64,000 nucleotides of DNA from Altererythrobacter sp. CAU 1644 (GTDB lineage: Bacteria > Pseudomonadota > Alphaproteobacteria > Sphingomonadales > Sphingomonadaceae): contig NZ_CP121106.1 in the NCBI RefSeq assembly GCF_029623755.1, forward strand, positions 186,001-250,000, in the 5' to 3' direction. Below, piece after piece: positions 1 to 64,000 of this stretch. Under the pieces are notes generated by a model, which saw only the letters and a program-made list of their open reading frames with translations, ran no database searches and was not told the origin of the DNA. Numbering within the stretch: position 1 is the stretch's first letter; every line of letters starts with the position of its first letter. The translations under genes were made by a program, and so were the position numbers.

Positions 1-1
1 G

Positions 2-1183
2 TTCGGTGGCTTCTACGAATGGCGCAAGTTCGTGTTCGATACCGCGCAGCAGGCGGTGAACTTCTCGTTCATCATTCCCGATCCGGTCACCGGCTTTACC
101 TATGACTGGGACAAGGTCCACACGACCAAGACGGAAGCCTACTCGCTCTTCGGTAGCGTCGTAATTGACCTGTCGGATCAGCTCGAACTTTCGGGTGGCC
201 TGCGCTGGACGGACGAGACCAAGACCCAGACCATCTCAATTCCGTACATGCATGCGATCCCTACAGGTTCGGGCTTCGCGCCGAGCGGATTCTTTTCGGG
301 ACCGATCAATTTCAGCGACAGCAACTGGTCCCCTGAAGTGACCTTGAAATATCAGGCGACCGATGACGTGAACATCTTCGCCTCCTTCAAGACCGGGTTC
401 AAATCCGGTGGCATCGATAACTCGGCCCTTCCATCCAACTCCCTGCTCGATTTCGGCAGTCCCGATCCGGCCGTCCGCGAGGCTGCTGCAAATGGCCTGA
501 TCTACCAATCGGAAACAGCGATCGGCGGCGAGATTGGTGTGAAGTCGCAGTTCAACGACCGCACCCTGACGCTCAACGCAACGGCGTACTACTATGTCTT
601 CGATGACCTGCAGGTGCAGAACTTCGACGCTGTGAACATCCAGTTCATCACCCAGAATGCCGGGGAAGTGACGACCAAGGGCGTGGATCTCGGCTGGAAC
701 TGGATCACGCCGGCCGATGGCTTGAGCCTTTCGGGTAACATCGCCTGGCTCGACGCGAAATTCACGGACACGTTTCTGGTCGGCGGTACTATCGACCTCG
801 ACGGACGTGACGTCGCCAGGGCGCCAACTTGGTCCGGCAACCTTGCCTTCGATTGGGGTATTCCCGTCGGAAATACCATGGAGATGGGGCTGAGTGGCAA
901 CGCTGCCTACTCGGATAGCTATCACACGAACAATGGCCTCGTTACGTTCATCCAGGATAGCTATGTGACGTTTGACGGATCCGTTTCGATCGGCGACGCG
1001 GATGGCAAGTGGAAGCTGGCGCTGGTCGGCGTAAACCTGACCGACGAGATCTTCGTCACTTCGGCTGGTGGTCGACCGTTCCTTCCCGGACCAACCGATG
1101 TCGGCGTGATCCCTGGGGATGACATCATCATCTCGCAGAACCGCGGCCGCCAGGTCTATGTCGAGGCGAGCTTCAAGTTCTAG
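2..1183 (+). CDS. TonB-dependent receptor, C-terminal part (5' end outside window)
   Basis: The frame is open from the first bases of the window, so the N-terminal signal peptide, TonB box and plug lie upstream and cannot be seen. The visible 393 or so residues are barrel-type: alternating polar and aromatic strands, the strand text SLSGNIAWLDAKF, and an outer-membrane terminal signal ending in Phe (EASFKF). TonB-dependent receptors import scarce large or hydrophobic substrates across the outer membrane using ExbBD-TonB energy. A strong hairpin follows 30 bases after the stop, and the next gene is a Rieske oxygenase, so this is probably the uptake gate for the catabolic island. The substrate cannot be read from the barrel alone. 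Confidence 0.93.
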   Translation, partial: FGGFYEWRKFVFDTAQQAVNFSFIIPDPVTGFTYDWDKVHTTKTEAYSLFGSVVIDLSDQLELSGGLRWTDETKTQTISIPYMHAIPTGSGFAPSGFFSGPINFSDSNWSPEVTLKYQATDDVNIFASFKTGFKSGGIDNSALPSNSLLDFGSPDPAVREAAANGLIYQSETAIGGEIGVKSQFNDRTLTLNATAYYYVFDDLQVQNFDAVNIQFITQNAGEVTTKGVDLGWNWITPADGLSLSGNIAWLDAKFTDTFLVGGTIDLDGRDVARAPTWSGNLAFDWGIPVGNTMEMGLSGNAAYSDSYHTNNGLVTFIQDSYVTFDGSVSIGDADGKWKLALVGVNLTDEIFVTSAGGRPFLPGPTDVGVIPGDDIIISQNRGRQVYVEASFKF

Positions 1184-1212
1184 GCTTACAGATCTCACTG
1201 GGGGGTGAGAGG

Positions 1213-1240
1213 TACGGGCGGGCCGCAAGGTCCGCCCGTA
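1213..1240 (+). terminator. Hairpin terminator after the TonB receptor
   Basis: A 12-bp stem (TACGGGCGGGCC pairing with GGTCCGCCCGTA, one G-U pair) closes a GCAA tetraloop. It lies 30 bases after the receptor stop and is followed by TCGATTTG, a weak T tract. It most likely ends the receptor transcript before the next promoter. Confidence 0.7.
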
Positions 1241-1276
1241 TCGATTTGAGCTCCGGCACTTGTTTGGCGAGCCTAT

Positions 1277-1296
1277 CCAAAAGTGAGCATTGCCGC
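1277..1296 (+). promoter_or_regulatory. Conserved motif copy A (candidate operator)
   Basis: The 20-mer CCAAAAGTGAGCATTGCCGC sits 58 bases before the Rieske start at 1355. It matches the copy at 14793-14812 at 18 of 20 positions and the minus-strand copy at 12736-12755 at 16 of 20. Position upstream of starts and this identity point to a shared regulator site or promoter element; the binding protein is unknown. Confidence 0.6.
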
Positions 1297-1354
1297 GGCG
1301 CGCCGCACGCAACATCATGCAGCACGCAAACAGAAACGCGCGAGGGAACAGACG

Positions 1355-2584
1355 ATGTCACGACAGCAATTGATCGACATGACGCGGTCGCTGGTGGCGC
1401 ATGGCGAAGCGGGCACGATGGAACTGGCGGACGACGTCGTTCGGATTCCAGCCTCGAGCTACACTGACGAGGCGCTGTTCGAGCGCGAGAAGAAGCAGAT
1501 CTTCCGCCGCCTTCCGCTGATGGTCGCGCCCTCGTGCGAGCTACCAAACCCGGGCGATTACAAGGCGATGGACATCTGCGGTGTCCCGCTGCTGCTCACC
1601 CGGCAGAAGGACGGCAGCGTCGGCGCCTTCCTCAACATGTGCAAGCATCGCGGGAACCCCGTCGCCGCGGGCACGGGCAATGCCACGCGCCTCATGTGCG
1701 GCTATCATGGCTGGACCTACAAGAACGATGGCACGCTCGTCGGGGTTGCGAGCCCGCAGGATTTCGGCGCGGTCGACAAGGCCGCCCTGTGCCTGACGCG
1801 CTTCCCGGTCTACGAGAACGCGGGGCTGATCTGGGCCACGCTGGATCCGCAATCGACGCTCGACATCGCCGATTACCTGTGCGGCTACGACGATCTGCTC
1901 AAGGCCTTTGGCTTCGAGAGCTGGCACCTGTTCAGCCAGCGCACCCTGTCAGGCCCGAACTGGAAGACGGCCTACGACGGCTATCTCGATTTTTACCATC
2001 TGCCCGTTCTGCACGCGAACACCTTCGGCGCCGATTTCTACAACCGGGCCAACTACTTCGCCTGGGGGCCGCACCAGCGGCTGTCGACGCCGACGAAGTA
2101 CGCGGTCAAGGTCTCGAGCGACGACGACATGCAACTCGACCTGACCACGGTCGCCGATGACGACCTGTCATACGAGGTGCTCGTTCAAGGCGTGTGGACG
2201 ATCTTCCCACATATCTCGATCGCCAGCTTCTACGGCGGCGGGCTGCGCGGGGCGATGATCAGCCAGCTGTTCCCGGGCGACACGGTGGGCGAGAGCTACA
2301 CCACCCAGTTCTATGTGATGGAGCACGAACCCGACGACGAGGACAAGATCAAGGCTGCACGCGAACAGTTCGATTTTCTCGAAGTGGTGGTGCGCGACGA
2401 GGACTACACCACTGGCAAGCGGCAACACGAGGCTTTGCAGTCGGGCATGCTCAAAGAAGTGCTGTTCGGCCGCAACGAGCGCGGCGGGCAGGTCTTCCAC
2501 CAATGGGTCGAGAAGCTCACCGATGCGAGCGACGAGCAGCTCAAGGAAATCTTCGCCGCGGAATGCAAGCAGGCGGCGGAGTAG
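1355..2584 (+). CDS. Rieske non-heme iron oxygenase, alpha-subunit type
   Basis: This 409-residue protein has a full Rieske [2Fe-2S] motif: Cys96-X-His98 and Cys115-X2-His118 (CKHRG and CGYHGW). The mononuclear iron site is Asp212-X2-His215-X4-His220 in the segment LDFYHLPVLH. Enzymes of this family hydroxylate aromatic or alicyclic rings, or demethylate, using electrons from a ferredoxin or reductase. The start at 1355 is chosen because GAGGGA lies 7 bases upstream; the frame is open further to 1283 without a better site. No ferredoxin or reductase gene is adjacent, so electrons must come from elsewhere. It follows a TonB receptor and carries motif copy A upstream. Substrate unknown; ring hydroxylation fits the neighbourhood best. 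Confidence 0.93.
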   Translation: MSRQQLIDMTRSLVAHGEAGTMELADDVVRIPASSYTDEALFEREKKQIFRRLPLMVAPSCELPNPGDYKAMDICGVPLLLTRQKDGSVGAFLNMCKHRGNPVAAGTGNATRLMCGYHGWTYKNDGTLVGVASPQDFGAVDKAALCLTRFPVYENAGLIWATLDPQSTLDIADYLCGYDDLLKAFGFESWHLFSQRTLSGPNWKTAYDGYLDFYHLPVLHANTFGADFYNRANYFAWGPHQRLSTPTKYAVKVSSDDDMQLDLTTVADDDLSYEVLVQGVWTIFPHISIASFYGGGLRGAMISQLFPGDTVGESYTTQFYVMEHEPDDEDKIKAAREQFDFLEVVVRDEDYTTGKRQHEALQSGMLKEVLFGRNERGGQVFHQWVEKLTDASDEQLKEIFAAECKQAAE

Positions 2585-2632
2585 GCGTTTGGGTATGACA
2601 CGCCGCACATGCGTTCGGATCTGCGTAATTTT

Positions 2633-3088
2633 CTAGATCAACTCCCACGAGATCTTAGTCTTCAAACGCGGCGTATTGTCCACTGCAGACAGCACCCCAT
2701 GGCCTTCGACCCAGGTCGTGAAGTCTTCGAGTTCGGACATGTCTGCGCACCAGCGACTCTCGCGTGCTAGCGCCAGCAGTCTCTCGTCTGGCGCGTAGTA
2801 ACATGTGAGATGGAACTGGCTGTAGACGTCCTCCTCAACATCTCTCACCGACTCTATGAACTGCCGGGTCAGGTCGATTTCGAAGAATGGCCCTGAACCC
2901 CAGTCGTAGATTCCGCTTTGGAACAGCAGCATATCGCCTTCCACTTCAGCCAGTCCGGACGGCCGCTCATTCCGGTAGAAATCCCAGACTGACTGAAGCA
3001 ATTTCCTGATCGGGCTCGCCTCTCTGCCAGCAGATGGGAGGTAGATGCGCTCGAAAACCTCGACTGAATCAGCTGGTTTCATAGCCAT
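2633..3088 (-). CDS. Hypothetical protein
   Basis: This 151-residue protein matches no family I recognise. It is rich in aromatic and acidic residues (WDFYRNERPSG, GIYDWGSGPFFEIDL), with no signal peptide or membrane segment, so it is probably a small soluble cytoplasmic protein. The start has no clear Shine-Dalgarno site; Met1 (3088) and Met3 (3082) are both possible. Its codon use looks less GC-rich than the flanking catabolic genes, which may mean a separate origin. It lies 100 bases downstream of the NmrA-like gene on the same strand and could be its distal partner. Function not assigned. Confidence 0.6.
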   Translation of the reverse strand: MAMKPADSVEVFERIYLPSAGREASPIRKLLQSVWDFYRNERPSGLAEVEGDMLLFQSGIYDWGSGPFFEIDLTRQFIESVRDVEEDVYSQFHLTCYYAPDERLLALARESRWCADMSELEDFTTWVEGHGVLSAVDNTPRLKTKISWELI

Positions 3089-3187
3089 GGCCCGACTTTT
3101 GCCGCATCAAGGCAACGACAGCAATTGGATCGAACGCCGAAGGGCCGGTTCCAGGCGGCAGGTAACGGGGTGGGATTCAGGCGAACC

Positions 3188-4135
3188 CTAACCAAACGCC
3201 GGACGAAAATTGCTCTCGCCCCAGTCCTGCTTGCCCGCCCATTCCTCCATGTCCTCCAGCTTGCCCTCGAGTTCGGGGAAGCGTTCGTAGACATGGTCCA
3301 TATCGACCGAGAAAGGCTTGGTCGGCGCCGTGTTGTTGTACTCGTAGAAGGCGGCGATCCCGGCGGCGAACTCCGTGCGCATCTCCTCGGGCATGTCGTC
3401 GCCTGCCGCGCGCACAAGATAATCGCCGAACTCCTGCGGGGTGCAGGGATCGTATTCGACCGGCTTTTCGAGCGTCTTTGAAAGCACCGCGGCCACTTCC
3501 TGCCCGCGCATCCGCTTGGGCCCACCGATATTGAGCCAGGCACCCTCCATGTCGGGCCGCTCGAGGCTCGCCAGCATGAAGCGCGCGACATCGTCGAGGC
3601 TGATCCAGTTCGCCTCGAGATGCGGGGCGTGCGGATAAACGTAACGCCCTTCGTTGACGATGAAGGGCCGCGCCCAATTGGTCAGGAGGTTGTCCATGAA
3701 CAGCACCGATCCGAACACCGTGCCCGGCGCGCCCGAGCGCCACAGCGCGTTGATCCCCGCCGTGTTGCCGGCATAGGTGAAGGCATCGCCCGGCTTGTCG
3801 GGAATCCAGCTCGACGTGTTCCAGACGACCCGCTTGACCCCCAGCTCGGCGGCCGCCTTGCCTACATCGCCGACCAGCACCGCCCGGTCGGCGCGCGCCT
3901 GTAAAGGATGGGTGTAGAAAATGTAATCCGATCCTTCGAGCGCGCCGCGATAGGAGGAGGGGTCGTAGAGATCCATCGGCCGGACTTCGACCCGCTCCAC
4001 TCCCTCAATCGGTGCACCCGCGAAGGGGTCTGCCTGCCTTGAGATTGCCCGCACATCGTAGCCCGCCTTGAGCGCCTGGCGAACCTGCGCCATCCCTTGG
4101 CGCCCCGAAGCCCCGATTACAGTGATGAGTGCCAT
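3188..4135 (-). CDS. NmrA-like NAD(P)-binding protein
   Basis: This 315-residue protein starts with a Rossmann fold whose dinucleotide loop is GASGRQG (residues 8-14), followed by a KAGYDVRAISR basic strand that would favour NADP. NmrA-like and atypical SDR proteins act either as redox-sensing regulators or as reductases and isomerases. The text VWNTSSWIPDKPGD, where a catalytic Tyr-X3-Lys would sit in classical SDRs, lacks that pair, so catalysis is doubtful. AGGGAG lies 8 bases before the start. It is divergent from an MDR reductase, with a second NmrA-like paralogue at 34467. A role in the catabolic island is inferred from position. Confidence 0.85.
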   Translation of the reverse strand: MALITVIGASGRQGMAQVRQALKAGYDVRAISRQADPFAGAPIEGVERVEVRPMDLYDPSSYRGALEGSDYIFYTHPLQARADRAVLVGDVGKAAAELGVKRVVWNTSSWIPDKPGDAFTYAGNTAGINALWRSGAPGTVFGSVLFMDNLLTNWARPFIVNEGRYVYPHAPHLEANWISLDDVARFMLASLERPDMEGAWLNIGGPKRMRGQEVAAVLSKTLEKPVEYDPCTPQEFGDYLVRAAGDDMPEEMRTEFAAGIAAFYEYNNTAPTKPFSVDMDHVYERFPELEGKLEDMEEWAGKQDWGESNFRPAFG

Positions 4136-4195
4136 GGTTAGTATCTCCCTCGATTGGCGAGAAGCCTAGGAAGTCCGCGAGGGATGCGCACCGAG

Positions 4196-4214
4196 CCAAA
4201 ATGATAGCCGCCGC
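4196..4214 (+). promoter_or_regulatory. Weaker copy of the conserved island motif
   Basis: CCAAAATGATAGCCGCCGC lies between the divergent NmrA-like and MDR genes, about 55 bases before the MDR start. It shares the CCAAAA(T)G head and GCCGC tail with the copies at 1277, 12736 and 14793 but needs a one-base gap, so membership is tentative. Confidence 0.35.
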
Positions 4215-4269
4215 TGCCTAGCGAAATGACCCATTGCCGTAGCGTCGCCAGGTACGGAGAAACCGGGGC

Positions 4270-5271
4270 ATGATGAACCGCTATTGGCGTATCGACGCGC
4301 GACCCGAAGGCACCAATTTCGCGGGTGCGCTCAAGCTGGTCGAAGCCCCCGTTGCAGAGCCGGGCGATGGCCAGATCGCCATCCGCAACGCGATGCTGTC
4401 CATGGATGCGGGAACGCGGATGTGGCTGACCGACCGGACCGACGGCTACCAGCCGCCGCTTGAGATCGGCGCGCCCATGACCGGGTTGGTGCTGGGCGAG
4501 GTGGCGCATTCGCGCCATCCCGATTTTGCCGAGGGCGACCTCGTCCGCGCCTTTGGCGTGTGGGGCGACTTGAGCGTGGTCGACCCGGTGATGAGCGGCG
4601 CAATCAAGCTCGATCCCACGGTCGAGGACCGCCGCGCCTGGTTCGGCCCGCTCGGCATGAACGGTTGGACCGCGCTCTGGGGCGTCGAGCAAACCGGCGC
4701 TGCGAAGGAAGGCGAAACCGTGCTGGTCTCCGCCGCGGCCGGGGCCACAGGCATCCTCGCCGTGCAGATCGCCAAGCTGCTGGGCTGCAAGTCCTGGGGC
4801 ATTGCCGGAGGCGCCGACAAGTGCCGCTTCCTGACCGAGCAGATCGGGATCGACGGGGCGGTAGACTACAAGGCGGCCGATGTAGCCGCGCAACTCGACC
4901 GGATCGGCGGGGTGGACGTCTATTTCGACAATGTCGGTGGGCGGTTGCTCGATGCCGTGCTGACCCGGATGAACCACTACGGCCGCATTGCCGTATGCGG
5001 GCTGGTGTCGGACTATTCCTCGGGCAGTCGCACTGCGCCCCAGGAGTTCGACCAGGTGCTGATGCGTCGCCTCAGGATCGAAGGCTTTTTCTCGCCCGAT
5101 TTCATGGATCAGGGCGAGCGGCTCACCGCACGACTGAGGCAATGGGTCGAGGCGGGCGCGCTGACCATGCCTTACGACGTCACCCGGGGCCTCGAAAACA
5201 CGCTCGACGCCTATGCAAAGCTGTTTACCGGCGGCAATATCGGCAAAGTGATCGTGGAGCTCGAACAATGA
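4270..5271 (+). CDS. MDR-family NADP-dependent oxidoreductase (CurA/prostaglandin-reductase type)
   Basis: This 333-residue zinc-free medium-chain reductase has the GroES-like N-terminal half and a Rossmann half with the loop AAAGATG around residues 155-161. DNVGGRLLDAVL, a signature of the CurA/LTB4-dehydrogenase branch, follows. Members reduce the C=C bond of alpha,beta-unsaturated ketones with NADPH. Met1 and Met2 are adjacent; GGAGA lies upstream of both. The stop overlaps the next start as ATGA, so it is translationally coupled to a SnoaL-like gene. Two paralogues sit at 15618 and 20392, suggesting several enone intermediates in the pathway. Confidence 0.92.
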   Translation: MMNRYWRIDARPEGTNFAGALKLVEAPVAEPGDGQIAIRNAMLSMDAGTRMWLTDRTDGYQPPLEIGAPMTGLVLGEVAHSRHPDFAEGDLVRAFGVWGDLSVVDPVMSGAIKLDPTVEDRRAWFGPLGMNGWTALWGVEQTGAAKEGETVLVSAAAGATGILAVQIAKLLGCKSWGIAGGADKCRFLTEQIGIDGAVDYKAADVAAQLDRIGGVDVYFDNVGGRLLDAVLTRMNHYGRIAVCGLVSDYSSGSRTAPQEFDQVLMRRLRIEGFFSPDFMDQGERLTARLRQWVEAGALTMPYDVTRGLENTLDAYAKLFTGGNIGKVIVELEQ

Positions 5272-5807
5272 ATCTGCGCCTCGAAGACCGCGAAGCCATC
5301 CGCGATGTGATTGCTGCCTACGCCCATGCGGTCGACCGCCGGCGGTGGGACATGATGCAGAACCTGTTTCATCCCGATGCGACATTCGGCTTCGGCACCG
5401 TCGGCGGGAACTGGGAGGATTTTGTCGTCGGTGCCCGCGCGATCATCGACCCGTGCCTCGCCACCCAGCACCAGCTTGGCCAGGTCCAGTTCGGGTTCGA
5501 GGACGACGATCTCTGCCACACCGAAACATATATGACCGCGATGCACACGATACCCGCGGGCTATCCGGTGCCGGACGTCTTTCCCGACAAGGGCAAGACC
5601 TACTCGGCCGTCATTGCCGGGCGCTATGTCGACCGGTTCGAGAAGCGAAGCGGCGCATGGCGGATCAAGCACCGCGAGGGCTTTTACGACTGGCGCGAGT
5701 TCCGCGAGGTTGAGGGTGTCGATCTGGCTGGCCTGCCCGAGGGGTCTTGCGGCTATCACGACGATCGCGACCCTTCGACGCCGGTCGTGCTGCGCTGGCG
5801 CGGCTAG
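5268..5807 (+). CDS. SnoaL/NTF2-like protein
   Basis: This 179-residue protein opens with LRLEDREAIRDVIAAYAHAVD and continues with WDMMQNLFHPDATF, the usual start of the SnoaL-like subgroup that includes scytalone-dehydratase-like and dioxygenase beta-subunit-like folds. Such proteins act as small hydratases, dehydratases or isomerases, or are non-catalytic. The start is set by the ATGA overlap with the MDR reductase stop. Residues such as His33 and Asp24 could serve in a polar pocket, but the reaction cannot be named. Its stop lies in a CTAG palindrome that is also the stop of the convergent thioesterase gene. Confidence 0.87.
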   Translation: MNLRLEDREAIRDVIAAYAHAVDRRRWDMMQNLFHPDATFGFGTVGGNWEDFVVGARAIIDPCLATQHQLGQVQFGFEDDDLCHTETYMTAMHTIPAGYPVPDVFPDKGKTYSAVIAGRYVDRFEKRSGAWRIKHREGFYDWREFREVEGVDLAGLPEGSCGYHDDRDPSTPVVLRWRG

Positions 5808-6223
5808 CCGTTTCGGCTGAAGGCAAACACGCCGGACATCGTCGCGATGGCTTCGCCATTCCGGAAGATGGTTCCGCTGCAATAGGCAGTGCGGCCACCC
5901 AGGCGGTCGATCTGCACCTCTGCCTCCAGCCAGTCGCCCAGTTTCGCTGCGGCCAGGAAGTTGGTCGTCAGCGTGATCGTCGAAGGGGTTAGTCGCGGTC
6001 GCTCGGCATCGTAGACGGCATAGCTCAGCGCGACGTCGGCAAAGGTCGTCAGCACCCCGCCATGCGCGGAATCCTGGTAGTTGATGTGATGCGGCTCGAT
6101 CCTGAGGGCCACCGTGGCCGGACGTCCCTCATTGGCTCTGAGGTAATAGGGTCCACCATGATCGAGAAACCCGGGCGAAAAGGGCGCTCGGTTGAAACCT
6201 TCGGGATGCTGTGTCTCGGCCAT
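5804..6223 (-). CDS. PaaI-type hotdog thioesterase
   Basis: This 139-residue protein is a single hotdog domain. The central helix motif AHGGVLTTFADVALSYA carries the HGG and downstream Asp typical of the PaaI/YbgC branch. These enzymes hydrolyse acyl-CoA thioesters, often rescuing CoA from stalled catabolic intermediates. It is divergent from the acyl-CoA ligase at 6328, which makes a thioester, so a proofreading or overflow role in the same pathway is likely. The 3' end shares the CTAG stop with the convergent SnoaL-like gene. Substrate unknown. Confidence 0.9.
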   Translation of the reverse strand: MAETQHPEGFNRAPFSPGFLDHGGPYYLRANEGRPATVALRIEPHHINYQDSAHGGVLTTFADVALSYAVYDAERPRLTPSTITLTTNFLAAAKLGDWLEAEVQIDRLGGRTAYCSGTIFRNGEAIATMSGVFAFSRNG

Positions 6224-6262
6224 TCTCCTTCCCTAGCCCGGTATCGCCGCGACGCCGCTATG

Positions 6263-6280
6263 AAATGTGCCAATGGCAGC
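6263..6280 (+). promoter_or_regulatory. Weak copy of the island motif before the acyl-CoA ligase
   Basis: AAATGTGCCAATGGCAGC matches the inner 18 bases of copies A and B at 12 positions, and lies 47 bases before the ligase start, at a spacing like copies A and B. It could be chance. Confidence 0.3.
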
Positions 6281-6327
6281 GCGCGCGATCTGACCTAGAC
6301 CAAGGGCCGCCAGCTGAGAGGATATGC

Positions 6328-7914
6328 ATGTCGAGCATCGACGATCCACAGAACATCGGCGATATCATCCGCCATCAGGGTCGCGAGATCCCTGACGATG
6401 TCGCCTTCGAATTCGAAGGCGACTTGATGACCTTCCGCGATCTCGACCGCCGCAGCAACCGGGCGGCCAATGCGCTGGCCTCGCTGGGCGTATCGAAGGG
6501 CGACCGGATCGCTTATCTCGGCAAGAACTCACATCTCTATTTCGAAATTATGGCCGGCGCGGCCAAGCTCGGCGCGGTTATGACACCCGTGAACTGGCGC
6601 CTCGCCCGACCCGAGGTCGCTTATGTCCTCAACGATTGCCAGGCCAAGGTCCTGTTCGTCGGCCCCGGTTTCGCTGAACTCGTCGGCGATATCGAAGGCC
6701 AGCTTGAGCACGTCGCCAAGATTTTCGGCGCGCAGGGGCCGGAGGAGAACTTCGCTTCCTATCCCGACTGGCGTGACGGTTTCGAGGATAGCGACCCGCT
6801 GGCGGAGTGCGCAGTGGAGGATGACGCCATCCAGCTCTACACCTCCGGCACGACCGGCCATCCCAAGGGCGCCATCCTCACCCACGGCTCGATCTTCTCC
6901 TCACGCATGAACGACCGGAACGAGGACGAGTTGATGGAATGGCAGAAGACCGTGCCGGGCGAGGTCGCCCTGCTGGCCATGCCGTGCTTCCATATCAGCG
7001 GGACGGGATATGGGCTGGGCACCATCTTCAGCGGCTCGAAGGCGGTGGTGCTGCCCGAATATGATCCGACCCAGGCGCTCGACCTGATCGAAAACTACAA
7101 TATTTCCAAGATCTTCATGGTGCCGGCCGCGATCCAGATCCTGCTCAACCACCCGCGCATTCACGAGGTGGATTTCTCCGACCTGAAATACATCACTTAC
7201 GGCGCCTCGCCGATCCCGCTCGAGTTGATGAAGCGGGCGATGGAGGTGCTCGGCTGCGGCTTCGTCCAGATGTACGGGATGACCGAGACCTCAGGCACGA
7301 TCGTGACGCTCGATCCGGAAGACCACGTGCCCGAAGGCAGCCCCAAGATGCGGAGCGTGGGAACGCCGCTCAAGGACGTCGAGATCAAAATCATCGACGA
7401 TAGCGGCAATACGGTCCCCGCCGGTACGATCGGCGAGATCGCGACCCGCAGCCCGAAGAACATGAAGGGTTACTGGAACCGCCCCGAAGCGACCGCCGAA
7501 ACCATCGATGCCGACGGCTGGCTGCGCACGGGCGATGCGGGCTATCTCGACGAGGACGGCTATCTCTATATCCAGGACCGGGTGAAGGACATGATCATCT
7601 CGGGCGGCGAGAACGTCTATCCCGCCGAGGTCGAGAACGCGATCTACGCGCACCCCAAGGTGGCCGATGTCGCCGTGATCGGGGTGCCCGACCAGAAATG
7701 GGGCGAGGCAGTAAAAGCCTGCGTCGTCGTCAAGGAAGGCGAGGAACTGAGCGAGGCCGAGGTGATCGCCCATGCGCGCGAACATATCGCGGGCTACAAA
7801 TGCCCTAAGTCGGTCGATTTCATTCCCGCCCTGCCGCGCAACCCATCGGGCAAGATTCTGCGCAAGGACCTGCGCGCGCCCTATTGGGAAGGCAAGGACC
7901 GCGCAGTGAACTAG
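6328..7914 (+). CDS. Acyl-CoA synthetase (AMP-forming ligase)
   Basis: This 528-residue ANL-superfamily enzyme activates a carboxylic acid with ATP and CoA. The P-loop-like motif YTSGTTGHPKG lies at about residues 171-181, the adenylate motif YGMTETSG follows, and GWLRTGDAGYLDEDGY with DRVKDMIISGGENVYP marks the hinge. The catalytic Lys is in NPSGKILRK near the C terminus. The start at 6328 has GAGAGGA just upstream; longer in-frame extension to 6211 has no ribosome site and would overlap the divergent thioesterase. A SnoaL-like gene follows 10 bases downstream. The acid substrate cannot be read, but a medium or long or polycyclic acid fits the context. Confidence 0.95.
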   Translation: MSSIDDPQNIGDIIRHQGREIPDDVAFEFEGDLMTFRDLDRRSNRAANALASLGVSKGDRIAYLGKNSHLYFEIMAGAAKLGAVMTPVNWRLARPEVAYVLNDCQAKVLFVGPGFAELVGDIEGQLEHVAKIFGAQGPEENFASYPDWRDGFEDSDPLAECAVEDDAIQLYTSGTTGHPKGAILTHGSIFSSRMNDRNEDELMEWQKTVPGEVALLAMPCFHISGTGYGLGTIFSGSKAVVLPEYDPTQALDLIENYNISKIFMVPAAIQILLNHPRIHEVDFSDLKYITYGASPIPLELMKRAMEVLGCGFVQMYGMTETSGTIVTLDPEDHVPEGSPKMRSVGTPLKDVEIKIIDDSGNTVPAGTIGEIATRSPKNMKGYWNRPEATAETIDADGWLRTGDAGYLDEDGYLYIQDRVKDMIISGGENVYPAEVENAIYAHPKVADVAVIGVPDQKWGEAVKACVVVKEGEELSEAEVIAHAREHIAGYKCPKSVDFIPALPRNPSGKILRKDLRAPYWEGKDRAVN

Positions 7915-7924
7915 GAGACAAGCA

Positions 7925-8278
7925 ATGCCGGGTGACGCACAGGACACGATCGAACGCTTCTGGAAGATCCAGGACAGCGGCGACTACACCCAGTTGGCCC
8001 CGCTGTTCGCAGAGGATGCCGTGGTCGAGGACCCGGTTTGGGGCACCCACCGCGGTCGCGAGGCGATCCTCGGTTTCATGACCACCATGGTCAAGGAAAT
8101 GGGCGAGCGGAAAATCCACTTCACCGTCGACGAGATCTGCGGGGACGACCATTCGTGCTGGTCGCGCTGGACGATGCATTCGCCCGAGGGAACGCGCGGC
8201 GGATGCGGCATCTACAAGGTGTCGAACGGCCAGCTGACCTATTATCGCGACTATATGGACCCCGAAAACGAAGGCTGA
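7925..8278 (+). CDS. SnoaL-like (NTF2-fold) protein
   Basis: This 117-residue protein is a compact SnoaL-like domain: IERFWKIQDSGDYTQLAPLF, then EDAVVEDPVWGTHRGREAI. AGGAGAC lies upstream of the ATG, and the gene is 10 bases after the ligase stop, so the two are co-transcribed. Family members include ketosteroid-isomerase-like enzymes that use an Asp pair, which could be met here by the Asp and Glu around residues 35-38, but this is not proven. Isomerisation or hydration of a CoA-bound intermediate is a reasonable guess. Confidence 0.85.
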   Translation: MPGDAQDTIERFWKIQDSGDYTQLAPLFAEDAVVEDPVWGTHRGREAILGFMTTMVKEMGERKIHFTVDEICGDDHSCWSRWTMHSPEGTRGGCGIYKVSNGQLTYYRDYMDPENEG

Positions 8279-8803
8279 TTACATCGGCCGATAGAGCGGG
8301 TGGCCGCTCTCCGCGATCTGCGCGGTGGGCAAGGGGAAATCCGGATTGGGCGTGAAATCGGGCTGGTTCACCAGGTCGCTTTGCCAGTCGACGAGGTAGA
8401 GACGGTTAGAGATACGCCACTCATCACCTTGTTCTCCGGCGCGTTTTTCCCATTCATCGAGGTAGCGCCCGCCGTAGAGATTGCCCGCCAGCGACCCGTC
8501 CTCCTGCCGCCGGGCCCCTGCGAAAATGCCGTAGCATTCGCTGCTCGCGGTGGTTTCCGAGTGGAACTTGACGATCAGGCCGCCGAGCATGTGCCAGCGC
8601 CGGTCCGATCCGCGTTCGATGTCCATCACCACGGGCAGGAAGTCCGCCGCCTTGCCCTTGAAGAAACCGTAGTCGATCTCGGCATCGGGCCAGTAGCAGC
8701 TCGCCTGCCCGTCGTCGTCGAGCCAATCGAGCGTGCGGGCATAGCGCGCGACGACATCCTCGATCTGCCGGCGGTCGAGCAATTCCTGCAGCGCCTGGTC
8801 CAT
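8279..8803 (-). CDS. SnoaL-like protein (dioxygenase beta-subunit-like fold)
   Basis: This 174-residue protein begins QALQELLDRRQIEDVVARYA and continues with DWLDDDGQASCYWPDAEIDY, a SnoaL_4-type arrangement like the protein at 5268 and related in fold to Rieske-oxygenase beta subunits. The sequence GGLIVKFHSETTASSECY forms the central strands. GGGGAGAG precedes the start. It is monocistronic, convergent with the SnoaL-like gene at 7925 (stops directly abut) and divergent from the P450 at 8893. It could be a dehydratase, or a partner of one of the Rieske alpha subunits; neither is shown. Confidence 0.86.
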   Translation of the reverse strand: MDQALQELLDRRQIEDVVARYARTLDWLDDDGQASCYWPDAEIDYGFFKGKAADFLPVVMDIERGSDRRWHMLGGLIVKFHSETTASSECYGIFAGARRQEDGSLAGNLYGGRYLDEWEKRAGEQGDEWRISNRLYLVDWQSDLVNQPDFTPNPDFPLPTAQIAESGHPLYRPM

Positions 8804-8892
8804 CGCACTCTCTCCCCATTTCCGCGAGTTGTGATCGGGTGACTATCGGCGCAGCCTCGGCTCAAGCCCATTCGCAATTTCGGGAGGAAAGC

Positions 8893-10158
8893 GTGGCGAC
8901 CCAACTGCAGGTGAACCTGTTCGATCCCGAGGTGCAGCAATGCCCCTATGACGCCTACCGCACGCTGCGCGACGAGGCGCCTGCCTACAATATCCCCGGC
9001 ACCGACATCTATGTCGTCACCCGGTACGATGATGTGCGCCGCGTCCTGCTCGACCCGAAGGCCTTCCCGAGCTCCGCGCCCAAGGGCCGCTTTCGCGCCT
9101 CGGCAGCCGATATGGAGCGGGGCCGCCTTGTCGCCGAACGGTTCGAGGAGAAAGGCTGGCTGCCCGCTGCGACACTCAACGGCCGCGACGATCCCGAACA
9201 CAAGCAGATGCGCGCCATGTTCAACGAGGCGTTCAAGCCGAGCCGGATCAAGGAGATCGACGGCAAGGTCGAAAACCTTGCCTATGAACTGATCGACGGA
9301 TTCCTGGATGATGGCCATTGCGAATGGGTCAGCCAGTTCTGCATCCCCCTGCCGCTCTACATCATCGGCGAACAGATGGGCGCGAAGCGCGAGGATATCT
9401 GGCGGATCAAAAGCTGGACCGAGGCCTTCTTCCACCGCATCTCGTTCATGCTGCCGGAAGATCGGCACATGGAGATGGTCGACAAGGAGATCGAGGCGCA
9501 GCACTATTTTCAGCCGATTTTCGAGAAGCTGCGCGAAGAGCCCGATGGCTCGCTCATCAGCGTGCTGGTAAATACGGTGATCGAGGATTGGGGGCGCACG
9601 CTCACCGACAATGAATTGCACGCGGAGATGATGGCCGACACCTTCGTCGGGGGCAGCGAGACCACCACCAATGCGCTTGCCGCGGGCATGAAGCTGCTGA
9701 TCGAGAACAAGGACGTCTGGCACCAGCTCAAGAGCGATCCCGACAAATATATGAAGACCTTCGTCGAGGAGGTGGTGCGGCTCGAAAGCCCGGTGCAGAG
9801 CCTGATGCGCTTCGTTGCCGAAGACATTGCAGTCGGTGATGTCACGATCCCTGCTGGCGCAATGGTCAACGTCCGCTTCGCCGCCGCCAACCGCGACGAG
9901 CGGCAGTTCGAATGCCCCGAGAAGCTCGACCTCGAGCGGCCCAAGGCTGGCGCACATATGGGTTTCGGGTCAGGCGTGCACCATTGCCTCGGCGCGCCCC
10001 TCGCCCGGCGAGAACTGACCTGGGGCTTCACCGCAGTGATCGACCGGTTCGAGGACATGTGGTTTGCCGAAGGCAAGAACGACTTCGCCTACCACCCGCA
10101 CTTCCTGCTGCGCAGCCTCAAGCAACTGCACATCGAGTTCCAACCGAAGCGGGGTTGA
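8893..10158 (+). CDS. Cytochrome P450
   Basis: This 421-residue soluble bacterial P450 has the I-helix oxygen-activation motif GGSETTTN (Glu256), the K-helix ExxR in EEVVRLESP, and the heme loop GFGSGVHHCLGAPLARR with Cys365 as iron ligand. It inserts one oxygen atom, usually by hydroxylating an unactivated carbon. The GTG start at 8893 is preferred: GGAGG lies 4 bases upstream, whereas the upstream GTG at 8839 has no site. There is no membrane anchor. No ferredoxin or ferredoxin reductase gene is in the window. Its short N terminus (NLFDPEVQQCPYDAYRTLR) resembles class I P450s of terpenoid and steroid catabolism. Confidence 0.95.
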   Translation: MATQLQVNLFDPEVQQCPYDAYRTLRDEAPAYNIPGTDIYVVTRYDDVRRVLLDPKAFPSSAPKGRFRASAADMERGRLVAERFEEKGWLPAATLNGRDDPEHKQMRAMFNEAFKPSRIKEIDGKVENLAYELIDGFLDDGHCEWVSQFCIPLPLYIIGEQMGAKREDIWRIKSWTEAFFHRISFMLPEDRHMEMVDKEIEAQHYFQPIFEKLREEPDGSLISVLVNTVIEDWGRTLTDNELHAEMMADTFVGGSETTTNALAAGMKLLIENKDVWHQLKSDPDKYMKTFVEEVVRLESPVQSLMRFVAEDIAVGDVTIPAGAMVNVRFAAANRDERQFECPEKLDLERPKAGAHMGFGSGVHHCLGAPLARRELTWGFTAVIDRFEDMWFAEGKNDFAYHPHFLLRSLKQLHIEFQPKRG

Positions 10159-10182
10159 GATCGATCCCAATCCTCGAACGGG

Positions 10183-10953
10183 TTAGGCAACAAGCTCCTC
10201 TTCCTTCAGCCACGCGACCGCTTCGTCACGCTCGTCGGCGTCGAATGTCTTCATCTCCGGCTTCATGATCGCATCCATCGCATCGATGTAACCTTCAAGC
10301 CACTTCGGAGCACCGACAAAGGCGTAGCGATCCAGATGCTTGGCTGCTTCGAGCTTCATCCTGATCAACTCCCGATCGGCAAGAAGAGCAACTTCGAAGC
10401 CGGAGAAGTCCTTGACGATCGCCATTAGCTTGCGCGGTTGGCGATCATCCAGAAACCTCGTCAGGATCTCCTTCGAGACCTGCATGTCGCGCTTGCGGAT
10501 CTTTCCGTCGATTTCGAAGATCGCGATGTCCGGATCGTCACTCGGCAGTTCGCGTACCGAGGGTGCATCGCGATCCTCGACTTCACCTCTGGCCCACGCC
10601 ATCGCGTACTCGCGCTGCGAGGGATCGAACACATGCATGTTGAAATCGAAGAATGCGAGGATCGATTCCTCAAGTCGGGCAATCCTCTGAATCCAGCTGG
10701 GCTTGGCGACGAAGGCGATGCGATCGAATTGCCTGAAATGGCCAAACATCTCATGCACACGGGTCAGGTCGCGCCAGATGGCTTCGCCTCCGAATTCAAA
10801 ATCTCCGAACGCCTCGGCAAAGACGTTGACTCGATCATGCTCTCGAAGTGCCGTGAGGCACTCGTCGTATATTGCATCGACATCCTGGGCTGTAAGTTTT
10901 CCCGAGAAGGAATAGGCCAGAACATTTGGCGGCGAATCTAGCTTCTTATACAT
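10183..10953 (-). CDS. Tandem SpoIIAA-like (STAS-related) domain protein
   Basis: The 256-residue product holds two copies of a SpoIIAA-like domain. Copy one covers about residues 1-125 (LDSPPNVLAYSFSGKLTAQD, then RIAFVAKPSWIQRI) and copy two about 130-256 (DIAIFEIDGKIRKRD, then RYAFVGAPKWLEGYID). Single-domain relatives are around 120 residues and are of unclear function, perhaps binding small lipophilic ligands or partners. The start at 10953 is chosen because the two-domain match begins there and CGGAG lies just upstream; the longer frame would read through an inverted-repeat control region. It lies alone between the P450 and a KSTD-like gene, with three palindromes upstream. Confidence 0.82.
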   Translation of the reverse strand: MYKKLDSPPNVLAYSFSGKLTAQDVDAIYDECLTALREHDRVNVFAEAFGDFEFGGEAIWRDLTRVHEMFGHFRQFDRIAFVAKPSWIQRIARLEESILAFFDFNMHVFDPSQREYAMAWARGEVEDRDAPSVRELPSDDPDIAIFEIDGKIRKRDMQVSKEILTRFLDDRQPRKLMAIVKDFSGFEVALLADRELIRMKLEAAKHLDRYAFVGAPKWLEGYIDAMDAIMKPEMKTFDADERDEAVAWLKEEELVA

Positions 10954-10975
10954 GGGGGCTCCGGATCTTGGGGGG

Positions 10976-11050
10976 ATCGCAACCTTCTGGTTGCGATATT
11001 CTATCAAGATAGTGCGGGGCCCAGACGATCGCATTGACTGTGGTCAATGC
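10976..11050. promoter_or_regulatory. Three successive perfect palindromes upstream of the SpoIIAA-like gene
   Basis: Three inverted repeats lie between the KSTD-like stop and the SpoIIAA-like start. They are ATCGCAACC-N4-GGTTGCGAT (10976-10997), CTATC-AA-GATAG (11001-11012) and GCATTGAC-N4-GTCAATGC (11031-11050). None is followed by a T tract, so regulator binding is more likely than termination for the first two. The third could help end the KSTD transcript. Confidence 0.55.
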
Positions 11051-11095
11051 CAGCGAACGCGAATTTCGATTTCAACCGGTCAAGGGAATTCGGAC

Positions 11096-12706
11096 TCAGG
11101 CGTTCGCGTTCGCCGCGCTGCGACCGGCGATATAGCCAAAGGTCAGCGCCGGTCCGAGCGTACCCCCTGCCCCGGCGTAGATCCCGCCGGTGGGGCAGGC
11201 GATGGCGTTGCCGGCACCGAATAGGCCGGGGATTGGCTTGCTGTCATGGCCGAGGATGCACGCGGCACCATCGGTGCGCGCCCCTCCGTTGGTGCCGAGC
11301 AATCCCATGTGGATCTCCACAGCGTAGAAGGGAGCGCGCTCGACCGCGCCGAGCGTGACGGCGGTCCCCTCGCGGCTGCGATCGCCATAGAAATGGTCGT
11401 AGGCGCTGGTGCCGCGCTGGAAATCGGGGTCATGCCCCTCGCGTGCGTGGGCGTTGAAGCGCGCGACGGTCGCTTCGAGGGCTTCGCCTTCGATGCCGAG
11501 CTTCCCGGCCAGCTCGCCCAACGTATCGGCGCGCGGTACCCAGTCGGGCACGGGCTCGTGCGGCATACGCGTGCCTATCGGGTAGCGCTCGACATAATCC
11601 TGATCGAACACCAGCCATGCGGGCAGGTTGGGATAATCGTAGGTCTGCGGGTCGAACTGGTGGAAGGCGCCCGCCAGCGCCGAATAGTTGGCAGCTTCGT
11701 TGCAGAAGCGCTGACCCGCGCGATTGACCAGCAGCGAATGCGGAACGGTGCGCTCGATCAGCACCGGTTCGGCGCGCTGCTCACCGCCCGACCACTTCCG
11801 CCCCGGCGGCGCCAGCGTCGGTGCCCACCACGCCTGCGTCATGTTGCCGAGCTTCGCCCCTGCCGCCATCGCCAACGCCAGCCCCATGCCCGCAGCGGTC
11901 GGCGGAGAAGCCGGCGCATCCATCGGCCCGCGCAGAAAGGCCTGGCGCATCTCGGCATCCCACTCGAATCCACCGGTGGCGATCACGACGCCCTGGACGG
12001 CGTGCAAGGCGGTGCCGTCTGCCAGTACTACGCCCGCAATCCGGCCCTCTTCCATCATGAGCCGCACGACTTCGCTGCCGGTGCGCGGTTCGATCCCGCG
12101 ATCGAGGCAGGCCTTGAGCAAGCGGCCCACCATGGCCTGGCCGAAGCCGCGTTCCTGTGCGGCAATCCGCCGCTCCATCTCGGACTCTTCGACGATGCCC
12201 GTGCCGCCGCCGAGCGGAGTCTCGCGCAGCATCATCGGCTTCATGTCCTCGATCGCGTAGATCCGCCCGGCCCATTCGCCGAGTTCGGTCAGCGCGAAAA
12301 GATCATGGTCCAGCGCGCGGCCGCCCTCGGGCTTTGCGCCCGGCCGGTCGAGGTAATAATCGGGATAGCCATCAAGCAACTCCACCTTGAGTGCACCGAT
12401 ATCCTCAAGGAATGAAAGCGCCGCGCCGCCTTTGTCGACAAAGGCTTCGAGCGTGTCGTCGACCAGGTCGCCGTGATCGAGGCTGCGGAAATAGGCGAGC
12501 GCCTCCTCGCGGCTGTCGCTCATCCCGGCAGCGCGCTGGCGCGGATTGTCCGGCACCCAGATCACCCCGCCCGAAACGGCCGAAGTTCCGCCCACGCGCG
12601 CCTCGCGTTCGAGCAATGTTACGCTCGCGCCCGCTTCGTGCGCCGCCAGCGCCGCTGCCATTCCGGCCGCCCCGCTTCCAAGCACGATCACATCGACTGA
12701 TTCCAT
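11096..12706 (-). CDS. FAD-dependent dehydrogenase, 3-ketosteroid-delta1-dehydrogenase-like
   Basis: This 536-residue flavoprotein has the FAD-binding loop GSGAAGMAAA (about residues 10-19), the acid end of the second strand at LLEREARVGG, and the C-terminal KSTD-type signature GGIYAGAGGTLGPALTFGY. In studied KSTDs a Tyr and a Gly four residues on promote tautomerisation of the 3-keto group; here YAGAG keeps that spacing. The family inserts a ring double bond beside a ketone in steroids or similar cyclic ketones, or reduces fumarate-like substrates. No strong Shine-Dalgarno is visible. A copy of the island motif lies 30 bases upstream. A steroid or terpenoid-like cyclic ketone is inferred, not shown. 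Confidence 0.9.
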   Translation of the reverse strand: MESVDVIVLGSGAAGMAAALAAHEAGASVTLLEREARVGGTSAVSGGVIWVPDNPRQRAAGMSDSREEALAYFRSLDHGDLVDDTLEAFVDKGGAALSFLEDIGALKVELLDGYPDYYLDRPGAKPEGGRALDHDLFALTELGEWAGRIYAIEDMKPMMLRETPLGGGTGIVEESEMERRIAAQERGFGQAMVGRLLKACLDRGIEPRTGSEVVRLMMEEGRIAGVVLADGTALHAVQGVVIATGGFEWDAEMRQAFLRGPMDAPASPPTAAGMGLALAMAAGAKLGNMTQAWWAPTLAPPGRKWSGGEQRAEPVLIERTVPHSLLVNRAGQRFCNEAANYSALAGAFHQFDPQTYDYPNLPAWLVFDQDYVERYPIGTRMPHEPVPDWVPRADTLGELAGKLGIEGEALEATVARFNAHAREGHDPDFQRGTSAYDHFYGDRSREGTAVTLGAVERAPFYAVEIHMGLLGTNGGARTDGAACILGHDSKPIPGLFGAGNAIACPTGGIYAGAGGTLGPALTFGYIAGRSAANANA

Positions 12707-12735
12707 GACCGACAGTCATGGACCCGCGGCCAAAT

Positions 12736-12755
12736 GCGGCAACTCTCCATTTTGG
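12736..12755 (-). promoter_or_regulatory. Conserved motif copy C (candidate operator)
   Basis: Read on the minus strand the site is CCAAAATGGAGAGTTGCCGC, matching copy A at 16 of 20 positions. It lies 29 bases before the KSTD-like start and between it and the divergent SDR at 12825, so it could serve both. Confidence 0.5.
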
Positions 12756-12824
12756 CCCTTCATTTTGACGAGGTGCACAGGCGCGCGCTCGCGGTTATTG
12801 CCGAGGGGACGCAAGGAGAGGCGC

Positions 12825-13601
12825 ATGAAACTAGAAGGCAAAGTCGCAGCAATTACGGGTGGGACTGCGGGGCTGGGGCGCGGCATCGCCGAGGCGTTCC
12901 TGAAGGAAGGCGCCAAGGTCGCGCTGTTTGCCCGCAATCCGGACAAGGGCGCGAAAGTGATCGAGGAACTGGGGGTCGGTGATCGGGCGATCTTCATCGC
13001 CGGCGATGTGATGAACCAGGCGGACGTCGAGGGCTTCATCGATCAGACCGTCGCTGCCTTCGGCACGGTCGATATTCTCGTCAACAATGCCGGCGGCGCG
13101 GGCGACCTTCAGCCGATGGTCGACCTGTCGGACGAAGCTTTCGACGAGGCGATGAAGTGGAACGTTTATTCGACCTTCTGGGCTTCGCGCCGGGCGCTCA
13201 AGACCATGATCCCAAACAAGAGCGGGCGGATCATCAACATGTCGTCGATGGAAGGGAAGCACGGCAAGCCCGTCTTCACTGCCTATACCGCCGCCAAGCA
13301 CGCAGTGACCGGGATGACCAAGTCGCTCGCGCGCGAAGTCGGCGAGCTCGGCATCACCGCCAATTGCATCTGCCCCGGCCTCGTCATCACCGACATCATC
13401 AAGAACAACGGCCCCGCCACGGCCAAGGCGATGGGCATGGAGTTCGACGAGATGATCGCGATGTTCGCGTCGGAAGCGGCGATCAAGCGTCCCAACACCG
13501 TGGAGGAGATAGCCGCAGTCGCCATGCTGCTCGCCTCGCCCGAAGGCGGCGGGATTACCGGTGCCGCGATCAGCGTCGACGGCGGGACAGCGCAGTATTG
13601 A
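12825..13601 (+). CDS. Short-chain dehydrogenase/reductase (classical SDR)
   Basis: This 258-residue classical SDR has the cofactor loop GGTAGLGRG (about residues 12-20), the NNAGG motif, and the catalytic Ser with YTAAK as the Tyr-X3-Lys pair. The end AISVDGGTAQY is usual for the family. SDRs interconvert alcohols and ketones with NAD(P)H; the ARNPDKG after strand 2 would favour NADP. AAGGAGAG lies 4 bases before the ATG. It is divergent from the KSTD-like gene and followed 37 bases later by a small membrane protein. Likely a hydroxy-intermediate dehydrogenase of the island. Confidence 0.93.
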   Translation: MKLEGKVAAITGGTAGLGRGIAEAFLKEGAKVALFARNPDKGAKVIEELGVGDRAIFIAGDVMNQADVEGFIDQTVAAFGTVDILVNNAGGAGDLQPMVDLSDEAFDEAMKWNVYSTFWASRRALKTMIPNKSGRIINMSSMEGKHGKPVFTAYTAAKHAVTGMTKSLAREVGELGITANCICPGLVITDIIKNNGPATAKAMGMEFDEMIAMFASEAAIKRPNTVEEIAAVAMLLASPEGGGITGAAISVDGGTAQY

Positions 13602-13638
13602 TCCTTGCCCGCTTGGTCGGTCGCAGTAAGGTCACCCC

Positions 13639-13920
13639 ATGATGGGCGAAATCGACTGGTCATTCGTTATCTGGACCGCGGCAGTGTTCCTGTCCGGCTT
13701 TTTGCTGGGCAGGAGGAAGCGCGCGGACCTCGCCCCGCCGCCGGACTTCGACATCGGATCGTTATCGCCTGCCGTGCGGGTGCAGATCGAGGATGCGCTG
13801 AAGCGCAATGCCAAGATCGAGGCGATCCGCCTGTTGCGTGAGGACAGCGGGCTCGGCCTCAAGGATTCGAAATATGTGATCGACCACTGGGATCAATCCC
13901 AGCGGGGACCGGTTCGCTAG
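13639..13920 (+). CDS. Small membrane-anchored protein with L7/L12 C-terminal-like domain
   Basis: This 93-residue protein has one N-terminal membrane segment (FVIWTAAVFLSGFLLG), a basic RRKR stop-transfer run, and a C-terminal part (KIEAIRLLREDSGLGLKDSK) that matches the KxxAIKxxRExTGLgLkeAK pattern of the ribosomal L7/L12 C-terminal fold. Free-standing L7/L12-like proteins of this type occur in many bacteria with no known role. Met1 and Met2 are adjacent. Its stop shares a CTAG with the convergent SDR. It may be co-transcribed with the SDR at 12825. It is probably an ancient housekeeping passenger rather than a pathway enzyme. Confidence 0.78.
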   Translation: MMGEIDWSFVIWTAAVFLSGFLLGRRKRADLAPPPDFDIGSLSPAVRVQIEDALKRNAKIEAIRLLREDSGLGLKDSKYVIDHWDQSQRGPVR

Positions 13921-14729
13921 CCGCCTTGCTGCTTTGCCATCGCCGCTCCCACCGCGGCCTCGATATCGACCGCCTGCGGATTACCGCGCAGCGTCAGCCC
14001 GCCATTGGGCTGGATGTTCTGGCCCGTCACGAAGGCTCTGTCGCTGCACAGCCAGGCGCAGGCCTCGGCCACGTCCTGCGAGGTGTTGAGCCGACCGAGG
14101 GGATATTTTGGCAGGAATGCATCGACCAGTCCGGGCACGGCGAAACTGTCCTTGGTCATGGGGCTTTCGGTGAATGCGGGTGACACCGTGTTCGCCTTGA
14201 TCCCGTATTGGCCGAAGTCGTTGGCGACGCAACGGATCAGTGCCTCGGCGCCCGTCTTGGTGCCGATATAGGCCGCGTGATTGTTGATTAGCGCCTTGGT
14301 GGTTGCCGACGACAGCGAGATCAGCGAACCGCCCTGCGGATCCTGATCCTTCATCACGCTGACAAACGCCTGCAGGAAATGGTGCACGCCCTTGAACTGC
14401 AGCGCCACGATCTGATCGAGCTGTTCCTGGGTGGTGTCGAGCAAATTGGCGAGCAGCCCCCAGCCGCTGGCGTTGATCGCCGCATCGACCCGGCCCATCT
14501 TCTCGGCAGCCGTCTTGGCCAGTGCATGGACCTCGCTGTGGTTGGTGATGTCGCACAAGGCATAATGCCCGCCGAGTTCGCTGGCCAGATCGGCGAGCGG
14601 TTCCTCGTGCCGTCCAGTCACCAGGACTTCAGCGCCCTCCGCGGCAAAGAGTCGGGCGATCGTCTGGCCCATATTGTCCTTGCCCGCCGCACCCAGGATT
14701 ACGGCCTTCTTCCCATCGAGTAACGCCAT
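13917..14729 (-). CDS. Short-chain dehydrogenase/reductase (enoyl-reductase-like)
   Basis: This 270-residue SDR has an atypical cofactor loop, GAAGKDNMGQTIA, like the spaced loops of FabI-type and related enoyl or oxo reductases. The active-site stretch is SLSSATTKALINNHAAY with YIGTK as the Tyr-X3-Lys pair, so catalysis is expected. INASGWG replaces the usual NNAG. The C terminus is long and ends in a Gln/Gly-rich tail. It is divergent from the SnoaL-like gene at 14857, with motif copy B in the shared control region. Cofactor and substrate are not evident. Confidence 0.9.
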   Translation of the reverse strand: MALLDGKKAVILGAAGKDNMGQTIARLFAAEGAEVLVTGRHEEPLADLASELGGHYALCDITNHSEVHALAKTAAEKMGRVDAAINASGWGLLANLLDTTQEQLDQIVALQFKGVHHFLQAFVSVMKDQDPQGGSLISLSSATTKALINNHAAYIGTKTGAEALIRCVANDFGQYGIKANTVSPAFTESPMTKDSFAVPGLVDAFLPKYPLGRLNTSQDVAEACAWLCSDRAFVTGQNIQPNGGLTLRGNPQAVDIEAAVGAAMAKQQGG

Positions 14730-14792
14730 GGAATAGTCCTCTCATCTCCAGCTTTGCCCCACCCTAGGCGCACCGGCGAGGTCGCGCCCTTC

Positions 14793-14812
14793 CCAAAAGT
14801 GTTCATTGCCGC
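14793..14812 (+). promoter_or_regulatory. Conserved motif copy B (candidate operator)
   Basis: CCAAAAGTGTTCATTGCCGC differs from copy A at 1277-1296 only at two central bases. It lies 44 bases before the SnoaL-like start at 14857 and in the divergent region shared with the SDR at 13917. Confidence 0.6.
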
Positions 14813-14856
14813 TGGGGCACCGTCTCGTCGATAGGCAGGCCGACAAGGAGAAAGTC

Positions 14857-15270
14857 ATGTTCAGAGGACCGCACGAAGACCGGCAATCGATCGCAGAACT
14901 CAACGGGACCTATGCCGATGGCGTGGTGCGCAAGGACGCAGGGACGTGGGGAACCGTGTGGGCGGAGGACGCGACCTGGGATTTCTTCGGCAATCTGTTC
15001 GAAGGCAGGGAGGCGATCGTCAGCTTCTGGGAGCAGGCGATGAGCGGAATCGAAGCGGTCAGCTTCCACTGCGTACCCTGCATGACCGAAGTGACCGGAG
15101 ATACCGCCACCGCGCGCGTCCAGACGCAGGAAATCCTCCACATGAAGGACGGCACCACCCGCGTCGTCGGCGGTCTCTATGAAGACCGGCTGGCGAAAAT
15201 CGACGGGCAATGGGCCTTTACGCATCGCAAGTTCGGTATCGTTGCAGAATACAATCCCAAGGGAGACTAA
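14857..15270 (+). CDS. SnoaL-like (NTF2-fold) protein
   Basis: This 137-residue protein has the SnoaL-like start IAELNGTYADGVVRKDAGTW followed by EDATWDFFGNLFEGREAIV. AAGGAGA lies 6 bases before the ATG at 14857; the frame extends upstream without a ribosome site and would swallow motif copy B. It is tightly followed by a small monooxygenase-like gene (2 bases), forming a two-gene unit. SnoaL-type proteins can be cyclases, hydratases or isomerases. Which applies cannot be decided from sequence. Confidence 0.87.
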   Translation: MFRGPHEDRQSIAELNGTYADGVVRKDAGTWGTVWAEDATWDFFGNLFEGREAIVSFWEQAMSGIEAVSFHCVPCMTEVTGDTATARVQTQEILHMKDGTTRVVGGLYEDRLAKIDGQWAFTHRKFGIVAEYNPKGD

Positions 15271-15272
15271 GC

Positions 15273-15611
15273 TTGGCCAAGATCCTGATATCAGCCCAGA
15301 TCGACCTCGACCCCGCACAGCGCGACGAGGCGCTGCGCAGCGCCCAGAAATGGATCGATGCTGCGCTCGCAGAGAACGGGTGCATCCACTACGACTGGAG
15401 CGCCGATCTCAACAATCCCACCCGCATCAACGTGTTCGAGGAATGGGAAAGCGAGGAAGCGCTCGCCGCGCATTTCGAGGATCCGGCCTATACCGGAATG
15501 CGCGATCACATCGGCCAGTTCGGGCTGACGGGTGCCGTCAGCAAGAAATATCGCGTAGACGCGGAAGCACCGGTCTATGACGAGACCGGGGTGGCGACGG
15601 CCGGCTTCTAA
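15273..15611 (+). CDS. Antibiotic-biosynthesis-monooxygenase-like (ABM, dimeric ferredoxin-like fold) protein
   Basis: This 112-residue protein has the ABM pattern: ILISAQIDLDPAQRDEAL, then ENGCIHYDWSADLNNP and NVFEEWESEEALAAHF. ABM proteins are small dimers; some oxidise quinol-like substrates without a cofactor and others only bind ligands. The TTG start at 15273 is chosen because GGGAG lies 7 bases upstream and family alignment begins there; the ATG at 15210 would overlap most of the preceding gene's end. Co-transcribed with the SnoaL-like gene. A small accessory oxygenase or ligand-binding role is inferred. Confidence 0.85.
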   Translation: MAKILISAQIDLDPAQRDEALRSAQKWIDAALAENGCIHYDWSADLNNPTRINVFEEWESEEALAAHFEDPAYTGMRDHIGQFGLTGAVSKKYRVDAEAPVYDETGVATAGF

Positions 15612-15617
15612 CCGGCG

Positions 15618-16619
15618 TCAGAGCTGCAGCATCTGCTTCCCGCGATTCTTGCCGACGAACAGGCGCTTGAGGGTTTCGGGCGCGTTCTCGAAACCCTCCT
15701 GGATGTCTTCCTGATATTGTAGGCGTCCGTCCTGGACGAACCCCTCCAGTCGCTTGCGGATGGCGGGAAACTCGGCTGCCCAGTCGAGCACGATGAACCC
15801 TGCCATGCTCGCGCGGCGGAAGATCAGGTTGAAGTAGTTGCCTGGCCCGATCGGCTTGCCGCCTGACTCGTAACGGCTGATGCCGCCGCAAATCACCACG
15901 CGCGCGCCGGTGGCGATATTGGCCAGCATGTCGTCGAGGATCGCGCCGCCGACATTGTCGAAGATGACATCCACGCCGCCCGGGCAATGTTGCTTGATCT
16001 GGCCCTTTACGTCATCAGCCTTGTAATCGATCGCGGCATCATAGCCGGCTTCTTCGACCAGCCAGCGGCACTTGTCGGGTCCGCCCGCGATGCCGACCAC
16101 GCGGCACCCGGCGATCTTGGCCAGCTGGCCGACGACCGAGCCGGTCGCGCCTGCCGCACCCGACACCAGCACCGTGTCGCCAGCGACAGGCTTCCCAACC
16201 TTGAACAACCCGCAGTAGGCGGTGACGCCGGTCGTGCCGAGCACGGACAGCACCGCGGTGGGCGACAGTTCGGTTTCGACCTTGGTCAATTCCTTGCCAT
16301 CGGTCACCAGATGCTCGGTCCAGCCGGTTGTGCCGAAGACCCAGTCGCCTCTCTGGAAGCGGCCGCCGTTGCTCTCGAGCACTTCGCAGATCCCGCTACC
16401 GCGCATCACGTCGCCGATCTGCATCGGCGCGACATAGTCGGCGATGTTCTCCATCCAGCCCTTCTGCGCCGGGTCGAACCCGAGATAGCGCGTCGCGAGC
16501 AGCATCTCGCCCTCGCCCGGATCGGCCAGTTCGGTCTCGACCAGCTTGAAATCGCCATCTTCGATCCCGCGGCCGCGCGGGTGTCCGTTCAAGAGCCATT
16601 GGCGGGTGGTGGTCGGCAT
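15618..16619 (-). CDS. MDR-family NADP-dependent oxidoreductase (CurA type)
   Basis: This 333-residue zinc-free MDR enzyme has SGAAGATGSVVGQ as its nucleotide loop and DNVGGAILDDML as the branch signature. It is a paralogue of the products at 4270 and 20392 and probably reduces an enone or unsaturated acyl intermediate with NADPH. AAGGAGA lies 7 bases before the ATG at 16619; the frame is open upstream into the carotenoid-oxygenase gene but without a site. It lies 28 bases after that gene on the same strand, so the two form an operon, which hints that it may act on an aldehyde or enone made by oxidative cleavage. Confidence 0.92.
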   Translation of the reverse strand: MPTTTRQWLLNGHPRGRGIEDGDFKLVETELADPGEGEMLLATRYLGFDPAQKGWMENIADYVAPMQIGDVMRGSGICEVLESNGGRFQRGDWVFGTTGWTEHLVTDGKELTKVETELSPTAVLSVLGTTGVTAYCGLFKVGKPVAGDTVLVSGAAGATGSVVGQLAKIAGCRVVGIAGGPDKCRWLVEEAGYDAAIDYKADDVKGQIKQHCPGGVDVIFDNVGGAILDDMLANIATGARVVICGGISRYESGGKPIGPGNYFNLIFRRASMAGFIVLDWAAEFPAIRKRLEGFVQDGRLQYQEDIQEGFENAPETLKRLFVGKNRGKQMLQL

Positions 16620-16647
16620 GGAATTCTCCTTGGGAGCAGGTCGAGGG

Positions 16648-18102
16648 TCAAGCGCTGCCCATCGCCTGGCGATAGAGCGCGCTGTCGGCGGCGTAGAAGT
16701 TGCAATGGAAGCCCGATGGCACGCGGAAAGGGATCTCGACCGTAGCGATCGGACCGCTGGCGATATCCATGGCCGCGAACACCGCCAGTTCGCTCGTGGC
16801 GGCATTGGCGCGGTGCACGAGGGTCAGTGCATAGCCGTCACCCTCTTCCGTCCCGCCGAGACGCGGCGCGAAAATCAGTTCGCCGCAGGAGGCGCCATCC
16901 CCGAAGTGATAGATATCCTCTTCTCCGGTCTGGGTGTCGTAACGCAGCACCGCGTCCATCCCCTCAACCCGTCCGTCGCGCGAATGGAGATTGATGTTGC
17001 CGTAGGCCTGGCGCGAGGCGCGGCTCATCAACCGGTCGTCGGGCCGCGGGAACTGGATGTCGCGCCCGTTAAGCACTTCCTCCTTCATCCAGCCGGTGTT
17101 GCCGTTCGGATCGATCGTCCAGCGGCGCAGGTTCTGCATGGTTTCGGCATGAGTGCGTTTCTCGCCCCGATCGTTCGGGAACAGAGCCGTACGATCCGCA
17201 GCCGCCACATCGGCAATGATCTTGCCGTCGGCATCTTCCCACACGTTGAGCTCGTGGAACATGTGCCGCGGTTCGTATTCGAACCAGCGGATGTCGTCTG
17301 CGCTGCCGTAGCGCGGCATCAGGGCGATCTTGGTCGGTCGACCTTCGACCCATGCGGTCATCGGCCCGCCCTTCTGCGCGCGTTCGATATCGGTGTCGAT
17401 CGGAATGACCGGGATGATCGCCCAGTTCTCGGTCAGGAAGAACGTATGCAGCAACGCCATGTGGGGTACGTCTAGCACTTCGCTTTTCTGCAGCGACCCG
17501 TCGGCATTGATGATGTCATAGCGCATCTGCTTGGCACCCATCGGCCCGTTGATCATCGAACTGACGTTGAACATCTCGCCCGTGGTCTGGTCGATCGTCG
17601 GATGCGCGCCGAAAGTGGTCGTGACCACTTCGCCGTAGTGCTCCTCCCCGCGGGTCGCGAGGCTGCGCGGGTCCATCTCGACCGGTGGCGCGCCTTCCAT
17701 CAGCGCCAGCAGCTTGCCGCCATGGACGATGATATTGGTGTTGCCGGTGTTGTAACGCTTGCCCGCAACGGCGGGATCGCTGGTCATCGGATTTCCGAAA
17801 ATTCCGAACAGGCGCCGACCTGCCTCCTTCTCGAGCTCGAACTTCTCGGTCCGAACCCAGCGATTGCGCATCGACACGCGGCCGTCGGCGATCTCGAAGG
17901 CGTAGATCATCCCGTCACCGTCGAACCAGTGATAGTCGCCCTCGATCGGCGGATAGAGCGATTCCGGCCCGTTACGGTAGAAAATGCCGGCCAGGTCGTC
18001 CGGCAGTTCGCCATGCACGAACAGATCCGGTGCGTCGGCCTCGATCCGCATCGGGGCGTGGTGCCCGCTCAGATAGGGGTGGTCGAAGAAGGGTTGGGTC
18101 AT
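16648..18102 (-). CDS. Carotenoid-oxygenase-family dioxygenase (lignostilbene/apocarotenoid type)
   Basis: This 484-residue protein belongs to the RPE65/carotenoid cleavage family, seven-bladed propellers with an iron held by four His. Candidate ligands are in FGAHPTID, ALLHTFFL, MFHELNVW and PSGFHCNFY, in the expected order. The family splits a C=C bond with O2 in carotenoids, apocarotenoids or stilbenes. Bacterial members in sphingomonads often act on lignin-derived stilbenes. AAGGAGC precedes the ATG. There is no signal peptide. It leads a two-gene operon with an MDR reductase and is divergent from the molybdopterin oxidoreductase. The substrate is not readable. Confidence 0.92.
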   Translation of the reverse strand: MTQPFFDHPYLSGHHAPMRIEADAPDLFVHGELPDDLAGIFYRNGPESLYPPIEGDYHWFDGDGMIYAFEIADGRVSMRNRWVRTEKFELEKEAGRRLFGIFGNPMTSDPAVAGKRYNTGNTNIIVHGGKLLALMEGAPPVEMDPRSLATRGEEHYGEVVTTTFGAHPTIDQTTGEMFNVSSMINGPMGAKQMRYDIINADGSLQKSEVLDVPHMALLHTFFLTENWAIIPVIPIDTDIERAQKGGPMTAWVEGRPTKIALMPRYGSADDIRWFEYEPRHMFHELNVWEDADGKIIADVAAADRTALFPNDRGEKRTHAETMQNLRRWTIDPNGNTGWMKEEVLNGRDIQFPRPDDRLMSRASRQAYGNINLHSRDGRVEGMDAVLRYDTQTGEEDIYHFGDGASCGELIFAPRLGGTEEGDGYALTLVHRANAATSELAVFAAMDIASGPIATVEIPFRVPSGFHCNFYAADSALYRQAMGSA

Positions 18103-18223
18103 CGCAATGCTCCTTGCATCGACTAGTGCAGGAAGCGGGGTGACCTATCAGCTAGCAAAAGTAACCGTCGAACCGGTGGTGCCTGCGGGGGCATAAGGGC
18201 AGGATCAAATCGAGGAACGCCCC

Positions 18224-20368
18224 ATGCCCGTCGAGACACACCGCACATTCTGCCGCTTTTGCCACGCCAATTGCGCAATGATTGCCGAGGTAGAGGACGG
18301 CAAGGTCATCAGGGTCAAGGGCGACCCCGACGATCCGGCCTATGGCGGATATACCTGCCTGAAGGGCCGCGAGCTGCCGGATTCGCACAATGCCGAGCAC
18401 CGGCTGCGGCATTCGCTGGTGCGCAACGAGGCAGGTGAATTCGATGAAACCCCGATGATGGAGGCGCTGGGACATGTCTCCGGCGAGCTGCGCCGGATCA
18501 TCGATACTTACGGCCCGCACTCGGTCGCCATCTTCATGGGTTCGGGCGGCTACCAGAACAGCTCCGCCATGGCGGCCTCGCTCAGCCTGGCGCAGGCGAT
18601 CGGCACGCGCAATTTCTACACTTCGGTCACGCTCGACCAGCCCGCCAAGGTCTTCACCACCACGCGCTACGGCAAGTGGATGGGCGGGACCAATACCTTC
18701 TCGGAGGCCGATGTCGCGCTGCTTGTCGGCAACAATCCCCTGGTTTCGCACTACTCGCCGCCGGGAGGAGTGCCGCCGTTCAGCCCCTCGCGCCGCATCC
18801 GCGACCGTCAGGCCGAGGGCATGAAGCTGATCGTAGCTGACCCGCGCGAAAGCGATGTCGCGGCGCTCGCCGACATCTACCTGCCGGTAAAGCCTGGCGA
18901 GGATCCCGCACTGCTCGCAGGCATGCTCAACGTCATCTTCGAAGAAGAGCTCTACGACCGCAATTTCGTCTCCGCGCATGTCGACGGCGTCGAGGAATTG
19001 CAGGCGGCGGTGGCACCCTTCACCCCCCAGGTCGCCGCAGATCGCGCCGGAGTGGACAAGGACCAGCTGGTCGCCGCAGCGCGCATGTTCGCTAACGGAT
19101 CGAAAGGCTGCGCCGTGACCGGGACCGGGCCGGAAATGGCGGGCAACGGCACGCTCACCGAATATCTCGTCACTTGCCTCAACACGCTGTGCGCGCGTTT
19201 CAAGCAGGAAGGCGAGAAATGCGCCATTCCCGGGGTCTTCACCACACCGCAGGCGCCCAAGCGCGCGCAGGTCGGTCCGCCCATGCAGATGTTCGGCGCG
19301 CCGGGCATGGCCAAATCGCGCTTCCGCGGGCTCGGCCAATTGTTGTTCGAAATGCCCTGCAATGTCCTGGCCGACGAAATCCTCACGCCGGGCGAAGGGC
19401 AGATCCGCGCGTTGATCTCGGTCGGAGGCAATCCCGAAGTCGGCTTTCCCAACCAGCTCAAGATGCGCCGCGCGCTCGACGATCTCGAACTATTCGTCCA
19501 GATCGATCCGTGGATGAGCGCCAGCGCGAAACGCGCCGATGTGGTGCTCGCACCCAAACAGTGCCTCGAGCGCGAGGACATCACCAACCTGTCCGAATGG
19601 TGGCACGAGCAGCCCTATGCCCGCTACACCGAGGCGGTCGTCGAGGCCCCCGGCGACGTGATCGACGAATACGAGATGATGTGGCACATCGCCAAGCGCC
19701 TCGGCGTGCAGCTTAAGCTGATGGGCGGGCCGGTTCCGATGGACGGCCACAGCCCGCCGCCCAAGGAATTGTTCCTCGACCTGATGACCGCCGGCTGCCT
19801 GGTCAAGCCGAGCGAGGTGCGCAAGGATGCCCGCGCGCGGGACGGCGCTGCCGTGGTCTATGACGATATCCACCCGGTGGTCGAGGCGGCCGATCCTGCC
19901 GAGCAATACCGGTTCGACCTCAACGCCGGTGCCATGCCGGCGCAGCTCGAGAAATACGGGCGCGACGAGGCCCGTGCCGCCGGATACGATTTCCGCCTGA
20001 TCTCGCGCCGGTCCAAGCATCGCTTCAACTCGATCGGCCAGCCGCTGGCGAAGCTCGGGCGCAAGGTCACCACCAATCCCGCCTATATCCACCCTGAAGA
20101 CATGGCGGCCAAGGGCATCAAGGAAGGCGACGTGATCGAGATCTCGAGCGCGCACGCCTCGATCCACGGGGTTGCCAAGCCCAGCGACCGGGTTCGGCGC
20201 GGGCTGATCTCGATGGCGCATGCCTTCGGCGACAGCGAGGCCGGCAAACACAATGTCCGCGAGGTGGGTGGCTCGACCAACCGTCTGACCAGCGACGAGG
20301 TCGATTACGATCCGATCACCGGGCAGGCGCTGCAGAGCGCCATTCCCGTGCGGATCGCCGCGGCCTAG
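18224..20368 (+). CDS. Molybdopterin-dependent oxidoreductase (DMSO-reductase superfamily)
   Basis: This 714-residue enzyme has an N-terminal [4Fe-4S] motif, Cys10-X2-Cys13-X3-Cys17-X27-Cys45. The molybdopterin domains (VALLVGNNPLVSHYSPPGG, then ALISVGGNPEVGFPNQ) and the C-terminal molydopterin-binding domain (NPAYIHPEDMAAKGIKEGD) follow. There is no twin-arginine signal, so it should be cytoplasmic. Relatives include acetylene-hydratase-like and formate-dehydrogenase-like proteins. No small iron-sulfur or membrane subunit is nearby, so the partner is unknown. It is followed by an MDR reductase (23 bases) and a ThuA-like gene. It may hydrate, hydroxylate or reduce a pathway intermediate; this is inference. 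Confidence 0.93.
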   Translation: MPVETHRTFCRFCHANCAMIAEVEDGKVIRVKGDPDDPAYGGYTCLKGRELPDSHNAEHRLRHSLVRNEAGEFDETPMMEALGHVSGELRRIIDTYGPHSVAIFMGSGGYQNSSAMAASLSLAQAIGTRNFYTSVTLDQPAKVFTTTRYGKWMGGTNTFSEADVALLVGNNPLVSHYSPPGGVPPFSPSRRIRDRQAEGMKLIVADPRESDVAALADIYLPVKPGEDPALLAGMLNVIFEEELYDRNFVSAHVDGVEELQAAVAPFTPQVAADRAGVDKDQLVAAARMFANGSKGCAVTGTGPEMAGNGTLTEYLVTCLNTLCARFKQEGEKCAIPGVFTTPQAPKRAQVGPPMQMFGAPGMAKSRFRGLGQLLFEMPCNVLADEILTPGEGQIRALISVGGNPEVGFPNQLKMRRALDDLELFVQIDPWMSASAKRADVVLAPKQCLEREDITNLSEWWHEQPYARYTEAVVEAPGDVIDEYEMMWHIAKRLGVQLKLMGGPVPMDGHSPPPKELFLDLMTAGCLVKPSEVRKDARARDGAAVVYDDIHPVVEAADPAEQYRFDLNAGAMPAQLEKYGRDEARAAGYDFRLISRRSKHRFNSIGQPLAKLGRKVTTNPAYIHPEDMAAKGIKEGDVIEISSAHASIHGVAKPSDRVRRGLISMAHAFGDSEAGKHNVREVGGSTNRLTSDEVDYDPITGQALQSAIPVRIAAA

Positions 20369-20391
20369 CCACTTCATACAAGGGAACAGAC

Positions 20392-21402
20392 ATGCCCCAG
20401 AACAGGCGCTTTCTCCTCCAGCGTCGCCCCGACGGCGAGCCGGTACCCGAAGACTTCGAACTGGTCACCGAAGCCACGCCCGAACTGGCGGACGGTCAGT
20501 TCCTGATCCGCAATCATTATGCCTCGCTCGATCCGGCGATCCGCGGATGGATGGATGCGGAGGGGAACTACATGCCCCCGATCCCGCTGGGCGACCCGGT
20601 GCGGGCCAGTACGATCGGTGTGGTCGAGGAAAGCCGCGCCGAGGGTTTCGAGAAGGGCCAATGGGTCATGGGCCTCCACGCGCTGGAGGACTTCTCGCTC
20701 AGCCAGGCGGGCGGCTTTACCCAGCCGATCGATCCGTCGCTGGTCCCTAGCGTCACCAACTACCTCTCGATTTTCGGTGCAGTCGGCATGACCGCCTATT
20801 TCGGCTTCCTCGAAGTGTGCGAGCCGAAGGAAGGCGATACCGTGCTGGTGACAGGTGCCGCCGGGGCGGTCGGGTCGCTCGTCGGGCAACTCGCCAAGAT
20901 CAAGGGCTGCCGCGCCATCGGCATCGCCGGCGGGCCGGAGAAATGCGCCAAGCTGACCGAGAAATACGGGTTCGATACTGCGATCGACTACAAGGGAAAG
21001 AGCGAGGCGGACCTCACCAGGGAGATCGCCGCGGCCGCGCCCGACGGGGTCGATGTGATTTTCGAGAATGTCGGCGGCATCATCCTCGATGCCGGTCTCA
21101 TGAACCTCAACCTGCATGCCCGCGTCGGCCTGTGCGGAATGATCAGCGAATACAACACCGAGCCGCGCGGTGTTCGCAACCTGTGGCAACTGATCGTCAA
21201 GCGCGCGCAGATCCGCGGGCTGCTGGTTGCCGACTACGTCGAACGCTTTGGCGAAGGCGCGGCGCAGATGGGCCAGTGGGCGGCGGAGGGCCGGCTGGTC
21301 ATCGAAGAGCAGGTCGATGAAGGGCTGGAGAATACCTACGCCAGTTTCATGCGGCTATTTGCCGGAACCAATCAGGGCAAGATGATCCTGAAGATCGCCT
21401 GA
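20392..21402 (+). CDS. MDR-family NADP-dependent oxidoreductase (CurA type)
   Basis: This 336-residue zinc-free MDR enzyme has the nucleotide loop TGAAGAVGSLVGQ near residue 155 and ENVGGIILDAGL further on. It is the third paralogue in the window and is closest in layout to the one at 15618. AAGGGAAC precedes the ATG. The stop TGA shares one base with the following ATG (TGATG), so the ThuA-like gene is translationally coupled. NADPH-dependent reduction of an activated C=C bond is expected from the family. Location in one operon with a molybdoenzyme suggests a linked redox step. Confidence 0.92.
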   Translation: MPQNRRFLLQRRPDGEPVPEDFELVTEATPELADGQFLIRNHYASLDPAIRGWMDAEGNYMPPIPLGDPVRASTIGVVEESRAEGFEKGQWVMGLHALEDFSLSQAGGFTQPIDPSLVPSVTNYLSIFGAVGMTAYFGFLEVCEPKEGDTVLVTGAAGAVGSLVGQLAKIKGCRAIGIAGGPEKCAKLTEKYGFDTAIDYKGKSEADLTREIAAAAPDGVDVIFENVGGIILDAGLMNLNLHARVGLCGMISEYNTEPRGVRNLWQLIVKRAQIRGLLVADYVERFGEGAAQMGQWAAEGRLVIEEQVDEGLENTYASFMRLFAGTNQGKMILKIA

Positions 21403-22184
21403 TGAGCACACTGCTCGTCCTCTCCGGCGGGCATCCCTACGAGGAAGCTCCGTTCGACGAGCTGATCCATTCGCTGGGTTTCGAGCGGGTCGAGCACCTG
21501 GTCCATCCGGAGGCGGAGGCTGCGGTGGCGGCGGGAGCGGCCGACCACGCCGATGCACTGCTGTTCTACGACATGGGAGGGTACACCTTTGCCGATGGTG
21601 CGGTGGCCACTCGCCCGCCCTCACCCGAATTCCGCCAGGCGATCGAGCGCCGGTTCGCTTCGGGCAAGGGGGCGGTCGCCATGCATCACGCGCTTGCCGG
21701 CTGGGCCGAATGGCCGGAATGGCACGCTATGCTGGGCGGGCGTTTTCTCTACCAGCCAGACGAATGGCAAGGTCGGCCGGCACCTGATTCCGGGTACCGC
21801 CACGACGTCGCCTATCAGGCCGAAGCGCTGTGCCACCACCCGATCTTCGACGGCGTCCCTTCGACCTTCGCGGTCATCGACGAACTCTACCTCGCCCAAG
21901 TGGACGAATCGGCCGTCACTCCGCTGATTCGCGCGAACCATGTCTTCACCCGCGACAATTTCTATTCCGCCGCACTGGCGGTTGGTGGGACCATGTTCAG
22001 CAATGACGGATGGGATCACGCCGACGGATCGGACCTGATCGGATGGGAGCGCAGGATCGGCGCAGCCCCCCTGATTTACCTGCAATTCGGTGACGGGCCC
22101 GAGACTTATCGCAATCCGCATGTGCATCGCCTGCTGGCCAATGCCCTGCGTTACACCGCAACTGCTTCAATTCACGATGGCTGA
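21402..22184 (+). CDS. ThuA-like (glutamine-amidotransferase-fold) protein
   Basis: This 260-residue protein has the ThuA fold: LLVLSGGHPYEEAPFDELI at the start, ALLFYDMGGYTF at the second strand, GKGAVAMHHALAGWAEWPEW at the nucleophile-elbow position, and NPHVHRLLANALRY at the end. ThuA proteins are linked to sugar utilisation but their reaction is unclear, and many lack the amidotransferase Cys; here the elbow is His-rich with no Cys. The start is fixed by TGATG coupling. A second ThuA-like gene lies at 26998. Why two occur in a hydrophobic-substrate cluster is not known. Confidence 0.85.
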   Translation: MSTLLVLSGGHPYEEAPFDELIHSLGFERVEHLVHPEAEAAVAAGAADHADALLFYDMGGYTFADGAVATRPPSPEFRQAIERRFASGKGAVAMHHALAGWAEWPEWHAMLGGRFLYQPDEWQGRPAPDSGYRHDVAYQAEALCHHPIFDGVPSTFAVIDELYLAQVDESAVTPLIRANHVFTRDNFYSAALAVGGTMFSNDGWDHADGSDLIGWERRIGAAPLIYLQFGDGPETYRNPHVHRLLANALRYTATASIHDG

Positions 22185-22278
22185 CATTCAGCGCGCGCCG
22201 GTCGGAAAATTGCTCCTTTCAGGCCGATTTCCTAACACTTTCACGGAGTGCGCCTTCCGCTGGCCCGGCGCTAGTCTG

Positions 22279-22296
22279 GCAAAATAGGGAATCCGC
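22279..22296 (+). promoter_or_regulatory. Weak copy of the island motif before the P450 operon
   Basis: GCAAAATAGGGAATCCGC lies 21 bases before the ATG at 22318. It shares CAAAAT, the G at the eighth position and the CCGC tail with copy C when one gap is allowed. Tentative. Confidence 0.3.
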
Positions 22297-22317
22297 TCTT
22301 CTTTCGGAGTTGCATCG

Positions 22318-23556
22318 ATGAATAAGCCAGTCGGCAATCTGTTTTCACCCGAGACGCTGGTCGACCCGTTCGACCATTACCGCGAGGTGCACGAGGCAGG
22401 CATCAAGCTCCAGTTCGAGACACAAGCCAATGCCTGGGTCGTCTATTCCTACGACCTGGTCTCGGAAGTGACGGCCAAGCCGGAGATCTTCTCGAACGAC
22501 TTCGCGTCGCTGATGGGGGCGGACGACGAGGAGATCAACGCGATCCTGGCCGAGGGGTGGGACAATCCCCCGACCCTGCTGACAGCCGATCATCCGATCC
22601 ACACGCGCAACCGCAAGCTGGTCAATCTGGCTTTTTCGGCGCCGCGCGTAAACGCGATCGAAGCCGACATGCGCACCAAGGCCATCGAATTGATCGAGAA
22701 AATGGCGCAGAAGGATGGCGGCGATTTCGTCGAAGAGTTCGCCATTCCGCTGCCGGTCGCGATGATTGCGCAGCAGATCGGGCTCGACAACGATCCCAAG
22801 CAGGTCAAGAGCTGGTCGGACGCAGCGGTCGATCGCTTCAGCCAGTTGATCAGCCGCGAACGCGAACTCGAATGCGCGCACAGCTTTGTCGATTACCAGC
22901 GTCACATGAAGCGCTTGATCGACGATCGCCGCGCCAATGGCGGCGACGACTTGCTGACCGACCTTGTCGAAGCGCGGGTCGAGGGCGAAACGCCGCTGAC
23001 CGACGAAGAAATCATGTCGATCATGCAGCAGTTCATGGTCGCCGGAAACGAGACCACCACCTCGACCATTGCCGGGGGGCTGCTGCAGCTCATCCGTAAT
23101 CCCGACCAAATGGAGAAGGCCCGGGCCGCGGCAGGTGGCCGCGATCCCAAGCTGATCCAGAACATGGTCGAGGAAATGCTCCGCTATGAATCGCCTAGCG
23201 CGGGAATCTGGCGGGTGGTCAAGCAGGATGTCGAGCTGGGCGGCGAGCAGATCGCGGCTGGATCGATGCTACAGGTCCGCTATGCCGCAGCGAACCGTGA
23301 CCCGGCCAGATTCGAGGACCCCGACAAGTTCGACGTCGAGCGCAAGAACGCGCGCGCGCATCTCGCCTTCGGCAAGGGTCCGCATATGTGCGTCGGCAAT
23401 ATGCTGAGCCGCAAGGAGATGTTCGTCGCGTTCGACGAACTGCTCGAGCGTCTCGGCAATTTCCAGGTGGCCGACGAGGATGCCATCACCATTCTGCCGA
23501 ACATCATGCTGCGTGGGGTGACGAAGCTGCCGATCACCTACGAGGTACGCGCATGA
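22318..23556 (+). CDS. Cytochrome P450
   Basis: This 412-residue soluble P450 has AGNETTTS in the I helix, ExxR in EEMLRYESP, and the heme loop FGKGPHMCVGNMLSR with Cys358 as ligand. TTCGGAG lies before the ATG. Its stop overlaps the acyl-CoA dehydrogenase start as ATGA, so it leads a long operon running to about 29904. In mycobacterial sterol operons a P450 placed like this oxidises the terminal carbon of an alkyl chain before CoA activation. A terminal hydroxylase or carboxylase role for a side chain is a reasonable inference. No redox partner is present. Confidence 0.95.
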   Translation: MNKPVGNLFSPETLVDPFDHYREVHEAGIKLQFETQANAWVVYSYDLVSEVTAKPEIFSNDFASLMGADDEEINAILAEGWDNPPTLLTADHPIHTRNRKLVNLAFSAPRVNAIEADMRTKAIELIEKMAQKDGGDFVEEFAIPLPVAMIAQQIGLDNDPKQVKSWSDAAVDRFSQLISRERELECAHSFVDYQRHMKRLIDDRRANGGDDLLTDLVEARVEGETPLTDEEIMSIMQQFMVAGNETTTSTIAGGLLQLIRNPDQMEKARAAAGGRDPKLIQNMVEEMLRYESPSAGIWRVVKQDVELGGEQIAAGSMLQVRYAAANRDPARFEDPDKFDVERKNARAHLAFGKGPHMCVGNMLSRKEMFVAFDELLERLGNFQVADEDAITILPNIMLRGVTKLPITYEVRA

Positions 23557-24638
23557 ATTTCGACCTGTCCGAGGAGCAGGAACTCTTCCGCTCGACCGTC
23601 GAGCGGTTTGCGGCGCCAATCGATGTCGAGGCTCGGCGCAAATTGCGCGGGGCGGACGGAGGTTATCCGCGCGAGCGCTGGCGCGAGCTTGCAGAACTCG
23701 GCCTGATCGCCCTCGCAGCGCGCGAAGAGAACGGCGGCCTCGGCGGTTCCCCGGTCGATCTTGCCCTCGTCGCCGAAGCGATCGGCCGCGCGAACGCACC
23801 CGATCCCTGGCTCGAGAACGGTGTCCTGCCGGCGCTCCTGCTGGAAGCTGGGAAGGCCGAAGCGCCGCTCGCCGGAGTGCTCGGCGGGGAAAAGATCGTC
23901 GCCTTCGCGTGGGCCGAGCGCGGACAGCGTTACAATCTCGCCGCCCACAAGACGACCGTGGGCAAGGGATCGACGAGGACGCTCAGCGGCGAAAAGACCT
24001 TCGTGCTCGGTTCGGCCATCGCGGACGCGTTTCTGATTACGGCGGAGCGCGAGGGAGAGACCGGTATTTTCCTCGTTTCGGCGGACCGCGCCGGGCTCGA
24101 CCTTCGCCACTATCAATTGGCGGACGGCAGCCTTGCGGGCGAATTGCGCCTCAACCAGGTAAAAGTCGACGATGGCGACGAACTGGCGCTCGATGCTTCC
24201 GACCTTGCGCGGATTGTCGCCGATTGCCGCCTCTATGCCGCAGCCGAGCTCGCCGGATTGGGGCAGAAGCTGCTCGACGACACGCTCGCCTATGTGAAGG
24301 AACGCGAGCAGTTCGGCGTACCGATCGGCAGTTTCCAGGCGCTGCAGCACCGGCTGGTCGATTGCTACGCCCGGATCGAACAGTCCCGCTCGATGCTCTA
24401 TCGTGCCGCTCTCGCCGACCGCAGCGACCTAGCGCAGTGGCAGCGCAGCGCGGCTGGCGCCAAGGCCTTCATCTCCGAGAATGTTGACCATGTCGCGCGC
24501 GAGGCGGTGCAGATGCACGGCGGAATGGGCATCACCGACGAACTGGCGATCGGTCACGCGATGAAGCGCGTGCTGGTGCTGTCGCGGCTGTTCGGCGACG
24601 TCGACACCAATCTCGCCGAATACGAACTCGCGGCCTGA
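23553..24638 (+). CDS. Acyl-CoA dehydrogenase family protein, short form
   Basis: This 361-residue protein has the N-terminal ACAD helices (FDLSEEQELFRSTVERFA) and ends with the C-terminal segment MHGGMGITDELAIGHAMKR. It lacks the usual GTxEIQ-type finish and is shorter than typical homotetrameric ACADs of 380-400 residues. Sterol side-chain ACADs form alpha2beta2 pairs of one short and one long subunit. The long partner could be the 402-residue protein at 27770. FAD-dependent alpha,beta-desaturation of a bulky acyl-CoA is expected. The start is set by the ATGA overlap with the P450 stop. Confidence 0.92.
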   Translation: MNFDLSEEQELFRSTVERFAAPIDVEARRKLRGADGGYPRERWRELAELGLIALAAREENGGLGGSPVDLALVAEAIGRANAPDPWLENGVLPALLLEAGKAEAPLAGVLGGEKIVAFAWAERGQRYNLAAHKTTVGKGSTRTLSGEKTFVLGSAIADAFLITAEREGETGIFLVSADRAGLDLRHYQLADGSLAGELRLNQVKVDDGDELALDASDLARIVADCRLYAAAELAGLGQKLLDDTLAYVKEREQFGVPIGSFQALQHRLVDCYARIEQSRSMLYRAALADRSDLAQWQRSAAGAKAFISENVDHVAREAVQMHGGMGITDELAIGHAMKRVLVLSRLFGDVDTNLAEYELAA

Positions 24639-24648
24639 GGAGACAGAT

Positions 24649-25065
24649 ATGGGCGCCCTCTCCCCCATCGATCCCGAATTGTGGAGCAATGACGCGGAAC
24701 CACACCTGATGGGCGGCCGTCTCCCTTCGGGCGAGATCGTGTTCCCGATGCCTCAGGGCGACGCGGCGCGCGACGTCGAGCCCTACAAGCTCTCGCGCCA
24801 TGGCAAGCTGTGGAGCTGGACCAGCCAGGACTTCCTCCCCAAAGAGCCCTATGAGGGGCCGGGATCGGGCGAAGGCGAAGGCCCGCAGGATTTCCAGCCC
24901 TTCCTCCTCGGCTACGTCGAACTGCCTGGAGAGGTGATCGTCGAAAGCCGCATCGTCGATGCCAAGCTTGAAGATCTCAAGCTCGGCATGCCGCTCGAAT
25001 TCTGCATCGTGCCGTTCAACGACCGGCACACCACCTTCGCATTTCGTCCGGAGAAGCCCGCATGA
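24649..25065 (+). CDS. DUF35 OB-fold protein, thiolase/aldolase partner
   Basis: This 138-residue protein has a DUF35-like layout: an N-terminal helix (PIDPELWSN), a short rubredoxin-like hairpin region (LMGGRLPSGEIVFP), and an OB fold ending in PLEFCIVPFND. The zinc-binding Cys pairs of typical DUF35 proteins are absent, leaving a Cys-free hairpin. In known systems DUF35 proteins bind SCP2-type thiolases and are needed for their thiolase or retro-aldolase activity. AGGAGA lies upstream, and the stop overlaps the thiolase start as ATGA, which supports a complex. No MaoC hydratase domain is fused, unlike mycobacterial ChsH2. Confidence 0.85.
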   Translation: MGALSPIDPELWSNDAEPHLMGGRLPSGEIVFPMPQGDAARDVEPYKLSRHGKLWSWTSQDFLPKEPYEGPGSGEGEGPQDFQPFLLGYVELPGEVIVESRIVDAKLEDLKLGMPLEFCIVPFNDRHTTFAFRPEKPA

Positions 25066-26207
25066 GCGAGAACGTCTACATTATCGGCGCCGGGATCCAT
25101 CCGTTCGGCCGGACCGAAAGCCGCTCGGGCCGCGAACAGGGCGTCTACGCCGTGCGCGAAGCCATGAAGGATGCCGGCCTCGAATGGACCGACATCGAAT
25201 GCGCCTATGGCGGATCGGCGGCGGCGGGCAGCGCGGACATCATGGTCAACGAACTGGGGTTGACCTCCCTGCCCTTCACCAATGTCGCCAATGGCTGCGC
25301 GACCGGAGGAAGTGCGCTCGTCTCGGCCCAGATGGCGATTGCCAGCGGCTTCTACGACCTCGCGCTGGCGACCGGCTTCGACAAGCATCCGCGCGGTGCG
25401 TTCAATGCCAAGCCCAGTCAATACGGCCTGCCCGAATGGTACGGCCAGACTGGCATGATGCTGACGACGCAATTCTTCGCGCTCAAGATCCAGCGCTACA
25501 TGCAATTGCACGGCATCAGCCGCACGACGCTGGGCCGGGTGGCGGAGAAAGCCTTCCGCAACGGCACCATCACTCCGCATGCCTGGCGCCGCAGCCCGAT
25601 CGATCTCGACACGATTATGAACGCGCCGATGATCAACGACCCGCTGACCAAGTACATGTTCTGCAGCCCGTCCGAGGGCGGGGTCGCGCTGATCCTCGCC
25701 AGCGAGAAGAAGATGAAGGAACTGGGCGCCGACGGGGTGAAGATCGCCAAGATCGCGGTCAAAACGCGCCCGCCCGACAGTTTCGAGGTGTTCCAGGCCG
25801 GGGTCAGCGTGAAAGACGGCGGCAAGCCGACCGTGCTCGCTTCGCAGGCCGCCTTCGAAGGCGCCGGAATCGGCCCCGAAGACATCGACGTCGCGCAGCT
25901 GCAGGACACCGAAAGCGGTGCGGAAATCATGCACATGGCCGAAAACGGCTTCTGCAAGGACGGCGATCAGGAACAATGGCTGGCCGAAGGCTGGTCCGAG
26001 ATCGGCGGCAAATTGCCGATCAATACCGATGGCGGGTGCATCGCATGCGGCGAGCCCATCGGCGCTTCGGGCCTGCGGCAAGTTTATGAGAATGTTCAGC
26101 AATTGCGGGGACGCGCGGGCGAACGACAAGTTGCCGGTGCCAAGACCGGATACAGCCACGTCTACGGCGCTCCGGGATTGAGCGCGGTAGCGATCCTGCA
26201 GCGATAG
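25062..26207 (+). CDS. Thiolase-like lipid-transfer protein (SCP2-thiolase/Ltp family)
   Basis: This 381-residue thiolase-fold protein keeps the N-terminal Cys79 in VANGCATGGSAL. The usual C-terminal GHPxGA catalytic His motif reads GEPIGASG, with Glu331 in place of His. No classical C-terminal catalytic Cys-Gly-Gly is seen. Loss of thiolase residues with a DUF35 partner is what is known for Ltp2-type retro-aldolases of sterol side chains, so C-C cleavage of a beta-hydroxyacyl-CoA is the favoured guess over thiolysis. Translation is coupled to the DUF35 gene by ATGA. An SDR follows 12 bases later. Confidence 0.92.
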   Translation: MSENVYIIGAGIHPFGRTESRSGREQGVYAVREAMKDAGLEWTDIECAYGGSAAAGSADIMVNELGLTSLPFTNVANGCATGGSALVSAQMAIASGFYDLALATGFDKHPRGAFNAKPSQYGLPEWYGQTGMMLTTQFFALKIQRYMQLHGISRTTLGRVAEKAFRNGTITPHAWRRSPIDLDTIMNAPMINDPLTKYMFCSPSEGGVALILASEKKMKELGADGVKIAKIAVKTRPPDSFEVFQAGVSVKDGGKPTVLASQAAFEGAGIGPEDIDVAQLQDTESGAEIMHMAENGFCKDGDQEQWLAEGWSEIGGKLPINTDGGCIACGEPIGASGLRQVYENVQQLRGRAGERQVAGAKTGYSHVYGAPGLSAVAILQR

Positions 26208-26219
26208 AAGGAGAATCCG

Positions 26220-26990
26220 ATGGGGAGGATGTCGGGCAAGGTTGCGCTGGTCACCGGCGGAGCGGAAGGCATCGGGGCGACGGTCGGGCGAATGATCGTG
26301 GCAGAAGGCGGCAGCGTGATGCTGTGCGATGTCCAGATCGAGAAAGCCAAGGCGCTGGCCGACGAGCTTGGCGAAAATGCCGAGGCCTATGAACTCGACG
26401 TGCGCAATCTCGACCGGTGGCAAGAAGCCGTCGATGCGACGGTTCACCGCTTCGGCAAGCTCACGGTTCTGTGCAACATCGCCGGGATTTCGGAACCGGG
26501 CAATGTTCCCGAGGGGCCGCTCGACACCTGGGAACGCACGATCGACATCAACCTCAACGGCCCCTTCTACGGCATGCGCGCCGCCATTCCCGCGATGGAG
26601 AGAAGCGGGGAACCCTGCGCCATTGTCAACATCGGCTCGATGATTGCCCTGCGTGCGGCATCCTTTGTCGCAGCCTACAGCGCCTCGAAAGCGGGGCTGC
26701 TCGGCCTAACCCGGTCGGTCGCGCTCGATTGCGCCGAGCGTGGCGTGCCGATCAGGGCCAACATGGTGCATCCCGGTGCGATCCGCACGCCGATGTACAA
26801 TCGCTACAAATACTCGGGCGCCGACACCCCCGAGAACATCGAGACCAATTTCGCCGCGACCCACCCGATGAACCGCATCGGCGAACCGGAGGAGGTCGCA
26901 CGCGCGGTGGTCTGGCTGGCAAGCGACGAAGCGAGCTTTACCACGGGCTGCGACATCACCGTCGACGGCGGCGGATCGATCAGGAGCTGA
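26220..26990 (+). CDS. Short-chain dehydrogenase/reductase (classical SDR)
   Basis: This 256-residue SDR has the loop GGAEGIGATVG, an Asp after strand 2 (LCDVQIEKA) that favours NAD, CNIAGISEPG at the usual NNAG place, and YSASK as catalytic Tyr-X3-Lys. It ends with GCDITVDGGGSIRS. AAGGAGAA lies upstream. NAD preference and its place after the thiolase-like gene suggest oxidation of a hydroxyl to a ketone, such as a beta-hydroxyacyl-CoA or a released cyclic alcohol. It is in the same operon as the P450 and both acyl-CoA dehydrogenases. Confidence 0.93.
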   Translation: MGRMSGKVALVTGGAEGIGATVGRMIVAEGGSVMLCDVQIEKAKALADELGENAEAYELDVRNLDRWQEAVDATVHRFGKLTVLCNIAGISEPGNVPEGPLDTWERTIDINLNGPFYGMRAAIPAMERSGEPCAIVNIGSMIALRAASFVAAYSASKAGLLGLTRSVALDCAERGVPIRANMVHPGAIRTPMYNRYKYSGADTPENIETNFAATHPMNRIGEPEEVARAVVWLASDEASFTTGCDITVDGGGSIRS

Positions 26991-26997
26991 GGGCAGG

Positions 26998-27750
26998 ATG
27001 AGCGAACAGCCGGCAAAGCGGATCGACGCGCATTTCGTTGCCGCGGGCAAATATCACGACATCGACTATCCGCGGCTGGAGATCCTCAAGCTGCTGGCCG
27101 AGCACCCGCATATCCGCACGACGGTGGCATGCGACTATTCGGGGCTCGAGCGGCTCGATTCGTGCCGCTTCCTCGTCACTTATACCTGCGACCTGATGCC
27201 GAGCGAGGAGGAGGCGAAGCAATTGCGCGCCTGGCTCGAAGCGGGCGGCAAATGGCTCGCGCTCCATGGCACCAACTCGATCCTGGTTTTTACCGAGAGC
27301 GGGCTGGTCGATGCGCCCAACGACCGCCCTGACGTGATGGAAATGCTCGGCACCCAGTTCAAGGCGCACCCGCCGATCGGGCCGTTCCCGGTCGAAGTGG
27401 TCAACAAGGATCACGAACTTACGCGCGGGATCGACGATTTCGAAGTGGTGGACGAGCTCTACCTGTCGGACATCACCGCCGAAATCGACACGCTGATGCA
27501 GACGACCTTCGAGGGCGAGGCGACCGGGTTCATCGCCGAGAATTGGGACAAGACCACCGTTCCGATCCTCTACACGCGCGACATCGGCAAGGGGCGGATC
27601 GTCTACAACACGCTGGGCCATTGCCGCGGCCACTACGACTTGCCGGGCATGGTCGATTTCTATCCGCACAAGGAAATGTGCGCGTGGAACTACGATGTGT
27701 ATTATGACTTGCTCAGGCGCTCGATCGCCTGGGCCATGAGAGTAGAATAG
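26998..27750 (+). CDS. ThuA-like protein
   Basis: This 250-residue protein has the ThuA pattern: FVAAGKYHDIDYPRLEILK, DLMPSEEEAKQLRAWLEAG, then GKWLALHGTNSIL at the elbow and GRIVYNTLGHCRGHYD near the C terminus. It resembles the product at 21402 only at fold level. Elbow residues include His but no nucleophilic Cys, so it is not an amidotransferase. It lies inside the P450-ACAD operon, 7 bases after the SDR. Its function is not known; placement in a CoA-thioester operon rather than a sugar operon is unusual. Confidence 0.85.
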   Translation: MSEQPAKRIDAHFVAAGKYHDIDYPRLEILKLLAEHPHIRTTVACDYSGLERLDSCRFLVTYTCDLMPSEEEAKQLRAWLEAGGKWLALHGTNSILVFTESGLVDAPNDRPDVMEMLGTQFKAHPPIGPFPVEVVNKDHELTRGIDDFEVVDELYLSDITAEIDTLMQTTFEGEATGFIAENWDKTTVPILYTRDIGKGRIVYNTLGHCRGHYDLPGMVDFYPHKEMCAWNYDVYYDLLRRSIAWAMRVE

Positions 27751-27769
27751 CGGGAGGGGGAACGGCACC

Positions 27770-28978
27770 ATGGACATGGATTTCTCGCCCGATGATCTCG
27801 CCTTTCGCGACGAGGTTCGCGCGTTCTTGAAGGACAAGCTGCCCGAGCGGCTCAAGGAAGGCGCACGCCGGACGCCGGGCGTCTTCGTCGAACCCGATAT
27901 CGGCATGGAATGGCACCGCACATTGGCGGAACAGGGCTGGGTCGCTCCGCTGTGGCCCAAGGAATACGGTGGCACGGGCTGGACGCCGACCCAGAAATTC
28001 ATTTTCGAGAAGGAATGCGCGCTGGCGGGCGCGCCGGGGATCTCGATCCTCGGCCTGCGCCTGGTCGGGCCGGTGATCTGCGAATTCGGAACGCCGGAGC
28101 AGAAGGAACGCTTCCTCCCCCGCATCCTGTCGGGCGAGGACTACTGGTGCCAGGGCTATTCGGAACCCGGATCGGGCAGCGATCTGGCCTCGCTCAAAAC
28201 CTCGGCGCGGCTGGAAGGCGACAAATATGTCGTCAACGGCTCGAAGATCTGGACCACCCACGCGCATCACGCCGACTGGATTTTCGCGCTCGTCCGGACC
28301 GACAACACGGTCAAGAAGCAGCAGGGCATCACCTTCCTTCTGCTGCCGATGGACCAGCCGGGGGTCGAGGTTACGCCGATCCATTCCATGTCTGGAGATC
28401 ACGAGGTCAACCAGGTGTTCTTCACCGATGCCGAGACTTCGGTCGACAACCGGATCGGCGAAGAAGGACAGGGTTGGACGATCGCCAAGTTCCTGCTCGA
28501 AAACGAACGCGGCGGATCGTGCTTCGCCCCGCGCCTGCTGCAGTCGATCGATCGGCTGGAGAACCTGGCCAAGACCCAGCCGTCCGGCGTGAACGGCGCG
28601 GTCGCCCACGATCCCCGGTTCCGCGACAAGCTGGCCCGCGCACGACTCGAGGCCGAAGCGCTGGAAGTCACCGAACTGCGCATCCTGTCCGAGTTGGCCA
28701 AGGGCCGCGCTCCGGGCCCGCAGACCTCGCTGGTGAAGATGCTGGGCTCGAACATCGGACAGCAGGTCGATACCCTCCGGCTCGAACTGCTGGGCTACGA
28801 CGCGCTGCAACTGCCGCCCGAACGCCCGCTCTACGGCAATGCCGCGCCCGAGCCGATCGGCAGCGAAATCGCGCAGACCGCGATGGGCCGGTATCTCAAC
28901 AATCGCGCCGCAACCATCTTTGGCGGGTCGGACGAGGTGCAGAAGAATATCATCGCCAAGACCGTTCTCGGTCTCTGA
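27770..28978 (+). CDS. Acyl-CoA dehydrogenase, long form
   Basis: This 402-residue ACAD has the substrate and FAD motif YSEPGSGSDLASLKTSA and the linked KIWTTHAHHADWIF. It ends with the FAD-binding GGSDEVQKNIIAKTVLG, the equivalent of the GTNEIQ motif. The short ACAD at 23553 lacks that end, so the two look complementary, as in heteromeric sterol ACADs. GGGAGGGGG lies upstream; Met1 and Met3 are both possible starts. It desaturates an acyl-CoA at C2-C3, giving electrons to ETF. Part of the operon from 22318. Confidence 0.94.
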   Translation: MDMDFSPDDLAFRDEVRAFLKDKLPERLKEGARRTPGVFVEPDIGMEWHRTLAEQGWVAPLWPKEYGGTGWTPTQKFIFEKECALAGAPGISILGLRLVGPVICEFGTPEQKERFLPRILSGEDYWCQGYSEPGSGSDLASLKTSARLEGDKYVVNGSKIWTTHAHHADWIFALVRTDNTVKKQQGITFLLLPMDQPGVEVTPIHSMSGDHEVNQVFFTDAETSVDNRIGEEGQGWTIAKFLLENERGGSCFAPRLLQSIDRLENLAKTQPSGVNGAVAHDPRFRDKLARARLEAEALEVTELRILSELAKGRAPGPQTSLVKMLGSNIGQQVDTLRLELLGYDALQLPPERPLYGNAAPEPIGSEIAQTAMGRYLNNRAATIFGGSDEVQKNIIAKTVLGL

Positions 28979-29007
28979 CGCCCGGCCGCAATCGAAAGGT
29001 AAGCAGG

Positions 29008-29904
29008 ATGGACACCTCGCAACTCATGTTTCGTGACGGCCTGATGGCTGGCGAGCGCATCCTCGTGACCGGCGGCGGCACCGGCCTCGGGCGCGAAATG
29101 AGCGAAGCCTTCCTGAAGCTCGGCGCGACCGTCTACATTTGCGGACGCCGTCAGGGGAAGCTTGACGATTGCGCGCAGGAATTGATGGACGCGCATGGCG
29201 GCACAGTTGTCCCGCTGGCCTGCGACATCCGCGATGCCGATGCGATCAACGAGATGATCGACCGGATCTGGACCGACGGACCGCTCACCGGCCTGGTCAA
29301 CAATGCGGCGGGCAATTTCATCAGCAGGACCGAGGACCTGTCGGTCAACGGCTTCAACGCGATCGCCGACATCGTCTTTCGCGGGACCTTCTATGTCACG
29401 CACAATATCGGCAAGCGCATCATCGCCGAGGGCGGACGTTGCAACGTCCTCTCGATCCTCACCACCTGGGTCTGGAACGGTTCGGCCTTCGTGGTGCCAT
29501 CGGCCATGTCGAAATCAGCGATCAACACCATGACGCAAAGCCTCGCCGTGGAATGGGGCCGCTACAACATGCGCTTCAACGCCATCGCGCCGGGACTGTT
29601 TCCGACCAAGGGCATGAGCGCGCGGCTCTCGCCCGGCGGACAAGGCGGCAACTCGCGGATGGAAGGTCATCCGATGGGGCGCCACGGCGAGATGCACGAA
29701 CTGGCCAATCTCGCGGTCTTCCTGATGGCCCCGGGGGCCGAGTATGTGAACGGCCAGACCATCGCGATCGACGGGGCCGGCTACCAGGCCACCGGCGGCA
29801 CGTTCTGGACCACTTTGCAGGCGCTCGGCGACGAGGAATGGGACCAGATGCGCGCCATGATCAAGGGCACCAACGCGCAGGACAAGTCGGAACGGACAGC
29901 CTGA
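29008..29904 (+). CDS. SDR-family reductase, 2,4-dienoyl-CoA-reductase-like
   Basis: This 298-residue SDR has the loop GGGTGLGREM and NNAAGNF. It lacks a classical Tyr-X3-Lys; instead the stretch VVPSAMSKSAINTMTQ keeps the Ser and Lys spacing of dienoyl-CoA reductases (SAxAK), and APGLFPTKGMSARL matches their next loop. Those enzymes use NADPH to reduce dienoyl-CoA or enoyl-CoA. The start at 29008 is set by AGG 5 bases upstream and the fold start. It ends the operon begun at 22318, 29 bases after the long acyl-CoA dehydrogenase, so reducing a dienoyl-CoA from an unsaturated ring or chain is likely. Confidence 0.88.
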   Translation: MDTSQLMFRDGLMAGERILVTGGGTGLGREMSEAFLKLGATVYICGRRQGKLDDCAQELMDAHGGTVVPLACDIRDADAINEMIDRIWTDGPLTGLVNNAAGNFISRTEDLSVNGFNAIADIVFRGTFYVTHNIGKRIIAEGGRCNVLSILTTWVWNGSAFVVPSAMSKSAINTMTQSLAVEWGRYNMRFNAIAPGLFPTKGMSARLSPGGQGGNSRMEGHPMGRHGEMHELANLAVFLMAPGAEYVNGQTIAIDGAGYQATGGTFWTTLQALGDEEWDQMRAMIKGTNAQDKSERTA

Positions 29905-29968
29905 CGCGACACCTGCGCCCAAGCGACCGAATATTGCGTTCGGAATGGCCCTGAGGGTAAAAAGTTAG

Positions 29969-29992
29969 GCGTAAGTGCGCAGAATAGCGTAA
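29969..29992 (+). repeat. Direct repeat GCGTAA upstream of the LuxR-type gene
   Basis: GCGTAA occurs at 29969 and 29987, 18 bases apart, 37 bases before the regulator start. A similar TGCGCA-plus-A/T stretch lies before the Rieske gene at 31484. This could be a regulator site, but it is short. Confidence 0.25.
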
Positions 29993-30028
29993 AAAGGAAG
30001 GCGAATCGGAGAGGAGAGGCTTCGACCG

Positions 30029-30838
30029 ATGGCCGCTAACGTAATTGAATTGCGCACCCCGCAAGGGCGCGAGCAGCTCGAACAGCTGCTCGAAGAGGTG
30101 ACGATTCGCTGCATCGATGACATTCACGATGCCGCGGTCACCATGGCGCGCGTCGCGCAGGAGCGCGGCATGCAGATCGCCATGTGCGATGACATCTCGT
30201 CGAAAGAGCCGATGGTCGATGCCGAGGGGACGATCCTCAATGCCGATATCTTCCGCTGGCTCGATGACGGCGCCCGGTGGTGGGAGGATCATCGCCTCGC
30301 GCTGCATTCCCCCCTGCCCCGCGCCTGCCGCTATGAAAGCGAACCTTTCTGGGTCAACGAGAGCGGTTTCAACACGCGCTGGAGAAATTCCTATCTCGAA
30401 GAGCTCGACCTGACCGACTTCGAGAAGCGCTCGCTGTGCAAGGCGGCGATCGTCGTGCCGGTGCATCTGCCGTTCGGGCAGATCTCGGCCAACAGCTTCA
30501 TCAGCATGGACCGCGATAAGACCGACCTGTCGGAAGAATTCGCGCTCTACGGCTCGCTGTTCTCGCAGCTCACCCGGCGGTTCATCGCCGGATATGTCCA
30601 GGCGATCCGTACGAAGCGGCGGATTCCGTCCGACTGCGTCTTGTCAAAGCGCGAGGTCGAATGCCTGCGCTGGGCCGCGATCGGCAAGACGGACAAGGAA
30701 ATCAGCATGATCCTCGACCGGAGCCACGCGACGATCCGCTATCACATCCACCGCGCGGGCGAGAAACTGGATTCGGTCAACCGCGCGCAGACGATCTTCA
30801 AGGCAGGCCAGCTCGGCTACCTTGGCGCCAGCGACTGA
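30029..30838 (+). CDS. LuxR-family regulator with autoinducer-binding-like domain (solo)
   Basis: This 269-residue regulator has an N-terminal ligand-binding domain of the LuxR autoinducer-binding type (about residues 30-180; WLDDGARWWEDHRLALH, then KAAIVVPVHLPFGQI). A C-terminal LuxR helix-turn-helix (LSKREVECLRWAAIGKTDKE, then SHATIRYHIHRAGEKL) follows. No luxI-type synthase is present, so it is a solo that may sense a pathway compound. GAGAGGAGAG lies upstream, with an A-rich leader. Its place between the P450 operon and the second Rieske operon makes it the best local candidate regulator of the island. Confidence 0.88.
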   Translation: MAANVIELRTPQGREQLEQLLEEVTIRCIDDIHDAAVTMARVAQERGMQIAMCDDISSKEPMVDAEGTILNADIFRWLDDGARWWEDHRLALHSPLPRACRYESEPFWVNESGFNTRWRNSYLEELDLTDFEKRSLCKAAIVVPVHLPFGQISANSFISMDRDKTDLSEEFALYGSLFSQLTRRFIAGYVQAIRTKRRIPSDCVLSKREVECLRWAAIGKTDKEISMILDRSHATIRYHIHRAGEKLDSVNRAQTIFKAGQLGYLGASD

Positions 30839-30847
30839 TCGACGAAT

Positions 30848-31381
30848 CTAGCCCAGTTTTCGCACCGGATCGCTGCCGTCCCAGTCGATACCGGCTGCCT
30901 TGATCATGCCGAATAGATCCGGTCCGTCGGGGTCCTGCTGCAAAATTTCGACGAGGCTTCCGGGGCCTGCTCCAGGATCGACATAGATCACTTCGCTCGC
31001 GCCGAACTTACCCTCTACCATCACTTCCGCGCCCTGTTCGGCGCAGACCGCTCGCGCTTTGGCGATATCATCGACCAGGATGCAGACGTGGTGCAGCCGG
31101 TTTCCCTGCGCATATTCGCCGGAATAGATCGACGGGGCATCGTTCTCCGGCCGGATCAATTCGATCTGGATGTCGCCCCAATAGGCCAGCGCAAGGGTGA
31201 ACACCGCGTCGGTAGGCTCGCCGCGATATTTCATTCCGTCGAGATGGATGTTCTCGATCATGAAAAAGGGGCCCACGCCCATCACCTCGGTCCAGTGCGT
31301 GATGGCTGCGTCGAAATCGTCCGGGACGAAGGCGAGTTGCATGACCTCGCCCAATGCAGCGATGCCGCCCGCTCTCGCCAT
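30848..31381 (-). CDS. VOC-family (glyoxalase/bleomycin-resistance fold) protein
   Basis: This 177-residue protein has paired beta-alpha-beta-beta-beta modules. The first starts LAFVPDDFDAAITHWTEVMG, and the second has LHHVCILVDDIAKARAVC and ends in GSLVEILQQD. His in LHHV and Glu in LVEIL are the usual metal-ligand positions. VOC enzymes include isomerases, epimerases such as methylmalonyl-CoA epimerase, and dioxygenases. AGGAGAGG lies upstream. It is divergent from the Rieske gene at 31484 and convergent with the LuxR gene. An epimerase or isomerase in the pathway is plausible. Confidence 0.86.
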   Translation of the reverse strand: MARAGGIAALGEVMQLAFVPDDFDAAITHWTEVMGVGPFFMIENIHLDGMKYRGEPTDAVFTLALAYWGDIQIELIRPENDAPSIYSGEYAQGNRLHHVCILVDDIAKARAVCAEQGAEVMVEGKFGASEVIYVDPGAGPGSLVEILQQDPDGPDLFGMIKAAGIDWDGSDPVRKLG

Positions 31382-31483
31382 GGTGCCCTCTCCTCTTCAA
31401 TCCGCTAGGATGCCATATGTCTAGGTTGTGCGATAAAAGCTCAGACCGACACTGCGCAAAATGCGAGGAGAGGCATTGCTGCG

Positions 31484-32911
31484 ATGAATGAGGTAAAGAA
31501 GATCGACCCCCGCGAGGATCGCTGCCCGGGGATGACTTACACTGAGATGCTGGAAGGCGACACGCGTCCGCCGCCAGACTACCTGTTCGAAGAGACAACG
31601 GTCGAGATGTCGACCGAGCCGCTCCCCGTCGAGCCATACATCAGCGAGGAATTCGCCCGGCTCGAGCGCGAGAAGATGTGGCCCAATGTCTGGCTGTTCG
31701 CGGCGCGCGAAGACGAATTGCCCGATGCGGGCGATACCGTGGTCTTCGACCTCAACGACAAGAGCTTTCTCCTCGTCCGCCAAACCGATGGCAGCGTGAA
31801 GGGATTCTACAACGCCTGCCTGCATCGGGGCCGCAAGCTGCGGTCCAAATCGGGCAAGGCCCCGAACCTGACCTGCCCCTTCCACGGCTTCGCCTGGCGC
31901 AATGACGGTTCGCTGAAGGAAATCCCCTGCGCCTGGGACTTCAAGCACCTCGACGACAAGGACATGAGCCTGCCGGAAGTGCGGGTCCAGTTGTGGCAGG
32001 GCTTCGTGATGATCACGGAAAACGAGTCGCTGCCACTGTTTGAGGAGTGGCTGGGCCCGGCGGCGTCGCATTACGAGAAATACGATTTCGAAAATCGCTA
32101 CACCGGAATGTGGGTGGCCAAGCGGATCCCGGCCAACTGGAAAGCGACCGCCGAAGCGTTCATGGAAGCGTGGCATTCGGTCACCACCCATCCGCAACTG
32201 CTGCCGTTCCTGGGCGATGCCAATTCGCGCTACGACCACATTGGCGATCACTTCAATCGCGCGATTACGCCCTCGGGCGTGCTGAGCCCGCACATGAAGG
32301 GCAAGGACCAGCGCTATATCCTTGAGAAGATGAACGAATTCTCGGGCGGTGCCGATGCCGACACCAATCGGCGGTTTGCCGCCGGCGATGGCGGAGACGA
32401 TTTCGACGACAACGATCCGCTGATGGCCCGCAAGGTCCTGGCGGAGGCGAGCCGGCAGGGTTTCTCCGAGCAATATGGCTACGATTATTCGGACGCCTCA
32501 GATGCCGAACTGCTCGACAATTTCACCTACAACATCTTCCCCAATTTCAGCCCCTGGATCGGCTACCTTCCGACCCTGGTCTATCGCTGGCTGCCCGGCG
32601 ACACGCCCGATTGGTGCATCATGGAAATCCGCCTGCTGTTCCCGACGGCCAAGGGCGAGGAGCGCCCGCGTTCGGTGGAACGCACCTACATTCCCGATGA
32701 CGAGCCCTTTGCTTGGGCTGCCGACAAGATGGGCCCGGCGCTGGCCGGCGTCTTCGACCAGGACATGGCGAACCTGCCCCACGTCCAGACGGGCATGAAG
32801 GCGATGAAGGAAGGGATGATGGAACTCGGTGCCTATCAGGACAGCCGCGTGCGGCACTTCCAGACCACGCTGAGGAAATACATCAACGGCGAACTGCCCG
32901 CCGCCAAGTGA
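31484..32911 (+). CDS. Rieske non-heme iron oxygenase, alpha-subunit type
   Basis: This 475-residue enzyme has a Rieske motif (CLHRGRKL, then CPFHGFAW) and a catalytic-iron segment EAFMEAWHSVTTHPQ. Here the residue three before the first His is Glu, not the usual Asp that bridges Rieske and catalytic iron. A bridging Glu is known in carnitine-monooxygenase-type enzymes. The N terminus carries about 45 extra residues before the Rieske domain. The start is ATG; AGGAGAGG lies 14 bases upstream, a long spacing. The stop overlaps an SDR start as GTGA. Substrate unknown; demethylation or hydroxylation are both possible. Confidence 0.93.
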   Translation: MNEVKKIDPREDRCPGMTYTEMLEGDTRPPPDYLFEETTVEMSTEPLPVEPYISEEFARLEREKMWPNVWLFAAREDELPDAGDTVVFDLNDKSFLLVRQTDGSVKGFYNACLHRGRKLRSKSGKAPNLTCPFHGFAWRNDGSLKEIPCAWDFKHLDDKDMSLPEVRVQLWQGFVMITENESLPLFEEWLGPAASHYEKYDFENRYTGMWVAKRIPANWKATAEAFMEAWHSVTTHPQLLPFLGDANSRYDHIGDHFNRAITPSGVLSPHMKGKDQRYILEKMNEFSGGADADTNRRFAAGDGGDDFDDNDPLMARKVLAEASRQGFSEQYGYDYSDASDAELLDNFTYNIFPNFSPWIGYLPTLVYRWLPGDTPDWCIMEIRLLFPTAKGEERPRSVERTYIPDDEPFAWAADKMGPALAGVFDQDMANLPHVQTGMKAMKEGMMELGAYQDSRVRHFQTTLRKYINGELPAAK

Positions 32912-33663
32912 GCGGGTTCAGCTTCGACCTTTCCGGACGCAAGGCGCTGGTCACCGGCGCATCATCCGGCCTTGGTGCGCGTTTCGGACGCATCCTTGCA
33001 AACTCGGGGGCGCAGGTCGCACTGGGTGCGCGGCGCGCCGACCGGCTGCAGGCCCTCGCTGGCGAGATAGGTGAACAGGCACGGGCGGTTCAAATGGATG
33101 TCGCGAGCGAAGCAGATATCATCGCGGGCTATGATGCTGCGGAGGCGGCGTTCGGAACGGTGGACACCGTCGTTGCCAATGCGGGCGTCGATGGCGCGGG
33201 TATGATCGCCGACATGCCCGAAGACGAGATCGAGCGGACGCTCGCCATCAATCTCAAGGGCGCGATCCTGACCGCGCGCGAAGGCGCCAGGCGCATGATG
33301 GCAGCAGGGGTGGAGAGAGGGCGCATCGTCCTCATCGCCTCGATCACCGCTTTCGAACCCTCCCCGGGGCTCGTCGCCTATTCGGCGAGCAAGGCCGGCG
33401 TGAAACAGGCCGCGCGCAGCATGGCGCGTGAATGGGCGAGAGCGGGCATCTGCGTGAACACGATCTCGCCCGGTTATATCCGCACCGCGATCAACGACGC
33501 CTGGTTCGATACCGATCTCGGCAAGAAACAGGTCGCGCGCTTTCCCAAGCGGCGACTGATGGGCGAGGAAGGGCTTGATGCGGCGCTCTTGTTCCTGTGT
33601 TCCGATGCCGCCGAGTTCGTCACCGGGAGCGACTTCGTGATGGATGACGGGCAGACCTTGTGA
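32908..33663 (+). CDS. Short-chain dehydrogenase/reductase (classical SDR)
   Basis: This 251-residue SDR has the loop TGASSGLGARFG, an Arg-rich turn (GARRADR) that favours NADP, ANAGVDGAG, and YSASK as Tyr-X3-Lys. The GTG start at 32908 overlaps the Rieske stop as GTGA, and the gene's own stop overlaps the next GTG in the same way. This three-gene coupling strongly implies consecutive steps on one compound: Rieske oxidation followed by alcohol-ketone conversion. Confidence 0.92.
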   Translation: MSGFSFDLSGRKALVTGASSGLGARFGRILANSGAQVALGARRADRLQALAGEIGEQARAVQMDVASEADIIAGYDAAEAAFGTVDTVVANAGVDGAGMIADMPEDEIERTLAINLKGAILTAREGARRMMAAGVERGRIVLIASITAFEPSPGLVAYSASKAGVKQAARSMAREWARAGICVNTISPGYIRTAINDAWFDTDLGKKQVARFPKRRLMGEEGLDAALLFLCSDAAEFVTGSDFVMDDGQTL

Positions 33664-34466
33664 CGGGCCGGCCCATTTCGATGGCGGCGGGGATCATGCC
33701 CGAAGCGACCCCGACCCAATTGGTCGAAGCGGCGGCAGCGGCACAATTCGACTTCGGCGGAATGTGGGTCGAGCGGGAAAGTTGGACACCCGCGACCACG
33801 CGCGCGATCCGCCAGCAACTGAGCGACGCCGGGGTGCAATTGCTCGATGTCGAGGTGGCCTGGATCATGCCCGGCCCGTCCGATCCGTGGCTCGAGCAAC
33901 TGGTCGACATTGCCGCCGAGCTCGGCGCGCGAAACCTGCTTTGCGTCTCGAGCGATCCGGATGCTGCCGCGACCACCGCCAAGCTGCAGCGAATGGTCGA
34001 TCGCTCGGCCGGGACCGATGTGCGGATCAATCTTGAATTCGGGCTGTTTACCGAGGTCAAGTCGATCCATGCCGCACGCGCCATTCTCGAGCAGCTCGAC
34101 GGCGCTAACAAGGGTCTGCTTTGCGACACGCTGCATTGGGCACGCTCGGGCGGAACGGCGGAAGATATCGCCAACTTGCCGCGCGAGTGGCTCGGCTATG
34201 CCCAGCCCTGCGATGCGCCGGCCAAAGGACCCGATCCTTCCGATATGGACGCGATCGTCGACGACGCGATCAACAAACGCGTGGCGATGGGAGCGGGCGG
34301 GCTGGATCTTGCCAGCTTTATCGCCGCGCTTCCGTCTGCCTTGCCATTGGCGGTGGAGGAGCGATCACAAGTCTTGCGCGAACGCTTCCCCGATCTCAAC
34401 GAGAGAGCCCGCGAAGTGGCGCGCACCAGCCGCGCCTGGCTCGCCGGCCACTCCGCGCAGGACTGA
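33660..34466 (+). CDS. Xylose-isomerase-like TIM-barrel protein
   Basis: This 268-residue protein has the sugar-phosphate isomerase/epimerase TIM-barrel pattern: ISMAAGIMPEATPTQLVEAA, LLDVEVAWIMPGP, NLEFGLFTEVKS, LLCDTLHWARSGG and LGYAQPCDAPA. Candidate metal ligands are the Glu in NLEFG, the Asp in CDTLHW and its following His. Members isomerise sugars but also include dehydratases and other enzymes. The GTG start overlaps the SDR stop as GTGA. Isomerisation or dehydration of a ketone made by the upstream pair is possible but unproven. Confidence 0.87.
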   Translation: MTGRPISMAAGIMPEATPTQLVEAAAAAQFDFGGMWVERESWTPATTRAIRQQLSDAGVQLLDVEVAWIMPGPSDPWLEQLVDIAAELGARNLLCVSSDPDAAATTAKLQRMVDRSAGTDVRINLEFGLFTEVKSIHAARAILEQLDGANKGLLCDTLHWARSGGTAEDIANLPREWLGYAQPCDAPAKGPDPSDMDAIVDDAINKRVAMGAGGLDLASFIAALPSALPLAVEERSQVLRERFPDLNERAREVARTSRAWLAGHSAQD

Positions 34467-35384
34467 CTAGAGCCCCGCCGACCAGTCTTTTGACTTCGCC
34501 CAGTCGAGATGCGAGGTGTGCTGCATGCCGAGCAAGTCGCGCGCGTTCTGCGGATCGACCACAAGCGGCGATTCCGGCTGGGCGTTATACCATGAGTAGA
34601 ACTTGGCCATGCCGTCATAGATGCTGAGCGGCTGGACCTCGCGCGAGCCGGTGACGAGCTCGCTCATCCGCGCCGCGAATTCCTCGGGCTTGAGGCTCTG
34701 GAAGCGCACCGGCCTGCCGATGGCCTCCGACAGATTGGCGGCAACTTGATCGCCCAGCAGCGTTTCGGGGCCGCCCAGCGGGACATGCTGCCCATCCGCC
34801 GCATCGGTCTGGAGCGCCCGCCGCATCGCTTGCGCCACGTCCTCCAGGCACACCCAATTGATCTTAAGATCGGGCTTGGCGGGATAGGCGAAGATGCCTT
34901 CGCGCATGATCAGCGGCCGCGTCCAGATGCGGTACTGGTTGTCCATAAACACGGTCGGTTCGATGAAAACGCAGGGGATGCCGGTTTCCTCCAGCGCACG
35001 CTCGATATCGCGCCTGCCGTCATGCGCCGACAGGTCGAGGTCGTGATCCGCGACGAAGCAGGCAGTGTTGAAGACGATCTTCTTGAGCCCCGCGCGCTTG
35101 GCACCTTCGGCAATCTGCCTGCCGAAATTCGCCGCCTTGGCGCGGTCGAATTCGAACGGCAGGTGGAATGCGGCGGCATCCTGCCCGGCGAACGCCTGTG
35201 CCATCGCCTCGGCATCGGTAATGTCGGCAAAGACGGTCGGCACCTCGGGAAAGGGCGTGTCCTTCATCGCGTCGTCGCGGCGTACCCCGGCGGTCACGGC
35301 GTAGCCTTCGCGCAGCAGCTCCGCCACCAGCGGCTGGCCCTGGTCGGCGGGTGCGCCGAGTACGCAGACTTTCTCGATTGCCAT
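34467..35384 (-). CDS. NmrA-like NAD(P)-binding protein
   Basis: This 305-residue protein has a Rossmann start with a changed loop, GAPADQG, in place of the GxxGxxG of its paralogue at 3188. It shares the family layout (VFNTACFVADHDLD, PTVFMDNQYRIWTRP). The Gly-poor loop weakens the case for tight NAD(P) binding, so a regulatory or binding role is possible. AAAAGG precedes the ATG. It is the last gene of the minus-strand operon SDR, E1-alpha, E1-beta, lipoyl, SnoaL-like, NmrA, and is convergent with the TIM-barrel gene. Confidence 0.85.
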   Translation of the reverse strand: MAIEKVCVLGAPADQGQPLVAELLREGYAVTAGVRRDDAMKDTPFPEVPTVFADITDAEAMAQAFAGQDAAAFHLPFEFDRAKAANFGRQIAEGAKRAGLKKIVFNTACFVADHDLDLSAHDGRRDIERALEETGIPCVFIEPTVFMDNQYRIWTRPLIMREGIFAYPAKPDLKINWVCLEDVAQAMRRALQTDAADGQHVPLGGPETLLGDQVAANLSEAIGRPVRFQSLKPEEFAARMSELVTGSREVQPLSIYDGMAKFYSWYNAQPESPLVVDPQNARDLLGMQHTSHLDWAKSKDWSAGL

Positions 35385-35389
35385 GATTG

Positions 35390-35776
35390 TTATGCCTTTT
35401 CAGCCACTTCGGCGGCGTCAAAATAATGGATCCGCAAGTCCTTGAGCAGGCCGTCCTCGAACGATCCCGCTTCGCATACGGTCTGCTGGAAGGTCTCGCC
35501 GCCACCCTTGGGCGTCATCGTGAGCGTCAGAACCACGACCGCCCAGCTATCGCCGCCGGTAATGTCGTGAATGTCCACCTTGGCCTCGGCCCAGGTGCCA
35601 TACATGGCCGCGGCGCAGCGCTGCAGCGCATCCTTCCCGCGCCATTCGCCGCCGAACGGCAGGACCTCGGCTTCGTGGAGCACGAATTCGGGATGGAGCA
35701 GGCTCTCGACCTTGTCCCAGTCGCGAGCGCCGGCAGCCGCATAGACGGCCGACAGCAACTCGCGCGGAGTACTCAT
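35390..35776 (-). CDS. SnoaL-like (NTF2-fold) protein
   Basis: This 128-residue protein has the SnoaL pattern ELLSAVYAAAGARDWDKVES, then LLHPEFVLHEAEVLPFGGEW and a C-terminal DLRIHYFDAAEV. It is a single cone-shaped domain with no signal. It lies 10 bases after the lipoyl gene and 5 bases before the NmrA-like gene in one operon. The pocket contains several His and Glu residues that could support proton transfer. The reaction is unknown. Confidence 0.86.
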   Translation of the reverse strand: MSTPRELLSAVYAAAGARDWDKVESLLHPEFVLHEAEVLPFGGEWRGKDALQRCAAAMYGTWAEAKVDIHDITGGDSWAVVVLTLTMTPKGGGETFQQTVCEAGSFEDGLLKDLRIHYFDAAEVAEKA

Positions 35777-35786
35777 GCGGTGGGTC

Positions 35787-36017
35787 TCATTCGATCGTGC
35801 CGATCAGGTCGCCGACCTTGTATTTGACGCCCTCTTCGCCGGTCGGACGGATCGTGCCCGAAGCCTGCGCCTCGATCTCGACCGTCGTCTTGTCGGTCTC
35901 GGCGGTATAGATGATGTCGCCCTTGCTGACCTGCTCGCCGTCGCCGAACATCCATTCGGACAGGGTCACTTCGGTCGCGCTCATCCCAAGCTTGGGAATG
36001 CGGATTTCCTCGGCCAA
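35787..36017 (-). CDS. Free-standing lipoyl-domain protein
   Basis: This 76-residue protein is one complete lipoyl domain: IRIPKLGMSATEVTLSEW, then the lipoylation site ETDKTTVE with Lys43, and GTIRPTGEEGVKYKVGD. It has no peripheral-subunit-binding or acyltransferase domain, so it is a carrier only. The start is TTG at 36017, with AAAGGA 8 bases upstream. It lies directly after the E1-beta gene. In classical 2-oxoacid dehydrogenases this domain is fused to E2, so a separate carrier would have to pass its acyl or aldehyde group to an enzyme encoded elsewhere. Confidence 0.88.
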   Translation of the reverse strand: MAEEIRIPKLGMSATEVTLSEWMFGDGEQVSKGDIIYTAETDKTTVEIEAQASGTIRPTGEEGVKYKVGDLIGTIE

Positions 36018-36020
36018 GGC

Positions 36021-37007
36021 TCAGTCCTTTCCTACCGAGGCTTTGATCTGTTCGACGATTTCCGCCTTGGTCGGAATCCAGGCCTGTTCGAGATGCGACG
36101 CGAAGGGCACGGCCGAGAACGTCCCGCCGATCCGGCGAACCGGACCCTTCAGATCGCCCCAGCATTTCTCTTGGATATTGGCGGCGATTTCGGCGCCCGT
36201 GCCGAAGGGGCGGACCGCTTCGTGCAGGGTCAGCGCGCGGCCGGTCTTGCGGACCGAGCTCAGCACGGTTTCCTCGTCATAGGGCGCGATGGTGCGCAGG
36301 TCGACGACCTCGACCGAAACGCCTTCCTTCTCCATTTCGCCTGCCACCTCGAGCGCATCGAGCACGGTGCGGCCATAGGTAATGATCGAGAGGTCGCTGC
36401 CTTCCTTGGCGATCGCCGCCTTGCCCAGTGGCACGCGGTAGCCCGGGCCCGGGTCTTCGGAGGTCAGGCCGTAGCAGAGGATATTCTCGATGAAGATCAC
36501 CGGATCGTTGGCATCGATGCTGGCGCGCATCAGCCCGCGCGCATCGGCAGCGTTGGACGGCGTCACCACATGCAGGCCTGCGACATGCGCGAACCACGCC
36601 TCGAGCATGTCCGAGTGCTGGCCGCCGAAGCCGACGCCCACGCCGGTGGTGGTGCGGATCACGATCGGGCACGGCGTTTGACCGCCGCTCATGAAGCGCA
36701 GCTTGGCCGCGTGGTTGACGATCTGGTCCATGCACACGCCGACGAAGTTCATCAGCATGATCTCGGCAATCGGGCGTTGACCGGCGAGCGCCGCGCCCAC
36801 CGCCGCGCCGATGATCGCGGTCTCCGAAATCGGCGTCGCGCGGATGCGCTTCTCGCCATATTTCTCGGTCAGGCCGGAGGTGATCTTGAACACCCCGCCG
36901 CCCTGCTTGGCGGCGACATCTTCGCCGAGGCAGAACACGCCGTCATCTTCGGCCATGGCCTCGTCGATCGCGAGGTTGAGCGCCTGGGTCATGGTAATTT
37001 CGGCCAT
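36021..37007 (-). CDS. 2-oxoacid dehydrogenase E1 component, beta subunit
   Basis: This 328-residue transketolase-type protein has MTQALNLAIDEAMAEDDGVF and LGEDVAAKQGGGVFKIT at the start. RATPISETAIIGAAVGAALAG, the usual E1-beta cofactor stretch with its catalytic Glu, and ALTLHEAVRPFGTGAEIAA follow. It pairs with the alpha subunit encoded one base upstream to bind thiamine diphosphate and decarboxylate a 2-oxoacid. AGGTGA lies before the start. The layout fits branched-chain or acetoin-type E1 enzymes. The substrate is not readable. Confidence 0.94.
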   Translation of the reverse strand: MAEITMTQALNLAIDEAMAEDDGVFCLGEDVAAKQGGGVFKITSGLTEKYGEKRIRATPISETAIIGAAVGAALAGQRPIAEIMLMNFVGVCMDQIVNHAAKLRFMSGGQTPCPIVIRTTTGVGVGFGGQHSDMLEAWFAHVAGLHVVTPSNAADARGLMRASIDANDPVIFIENILCYGLTSEDPGPGYRVPLGKAAIAKEGSDLSIITYGRTVLDALEVAGEMEKEGVSVEVVDLRTIAPYDEETVLSSVRKTGRALTLHEAVRPFGTGAEIAANIQEKCWGDLKGPVRRIGGTFSAVPFASHLEQAWIPTKAEIVEQIKASVGKD

Positions 37008-37008
37008 G

Positions 37009-37977
37009 TCAGTTCACCTCCTCGAGCACGTCTTTGTAGATTTCGTCGGTATCGGGCAGCGGCGCGTCGAGCGCGTGCTGCACCGCGGCATCGATCTCGG
37101 CGTCGATATCGGCCACGATCTTGTCGAGCTCCTCTTCGGTAAACTGATGTTCGAGCATGACCTTGCGCAGCTTGGGCAGCGGATCCTCGCGCTTCATTTC
37201 CTCGATATGCTCGGGCGGCATGTAGGAGAAGTCGGAGCCGAAGAAATGGCCCATCATGCGGTAGCACATGGCCTCGACCAGCGTCGGACCTTCACCGGCG
37301 CGCGCGCGATCGACCGCTTCCTTTACCGCAGGGTACACCTGGTGCACATCATTGCCATCGACGGTTACGCCACGCATACCGTAGCCTACCGCTCTATCGC
37401 TCATCCGCTTGGTATCGGTATGGTCGGCATAGGCGGTATGCTCGCCGTAACGGTTGTTCTGGCACAGGAAAACGACCGGCAGCTTGTAGAGCTGCGCCAT
37501 GTTCATCGCCTCGTGAAACCCGCCGATATTGGCCGCGCCATCGCCAAAACTGACGAGCGTCACGCGCCCGTCGCCATTGTTCTGGCTGGCCATGGCAAGA
37601 CCGTTGGCGATCGGCAGGCCAGAGCCAACGACACCGGTCGTCACCATGATCCCGGTCTCGGGATCGGTGATGTGCATGGTGCCGCCCTTGCCCTTGCAGG
37701 TGCCGGTCGCCTTGCCGAGGCATTCGCCCCACCATTTCTCGATCGGGATACCCTTGGCGGTCTGTTCGCCCTGCCCGCGATAGGTGCAGACGACGTAATC
37801 GTCCTTCTCCAGCGCGGCCATCGCAGCAGCAGAAACCAGCTCTTGCCCGCGCACGCAGTAATACATCACCGCGACCTTGCCCTGCATCAGCAGCTGGCGG
37901 AACTTTTCGTCGGTGCGGTTCACCTTCATCGTGCGGGTGTAGATATCGAGCAGCTTGTCGCGATCAATTTCAGCCAT
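37009..37977 (-). CDS. 2-oxoacid (acetoin-type) dehydrogenase E1 component, alpha subunit
   Basis: This 322-residue protein has the thiamine diphosphate motif GDGAANIGGFHEAMNM ending at LCQNN, and the KGKGGTMHI loop. The conserved His-Gly-His loop of most E1-alpha subunits reads YRGQGEQ at residues 66-72, so both His are replaced. With the beta subunit it should decarboxylate a 2-oxoacid or cleave a ketol such as acetoin. The downstream lipoyl domain is the acceptor. No E2 or E3 gene is nearby. Reading starts at ATG 37977, 29 bases after the SDR gene. Confidence 0.94.
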   Translation of the reverse strand: MAEIDRDKLLDIYTRTMKVNRTDEKFRQLLMQGKVAVMYYCVRGQELVSAAAMAALEKDDYVVCTYRGQGEQTAKGIPIEKWWGECLGKATGTCKGKGGTMHITDPETGIMVTTGVVGSGLPIANGLAMASQNNGDGRVTLVSFGDGAANIGGFHEAMNMAQLYKLPVVFLCQNNRYGEHTAYADHTDTKRMSDRAVGYGMRGVTVDGNDVHQVYPAVKEAVDRARAGEGPTLVEAMCYRMMGHFFGSDFSYMPPEHIEEMKREDPLPKLRKVMLEHQFTEEELDKIVADIDAEIDAAVQHALDAPLPDTDEIYKDVLEEVN

Positions 37978-38006
37978 GTGCCGGAGTCTCTTTCCTGTTG
38001 TGCTGC

Positions 38007-38771
38007 TTAGAACTGGACGCGCTGCGTAAAGCCGCCGTCGATGACCACGTTCGACCCGGTCATGTAAGGTACCGCCGGGCTGGCGACGAAGACGATCGCC
38101 TTGGCGACTTCCTGGTCGTTGCCGAACCGCCCCATCGGCATCTTGGCGAGTACGCCATTGAACAGTTCAGGCATCGCGCCTTCGATCACTTCCCAATTGC
38201 CGCCGGGATAGTAGATCGCGCCGGGGCTGACGCAGTTGACGCGGATGCCCTGCGGCGCGAGCGCCTGCGAAAGCTGCGAGCCATAGGTGATCAGCGCCGC
38301 CTTGAGCGCGTTGAAGGCCTGCGGAGCGATGAAGGTCTCGAGCGCGGCGGTCGAACTCATGAACACGATAGAGCCGCTCGACGACTCCGCCAGATGCGGT
38401 GTCAGCGCCTCGACGCCATGCACGGCGCCCATAATGTCCATGTCGAGACCGTTCTGCCAGTCGCCGGTGCCGCCGGTGCCAGATGAGGACGCGGTGTGAA
38501 TGAAGATGTCGCAACCGCCCAGCTCGCCCGCCGCCTTTTCGAGCCATGCCTTGTAGGCATCGCCACCTGCGGCCATGTCGAAAACCTCGGCGAAGACCTT
38601 ACCCGGCCCAGCCTCGTCGATCGCCTTCTTGGCGGCCTCGATCTTGTCTTCCTTCCGGCTGAAGAAGGCTACGTCCGCGCCTTCGGCGGCAAACAGCTTG
38701 AGCGAAGCGAGGCCCAGTCCGTGCGCACCGCCGTTCATGATGACTTTCTTGCCTGCTAATCCGAGATCCAT
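38007..38771 (-). CDS. SDR-family protein with Tyr-to-Phe change at the active site
   Basis: This 254-residue protein is a classical SDR in layout (GGAHGLGLAS loop, IHTASSSGTG, GSNVVIDGGFTQ end) with Ser140 in SSTAALETF. The Tyr-X3-Lys position reads FNALK, with Phe153 in place of Tyr and Lys157 kept. This should impair normal hydride-transfer chemistry, so it may use another residue or work in binding or hydration. GAGAAGG lies upstream of the ATG at 38771; an in-frame ATG at 38804 has no site. It heads the operon with the E1 and lipoyl genes. Confidence 0.9.
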   Translation of the reverse strand: MDLGLAGKKVIMNGGAHGLGLASLKLFAAEGADVAFFSRKEDKIEAAKKAIDEAGPGKVFAEVFDMAAGGDAYKAWLEKAAGELGGCDIFIHTASSSGTGGTGDWQNGLDMDIMGAVHGVEALTPHLAESSSGSIVFMSSTAALETFIAPQAFNALKAALITYGSQLSQALAPQGIRVNCVSPGAIYYPGGNWEVIEGAMPELFNGVLAKMPMGRFGNDQEVAKAIVFVASPAVPYMTGSNVVIDGGFTQRVQF

Positions 38772-38965
38772 GGCTGCCTTCTCCCAAGTCGATGATGTAG
38801 CCACCGGTCTAGCCGAGGCGCTCCCCGGCGCTAATCGTCAAAAATGGGAGCGACCGGCGATCAGCAGCCCAAGCTCGCGGCCATCGTGCACGGCGATCTC
38901 AACCAGTCCGCCCGTATCGAAACGATTGGGGGCGCCCGGCAATTTCATATGGCTAAAACAGGCGA

Positions 38966-39685
38966 CTAGGCGTTGTACAGCGCCAGAAGTTCGACATAGT
39001 ACGGGATGCCGCGCCGTTCCTCGATCACGGCACATCGCGCATCCGGGACAGCACTCACCCCTCTCTTCAAGCGCCCATCCTCGAAATGGAGGCCCACACC
39101 GTCGTCCAGCGCATAGGCGGGAAAGCGCGCGCCCCCGCTTGAAAGGAAGGATGAGAGCGCCTGCCGGCGTTCCTGGCGGGCATTGTGGTGGACGCAGATC
39201 GTCCCGGGGATCAGCCCGATCCCTTCCCACGGCATGATCGCGGTTCTTATGCTGTCCGTCAGGCACCACTCGAACATCATCGAAGCGCCCGCGCTGGCCC
39301 CGACGATTACCGTTCTTGCTTCATAGGCATCCTTCAGCGCAGGCACTGCTCCCCATTCACGAAATATCGCCAGCAGGTTCCGGGTGGAGCCTCCATCGAT
39401 GAAGATTATGTCCGCACCGCTGAAGAAGCTGCCCGGATTACCGTCCTGAAGCTCGAAGAAACTCAGGACTTCCGGACGGAATTTAGCCCGTTCGGCGAGA
39501 TTGAAGAACGCATTGATCCTTTGCGGCTGGTCACCTTTTGCAGCACCAACATAGCGGACGATAGGGTTAGGCTGCGCCGAACTGTCGAGGATGTAGTCAA
39601 GCAGGTGGGTCGGCCGCCACGACGGGACGAATAGCGATGCAGAGTCGCTCAATGCGATAAACTGGCGTGATCGAGCCTCGGCCAT
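38966..39685 (-). CDS. Peptidase S51-family protein (dipeptidase E / cyanophycinase-like)
   Basis: This 239-residue protein has the S51 fold: RYVGAAKGDQPQRINAFF, then ADIIFIDGGSTRNLLAIFREW, and the nucleophile elbow GASAGASMMFEW with a Ser. The motif NARQERRQALSSF follows. S51 enzymes cleave Asp-X dipeptides or cyanophycin from the end. It lies 27 bases after the DUF819 gene on the same strand and is likely the last gene of the peptide-uptake run TonB receptor, S9 peptidase, DUF819. A final dipeptide cleavage step would suit that place. It has no signal peptide and is probably cytoplasmic. Confidence 0.87.
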   Translation of the reverse strand: MAEARSRQFIALSDSASLFVPSWRPTHLLDYILDSSAQPNPIVRYVGAAKGDQPQRINAFFNLAERAKFRPEVLSFFELQDGNPGSFFSGADIIFIDGGSTRNLLAIFREWGAVPALKDAYEARTVIVGASAGASMMFEWCLTDSIRTAIMPWEGIGLIPGTICVHHNARQERRQALSSFLSSGGARFPAYALDDGVGLHFEDGRLKRGVSAVPDARCAVIEERRGIPYYVELLALYNA

Positions 39686-39711
39686 CCTATCCCGTCCTCA
39701 TCGAGAATTCG

Positions 39712-40950
39712 CTATCCCACGACCATCCGCATCAGTTCCGCGCACAGGATCGCGCCATAGGTTCCCAGCGCGTAGCCCAGCACGGCGAGAAGTACCGCAA
39801 CCGGCGCGAGAGCCGGATGGAATGCGGCGGCGAGGACTGGTGCCGAGGCCGCCCCGCCCACATTCGCCTTGCTCCCAATCGCAACGAAGAAGAACGGCGC
39901 GCGGATGAGTTTGGCCACCATGATCAGCAGCAAGGCGTGGATCGTCATCCAGACGAAACCGAGCAGGAACAGCAGGGGTTGGTCCGCAATCTGCAGGACG
40001 TCCATCTTCGCCCCGATGATTGTCACCAGCAGGAAGATGAAGACGGTCCCGATCTTGGATGCCCCCGCCCCTTCGAGACCGCGCGCCCGCGTGAAGCTCA
40101 GCGACAGCCCGACCGTGGTCGAAGTCACGGCGATCCAGAAGAAGTCATTAGCCAGGATGGTGTCGCCCATCCCTTCAATCTGGGCGAATGCAGCCCCGGC
40201 GATCGAAGCCACGAGGTGCGAAAGGCCAACCCCTCCCAATGCCACGGCGAGCAGCGCCATGAGATCGGGCACGGTCGTCGGCCGTTCGATCCTGGCGCTG
40301 TAGTCGGCGATAGTGTCGCGCAACCGGTCGATGGCGGTCGTGTCGGCTTTGAGCCAGCGATCGATCGGTGCCGGATTGCCCGCACCATACAGCAAGATAG
40401 CCATCCAGACGTTGGCTACGATGATGTCGACCGCCACCATCGCGGCGTATCGTTCGGGATTGTAACCGTAGATCTCGAGCATGGCGGTCTGGTTCGCACC
40501 GCCGCCGATCCAGCTTCCCGCCAGTGTTGAGAGCCCGCGCCAGGTCGCGTCCGCACCCTCGCCCCCGACCGTCGCCGGATCGATCGTCCCGATCATCAGG
40601 ACCGCGAGCGGCCCGCCAATGATGATCCCGACCGTAGCGGTAAGGAACATGATCAGCGCCTTTGGCCCGAGACCGAGGATCGCCTTGAGATCGATGCTGA
40701 GGGTCAACAGGATCAATGCGGCGGGAAGGAAGTAGTCCTTGGCCACATCCCACAACTGCGACTCTTTCGATGAGATCACCCCGGCGGTGTTGAGCAGCGA
40801 CGGGAGGAGGTAGCACAGCAGGATAATGGGGACGAAAGTGAAAAACCGATCCCATCTGCCGCCCAAGCTGCGCAGATAGAACAATCCTCCCAGGATCAGG
40901 GCGAATAGCCCCAGTACGATAGCGTCATTGGTAATCAGCGGTTCGTTCAT
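39712..40950 (-). CDS. DUF819-family integral membrane protein
   Basis: This 412-residue protein has about ten membrane segments with a two-part layout, including VPIILLCYLLPSLLNT, AVLMIGTIDPATVG and LSTLAGSWIGGGANQTAMLE. The last is the conserved GSWIGGGANQ-type loop of DUF819. The family is uncharacterised but looks like a transporter. Its ATG overlaps the S9 peptidase stop (ATGA), so the two are coupled. Together with the downstream S51 peptidase, uptake or export of a peptide or amino acid across the inner membrane is inferred. Confidence 0.88.
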   Translation of the reverse strand: MNEPLITNDAIVLGLFALILGGLFYLRSLGGRWDRFFTFVPIILLCYLLPSLLNTAGVISSKESQLWDVAKDYFLPAALILLTLSIDLKAILGLGPKALIMFLTATVGIIIGGPLAVLMIGTIDPATVGGEGADATWRGLSTLAGSWIGGGANQTAMLEIYGYNPERYAAMVAVDIIVANVWMAILLYGAGNPAPIDRWLKADTTAIDRLRDTIADYSARIERPTTVPDLMALLAVALGGVGLSHLVASIAGAAFAQIEGMGDTILANDFFWIAVTSTTVGLSLSFTRARGLEGAGASKIGTVFIFLLVTIIGAKMDVLQIADQPLLFLLGFVWMTIHALLLIMVAKLIRAPFFFVAIGSKANVGGAASAPVLAAAFHPALAPVAVLLAVLGYALGTYGAILCAELMRMVVG

Positions 40951-43082
40951 TGCGCTTCCTCGACCGTCTCGGGTGTCTCTGGAAGCGTGGTATCGGGCAC
41001 CGCTGGCTCCTCGTCTACTTTCTCGTCCTTCTCCTTTTCCTCCTCATCCTCTTCGCGCAGCGCCGCCTCGGGGAACCGCAGCACATACTGGTCCCGGCCC
41101 AGATGACTTGCGAACCAAGAAAGGTCGGTCTGAATCTTGAAGAGCTGATGCGAAGGCTTGCGGAAATTGTGGGGTTCGCCCTTGGCGATGAAGAGTTCGG
41201 TCGGGACACCCGCAGCCTTGATACCGCGGTAAAGCAGGATCGATTGTGTGGGCGGGACCCGCACGTCGTCTCCGCCGACATAAAACACGGTGGGTGTCGT
41301 GACTTGCCATGCATTCTGGATGACCGACTGGTCGCGATAGGACTTGATCGGAGCCTTCCTGACCCATGGCGCATCGCCGAACCATGGCGTGCGATCGTGG
41401 CGAATGTCGCTCTCTCCATACATCGAGAGCCAGTCCGATGCGCCGGCCCCTGAGGATGCTGCCTTAAAGCGACCGGTTTCGGTAATGAGCTTGTTGGTCA
41501 TGTGACCACCCGCGCTCCAGCCCATCTTGATAAGGCGATCGGGATCGGCAAGGCCTCGCTCGATCAGCGCGTCGATGCCATCCATGACATCGTGATGCGC
41601 ATGGGTGAAATAGCCGCCGACCATGTCGCGCATGAAGGCATCGCCATAGCCCGTGCCGCCGCGATGGTTGGGTAGGAACACGCCATAACCTTCGCCCGCA
41701 AGCACGGCCACGAAGCGGGAATCGTTCCAAGATCCGAACTGCGAAGATGACCGCGGGCCCCCATGGGTAATGGTCACCAGCGGGAAACGCTCGCCCGCGA
41801 CATGGCCGACCGGATAGACCAGCAGCCCTTCGAGTTCCTGCCGCTTGCGCCCGGTCCAGCGGAAGGCCTCCTGCCGTGGCAAGGCGAAACGTTCGGGCCA
41901 ATCCCGGTAATGTCCAGTCAGGCGCGTCAACGCCAGCGCGCCGCCTTCCGATGGATCGAGACGATAGATCTCGCCCGGATTGGTCTCATTCCGGATGATT
42001 GCCAGGTGACGGTCGGTGCGATGATCGTATTCCCAATTGGTGATCACGTGATCGCCGTGGGTCAGCTTACTCAGCCTGTCGCCGTCCAGATCATAGTGGA
42101 ACAGCTCGGTGCGGAGCCCGATATTGCCGAGGATGAACAGTCCGCCGCCCGACGCATCCCATGCGAAGTCGACCATCTCGAAATTCTCTGCGGGCAACAG
42201 CAGCCGCGGTTCCATTGAGCCCACCTGCTGCACGAAGAGGTTATCTTCGTGATAGCCTTCGCCCTTCTCATTGACTGTCGCGATGAAGGCGAAATGCGTG
42301 TTGTCCGGCGAAAGCTTGGCATAGCGCTCGGCATATTCGTTGCGGGTCAACTGGCGCGTCGTTCCGTCGGCCAACCGAGTCAGCCATAGTTCGCCCCGGT
42401 GAATATCGTCGCCCAGGCCGCCCGGTGCACGCAAGTCGATGACTGCGCCGCCATCGCGCGCCAGCGAGTATTCGCGCAGGAAGAACTCGCCGGCAATGAC
42501 CGGCGCTGCCTTGCGCGTGGCAAGATCGAAATGCCACAGTGCTGCCGGTTCGCGCGTCTCGTATTCGCGCACGAGGAACTGCCGCTTGCGCAGTTTTCGC
42601 GTGTCCTCATCGAGCGGCCGCGCGGCTAGGAAATAAAATCCTGTTCCGTCGCCAGCCCAGACCGGATCCTCGACCTCATCTTCCAACTCGGTCAAGCGCT
42701 CGATCGATCCTGTCGACGGGATGACGAGGTAGACCTGCTTTTCCTTGTCGCCCTTGCGTTCGAGCAGGGTGAGAAACTGGCTTCCGTCAGGCGACCACAC
42801 TGCACCCGAGTGCGTTTCGTCCTCCTTGACGGCGGTAATGGCGGCTGTCTTCACGCCCGTTTCGACATTGAGCAATTGCAGGCGCTCGATCACCTTGTTT
42901 TCCTTCCAATCCGTATGGGATTGCAGGAATGCCAGCGTCTTTCCGTCTGGAGAGAGGGTCGGCTCATCAAGCTGGCTGATCTCGACGAAGTCGATCGCAG
43001 TCATCGGCTCGGGCGACTGTCCGGCAGCGGTCGTGCCCATGCAGGCGAGTGCCGCGGCGAGAAGGTAGTTTTCGTATTTCAT
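40947..43082 (-). CDS. S9-family serine peptidase (prolyl-oligopeptidase/acylaminoacyl-peptidase type), secreted
   Basis: This 711-residue protein starts with a signal peptide (LLAAALACMGTTAAGQ), then a beta-propeller with repeats such as LSPDGKTLAFLQS and WSPDGSQF. The C-terminal alpha/beta hydrolase has the nucleophile in MGWSAGGHMTN, the acid in GGDDVRVPP and the His in GEPHNFRKP. The last 35 or so residues are an acidic Glu/Asp/Pro tail. It should cut short peptides in the periplasm. It lies 94 bases after the TonB receptor, beyond a terminator, and is coupled to DUF819. The tail could bind metal or the cell envelope. Confidence 0.93.
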   Translation of the reverse strand: MKYENYLLAAALACMGTTAAGQSPEPMTAIDFVEISQLDEPTLSPDGKTLAFLQSHTDWKENKVIERLQLLNVETGVKTAAITAVKEDETHSGAVWSPDGSQFLTLLERKGDKEKQVYLVIPSTGSIERLTELEDEVEDPVWAGDGTGFYFLAARPLDEDTRKLRKRQFLVREYETREPAALWHFDLATRKAAPVIAGEFFLREYSLARDGGAVIDLRAPGGLGDDIHRGELWLTRLADGTTRQLTRNEYAERYAKLSPDNTHFAFIATVNEKGEGYHEDNLFVQQVGSMEPRLLLPAENFEMVDFAWDASGGGLFILGNIGLRTELFHYDLDGDRLSKLTHGDHVITNWEYDHRTDRHLAIIRNETNPGEIYRLDPSEGGALALTRLTGHYRDWPERFALPRQEAFRWTGRKRQELEGLLVYPVGHVAGERFPLVTITHGGPRSSSQFGSWNDSRFVAVLAGEGYGVFLPNHRGGTGYGDAFMRDMVGGYFTHAHHDVMDGIDALIERGLADPDRLIKMGWSAGGHMTNKLITETGRFKAASSGAGASDWLSMYGESDIRHDRTPWFGDAPWVRKAPIKSYRDQSVIQNAWQVTTPTVFYVGGDDVRVPPTQSILLYRGIKAAGVPTELFIAKGEPHNFRKPSHQLFKIQTDLSWFASHLGRDQYVLRFPEAALREEDEEEKEKDEKVDEEPAVPDTTLPETPETVEEAQ

Positions 43083-43111
43083 GCGCCTGAGACCCCTATT
43101 TGCGTCGGACT

Positions 43112-43157
43112 AAAAAGGGGGGCGGATGTTCTCCATTTATTGGATTTCACCCGCCCC
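43112..43157 (-). terminator. Intrinsic terminator after the TonB receptor
   Basis: On the minus strand GGGGCGG pairs with CCGCCCC around a loop that itself holds TCCA-ATAAA-TGGA, and is followed by CCTTTTT. It lies 20 bases after the receptor stop, so the S9 operon is partly insulated from receptor transcription. Confidence 0.75.
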
Positions 43158-43176
43158 TAAACCCGACCCGAGGGCT

Positions 43177-46100
43177 TCAGAAGCGTGCCCTTAGACCGAG
43201 GTAGAATTCCCGGCCTAGCACATCGTTGAGGGGCGTATCGAGGTTGTAGCTCGAGCCGTAATCGAGACCCGTCGGCATGAATGGACCGAAGTTGTTGAAC
43301 AGGTTGTTCACGCCGCCATAGATCCGGTACTGCTCGTTGTCCCCGAAGTCATACGCCAAGTAGACGCGGTGGAAGTACTGGTTGTCGGCCTTGTAATACC
43401 GGTCGTCCCCGCGATTGCCGTGCTGTTCGATATTGTCGACGCCGCCACCCAGCATGGTCACAGTGTAGGTCGCCCGGAACGGACCGTTGCGGTAGCCGAG
43501 TTGGGCGCGGAACTCGTCTTCGCCATTGCCGATTTCACCGAGCGGCGATGCCTTGATGATCGTTCCACCGATACCTTCGAACTCTACCTCCTGCTTGAAG
43601 TAGTGCGAATAACGGAAATCGAGATCGAAACGTCCGGGTATGAAGCCCGGTTCGAAGCGATACCTCAACTGAGCGTCGATCCCTTCTACCAGCTCGGTGT
43701 CGAGGTTTTCCTGGAAGTTGATTACCTCGGTGATCCGCCCCGCGCCATTGCGCGTGATGACATCGCAGAACTTGTTGTTGGGATAATCCGCGGACGAATA
43801 ACAAAGCGAAACCGTGTCCTGCGTCGAGATCGAAGTGATGGCATCGGTAATCTTGATACGATAGTAGTCCGCAACCAGCGACAGGCCGGGAATAAAGCTC
43901 GGCGTGAAGGCAAAGCCGGCCGTTATCGTATCGGCGGTCTCCTCCTTCACATTGGGGTTACCCGCGTTCGGGCCCTGCGTACCCGCCTGTCCATCATTGA
44001 ACGGATCGCCGGCGTTATCCGGGTCGGCAAAGAAGGCCTGGATGCCGGGTTCGGCGAGGCAGTTCTGGGCGACCAGCGCGAGGTCGGCGTTATCCGCGCC
44101 ATTGCCGACAATTGCCGTGATGCCCGTGCCGTCTGGCAACAAACCTTCGCACGGGTCGGACAGGTCGTCGGCATCGGGGCGCGGCGGCGAGAAGATCTCG
44201 GTCAGGTTCGGAGCGCGTTGGGAACGCGAATACTGCGCCCTGAACAAGATGTCCTGCGAGGCCTGCCACACCGCTCCGGCATTGTAACTGAAGATCGTCC
44301 CGATGGTGTTGTAATCGCCGACCCGGGCAGCGAGTTGCACGTTCATCCCGTCGAAGACCGGCACGTCGAGTTCGGCATATGCCTCCTTGACCGTGTAACT
44401 GGCCGAAACGCTCGGAAAGGTTGCGAGCGAGGTCAGGTCGAAGTCGGTATCGGGCAGGTAGCCCGGCGTGTCCCGCGTTGCCCCATCCTGGCGATCGCGT
44501 ACGCCGTTGATGCCCGCGAAATCGTCTCCGTCCGGATCGCCGTGCGTGTCCTGGCTCTCCTTGCGCCATTCTACGCCGAGCGCGAAGCGCACATCACCTG
44601 CAGGCAGTGCAAACAGCGATCCCTTGACGAAACCGCCGGCCGTGATCTGCTCGCGAGTTTGTTCGCCATGGCCATTGTAGCGGATGTAATCCGCGGCGGC
44701 TTGGCTGATTGTACCTGCACCGAAAATGTTGAGCGGAACGCAGCCATTGGCACGGTCCGTGGCATCGCGACACCGGAAGCCGCCGGCACCGTCGGATTCG
44801 ATGCTCAGCGCATTTCGCGCATGAAGGAAATTGTATTCGTTCGGATTGTCCTGGATTTGCTTGAAGTGTCCATAGGTACCGAACACTTCGTAATCGAGCT
44901 TGTCCGTCAGGCTGCCCGTTACGTCGGCGATGACGCGCCAGGTACTGCGATCATTGATGCGGGCCTGCTCGCCGAGTTCAACCAACTCGCGATCGAAATC
45001 AACGCTCGTCGGCCGTCCTGCACTGTTGAGGTAGGTTTCACGAACTTCCGGCGGGATAAACGGGTGATTGGACGCCATATTCCCGATGGTGGTTCCATCG
45101 CCCAGCGTATCACTGTCATTGAGCGTTTCGTAGCCGGTGTAGTAGATCGTATCGACATCGGAATAGGAGCCAATGATCGAGAACTTGGCTGCATCCGAAA
45201 ACTCATAGGTCGCATGGATCGCGGCGTTAAACACCTGACGTTCGGGCAAGTTGGAGCGGCCAGGACGAAAATTATGGACGTCGTAGTCGGCAAAGAAATC
45301 TTCGCCAGCCGGACGGTCCGACGGAGCTAGCGATTGATCGTTAAACCAGCGACCGTTGACGAACCAGGCATCGTTGCCTTCGAACACACCGCCCGGAATA
45401 GAATTGGTGCCGCTTGGCAGGATGCAATGCCGCTCGGTGTCGATACCGAAGCACCCAGGGAAGTTAATCTCGTTGGTCCAGCCATTTGCACCGGTGGACG
45501 GCTCCGGATCGTCGAATTCGAGCGCGGCGATGGTCAGAGGACGGCTCGAGTCGGCGAATACTTCGTCTTCGTCGCGGTACTCGACAGCCAGCAGGGCGTA
45601 GCCTCGTCCATCGGCAAACTCCGTGCCGGCGAGGCCATTGAAGCGAAATTCGTCACCGCCCTTGGCCTCGGGCATGGAGAAACGAGTATCGAGCGAGATT
45701 CCGGTAAAGTCATCCTCCAGAATGAAGTTGGCCACGCCCGCAATCGCATCAGATCCGTAAACAGCCGACATGCCGCCGGTGAGGATTTCCGTCCGCTCGA
45801 CGAAACCCGCCGGGAGCGTCGACAGGCTGACGCGATCGGAATTGCCCGAGTTGGAAACCGCCCGCTTGCCGTTGACAAGGACAAGGGTCCGGTCATCGCC
45901 CAGCCGGCGCAGGCTGATGGTCGAAAGCCCGCTCGTCTGGATCTGGTTGTTTGAACCCTGCGGAGACACCGATTCGGACACGCCGGGAAGCTGAAGCACG
46001 GCCTCCGCCAGATCGGTCGTGCCCGATTCCTCGATCTCTTCGGCACCCAGCACCTGGATCGGAACGGCACTTTCCTCGACTGTTCTGTCGATGCGGCTGC

Positions 46101-46251
46101 CGGTCACGACGATGTTTGTACCCGATGCTGTCGCAGCATCCGACTGATCCGTGATCGTTTCCTGCTGCTGGGCTGCCAGCGGTGCAGCCAAACCAACTGC
46201 CAATGCAATTCCGGAGCATCCCATAAGCCTTGCCTTGCGAACAATCATCAT
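43177..46251 (-). CDS. TonB-dependent receptor, large peptide-type
   Basis: This receptor of about 1024 residues has a signal peptide (LMGCSGIALAVGLAAPLAAQ), a plug domain (NIVVTGSRIDRTVEESAVPI, then TILTGGMSAVYGSDAI) and a long barrel ending EFYLGLRARF. GGGAGG lies 4 bases before the ATG at 46251 and 7 before a second ATG at 46248, which may be the real start. Its size and the neighbouring S9 and S51 peptidases suggest a peptide or protein fragment substrate. It is divergent from a LysR regulator, with a TATAAT box and a dyad between them. Confidence 0.93.
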   Translation of the reverse strand: MMIVRKARLMGCSGIALAVGLAAPLAAQQQETITDQSDAATASGTNIVVTGSRIDRTVEESAVPIQVLGAEEIEESGTTDLAEAVLQLPGVSESVSPQGSNNQIQTSGLSTISLRRLGDDRTLVLVNGKRAVSNSGNSDRVSLSTLPAGFVERTEILTGGMSAVYGSDAIAGVANFILEDDFTGISLDTRFSMPEAKGGDEFRFNGLAGTEFADGRGYALLAVEYRDEDEVFADSSRPLTIAALEFDDPEPSTGANGWTNEINFPGCFGIDTERHCILPSGTNSIPGGVFEGNDAWFVNGRWFNDQSLAPSDRPAGEDFFADYDVHNFRPGRSNLPERQVFNAAIHATYEFSDAAKFSIIGSYSDVDTIYYTGYETLNDSDTLGDGTTIGNMASNHPFIPPEVRETYLNSAGRPTSVDFDRELVELGEQARINDRSTWRVIADVTGSLTDKLDYEVFGTYGHFKQIQDNPNEYNFLHARNALSIESDGAGGFRCRDATDRANGCVPLNIFGAGTISQAAADYIRYNGHGEQTREQITAGGFVKGSLFALPAGDVRFALGVEWRKESQDTHGDPDGDDFAGINGVRDRQDGATRDTPGYLPDTDFDLTSLATFPSVSASYTVKEAYAELDVPVFDGMNVQLAARVGDYNTIGTIFSYNAGAVWQASQDILFRAQYSRSQRAPNLTEIFSPPRPDADDLSDPCEGLLPDGTGITAIVGNGADNADLALVAQNCLAEPGIQAFFADPDNAGDPFNDGQAGTQGPNAGNPNVKEETADTITAGFAFTPSFIPGLSLVADYYRIKITDAITSISTQDTVSLCYSSADYPNNKFCDVITRNGAGRITEVINFQENLDTELVEGIDAQLRYRFEPGFIPGRFDLDFRYSHYFKQEVEFEGIGGTIIKASPLGEIGNGEDEFRAQLGYRNGPFRATYTVTMLGGGVDNIEQHGNRGDDRYYKADNQYFHRVYLAYDFGDNEQYRIYGGVNNLFNNFGPFMPTGLDYGSSYNLDTPLNDVLGREFYLGLRARF

Positions 46252-46318
46252 ATTCCTCCCAGATGAGATCGGTCCCGTGAAATAATTGATCGCGCGAAGC
46301 CCGCTTGACATCCAATTC

Positions 46319-46350
46319 ATTATAAGCAAGGCTCATTGCGAAAAACGCAA
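46319..46350 (-). promoter_or_regulatory. TATAAT promoter with overlapping LysR-type dyad
   Basis: A perfect TATAAT lies at 46324-46319 on the minus strand, about 70 bases before the receptor start. The dyad TTGCG-AAAAA-CGCAA at 46336-46350 covers its -35 region. The T-N13-A form is close to LysR boxes (T-N11-A). This suggests control of the receptor by the divergent LysR gene. Confidence 0.5.
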
Positions 46351-46372
46351 GATATTGAAAGGTTGGGTTTTC

Positions 46373-47269
46373 TTGGAACTTAAGTGGTTCGAGGATCTGA
46401 TCGCTGTTGCTGAGAAGGGACACTTTGCCCGGGCTGCAGATGCACGACATCTGACGCAATCCGCGCTTAGCCGAAGGATCAAATCGCTCGAGACATGGAT
46501 CGGAACCGAGCTACTCGACCGATCGACCCATCCCATTGCCCTCACCCCGGCCGGACTGGAGTTCATACCGACCGCGCGCGAGATAATCGCAAGCGCCTAC
46601 GAGGCGAGGGGCCGCGCTGCCGAACTGGTACGAATTTCGGATCGGGCCGTGACCATTGCGTGCCTGCACACGCTAGCGCTCTACTTTGTGCCACGCAGGA
46701 TTTCGCAACTGCAAGAGCAGATTGGCCGGTTCGAGGTTTCCATCATTGCCGAAACCCGCACCATAGAGGAGTACCTGGGCAGCCTGCAAAGCGGCGCGAC
46801 TGATATCTTCATCAGTTTCAGCCACGAGTCCGTTCCCATCGATCTCGACGAGAGCCAGTTTCCGAAGCTTTCGCTCGGGCGCGAGCGTATCATGCCGTTC
46901 GTCAACTCAGCCCTTGTTGATGTGGACCTCGCAGAAGACGCCACGGCGCGAATTCCCTACCTCGAATACTCAGGCACGTCGTTCATGTCGCGCGTGGTCG
47001 AAAGCGTGCTGCTCAAGTCCCACTTCGCGGAGAGGTTACGCACGGTCTATCGGGCATCGCTCGCTGAGAGCCTCTGTACCGGCGTGCAGCAGGGCCTGGG
47101 TGTGGGCTGGCTTCCTGAATCCATCGCAGAGCATACGCAGAACCGCGCGCCTCTGACGTGTGTCAGCGAGCATTGGGCAAGCCAATTCGAGATTGTTGCC
47201 ATTCGGGCCGCATCGAACAATCGCCCGATCGTCGATAGTATATGGAGCGAACTCCAGTCCGCCCGCTGA
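46373..47269 (+). CDS. LysR-family transcriptional regulator
   Basis: This 298-residue regulator begins LELKWFEDLIAVAEKGHFAR and has a winged helix-turn-helix (AADARHLTQSALSRRIKSLE), then the LysR substrate domain (VTIACLHTLALYFVPRRISQ). The TTG start at 46373 gives the usual LysR length and alignment; the ATG at 46286 would add 29 non-family residues across the promoter dyad. AAAGG lies about 11 bases upstream, a weak site. Divergent placement suggests it controls the TonB receptor and peptidase genes and perhaps itself. The ligand could be a peptide or amino acid. Confidence 0.9.
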   Translation: MELKWFEDLIAVAEKGHFARAADARHLTQSALSRRIKSLETWIGTELLDRSTHPIALTPAGLEFIPTAREIIASAYEARGRAAELVRISDRAVTIACLHTLALYFVPRRISQLQEQIGRFEVSIIAETRTIEEYLGSLQSGATDIFISFSHESVPIDLDESQFPKLSLGRERIMPFVNSALVDVDLAEDATARIPYLEYSGTSFMSRVVESVLLKSHFAERLRTVYRASLAESLCTGVQQGLGVGWLPESIAEHTQNRAPLTCVSEHWASQFEIVAIRAASNNRPIVDSIWSELQSAR

Positions 47270-47310
47270 TATCATGTGCTCGTCGAAACCGGCGTCCAAA
47301 TCTTAACAGA

Positions 47311-47347
47311 CTGGCAGGTAAGCAGGTGAACCTGCTCAGACTGCCAG
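47311..47347. repeat. Interrupted inverted repeat after the LysR gene
   Basis: CTGGCAG pairs with CTGCCAG, and nested inside AGCAGGT pairs with ACCTGCT over a GA centre, with small GTA and CAGA gaps. It lies 41 bases after the LysR stop. No T tract follows. It may slow transcription or be a protein site. Confidence 0.5.
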
Positions 47348-47659
47348 CCAATGAGAAACGGCTGGTGTGAAGATTGCGGCAAACGACCTTGCGATTGATA
47401 TCGATGAGATAGGTGGCGGGAGGTGCGGGAACTTGCTCCCTCAATCTTCTACTATAATTTCAGATATTTATGCCGTGGTACGAATTGGTATTGCCGCAAA
47501 TCATACCATCTGACCCACGAGACGTTCTGTCGGTTGTTCGCATAGGTAATATGCTGCGAGTATCTCATGCCTTGGGTGGGAAGCGAATCTCGATCCGCAT
47601 TAGAGGGGCTCCATAGGCCCCCTGAGGTAATCGGTGAGGCCGACAAGACCGCCAACGCC

Positions 47660-47687
47660 AAAAAGATGGGCCGCCATGCGGCGGCCC
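47660..47687 (-). terminator. Intrinsic terminator after the second TonB receptor
   Basis: On the minus strand GGGCCGCC and GGCGGCCC form a perfect 8-bp stem with a 4-base loop, followed by ATCTTTTT. It starts 44 bases after the stop of the receptor at 47731. Confidence 0.8.
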
Positions 47688-47730
47688 AAGGAATGGTCTC
47701 GAGAGCGGTGAGACCCGAGTTCCGAAAATC

Positions 47731-49992
47731 TTAGAACTCGAAGCCGAGCGTCACGCCGTACTGGCGCGGAGGAATTGCGCCTGCGAACGTGAACAAGCCT
47801 GCGACCGGAAGTGTTGAACTGATGCCGCGCTCATCAAGCAGGTTGCGGCCAAACACCCGGAGATAAGCTGATGCTTGATCGCTCAGGTCGAACCGGTATG
47901 TCGCCGCTGCCGACAGATCGGTCGTGGACGGGTGCACCCCTCGCGGATCATTCGATCCGAAATCGCCTGGAGCGGCAACGATCGTCGTCTGATACGAGCT
48001 GCTGGTCGAGAGCCGTGCGTTGAGCGCAAGTTCGCTCGAGTTGCTCACCGGAATCTTGTAGTCCGCCGCAACCGAGAAGGTGACGTCCGGCGTGCGGCGC
48101 ATCTCGCGGGTCGAGGCATCTTCCCCCGGATCCTGCAAGCCGTTGAGATTGAGGTCGATGAAGAAATTGTCGTAATCGGCATCGAGCAGGCCCAACGAGC
48201 CTGTAATCGTGAAGTCGTCGAAGAGTTCGACACGCAAATCGGCCTCCAGCCCCTTGATGGTCGCACTCGCTGCGTTCCGTGTAACCGTTTCCTGCGGGTT
48301 GGGAGAACCTGGCGGCGTGGCCTGTACAACTTCTTCCTGCTTGTCGTCGTACTGCGCGTAGAATGCCGCGATATTGAAGATCCCAGCACCACCCAAGAAG
48401 GTCGTTTTCGCGCCAAGTTCGTAGGAATCGACGGTTTCAGGTTGGAACGAGGTCTGGACCGAAGTCGGCGAAATGCCGCGACCGTTGAAGCCACCGGAAC
48501 GATAGCCGCGCGCATAGGAGGCGTAGACCATCACGTCATCGCTCACATCGTAGTCGAGGCTGACGCGCGGAGTGAACTCCTTCCACTCATCCTCATTGGT
48601 AAGATCGATGCCATTGAGGACGAAGCGGCGATATTCCTTCTCGTCGATCGAGTAGCGCCCACCCACGCTGAGTCGCAGTCTTTCGGTCAATGCAACGTCG
48701 AAATCGGCAAAGAATGCGTAGCTGGTGGTCTGGTGATCGGTTCCGTTGCTGCTCGAGACACCGCCGGGAAGGATCGTAGTCGAATCCAACTGGTACTCGT
48801 TCTCGAAATAGAAGAACCCCAGAACACCGCTGATCGAGTCCGTAAAGTCGCCGGCAAGCCGCAATTCCTGGCTGAACTGCCTGTAGTCTTGCGCTCGATC
48901 TGTCTGGAAGAAGGGGATCGATGTCGCATCAAAATCCTGCGTTTGCCGCTCGTCGGAATCCTTCAGCGCCGTGATCGAGGTCAGCTTCAAGTCGCCGAAG
49001 CTGTAATTGATCTGAGCCGAATAGGATTCCTCGCTGAAGTCGATATCGCCAAGGAACTGGCCGAATACAGTGTAGAGATCGTCTTTCAGATCGCGATTGC
49101 ACTGCTCCGGGATCAGGTTGAACGTTGCGGGCGGCGCGGGGTTTGGATTTGCGAACAGAATGCAGATCAGGTCGGTATTCTGCGAAACCGATGCCACCGC
49201 CGGGTCACCGCCAATCTTGGAATGCTCGACCGTCAGAAGAATCTCGAGGTCCGGTGTCGGCTCGAACAGGAGCGTCCCGCCGATATTGGTGTTGCTGCTC
49301 GATCCCGCATCAATGCCCAGGGTGACGTTGTCGTAGAAGCCGTCGAAAGTCCTGTCATAGCCCCACAGTTTGAGCCCGAACATGTCGCCATCGCCGACAT
49401 TGAGCACGGCATTGTATTCTTCGCGGCCGTATTTGCCCAAGGTCGCTTCTGCCTTGATCCCAAACTCCTTGGTCGGGCGCGAGCGACGGATGTTGATGAC
49501 GCCGCCGATGGTGTTGCGCCCGAACAGCGTGCCTTGCGGCCCGCGCAGGACTTCCACCTGCTCAAAGTCGAATGCATTTGTAAGCTGGCCGGTATTGGTG
49601 CCGAGAAAAACACCATCGATGACCACGCCGACCGTCGGTTCAAAACTTTTCTCGATATCTTCGAAGCTCACGCCGCGCATCGAAATGGCACCACCGCCCG
49701 GACCGGCGCCGACGGGGTCAATGATGACATTGGGAGCCAATGTCTCGATGTCTTCAATGTTGAGCGCGCCCTGCGTGCCAAGTTGCTCGACACTGACCAC
49801 AGTCACCGCAAGTGGGACGTCTTGAACGGATTCGTCGCCCCTCAATCGTCCGGTGACAATAATGACATCACCGTCGTCGGCTGAAGTGCCATCGGCGGTA
49901 TCTTGCGCCAAGGCTGGCATGGCGGAAGATGCAAATGCCGCCCCAATCGTCAGTAGCGAAATTCCAGATTTCAGGTTGCTCGCTGCGCGCAT
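47731..49992 (-). CDS. TonB-dependent receptor
   Basis: This 753-residue receptor has a signal peptide (LLTIGAAFASSAMPALAQ), a TonB-box-like start of the mature part (GDVIIVTGRLRGDESVQDVP), a plug (EVLRGPQGTLFGRNTIGGVI) and a barrel ending YGVTLGFEF. The LRGPQGTLFGRNTxGG motif is the classic form of sphingomonad receptors for plant-derived, terpenoid or siderophore-like substrates. GGGAGGGG lies before the ATG. It is divergent from the DUF3604 lipoprotein gene, which may act on the imported compound. Confidence 0.95.
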   Translation of the reverse strand: MRAASNLKSGISLLTIGAAFASSAMPALAQDTADGTSADDGDVIIVTGRLRGDESVQDVPLAVTVVSVEQLGTQGALNIEDIETLAPNVIIDPVGAGPGGGAISMRGVSFEDIEKSFEPTVGVVIDGVFLGTNTGQLTNAFDFEQVEVLRGPQGTLFGRNTIGGVINIRRSRPTKEFGIKAEATLGKYGREEYNAVLNVGDGDMFGLKLWGYDRTFDGFYDNVTLGIDAGSSSNTNIGGTLLFEPTPDLEILLTVEHSKIGGDPAVASVSQNTDLICILFANPNPAPPATFNLIPEQCNRDLKDDLYTVFGQFLGDIDFSEESYSAQINYSFGDLKLTSITALKDSDERQTQDFDATSIPFFQTDRAQDYRQFSQELRLAGDFTDSISGVLGFFYFENEYQLDSTTILPGGVSSSNGTDHQTTSYAFFADFDVALTERLRLSVGGRYSIDEKEYRRFVLNGIDLTNEDEWKEFTPRVSLDYDVSDDVMVYASYARGYRSGGFNGRGISPTSVQTSFQPETVDSYELGAKTTFLGGAGIFNIAAFYAQYDDKQEEVVQATPPGSPNPQETVTRNAASATIKGLEADLRVELFDDFTITGSLGLLDADYDNFFIDLNLNGLQDPGEDASTREMRRTPDVTFSVAADYKIPVSNSSELALNARLSTSSSYQTTIVAAPGDFGSNDPRGVHPSTTDLSAAATYRFDLSDQASAYLRVFGRNLLDERGISSTLPVAGLFTFAGAIPPRQYGVTLGFEF

Positions 49993-50149
49993 GTTCCCCT
50001 CCCAAGGATGCGACCGAAACCGATCGCGTTTGCATTTTATTGAATGACGATTAATTTAATGCGCGGCATGCGCCATTCGCAAAAGTGTGAGGGCAACGGG
50101 CCAGGACAGCCGCAGTCATGGGTCAGGCGCGCTGAAATGGAGGGATTGG

Positions 50150-52081
50150 ATGGCAGAGCATCGTGGGACTCCCCGCAAAGTTTCGGTAGAAAAGCTTCGG
50201 CCACCCAGCTCGAAGAATTGTGTCTTGGCTTCCTTTGCGCTGGCGTTTGCATTGGCGAGTTGCAATGCCGAGAGCACAGGCGATGAGCAGTATGCTTCAG
50301 CCGCAGATGTACCGATCGCCGAGTTTCCGGAACGCGTTTATTGGGGCGATCTGCACCTTCACACGTTCTACTCCTTCGACAGCTACAGCTTCGGCAACAA
50401 GTCGCTCGGTCCCGACGAGGCCTACCGGTTCGCCAAGGGCGAGCCGATCGAGGCGCATACGGGCGATGTCGCGCAACTTTCCGTTCCGCTCGACTTCCTG
50501 ATGATCTCTGACCACGCCGAATACACTGGTGTTTTTGTGGGTATGGAGAACGGCAACCCGGACATCGTAGATACGGCATTGGGGCGCGCCTGGGCCGCCA
50601 TGGATGCTGCCGGCGACACCGTCGGTCCGATGGATGAGGTCGTCGCGTCGCTGCGAGAGGGAAGAGCCGAACGCGATCCTCCGGAAGCCTTCAAGCGCAC
50701 CATCTGGTCCGAACTCGTCGAGGCTGCCGAGCGCCACTACCAGCCGGGGAAATTCACGACTTTTGCCGGATACGAATGGACCTCCATGCCCGGCGGCGGC
50801 AACCAGCACAGGGTGGTCGTCTACAAAGATGGCAAGGACAAGACCTTGCAAACGATCCCATTCTCGGCCGCCGATGGCAACAATCCCGCAGAATTGTGGA
50901 ATTATCTGCAAAGTTACGAGGAGAAGACTGGCGGAGAAGCCATCGCCATTGCGCACAATGGCAATGTGTCGAACGGCAATATGTTCGGTGATGTCCAGGT
51001 TGACGGCAAACCGTTCGACCGGGAATATGTGACTTCCCGCGCGCGCTGGGAGCCGCTCTATGAGATGACGCAGGTCAAGGGCGACAGCGAAGCGCACCCA
51101 CTGCTTTCGCCGACCGACGAGTTCGCTGATTTCGAGACATGGGATCAGACCAATATCTCGATGGTAGAGCGGCCCGAAGATGCCGCGGAACGCCGCAAGA
51201 TCTTTGCCAACGAATATGCCCGTGAGGCGTTGAAACAAGGGCTCGACTTGCAAGCGCGCTTTGGCACCAACCCTTATCAGTTCGGCCTGATCGGCAGCAC
51301 GGATTCGCACACCGGCTTGGCGACGTCGGACGACGACAATTTCTGGGGCAAGTTCGTGGAGTCCGAACCGAGGCCTGAGCGTATCAGCTCGAAGATGGGC
51401 GGCCGCTTGTGGGACAATTGGCGGCTCACCGCCTCCGGCTATATCGGCGCCTGGGCACGGGCCAATACGCGCGAGGAGCTGTTCGCGGCATTCAAGCGAC
51501 GCGAGGTCTATGCGACGACGGGGCCGCGGATCAGCCTTCGGTTTTTCGGCGGCTGGGATTTTTCAGCCTCTGACGCAGCGGCCGAGAGATTACCGCGGGC
51601 CGGATACCAGCGCGGAGTGCCAATGGGATCGGTGCTGACCGGCGATGGCGATGCGCCAAGCTTTCTGATCCACGCTCTGAAAGACCCGAATGGCGCGCAT
51701 CTCGACCGTGTTCAGGTGATCAAGGGCTGGCGCGACGCGTCAGGCGAACTGAAAGAGAAAATCTATGAAGTTGCATTCGCGGGTGATCGAAAGGTTGACC
51801 CTGCGACCGGAAAGCTTCCTGCCATCGGCTCAACGGTGAACCTTGGCGCGGCAACTTACACCAACGACATCGGGGAGCCTCAGCTGGCGACGCTCTGGCG
51901 CGACCCTGATTTCGATGCCTCCGTTCCGGCGTTCTACTATGTCAGGGTCATCGAGATACCGACGCCCAGATGGACTCTCTACGACGCGGTGCGGTTTGGA
52001 GTAAAACCACCGAGCGAAGTCCCGCTCGTCACGCAAGAGCGCGCCTACAGCTCGCCAATCTGGTACCAGCCTGGCGACTGA
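50150..52081 (+). CDS. DUF3604-family lipoprotein with PHP-like metal site
   Basis: This 643-residue protein has a lipoprotein signal (FALAFALASC, lipid Cys38), so it should be anchored in the envelope. The mature part has the PHP-type metal motif WGDLHLHTFYS (His69 and His71), SDHAEYTGVF and GSTDSHTGL, all typical of DUF3604. PHP folds are metal-dependent phosphoesterases or hydrolases. GGAGGG lies 5 bases before the ATG at 50150; an upstream in-frame ATG at 50087 lacks a site. It is divergent from a TonB receptor and followed by a TetR gene. Periplasmic hydrolysis of an imported ligand is inferred. Confidence 0.9.
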   Translation: MAEHRGTPRKVSVEKLRPPSSKNCVLASFALAFALASCNAESTGDEQYASAADVPIAEFPERVYWGDLHLHTFYSFDSYSFGNKSLGPDEAYRFAKGEPIEAHTGDVAQLSVPLDFLMISDHAEYTGVFVGMENGNPDIVDTALGRAWAAMDAAGDTVGPMDEVVASLREGRAERDPPEAFKRTIWSELVEAAERHYQPGKFTTFAGYEWTSMPGGGNQHRVVVYKDGKDKTLQTIPFSAADGNNPAELWNYLQSYEEKTGGEAIAIAHNGNVSNGNMFGDVQVDGKPFDREYVTSRARWEPLYEMTQVKGDSEAHPLLSPTDEFADFETWDQTNISMVERPEDAAERRKIFANEYAREALKQGLDLQARFGTNPYQFGLIGSTDSHTGLATSDDDNFWGKFVESEPRPERISSKMGGRLWDNWRLTASGYIGAWARANTREELFAAFKRREVYATTGPRISLRFFGGWDFSASDAAAERLPRAGYQRGVPMGSVLTGDGDAPSFLIHALKDPNGAHLDRVQVIKGWRDASGELKEKIYEVAFAGDRKVDPATGKLPAIGSTVNLGAATYTNDIGEPQLATLWRDPDFDASVPAFYYVRVIEIPTPRWTLYDAVRFGVKPPSEVPLVTQERAYSSPIWYQPGD

Positions 52082-52112
52082 ATTCTCGCTACGAACCTAG
52101 TGAAGGGATGCG

Positions 52113-52754
52113 ATGCCTAAGCGTCCAAGGGACAATCCAGCCAAGCCAAAACGGGGGCGTCCGGCGGGTGGCGATGCGCAGAAAACTCGTGCGCGGATCA
52201 TTGCCGCGGCCGCGCAATGTTTCAACTCGCGCGAGTATTCGGAAACCAGCCTGGAGCAGATTGCCAAAGTTGCAGAGCTCACCGGGCCAGCGATTTATGC
52301 CCACTTCGAATCCAAGGAAGATCTTTTCATCCAGACCGCGCTGGCGTTCATCCAGCGCGGCCATAAGATCCTGGCGGAGGCCGCTGCTGAGCCCGGCAGC
52401 TGGGACAAGCGGTTAAGCCGCGTGATCGACGCACAGCGCGGTGTGCAAGAGGAAGTGCGGACGTTCCCGCTCATCTACAGCGTGGTTCAGGCCCGAATGA
52501 TCCGCTTCCCAGAGCGTTATCAGCCGGTGATTGAAATGCGTCACAAGTACTCGGAGATTTTTTCCTGCATCGCGCGGCAAGCGATCGAGGAAGGAGGCCT
52601 GCCGAATTCAATCGACGCGCAAATTGCCGGCGAATTGCTGATGGCGTTGACATCGAACGCTATCGGAACGGTGCGGCTCTATCATGACGGGCATGGCGAT
52701 CTCGATCGCATCGTTCGCGCGGCAAAAGCGCTGCTTTCGATAGGGAATGATTGA
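52113..52754 (+). CDS. TetR-family transcriptional regulator
   Basis: This 213-residue regulator has a basic N-terminal tail (PKRPRDNPAKPKRGRPAGG) and a TetR helix-turn-helix (AQCFNSREYSETSLEQIAK, then TGPAIYAHFESKEDLF). A ligand-binding helical domain follows. AAGGGA lies upstream. It is 31 bases after the DUF3604 stop and so probably in the same operon, likely controlling it and the divergent receptor. The following 225 bases to the next gene hold nothing I can name. Confidence 0.92.
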   Translation: MPKRPRDNPAKPKRGRPAGGDAQKTRARIIAAAAQCFNSREYSETSLEQIAKVAELTGPAIYAHFESKEDLFIQTALAFIQRGHKILAEAAAEPGSWDKRLSRVIDAQRGVQEEVRTFPLIYSVVQARMIRFPERYQPVIEMRHKYSEIFSCIARQAIEEGGLPNSIDAQIAGELLMALTSNAIGTVRLYHDGHGDLDRIVRAAKALLSIGND

Positions 52755-52979
52755 TTTAGGAAAATGGGGTGCGAGCCGACAGACGGCTTCTGGCTGGGAT
52801 CTCGCCTACATTAGGTAGTCCGATTGCGGACCCAAGTCCGAACCCACCCGCGACCCAGCGAATGCCTGGGTCTGATGATGTAAGTCGGACGCTAACTGCT
52901 CTCCACTTGGCAGAGCAATCGGTAGCCGCTCCTTGTTTCAGGCCACCAGACCATTGCAGATAGGTTGGTAATCCCCCGC

Positions 52980-53807
52980 CTAAACCAACAGATCAATGAA
53001 CTCTCCGCTCCCGATTCTGACCGCTTCACCACTGATTGTAGCTCGATCACCGGTTACCCGTAGCGCCATATGGCTCTGCCGCCCCATATCTTCCCCCTGG
53101 GAGATATCGTAGAATCCGTCGGGAAGCAGCGCCGCCATAGCGGCCGCAGCACCGCCGGTCGCCGGATCTTCCTGTATTCCCATCGCCGGAGCGAACATGC
53201 GTGCGTCAATTTGCGAAGCCGAACGTCGGTAGAACGAATAAACGTGCGGCGTCGAGCTATCCGCCCATTCATCGCGCCAATGCCCTAGCGAAAGGCTGCA
53301 TTTCCGGAGTGCCATTCGCGAACCGAGCTCAACAAACGCAAACGGAACTCCAGCACTGGCTCCCGTAACACCGATGACTTCACTTTGCTCGATGCCGAGC
53401 AACTCGGCGCAATCAACTGTGCTCTTGGTCGTACCTACTTTCGACGCTTGGATCGGAGCTGCTAAGCTGGCTCGACGCTCGTCGACAGTGACATGAACCG
53501 CACCCAACTCCAGTTCGAAATCAACCTTGTTCGTGGCCAGCCCGGCATCACGCAGCGCGATAGCCGCACCGATTGTCGGATGACCGGCAAAGGGCAACTC
53601 GGCTTGCGGAGTATAGATACGCAAACGCCAAGATGAGCCTCCATCCAGGCGCTCCAGAAATACGGTTTCCGACAGATTGAGTTCGTTGGCGATCCTGGCC
53701 TTCAACTCCGATGACAGACCATGAGCATCAAGAAATACCGCCAGCGGATTTCCGCTGAAAGGCATGCGGGTGAAAACATCGTACAACTGGTACTTGAGGG
53801 ATGACAT
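52980..53807 (-). CDS. PhzF-family isomerase/epimerase-like protein
   Basis: This 275-residue protein has the PhzF double hotdog-like fold: YQLYDVFTRMPFSGNPLAVF, ELNLSETVFLERL with the proposed catalytic Glu, ELPFAGHPTIGAAIALRD and QEDPATGGAAAAMAA. The family isomerises dihydroxyanthranilate or related diene acids, and many members have unknown substrates. It lies 49 bases after the HxlR gene on the same strand. Detoxification or an amino-acid-derived substrate is possible. Confidence 0.92.
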   Translation of the reverse strand: MSSLKYQLYDVFTRMPFSGNPLAVFLDAHGLSSELKARIANELNLSETVFLERLDGGSSWRLRIYTPQAELPFAGHPTIGAAIALRDAGLATNKVDFELELGAVHVTVDERRASLAAPIQASKVGTTKSTVDCAELLGIEQSEVIGVTGASAGVPFAFVELGSRMALRKCSLSLGHWRDEWADSSTPHVYSFYRRSASQIDARMFAPAMGIQEDPATGGAAAAMAALLPDGFYDISQGEDMGRQSHMALRVTGDRATISGEAVRIGSGEFIDLLV

Positions 53808-53856
53808 CAGAGTTCCGAGGCAATGAACTTGGAGCCAAGTACGACAGCGCGCGATT

Positions 53857-54222
53857 TCAATGCGCGAGCCCTCGCTCCTTCAGTTCGTGGCCAACTTCCA
53901 CAATGGCTTCGATCGCAGGGATTAGCCGCGAACCAAGCGGCGTCAGCGCGTACTCGACCGATGGCGGTGATGTCGGCATGATCGTACGGGTCAGGACGCC
54001 CCGCTCTTCCAATTCGCGCAGGCGAGTGCTGAGGACCTTTGGCGAAACGGGAGGAATATCGACCCGAAGTTCGCTGAAACGACGTGGTCCTCCACGAAGC
54101 GACCATATGACATTGGGCGTCCAGGCGCCGCCGATAATCTTCATGCATTCGGTGAGCGGGCAGCTTTCAGGAGGTTTCGGGCTGACATTCTTTCGCATCT
54201 TGAGCGCCATGACACAATCCAT
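53857..54222 (-). CDS. HxlR-family transcriptional regulator
   Basis: This 121-residue winged helix-turn-helix protein has the HxlR pattern: SCPLTECMKIIGGAWTPNVI, then GPRRFSELRVDIPPVSPKVL and LRELEERGVLTRT. HxlR proteins often sense formaldehyde, quinones or other electrophiles through Cys; here Cys in SCPLTEC are candidates. ATG at 54222, 54210 or 54198 could be the start; none has a strong ribosome site. It is divergent from the GST-led operon and probably controls it. GGTTACC elements lie in the shared region. Confidence 0.9.
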   Translation of the reverse strand: MDCVMALKMRKNVSPKPPESCPLTECMKIIGGAWTPNVIWSLRGGPRRFSELRVDIPPVSPKVLSTRLRELEERGVLTRTIMPTSPPSVEYALTPLGSRLIPAIEAIVEVGHELKERGLAH

Positions 54223-54223
54223 G

Positions 54224-54286
54224 GGTTACCAATTGGAAACTCGATTCTGCAGGTTACCATAGGATACCTGATTTACATTAGATACC
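54224..54286. promoter_or_regulatory. Candidate HxlR operator region
   Basis: GGTTACC occurs at 54224 and 54252, and GATACC at 54263 and 54281. CAGGT-N11-ACCTG (54250-54270) forms a short dyad. A possible promoter for the GST gene is TTACCA at 54254 and TTAGAT at 54278, spaced 18 bases, overlapping these elements. Confidence 0.35.
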
Positions 54287-54330
54287 TTCGTTTCTAACTC
54301 CTGACCACCCCCAATACCAGGAGTATGAAA

Positions 54331-54948
54331 GTGAAACTCTACTATCTTCAGGGCGCTTGTTCCTTTGCAGTCCACACTGCTCTCAATGAAATCGGCGCCG
54401 AGTTTGAAATCGAGAAAGTCGACAAGGACAGCAAGAAAACCGAAGCCGGAGCGGACTTCCGCGAGATCAATCCGCTCGGCTATGTTCCAGCGCTCGAACT
54501 CGACGATGGCAATATCCTGATCGAAGCGCCTGCCATCCTCCAGTATCTGGCAGATGCGAATCCTGAAGCGGGGCTCGCGCCTGCAAATGCCACGCTGGAA
54601 CGCACAAGGCTGCAGCAGTATCTCAATTTCACGGCGTCCGAGTTCCACAAGGCTTTCGCCCCGTTTTTCTCTGGCAAGGAGATGTCGGTTGAGGAACGCG
54701 AAGCTGCAGTGGCGAAGGTAGCGGTTCGGTTGGATTACATCGAATCCCTGCTGGCAGATGGGCGCGAGTATCTGTTGGGCAGCAATTTCACCGTGGCCGA
54801 CACATATACCTACACCGTCGCGACCTGGACTGGCCCAACACGTATCGGCCTCGACCGATGGCCTGCGGTAAAGGCTTACGTCGCGCGTATTTCGAGCCGT
54901 CCGTCGGTTCGAAACGCTATGGTCGCCGAAGGACTTACCTCCTCCTGA
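54331..54948 (+). CDS. Glutathione S-transferase (GstA/beta-class-like)
   Basis: This 205-residue GST starts with the beta-class motif KLYYLQGACSFAVHTAL and has a helical C-terminal half with FTVADTYTYTVATW. Beta-class enzymes use a Cys or Ser near residue 10 to bind glutathione; the Cys and Ser are in GACSF. The GTG at 54331 is preferred because AGGAG lies 7 bases upstream and homologues begin MKLYY; the ATG at 54325 has the site only 1 base away. It leads the HxlR-controlled detoxification operon. Confidence 0.93.
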   Translation: MKLYYLQGACSFAVHTALNEIGAEFEIEKVDKDSKKTEAGADFREINPLGYVPALELDDGNILIEAPAILQYLADANPEAGLAPANATLERTRLQQYLNFTASEFHKAFAPFFSGKEMSVEEREAAVAKVAVRLDYIESLLADGREYLLGSNFTVADTYTYTVATWTGPTRIGLDRWPAVKAYVARISSRPSVRNAMVAEGLTSS

Positions 54949-55003
54949 GGCGATCTGTCGTCTCGGTCGCATTCCCTCAAATTACGAATCCTCGGAGCAC
55001 AAG

Positions 55004-55399
55004 ATGTCGCAAGCACCTGCGTCGCAACCTGCAGTCCTTACAGTACTGCAGAGCTACTTCGACGGTCGCCATCATGGCGACCTCGATGCCCTTCGGGAGG
55101 TGTTTCACCCAGGCGCCATCTACGTGTGTGCAACAGAGGATCATCTCACTTACCTGACGATGCAGGAGTATTTCCCGATCGTCGCAAGCCGTACCCCGCC
55201 CGCGGCCAATAGTGAGCAACGCAGGGATGCGATCGAGACGATTTCCTTTGCTGGCCAGAAGACCGCATTCGCCCGCGTACGGTGTTCGATCGGCAAGCGA
55301 CATTTTACCGACTTTCTGACCCTGATCCACAGCGAAGGTCGCTGGCAGATCATCTCTAAAGTCTTTCATTTCGATCTGCTCGAGAACGAAGGGATTTGA
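55004..55399 (+). CDS. NTF2-fold protein (lumazine-binding-like)
   Basis: This 131-residue protein has the pattern VLTVLQSYFDGRHHGDLDAL and then LREVFHPGAIYVCATEDH. It is an NTF2-like fold close to the group called lumazine-binding. The end QIISKVFHFDLLENEG is typical. GGAG lies upstream. It sits between the GST and tautomerase genes in one operon. A binding or dehydratase role in electrophile handling is possible, but no residue proves it. Confidence 0.84.
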   Translation: MSQAPASQPAVLTVLQSYFDGRHHGDLDALREVFHPGAIYVCATEDHLTYLTMQEYFPIVASRTPPAANSEQRRDAIETISFAGQKTAFARVRCSIGKRHFTDFLTLIHSEGRWQIISKVFHFDLLENEGI

Positions 55400-55402
55400 C
55401 CC

Positions 55403-55615
55403 ATGCCTTATGTGAACATCAAGATTACGCCAGAGGGCGCCACACCCGAGAAGAAGGCCGAGCTGATCGCGGGGGTGACTGACCTGTTACAGCGGTCGCT
55501 GAACAAGAACCCGGCGACTACACATGTGGTGATCGAGGTCGTCGAATTGGAGGACTGGGGGCTTGGCGGCCTGCCGGTCGAACAATTCAGACAGCAGGCT
55601 GCGGCAAGAGAATAG
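55403..55615 (+). CDS. 4-oxalocrotonate tautomerase-like protein
   Basis: This 70-residue protein fits the small tautomerase family: PYVNIKITPEGATPEKKAEL, with Pro after the Met as the expected catalytic base, then TTHVVIEVVELEDWGLGG. The family has subunits of about 60-80 residues that form hexamers and tautomerise enols or dehalogenate. It begins 4 bases after the preceding stop, so it is in the GST operon. Conversion of a reactive enol or unsaturated acid is likely. Confidence 0.92.
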   Translation: MPYVNIKITPEGATPEKKAELIAGVTDLLQRSLNKNPATTHVVIEVVELEDWGLGGLPVEQFRQQAAARE

Positions 55616-55628
55616 GTTCCAGACGTCC

Positions 55629-56588
55629 ATGCCAATTTCGACCCGCCTTACCAAGGAATTGAATATTCGCGCACCTATTGTGGTTGCGCCGATGGCAGGT
55701 ATTTCCGGTGGCGCGCTTGCCTACGCCGTCGGGCGTGCAGGAGGTTTCGGCTTCGTCGCCGCCGGCTACCTGACGCCCGAGAAAGTCCTGAGGGAACTCG
55801 CATTGGCCAGCGGAGCGCGCCACGGCGTAGGCTTCATCACCTGGAGGGTGCTGCAAGATCCAGCAGCATTCGAAGCAGTGCTGGAACGCAAACCCGAGGC
55901 TGTTTTTCTTTCCTTTGGCGATGCCGGCCCGCTTGTTTCAAAGGTCAGAAAAGCCGGCGCACTCCTGTTCATGCAAGTCCAATCTCTTGCTGCTGCCCGC
56001 GAGGCCGCATCATTGGGTGCAGACGTAATTGTCGCGCAGGGTAGCGAGGCTGGCGGACACGGGGCAAGCCGTGCACTTGGTCCATTGGTCGATGAAGTCG
56101 TCAATGCGAATCTCGGGCCGATTATCATTGCGGCCGGGGGAATCAGCAACGGGCGCGGACTCGCGGCAAATCTGGTGCGCGGCGCCAGTGGAGCCCTGAT
56201 TGGCACCGCATTCTATCCAGCAAGGGAATCTCTGGCACATTCTGCTGCGAAGCAACGAGCGCTTGCCGTGTGTGGTGACGAAACCGAACGAACCAATCTG
56301 TTCGATGCGGCGCGCGGGCTCAACTGGCCAGACGGTTGGACGCTCAGGGTCGCCAGCAATGTATTCTCCAAGCGTTGGCGCGATGCGGAAGGGTTTGCCT
56401 CGGCCAACTCCTCAGAAAGAGCCAACTTTGCTGATGCGGCGTCGGTCGGAGACTTCGACATAGCACCCGTCATTGTTGGCGAAGGTGTGGGGTTGGTCGA
56501 ACGTATCGAGACTGCCGCAGACATAATCTCGAGAATTGAGCGTGAGGCGGAAGATGCTCTGCGCGACGCGCCCCAGCTTCTTCGCTAG
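55629..56588 (+). CDS. Nitronate monooxygenase-like flavoprotein (NMO/2-nitropropane-dioxygenase family)
   Basis: This 319-residue TIM-barrel flavoprotein has PIVVAPMAGISGGALAYAVG for FMN binding, then ADVIVAQGSEAGGHGAS with the proposed catalytic His, and IAAGGISNGRGLAANLVRGA. The family oxidises nitronates to carbonyl plus nitrite, and some members reduce quinones or enones. The start at 55629 lies 14 bases after the tautomerase stop; the frame is open upstream without a start site. Its place in a GST operon fits detoxification of nitro compounds or quinones. Confidence 0.92.
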   Translation: MPISTRLTKELNIRAPIVVAPMAGISGGALAYAVGRAGGFGFVAAGYLTPEKVLRELALASGARHGVGFITWRVLQDPAAFEAVLERKPEAVFLSFGDAGPLVSKVRKAGALLFMQVQSLAAAREAASLGADVIVAQGSEAGGHGASRALGPLVDEVVNANLGPIIIAAGGISNGRGLAANLVRGASGALIGTAFYPARESLAHSAAKQRALAVCGDETERTNLFDAARGLNWPDGWTLRVASNVFSKRWRDAEGFASANSSERANFADAASVGDFDIAPVIVGEGVGLVERIETAADIISRIEREAEDALRDAPQLLR

Positions 56589-56603
56589 TTCAGAGGCAAA
56601 TTC

Positions 56604-57245
56604 ATGATTGAACTCTACACCTGGAACACCTCCAACGGGCGCAAGATATCGATCGCGCTTGAGGAGATGCGAATTCCATACACCGTCCATGCGATCGATA
56701 TCTATGCGGGTGACCAGTTCTCCGACGCTTTCAATGCGATAACGCCGAACAACAAGATTCCGGCAATCAGGGATACGGAGACAGGCCAGACCCTTTTCGA
56801 GTCCGGCGCGATCTTGCTCTACCTGGCGGAAATCTCCGGCCAATTCCTTGCATCCGATCCAGCGAAGCGCTGGGAAACGATCCAGTGGGTCATGTGGCAG
56901 ATGGGGGGCTTTGGCCCGATCCTGGGGCAGGCGGCGCATTTCCTGCATTACAATGCGGGCGCATCGGACTATTCCGCGAACCGTTTTCTGACCGAAACCC
57001 GGAGGCTCTACGCAGTCCTAGACGGACAGCTTGCAGGCCGCGAGTTCATCGTCGGGGAGTATTCGATCGCCGATATAGCCGTCTGGCCATGGGTGTCGCG
57101 TTTCGAGCACCAAAAGATCGACCTGGAAGAGTTTCCGTGTGTGTTGGACTGGTACGTCCGTGTGGCGGGACGTTCGGCGGTGCAGAAAGGCTATGGCGTT
57201 CCCGACGTGACCGAGCGTCCGGCAATGCCTCATCCCAATCCTTGA
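56604..57245 (+). CDS. Glutathione S-transferase (YghU/YfcG-like)
   Basis: This 213-residue GST begins IELYTWNTSNGRKISIALEE, where TSNGRK is the disulfide-bond-reductase (YfcG/YghU) form, and continues with TPNNKIPAIRD. The C-terminal domain has YSIADIAVWPWVSRFE. Such enzymes bind two glutathiones and reduce disulfides or organic peroxides. AGAGG lies upstream. It closes the HxlR-controlled operon and is convergent with the beta-lactamase-like gene. Confidence 0.93.
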   Translation: MIELYTWNTSNGRKISIALEEMRIPYTVHAIDIYAGDQFSDAFNAITPNNKIPAIRDTETGQTLFESGAILLYLAEISGQFLASDPAKRWETIQWVMWQMGGFGPILGQAAHFLHYNAGASDYSANRFLTETRRLYAVLDGQLAGREFIVGEYSIADIAVWPWVSRFEHQKIDLEEFPCVLDWYVRVAGRSAVQKGYGVPDVTERPAMPHPNP

Positions 57246-57268
57246 ACCGGCGGGATAGTGCCAAGCCG

Positions 57269-58423
57269 TTACCTGTCAAAGATCAGCCGTTCGATCTGGG
57301 CGCGTAACGTCCATCGGTCGAAGTGTTCGCCATTGGCAAGCATGACAATGCCAGCTCTGCTTTCCGGATAGATTGTTATAAGAGATCGAAAGCCTTTGTC
57401 CGAACCGCCGTGCTGTAGCACTCTCTGGCCCGCTCGTGTCGCGACCTGCCAGACAAGCGATTGCGAGATGCCTTCCCACTGTGTCGTCATCTTGATCGCT
57501 TCTGCCCTGTCATAGCTCGTTCGGGCCATCAACCGCTCATCTCGATCCAGATAGGCCTGCATGAACAAGACCAAGTCGTGGGCCGTAGTCTGCAAGCCGG
57601 AAGAAGGAGCGAAGGCGATATCGTGGGGGTGCGAGGACGCTGGTGTGTTGCCCAATCCCACATGCGGCCAGGCGGTGACTGCCTCACCGGGTGCATCAAG
57701 TGCAAAGCTGCTGTCCATCATCCCAAGCGGACCAAATATTCGCGCGTGGGCAAAATGCTGGAGACTGCCGCCGCTGCGGTGCTCGATGGCAAAGCCGAGC
57801 AGATTGTAGTCGACATCGGTGTAGCGAAATCGATGCGCGCCAGTGGCGCGGCCTGCCTGCCTGAGTGCCCGTTCAAAGTACTCCGCCTTCTCCTTCTGAG
57901 AGGTGCGTGCCCTTGCACGCTGACGATCGCGCAACCCGGCAGTGTGGGTCATCAGATCGGTCAGCAGCAAATGGGCGTTCGATCCCGCCACAAGGTCCGC
58001 CAGCGTCTGCGTCTCTGACATCTCACCGCGTTCGAACGCGGTCATCAGCGCGGATGCGACAACCGGCTTTGAAAGAGACGCGGCATGAAAGCGTGTCCGG
58101 CAATCGACCGCCGCTGTCGGCATGTCGCGGTGAACGATTCCGTGTCCCTTCACATAGATTATCTGGCCGTCCACGATCACGCCCACTGCAACGCCGGGAG
58201 TACCGCTTTCAGTCATGGCCGCTTCGATCAATCGGTCGAGTTCGCGCGCGCTTGCGTGGGACGAGCTACATTCAGAGGCCTTCGCTGAGGCTGCATTGAA
58301 TGCAACCAGCAGCGCGACCGCGACGGCGACAAGGGGAGCGATCCAACCCCGACCTTTGGCCGATCGCGATTGGAGTTGCCGCCCGCGTCTATTCGGCCGC
58401 AAGATCAGTTTTCCTCGCGGCAA
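57269..58423 (-). CDS. Serine beta-lactamase-fold hydrolase (class C/esterase-like), secreted
   Basis: This protein of about 384 residues has an N-terminal hydrophobic segment after basic residues (GWIAPLVAVAVALLVAFNAA), so it is exported. The Ser-X-X-Lys nucleophile is in HAASLSKPVVAS. The Tyr-X-Asn motif position reads YTDVDYNLLG, with Asp where Asn is usual. The third motif appears as HGGSDKG. This fits peptidase or esterase members more than a true resistance enzyme. The TTG at 58423 overlaps the preceding gene; TTG at 58402 with AGGA 9 bases upstream may be the true start. Confidence 0.88.
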   Translation of the reverse strand: MPRGKLILRPNRRGRQLQSRSAKGRGWIAPLVAVAVALLVAFNAASAKASECSSSHASARELDRLIEAAMTESGTPGVAVGVIVDGQIIYVKGHGIVHRDMPTAAVDCRTRFHAASLSKPVVASALMTAFERGEMSETQTLADLVAGSNAHLLLTDLMTHTAGLRDRQRARARTSQKEKAEYFERALRQAGRATGAHRFRYTDVDYNLLGFAIEHRSGGSLQHFAHARIFGPLGMMDSSFALDAPGEAVTAWPHVGLGNTPASSHPHDIAFAPSSGLQTTAHDLVLFMQAYLDRDERLMARTSYDRAEAIKMTTQWEGISQSLVWQVATRAGQRVLQHGGSDKGFRSLITIYPESRAGIVMLANGEHFDRWTLRAQIERLIFDR

Positions 58424-58796
58424 ACATACCAGCCAGGATCGCCAGCGACAGGCATGCCAGTATTGCGGAAGCAGGATTTATCCCTGCAACCAGCAGTTCC
58501 GACCCGTCGCTGTGTGCCATACTGCCACCATAGGATCCTGCTCCGGCAAGTGCCGCGAGAAAGCCAACATTGATTGCCAATGCGGTTGCTCCGCTGACCA
58601 ATGCGTGGCGCGCATTGCGCACAAGGAGCACTGTCAGAATCGAAAGCAGGCCATTAGTTACAAGTTGCCAGACTTCATGGAGCTTCGCATGGGCAGGCCA
58701 ATCCGGATTGAAAACGTGAGTCGGGCTGATCTCAAGGTACGGAATTAGCACAAGAAACACCAAAGCATTCAGATAGATCGGAATACGTAACAGCAT
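58389..58796 (-). CDS. Small four-helix membrane protein, function unknown
   Basis: This 135-residue protein has four hydrophobic segments (IYLNALVFLVLIPYL, WQLVTNGLLSILTVLLV, ALAINVGFLAALAGAG, ASAILACLSLAILAGMF) and little soluble part. I do not recognise the family with certainty. AAGGTGGG lies before the ATG. It overlaps the beta-lactamase-like gene by about 35 bases, so they are coupled. A TetR operator lies directly upstream over its promoter, so it is probably induced by the compound that the TetR protein senses. Confidence 0.82.
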   Translation of the reverse strand: MLLRIPIYLNALVFLVLIPYLEISPTHVFNPDWPAHAKLHEVWQLVTNGLLSILTVLLVRNARHALVSGATALAINVGFLAALAGAGSYGGSMAHSDGSELLVAGINPASAILACLSLAILAGMFAARKTDLAAE

Positions 58797-58809
58797 GGCC
58801 CACCTTTAT

Positions 58810-58824
58810 ATTGACAGTGTCAAT
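58810..58824. promoter_or_regulatory. TetR-type operator (perfect palindrome)
   Basis: ATTGACA-G-TGTCAAT is a perfect 15-base palindrome between the minus-strand membrane-protein gene (start 58796) and the plus-strand TetR gene (start 58889). It covers the -10 and predicted start point of the minus-strand promoter, so binding should block it. Confidence 0.75.
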
Positions 58825-58850
58825 TTAAGTCGCATGCAATGCCATGTCAA
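58822..58850 (-). promoter_or_regulatory. Sigma-70-type promoter of the membrane-protein/beta-lactamase operon
   Basis: On the minus strand a perfect TTGACA (58850-58845) lies 17 bases from TAAATT (58827-58822). The -10 overlaps the TetR palindrome, so the promoter is predicted to be repressed. Confidence 0.6.
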
Positions 58851-58888
58851 TTTCCAAGTCAGCGGCTAAGCTTGAGTAGGAGATCGTC

Positions 58889-59485
58889 TTGCAGGCGAAG
58901 AAACGTTTTCATCATGGCAATCTGAAGTCAGCTCTATTGGATGCGGCGTTGAGCATTCTCGACGCGTCCGGCCCAGACGCGATCACAATCCGCGAAGTAG
59001 CCCGAAGAGCCGGCGTTTCGCATGCCGCCCCTGCCAATCACTTCGCCGATAGACGTGCCTTGTTGACGGAGGTTAGCTTGCTCTTGTTTGGACAACTTGC
59101 GTCCGACATCGAGAACAAGATCGAGGCGGAGAGGCAGTCGGGCATGGCGCGGATACGATCCTTTGCGGATTGCCTGATCGAATACGGTTTGGAGCATCCC
59201 GAAAGGTACCGAATGCTCTGGCGGCGCGATCTGGTGAGCAATGAAGATCAGCGGTTAATTCGGGCAATGGACGGCATTTATGACCGGCTGATCGCGGAAA
59301 TATCGTCGATCGGCCAGCCAGATAATTCCGATCCCCATACGCTAGCGATAGCCCTATGGTCCCTTGCCCACGGTTACGTCTCGATGAGGCTCGATGGAAA
59401 CTTCGATCCGGCTACCGACGATGTGACCGGCGAGCCACGCGCGAACGCGATTCTCGACATCTTCCTGGCACCGTATGCAACTTGA
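58889..59485 (+). CDS. TetR-family transcriptional regulator
   Basis: This 198-residue regulator has the TetR helix-turn-helix (LLDAALSILDASGPDAITIR, then RRAGVSHAAPANHFADRRAL) and a TetR_C-type ligand domain. The TTG start at 58889 is supported by AGGAG 6 bases upstream and by the family start. It is divergent from the membrane-protein gene with a perfect palindrome between them, so it likely represses that operon and itself. The ligand is unknown; an antibiotic, lipid or membrane-active compound is possible. Confidence 0.93.
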   Translation: MQAKKRFHHGNLKSALLDAALSILDASGPDAITIREVARRAGVSHAAPANHFADRRALLTEVSLLLFGQLASDIENKIEAERQSGMARIRSFADCLIEYGLEHPERYRMLWRRDLVSNEDQRLIRAMDGIYDRLIAEISSIGQPDNSDPHTLAIALWSLAHGYVSMRLDGNFDPATDDVTGEPRANAILDIFLAPYAT

Positions 59486-59573
59486 AAGCGGATAGGCTCG
59501 CAGCCGCCCCACCGTGAGATTCCGAATATTGCCGCCATGTACGCAAGGAACTCGGTGTCACGGCCAATATGCG

Positions 59574-60410
59574 TCAAGTTAGCCTGGCATGCAGCGCCGC
59601 AATGATTTCGTCTCTTGCCGCGACAGTGGGCTCACCTGCAGCATCAATCAAATGTTGTGTCAGGACGCTGTGCGGATAATTCACATGCTCTGCGAAGAAT
59701 GGCGAGACGTCGGAATTGGCGGCGACATCGGGGAGAGTCTTGCCGATAAATCGAGGGCCAAGCGCGGCGCGATAAGCCTCGAATCTCGCCGCCTGACAAA
59801 TCCGGTCTCCCTCGAAGCGATAAGCGAGCACAGAGAGGTCTTCGCGCTCTATACGTTCGCGGATCTGTGCCAGTTCATCGGCATCGCTCTCCAACGCAGC
59901 GGGGTTGTCGAGCGGCAATGACGGTTGCGACAGGACGGGGACGAGCACTGACTCGTCCAGCATCATCGTAAGCGCGAAATTGCCGGTAAAGCACATTCCC
60001 ACTGCACCAACGCCTCTGCCGCCACATTCCATATGTGCGAAGCGCGCCAGAGCACGCAGCCAGACAGTCACCGGGCTCGCGCCTTTGCCTGCCAGGACAT
60101 TGAATTCCCGCGCCACACACATGCGGCGAAAAACCTCTCCGCCTTCCTTGGCTTCCGGAACGGCACCATCACGGCCAAACAGGGACGGCATCCATACGGT
60201 GAAGCCGGCATCCCTGGTCCAACGGGCAAATCGCGCGACATGGGGGCTGAGTCCGGGCATCTCATGCATGACGACCACAGCGGGACCCTCGCCCGAACGA
60301 TACACTCGGCGAGTTGCCGGGTTTCCCTCGTGGTCCGGAAATGTGAGTTCCAAAGGCTCGAAATCGGTGAGCGGGTCATCGGTCTTAAGCGATTCCTGAG
60401 AATTGGCCAA
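59574..60410 (-). CDS. Dienelactone-hydrolase-family protein
   Basis: This 278-residue alpha/beta hydrolase has a Glu in VVMHEMPGLSPHV, and the Cys nucleophile elbow VGMCFTGNFAL in place of Ser, as in dienelactone hydrolases. Asp in RFEGDRICQAARF and His in NYPHSVLTQHL complete the likely triad. DLH enzymes open lactones from chlorocatechol or other ring-cleavage paths. The TTG at 60410 has AAGGAGA 6 bases upstream; an out-of-frame ATG lies four bases before it. It follows the DUF4383-type gene on the same strand. Confidence 0.9.
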   Translation of the reverse strand: MANSQESLKTDDPLTDFEPLELTFPDHEGNPATRRVYRSGEGPAVVVMHEMPGLSPHVARFARWTRDAGFTVWMPSLFGRDGAVPEAKEGGEVFRRMCVAREFNVLAGKGASPVTVWLRALARFAHMECGGRGVGAVGMCFTGNFALTMMLDESVLVPVLSQPSLPLDNPAALESDADELAQIRERIEREDLSVLAYRFEGDRICQAARFEAYRAALGPRFIGKTLPDVAANSDVSPFFAEHVNYPHSVLTQHLIDAAGEPTVAARDEIIAALHARLT

Positions 60411-60436
60411 TCATGGTCTCCTTTTCAGAAAGGGGC

Positions 60437-60476
60437 CCGGAGGCGAAGCCGACAATTGCCGTTACGCCGCCTCCGG
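60437..60476 (-). terminator. Long hairpin between the DUF4383-type and dienelactone-hydrolase genes
   Basis: CCGGAGGCG (60437-60445) pairs with CGCCTCCGG (60468-60476) over a 22-base loop. On the minus strand it is followed by GCCCCTTTCTG, only a weak T tract. It may cause partial termination before the hydrolase gene. Confidence 0.45.
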
Positions 60477-60494
60477 ATGCGACCGAAGGGCAAG

Positions 60495-60860
60495 CTACGC
60501 AATCGCGCGCTCCTTCGACAGAAATCCGCCGGCGAGAATGGCGATTGCCAACCCGGCATGCAGCCAGCGATCAGCCTCATTGATGTGGATCATCCCGAGG
60601 AGAAGATGGCTGTCGGTCATGAAACCAAGAACGGCAACTGCCACGTAGCCGATCCCGATGCCGATTATCGTTGCGCGGGATTTCCCCATGCTAGCGCCGA
60701 TCAGGAATCCTGCCCCGGTGACGATGTGGACGAGATTGTGCATCGTGTTTACGGCGAAGATGCCGTCCGGCGCGACGAGCGGATTAGGGACAAAGCCGAG
60801 CAACCCCACGCCTATGAATGTCGCGCCTAGCACGCGAGCAAGTATCTTTGCTTCGATCAT
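60495..60860 (-). CDS. DUF4383-family small membrane protein
   Basis: This 121-residue protein has four membrane segments and the DUF4383-type text VNTMHNLVHIVTGAGFLIGA, then GMIHINEADRWLHAGLAIAI. DUF4383 is an uncharacterised family. The start at 60860 begins with a typical MIEAKILARVLG; an in-frame ATG at 60890 would add ten polar residues and has no ribosome site. GGGAA lies about 9 bases upstream of 60860. It is transcribed away from the DUF4142 gene and toward the hydrolase. Role unknown. Confidence 0.85.
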   Translation of the reverse strand: MIEAKILARVLGATFIGVGLLGFVPNPLVAPDGIFAVNTMHNLVHIVTGAGFLIGASMGKSRATIIGIGIGYVAVAVLGFMTDSHLLLGMIHINEADRWLHAGLAIAILAGGFLSKERAIA

Positions 60861-60890
60861 AACTTGTTTCCCATGATGTTTGACGACCAT

Positions 60891-61249
60891 GTGGCCGGTG
60901 ACATGGAATTCTAGATACAGTCACAACTCGTGGGCTAGGGGTCGGGCCGTCATACGGACGGCCAGCAAATTGTTCCGGATGAGCCGCATCATCCCGGCAG
61001 GTTGGCAGCGGGGTCAACCTTGTCCCGCCAGATTGAGCGTTGATTGAATCAGCTCCGCTTGTTTGCCGATTCGATCCATCCCTGCCGCCAAAGTATCCCG
61101 TATTCCTCTGCTTTCATTGCCAACCGTCCGAACTGCGTTGCGGGCAGTCCGTGATGTGCCGGCCGGTATTTTCCAACAAGATTTGCAGTGCCAACTGCGG
61201 TTGCGTTCGCAGGAACGAACACTGCTTCAACCGCTAAAGGAAGTTCGAA
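60891..61249. other. Intergenic region of about 360 bp without a convincing gene
   Basis: Between two divergent transcription units there is no supported coding frame. It contains GGCCGTC-N5-GACGGCC (60945-60963), which could form a hairpin, and the perfect 11-base dyad TGATT-G-AATCA (61041-61051), a candidate regulator site. AAAGGA lies just before the DUF4142 start. I could not identify a clear promoter. Confidence 0.55.
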
Positions 61250-61780
61250 ATGACCTTGACTATCTCCCGTCTGGCAGCAGCAGCGCTGCTCGCTTCGACA
61301 GTCTTCGCCACTCCAGCTGTGGCCAAAGATGGGCCATCAGACATGCAGATCGCCCACATCGCCTATACGGCCGGAAATCTCGATATTCGCTACGCGCACC
61401 TGGCGCTGGCGAAGTCGAACAATCCGGAAGTTCGCAAGTTTGCTGAACTCATGATCCAGGATCACACAGCCGTTAACGAGCTTGCGGTCGCGCTTCTCAC
61501 CAAGCTGGGTGCCACACCGGAAGACAATCCGACCAGCCAGCAGCTTACCGCAGATGCGCACGCAAAGCTGGATCAGCTCGCTCAGATGCACGGAGCGGAG
61601 TTTGATCGTGCCTATGCGGCCAACGAGCTTGGCTACCATCAGTTCGTCAACAAGACGGTGGAAACAGCCTTCATCCCGGCCGTCGACAATCGGGAGTTCA
61701 AGGATCTCCTCGGTCAGGCTCTCGAAGTCTTCAAGGTGCACGAGCAGCACGCTGCACACATGGTTCGGGTGCTCAAGTGA
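61250..61780 (+). CDS. DUF4142 (ferritin-like) periplasmic protein
   Basis: This 176-residue protein has a signal peptide (LAAAALLASTVFATPAVA) and a four-helix-bundle DUF4142 domain (HIAYTAGNLDIRYAHLALAK, then KFAELMIQDHTAVNELAV and KVHEQHAAHMVRVLK). The helices hold regular His and Glu residues, some of which may bind metal, but the family role is unknown. AAAGGA lies before the ATG. It is coupled by GTGA to the cupredoxin gene. Stress or metal handling in the periplasm is inferred. Confidence 0.92.
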   Translation: MTLTISRLAAAALLASTVFATPAVAKDGPSDMQIAHIAYTAGNLDIRYAHLALAKSNNPEVRKFAELMIQDHTAVNELAVALLTKLGATPEDNPTSQQLTADAHAKLDQLAQMHGAEFDRAYAANELGYHQFVNKTVETAFIPAVDNREFKDLLGQALEVFKVHEQHAAHMVRVLK

Positions 61781-62238
61781 AGGCGTCCGTATTCAGCCGC
61801 AAATCAGGGGGGCGCGTAGGCGCCTCCCTGGCGACGCCGACTCTGCTGATTGCAACGTTGGCTGTTCTAGCCGTTGGTGCCGTGTTCGCGTCTGCGGATT
61901 CTGCATCAGCCAAGGGTAACGAAGGATCACGAACCCATGTGGTCGAGATCCGGCAATTCAAGTTCTTTCCCGCCACGCTTGAGGTGAAGACAGGCGACAC
62001 CATCACCTGGAAGAACCTCGATGCCGCTCCGCATACTGCGACAGCAAGAGGCAAGCCTGGAAGTGTTGCTGCCTGGAAAAACCTCGCCGCTGCGCCGCTC
62101 GCTGCAATAGGCCAGGCTTGGGATTCGGGAAAGCTGAACCGCAATCAGAGTTGGAGCCTGAAGATAACGGGCAAGGGAACCGTCGAGTATATCTGCGCCT
62201 ACCACCCCGGGATGAAAGGCAAGATCGTCGTCAAATGA
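61777..62238 (+). CDS. Amicyanin-like cupredoxin with internal duplication
   Basis: This 153-residue protein has an N-terminal hydrophobic export segment (PTLLIATLAVLAVGAVFA) and a cupredoxin fold (VEIRQFKFFPATLEVKTGD). Type 1 copper ligands are His in APHTATA and Cys, His and Met in ICAYHPGMKG. Between these lies an insert in which WKNLDAAPHTA is repeated as WKNLAAAPLAA, so a roughly 22-residue unit is duplicated and the second copy has lost the His. The GTG start overlaps the DUF4142 stop (GTGA). It should carry electrons or copper in the periplasm. Confidence 0.9.
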   Translation: MKASVFSRKSGGRVGASLATPTLLIATLAVLAVGAVFASADSASAKGNEGSRTHVVEIRQFKFFPATLEVKTGDTITWKNLDAAPHTATARGKPGSVAAWKNLAAAPLAAIGQAWDSGKLNRNQSWSLKITGKGTVEYICAYHPGMKGKIVVK

Positions 62239-62306
62239 GGGGGTAACGGGTCGCAGCCCCCCCCGACGTCCGCTACATCAATTGCCGACAGAGAGTCGAA
62301 ATCAAC

Positions 62307-63341
62307 ATGAAAATCTCATCGAGTACGGCCGCATTTGCCGCGGCGATTGCTCTGTGGTGTGCCAGTAGTGGCGCGGCCATGGCACACCATGTGGTCGCGT
62401 CCGGACCGTCGAATACGGCGGGGCCGATCAACACGATCAGCCCCGATACGCTTGCAAAGGGCGAGCTTGCACTCAGCGCTGATATCTATGCCGAAAACTA
62501 TGACGCCTTTCGCGATAATGAGCTGGGCGAATTCGCCGAAGACGGGCTGGAGGGAGTGCACAATACCGATGCGGCCTACCTCACAACGCTCAGCCTGGAA
62601 TATGGCGTAACGGACCGGCTGAGCCTCAGCCTTTCGCTGCCGTTCGTTCTTCGCTCAGGCATACGCGAAACCGAACACCATGAAGGTGGGCACGGGCACG
62701 CGGCCCACCCCGAGATCGAGCAACTTGGCAGCTCTGAAGGCATTGGCGACCTTCAACTTGGTGTGAGGTATGCCCTGCTCGATCGCACATCCGACGGATT
62801 CGGTTTGGCGCTTATGGCAGGACTGAGCGTCCCAACCGGAGAAACGCGCGAGCGGACTAACGAAGGGGGCCGGTTCGAAACAGAATTCCAGCCCGGATCA
62901 GGATCGTGGGATCCGCGCGGTGGCTTTGCCTTGGGGAAGAGCTTCGGCCCGCTTTCGGCGGACGCAAGCCTGCTCTACACCCTTCGAACCAAGGGATCGC
63001 AGGACACCAATCGCGGGGATCATCTGGCTTTCAATGCCGGCCTCAGTTGGCGGATCGGGCAAGGCGCGCATACGCACGACGATGGCACTTTCGAGCGGCA
63101 TGAGGCGCTCGATCTTATCGTCGAAATCAACGGTGAATGGGAAGAGCGTGAACGCGTCGGCACCTTGCGCGACCCGCATAGCGGCGGCACGCAGATCTTC
63201 CTGTCGCCCGGTTTTCGCTATAGCTCGGCCAATGGCTGGGCAATCTACAGCTCCGTTGGAATCCCGGTCCATGAAGACCTGCGAGGCATACAGAATGAAA
63301 CCGATATTCGCTTCAAGCTCGGGGTTGGGCTAGTCCTCTGA
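62307..63341 (+). CDS. Outer-membrane beta-barrel protein with His-rich loop
   Basis: This 344-residue protein has a signal peptide (AAFAAAIALWCASSGAAMA) cut before HHVVAS, and a barrel made of strands such as LTTLSLEYGVTDRLSLSLSL, ending in FKLGVGLVL. A His-rich loop, HHEGGHGHAAHPE (about residues 124-136), and a second one near GAHTHDDGTFERHE suggest metal binding. The form resembles transporter-type outer-membrane proteins in catabolic or metal gene sets. It lies 68 bases after the cupredoxin gene, so copper or zinc transport or sensing is inferred. Confidence 0.83.
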   Translation: MKISSSTAAFAAAIALWCASSGAAMAHHVVASGPSNTAGPINTISPDTLAKGELALSADIYAENYDAFRDNELGEFAEDGLEGVHNTDAAYLTTLSLEYGVTDRLSLSLSLPFVLRSGIRETEHHEGGHGHAAHPEIEQLGSSEGIGDLQLGVRYALLDRTSDGFGLALMAGLSVPTGETRERTNEGGRFETEFQPGSGSWDPRGGFALGKSFGPLSADASLLYTLRTKGSQDTNRGDHLAFNAGLSWRIGQGAHTHDDGTFERHEALDLIVEINGEWEERERVGTLRDPHSGGTQIFLSPGFRYSSANGWAIYSSVGIPVHEDLRGIQNETDIRFKLGVGLVL

Positions 63342-63383
63342 CCATGCTTGACGACAATCAACACGTCTCGAACGGAGCGCCCA

Positions 63384-64000
63384 ATGAACGTCCTTGACGA
63401 TATACTGAGCACGCTCAACCTCAAGGGGGCGCTCTATTTCCGGACCGACCTGTCAGCGCCATGGGCGGTAACAGTTCCCGACCTTGAGCAGGCAGCGCGC
63501 TTTCACTTGTGCGTGCAGGGAACGTGCCTGGTTGGATTTGAAGATGGGAGAAGTGCCGAGCTCAAGCCGGGAGACTTGATCCTCATCCCACGCGGTCGCT
63601 CGCACACGCTTTCCTGCACACCTGTCGAGGAGGCCCCGCCGCTCGAAACGGTTCTGGCCGATGCCGGTTATGACGGAGAAGGCGTGCTGGTTGTCGGGGA
63701 AGGCGATCCCAATGCCTCGACCCAGTTGATCTGTGGCCATTTCACATTTCGCGATGGCGCCGACCATCCCCTGCTCCGCGCATTGCCGGACTATCTGATG
63801 ACCTGTTCGGCGGTTCGCGCCCGCGAGGTCTGGCTCGACGAGGTGCTGCGTCTGCTGACGCAAAAGATGTTCCACGAGGGTGCCGTGGGCAACGCGACGG
63901 TGACCCGCCTGTCAGAAGTGTTCTTCATCGAGCTGCTGCGGCTCGGCGTGGGCCGGACACCAGAGATGGAATCGATCCTTACCGCACTCACTGATCGCCA
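63384..64000 (+). CDS. AraC-type regulator with cupin domain, N-terminal part (3' end outside window)
   Basis: The frame runs open from ATG 63384 (GGAGC upstream) to the window edge, giving about 205 residues. The visible part is a cupin domain of the kind found in AraC-type regulators: LNLKGALYFRTDLSAPWAV, RFHLCVQGTCLVGFEDG, LKPGDLILIPRGRSHTL and LICGHFTFRDGADHPLLRAL. The AraC helix-turn-helix would lie beyond the edge and is not seen. These regulators sense small ligands. It may control the upstream cupredoxin and barrel genes, 43 bases away, but that is not shown. Confidence 0.85.
   Translation, partial: MNVLDDILSTLNLKGALYFRTDLSAPWAVTVPDLEQAARFHLCVQGTCLVGFEDGRSAELKPGDLILIPRGRSHTLSCTPVEEAPPLETVLADAGYDGEGVLVVGEGDPNASTQLICGHFTFRDGADHPLLRALPDYLMTCSAVRAREVWLDEVLRLLTQKMFHEGAVGNATVTRLSEVFFIELLRLGVGRTPEMESILTALTDR

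Follow-up and report, generated by a model that had tools for sequence, protein, structure and literature searches.

The lux box is a dyad with the consensus CT-N12-AG, and class II LuxR promoters carry their site near -42, over the -35 element. Among LuxR-type proteins connected with steroid degradation, TeiR/TesR of Comamonas testosteroni is required for, or induces, steroid catabolic genes (PMC6895838, PMC12239570, PMC8700777), and the passages of these three papers considered here give no binding-site sequence for it. In the sphingomonad Caenibius tardaugens, the LuxR-type gene EGO55_13855 of the progesterone (pdc) cluster is upregulated by the substrate and has been suggested to encode an activator, with no motif reported for the cluster in section 7 of the same source (PMC12239570). 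C. tardaugens also provides the EdcR operator, a palindrome (TnnCnnTACnAnTnGTAnnGnnA) lying over the -10 element and read by a repressor (PMC8700777).

The locus analysed here is a 64,000-nucleotide stretch of the Altererythrobacter sp. CAU 1644 chromosome (the window), in which a LuxR-type regulator encoded at 30029 accompanies a catabolic gene set. This is the likeness to TeiR/TesR, drawn from description and not from sequence. EGO55_13855, likewise compared by description, shares the arrangement of a sphingomonad LuxR gene adjoining catabolic genes, which are for steroids in C. tardaugens, although the pdc cluster differs in its size of 4.6 kb and in its BVMO and LLM genes, which are not among the window genes identified (PMC12239570). 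The EdcR operator is similar in being a conserved, cluster-specific operator in sphingomonads, but is unrelated in sequence and position to the sites described below (PMC8700777). No description of the motif was found among the matches listed for the literature searched, which included 10 of 94 papers containing the letters CCAAAAGTG.

The first-pass annotation of the window had proposed three strong copies of a 20-bp motif, and all three were found as placed, at 1277-1296 (+, site A), 14793-14812 (+, site B) and 12736-12755 (-, site C), with the gaps of 29 to 58 bases to gene starts that it gave: 58 to the Rieske ATG at 1355, 44 to the SnoaL-like ATG at 14857 and 29 to the KSTD-like ATG at 12706 (Table 1). 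Sites A and B differ at the two N positions only, and C is identical to A at 16 of 20 bases. As delimited here, site C comprises the previously reported copy (12736-12755) together with a conserved block, GTGCACCTCGTCAAAATGAAGGG, and in this genome a 13-bp tandem duplication sits between that block and the -35-like TTGCC. Sites B and C are each flanked by a divergent gene pair (SDR - and SnoaL-like +; KSTD-like - and SDR +) and so may serve both directions.

Table 1. Motif sites, related blocks and the proposed regulator, in window coordinates.
Feature	Position	Strand	Context
Site A	1277-1296	+	upstream of Rieske oxygenase gene (1355-2584 +)
Conserved block GCGCACCGAGCCAAAATGATAGCCG	4186..4210	+	between NmrA-like (- start 4135) and MDR (+ 4270)
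Weaker conserved block	6257..6279	+	between thioesterase (- start 6223) and acyl-CoA ligase
Site C	12736..12778	-	upstream of KSTD-like gene (11096-12706 -) and divergent SDR (12825-13601 +)
Site B CCCTTCCCAAAAGTGTTCATTGCCGC	14787..14812	+	between divergent SDR (13917-14729 -) and SnoaL-like (14857-15270 +)
Block GCAAAAGTAACCGTCGA	18155..18171	+	upstream of molybdoenzyme (18224-20368 +)
Conserved block, degenerate in this genome	22231..22253	+	upstream of P450 (22318-23556 +)
Region upstream of LuxR	29950..29969	+	genus relatives carry CCCTrCGTAAA..GAGG; degenerate here
LuxR-type regulator, proposed reader of sites	30029..30838	+	GerE HTH, co-occurrence, operon position, helix conservation
Box ACACTGCGCAAAATGCGAGGAG with CT-N12-AG	31449..31470	+	upstream of second Rieske gene (31484-32911 +)

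Expressed as CCAAAA-N7-TTGCCGC, the motif has three exact matches in the 3.24-Mb genome, namely A, B and C, and the backwards control has none; the motif is real and, in its exact form, confined to the cluster in its own genome. Relaxing the pattern to at most two mismatches genome-wide yielded noise (88 matches against 100 for the control). Within the window, a scan at up to three mismatches returned two matches against 0.05 expected, a number also reached in one of 100 window shuffles. Together with the presence of three copies within 14 kb, this would fit a chance likeness, or upstream DNA recently duplicated in this single genome, an explanation that is scarcely credible given that many species keep each of the sites at the corresponding orthologous location.

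Across 114 genomes of the genus, the exact pattern occurred 76 times in 51 genomes, against 16 control matches. Some of these 76 places, such as CCAAAAGCCGCCTTTGCCGC, repeat in apparently coding sequence. The core CCAAAAGTGNNCATTG was found at 101 places in 75 of the 114 genomes, with no control match, and 81 of the 101 places lay within 35 kb of a KSTD-like gene. At the family level the core was present in 12 of 397 genomes (14 places, against three control matches), and the three of these 12 that lie outside the genus also encode the LuxR protein, at 73-91% identity.

Orthologous upstream regions carried a relaxed form of the pattern at the position of site A in 21 of 24 Rieske upstreams, at the position of site B in 25 of 28 SnoaL-like upstreams and in 32 of 49 KSTD upstreams (it was missing from the other 17), compared with 0 of 92 control upstreams. 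Alignments showed related conserved blocks, with adjoining -10-like elements, ahead of the Rieske, SnoaL/SDR, KSTD/SDR, MDR/NmrA and molybdoenzyme genes, and the molybdoenzyme and B sites persisted in upstreams from other genera. The alignment of 20 stretches from 11 genomes is partly circular, these having been selected for carrying the exact pattern; 30 KSTD loci picked as best by protein score, and other-genus stretches picked by LuxR (one of which, L227, comes from a motif-bearing genome), are less circular samples. This conserved placement before orthologues, the exclusivity of the exact pattern in its own genome and the proximity of the core to KSTD in the relatives agree with the original description of the motif as a regulon site or shared promoter element.

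Several weaker blocks in the cluster appear related to the three sites. GCACCnnGCCAAAATGA is common to the MDR/NmrA block and the relatives' KSTD block, and the strict pattern is present in 13 of 22 MDR upstreams; the 7 of these 22 that come from named records all lack it. The molybdoenzyme block GCAAAAGTAACCGTCGA is a diverged version of the CAAAAGTGTCAGTCG carried by relatives, with the strict pattern in 22 of 26 molybdoenzyme upstreams, the CAU 1644 copy (matrix score 14.3) not being among them, and in seven of seven from other genera. The look-alikes listed in the first-pass annotation at 4196 (MDR) and near 18155 (molybdoenzyme) lie on conserved blocks, and that at 6263 (acyl-CoA ligase) moderately so; the one at 22279 (P450) falls outside, the block conserved before that gene being situated instead at 22231-22253, where it is degenerate in this genome. 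The ligase block may belong to the site family, whereas the membership of the box before the second Rieske gene (ACACTGCGCAAAATGCGAGGAG) is uncertain: CT-N12-AG around an AA core was found there in 32 of 32 genus or named upstreams and in 5 of 15 from other genera. The same arrangement was seen in 29 of 34 luxR upstreams of the genus, CAU 1644 being without it, and in 1 of 20 from other genera.

A matrix built from A, B and the molybdoenzyme sites transferred to held-out KSTD upstreams (z 16.6) and MDR upstreams (z 9.1), with six control sets at or below 2.6, these z-scores, like the Fisher values, overstating independence because the orthologues are kin. With the same matrix, the ligase block reached z 5.1, the P450 block z 3.4 (controls up to 2.6) and the genus luxR box an only moderate z 5.3; upstreams of the SnoaL2 set (z 0.4) and of the second Rieske gene (z 1.0) gave no match. 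A 28-bp matrix scored A at 29.1 and B at 34.5, and site C of CAU 1644 at 9.7, ninth in the window and below matches at 20886, 37536 and 16101, all within called genes. As C ranks below these in-gene matches, this matrix was not applied genome-wide. Equal rates of coding and intergenic matches had been named in advance as grounds for rejecting the motif; the exact pattern was not refuted on this count, while the looser 28-bp matrix does match genes.

The 3' block of the motif, TTGCC(G), stands at the expected -35 position with -10-like blocks downstream, and the centre of the site falls at about -41 to -46 from the predicted start, judged by eye from those blocks. At the molybdoenzyme promoters, a TA-containing hexamer follows AGTCG by 19-20 nt in seven of seven other-genus upstreams, and TANNNT follows it by 18-20 nt in 21 of 26 genus or named upstreams. 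Such an arrangement could be read as a promoter element alone, a -35 with an upstream element for one sigma factor and without a dedicated activator, but this is improbable: an element of general use would be expected throughout the genome, whereas the exact pattern is cluster-confined here and mostly so in relatives, and conservation runs 3-10 bp upstream of CCAAAA, the extent varying by site.

The evidence for a lux box at these sites is mixed. The estimated position near -42 over the -35 element, and CT-N12-AG in the genus luxR boxes and in the boxes of the second Rieske gene, would resemble the lux box and class II arrangement, but A, B and C are mostly asymmetric and other genera do not retain the luxR box. 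Once identical upstream sequences had been removed, CT-N12-AG was no commoner in the A, B and C upstreams than in other upstreams. Reading A, B and C by eye as perfect dyads gave partial agreement only, with no clear palindromes. The earlier view that the motif is not tied to any named family could perhaps be narrowed, by inference, to a LuxR-type site.

The protein encoded at 30029 carries a GerE helix-turn-helix (PF00196, E 4.3e-13, 49.1 bits against a cut-off of 23.5) and scores 19.8 bits, under the cut-off of 23, for the autoinducer-binding domain PF03472. Its Ser94 aligns with D73 of LasR, the Asp that contacts AHL and that a LuxR solo need not have, and Ser occupies this position in 55 of 55 matches of at least 66% identity and in 11 of 11 below. 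No luxI synthase family was found among the scanned ORFs of the window and flanks, a part of all ORFs there. Among the 88 genomes with a completeness of at least 95%, 57 had both motif and LuxR, one had the motif only, five LuxR only and 25 neither, a co-occurrence that counts related species and partly reflects membership of one pathway. KSTD without LuxR was seen in 0 of 53 genomes of that completeness. The total of 76 LuxR genomes includes two partial matches (G040 and G054). Both LuxR and KSTD could be placed in 64 genomes; six of these have them on the same contig but separated by more than 350 kb, and 22 have them on separate contigs, to which fragmented assemblies contribute. LuxR proteins of at least 66% identity stay beside ACAD/ThuA/thiolase genes in most of the other-genus stretches read, and 49 distinct orthologues of that identity preserve the recognition-helix stretch SHAT.RYH.HRA.EKL, which is altered in 11 more distant ones. 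Near eight LuxR paralogues (L173-L180, 48-59% identity), the 28-bp matrix detected no motif above noise.

Four regulators are present in the scanned ORFs, and only LuxR tracks the motif; at E 1e-40, the AraC protein and the two TetR proteins were found in 10, 3 and 7 of the 114 genus genomes, respectively. The nearby AraC at the window end had been considered as the reader on account of the asymmetric site, and was dropped on its distribution. More broadly, a different regulator encoded elsewhere, of AraC type or of TetR/MarR type, might read the sites, with LuxR merely belonging to the same pathway. The asymmetric two-block shape would fit an AraC type, the genome holds 16 AraC-type domains (one just beyond the window end), and the luxR upstream box is not kept beyond the genus whereas the sites persist. 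We regard this as rather unlikely, given the rarity of the two TetRs and the presence of the nearby AraC in only 4 of 75 motif-bearing genomes, although that protein is the only one of the 16 to have been profiled. Of the four examined, the putative LuxR solo, the regulator first suggested for the motif, has the strongest support, and from the sequence comparisons we somewhat favour an activator site specific to the cluster, placed over the -35 region and most likely read by this protein.

Under the LuxR reading, the activator would bind 40-46 bp upstream of the predicted start, against or over a weak -35, and recruit RNA polymerase in the class II manner; activation rather than repression is what we infer from this placement. 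Sites A, B and C together with the MDR/NmrA and molybdoenzyme sites would then switch on, together, the dispersed and partly divergent units of one degradation pathway. The putative LuxR solo has Ser in place of the ligand-contacting Asp of LasR in its predicted ligand domain, and would probably sense a substrate or intermediate of the pathway. More tentatively, and with rather less than even confidence, the sites may form a conserved regulon of Erythrobacter-like and related sphingomonad genera, in which a LuxR solo that no longer senses AHL reads a largely one-sided derivative of the lux box and commands a multi-operon steroid- or terpenoid-like pathway, a strong left half-site being combined with a variable right half-site that grades promoter strength.

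The motif delimits the set of genes that act in concert within an uncharacterised catabolic pathway, and it provides a precise, easily tested candidate pair of regulator and site. If LuxR binds, the site would be a ready reporter for finding the inducer of the pathway, and the system would represent a quorum-sensing-type protein re-used as a metabolite sensor, acting through an operator dominated by one half-site.

The three copies of the 20-bp motif that the first-pass annotation had reported upstream of catabolic genes were all present at their positions, and the pattern CCAAAA-N7-TTGCCGC matched exactly three places in the 3.24-Mb genome, all of them these copies, with no matches of the backwards control. 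Motif statistics within the window alone were modest; the whole-genome count was decisive. With up to two mismatches the pattern became noise in this genome, indicating that the information lies in the full site. Across the genus, the exact pattern occurred in 51 of 114 genomes at 76 places (control, 16 matches), with two recurrent spellings, one 5' of the Rieske gene and the other 5' of the KSTD-like gene; the two are often separated by 15-20 kb. The shorter core CCAAAAGTGNNCATTG occurred in 75/114 genomes at 101 places (control, 0). At 81 of these places the core was less than 35 kb from KSTD (>=70% identity), the remainder being one at 88 kb, six on other contigs and 13 in genomes without KSTD at that identity. 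Named records bearing the cluster were labelled Erythrobacter, Altererythrobacter, Parerythrobacter, Novosphingobium or Sphingomonadaceae. L082 and L083, both Sphingorhabdus-like, had KSTD but not the cluster. The cluster's carotenoid-oxygenase (RPE65 family) gene was present in stretches L072, L084, L085 and L224, and was not listed in the 20 genus stretches.

Upstream alignments revealed a conserved block before each of five genes or divergent gene pairs, and the relaxed patterns of these blocks were absent from all 92 upstream regions examined for six other genes. Pattern misses were concentrated in the named MDR1 and KSTD upstreams, the strict MDR1 pattern being absent from 7/7 of the former and the KSTD pattern from 7/9 of the latter. 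A matrix built from site A, site B and the molybdoenzyme sites, with the other blocks held out for scoring, recognised the KSTD (z 16.6) and MDR1 (z 9.1) blocks, gave moderate scores for luxR (z 5.3) and 4HBT/ligase (z 5.1) and a weak one for P450b (z 3.4), and did not recognise the second Rieske gene, Ries2 (z 1.0), or SnoaL2 (z 0.4); six control sets ranged from z -4.3 to 2.6. The sites are almost certainly genuine regulatory elements.

Features of the window, with conserved blocks and their occurrence
Feature	Position (strand)	Sequence	Occurrence
Site A, before RiesA	1277-1296 (+)	CCAAAAGTGAGCATTGCCGC	relaxed pattern, 21/24 upstreams
Site B, SnoaL4/SDR2	14787-14812 (+)	CCCTTCCCAAAAGTGtnCATTG	relaxed pattern, 25/28 upstreams
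Site C, KSTD/SDR1	12736-12778 (-)	GCGCACCTTGCCAAAATGA..TTGCC	relaxed pattern, 32/49 upstreams
NmrA1/MDR1 block		CGCACCGCGCCAAAnTGATAGC	pattern, 13/22 upstreams
Molybdoenzyme block		CAAAAGTGTCAGTCG	pattern, 22/26 upstreams
13-bp tandem duplication at site C	12736-12778	CAAAATGAAGGGC / CAAAATGGAGAG	
Carotenoid oxygenase	16648-18102		
LuxR 30029	30029-30838 (+)		76/114 genus genomes at >=80% identity, two partial
Sequence 5' of DUF3604	50070-50095	TTCGCAAAAGTGTGAGGG	
TetR 52113			3/114 genus genomes (E 1e-40)
TetR 58889			7/114 genus genomes (E 1e-40)
Phenol_MetA_deg family protein	62307-63341		
AraC	63384 to past window end		10/114 genus genomes (E 1e-40)

In the molybdoenzyme promoter, a TA-containing hexamer lay 19-20 nt after AGTCG in 7/7 other-genus upstreams, and TANNNT 18-20 nt after it in 21/26 genus or named upstreams; the -10-like blocks of the remaining sites were placed by eye. 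In several KSTD promoters the -10-like block ended about 7 bases 5' of the ATG, which suggests leaderless transcripts. The tandem duplication at site C makes the reported copy the second duplicate unit, adjoining the -35-like TTGCC; it shifts the conserved left block away from that element, and was found in none of the other 29 aligned KSTD loci. Several relatives (L055, L065, L067) carried a repeat-like insert of the CGTCATTGCGAGGAGCCGCAGGCGACGCGGCAATCCATGG type between the divergent KSTD and SDR1 genes.

The ORFs scanned in the window and at its edge included four regulators. The AraC-family gene (also L006:823-1746) carries a Cupin_6 domain and adjoins the Phenol_MetA_deg family protein. 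Across all 114 genomes, motif and LuxR were both present in 68, motif only in 7, LuxR only in 8 and neither in 31; among the 88 genomes at least 95% complete, the respective counts were 57, 1, 5 and 25. The single motif-only genome among the 88 (G098) had no KSTD match, and a LuxR of only 49% identity on another contig. There were no instances of KSTD without LuxR (0/53) in the same 88 genomes. LuxR and KSTD were less than 60 kb apart in 36 genomes and shared a contig at a distance of more than 350 kb in six; in a further 22, which include some draft assemblies, they were on different contigs. Linkage by itself therefore does not account for the pairing. Known regulators of steroid degradation include the LuxR-type TeiR/TesR (PMC6895838, PMC12239570 and PMC8700777), and the C. 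tardaugens progesterone cluster holds a substrate-induced LuxR gene (PMC12239570); none of the literature matches listed described the motif. LuxR 30029, which the first-pass annotation had put forward, is the predicted reader of the sites, with a probability slightly above even.

A CT-N12-AG box was present in 29/34 luxR and 32/32 Ries2 upstreams of the genus/named set, and in only 1/20 and 5/15, respectively, of the other-genus set, the luxR box not being kept outside the genus; in this genome the luxR upstream is degenerate and lacks the box. The motif site is mostly asymmetric, and on our own reading of the alignments sites B and C appear to have the left part CCT-N4-AAA in common with the luxR/Ries2 boxes. 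The sequence 5' of DUF3604, with TT-N12-AG and overlapped by the GTG start of that ORF at 50087, looks closer to the genus luxR/Ries2 box than to sites A and B.

Outside the genus, all three motif-bearing genomes of the family sample had LuxR at 73-91% identity. The exact core was absent from many non-genus genomes with LuxR at 66-87%, and altered core spellings, e.g. CCAAAAATG or CAAAAGTGCCAGTCG, were seen in several of the LuxR-bearing non-genus stretches that were read; others, of genus g2, had no comparable SnoaL4 site. The stretch SHAT.RYH.HRA.EKL was kept in 49 distinct LuxR orthologues and differed in 11 more distant relatives. In most other-genus stretches LuxR adjoins ACAD, ThuA and thiolase genes. 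A LuxR paralogue of 54% identity on plasmid pNL2 of N. aromaticivorans (L207, 7971-8738) lies in a parallel Rieske/ThuA/ACAD/OB-thiolase/E1 module, which suggests that modules controlled by LuxR solos form a family in sphingomonads; matches at 1e-60 occurred in 118/397 family genomes.
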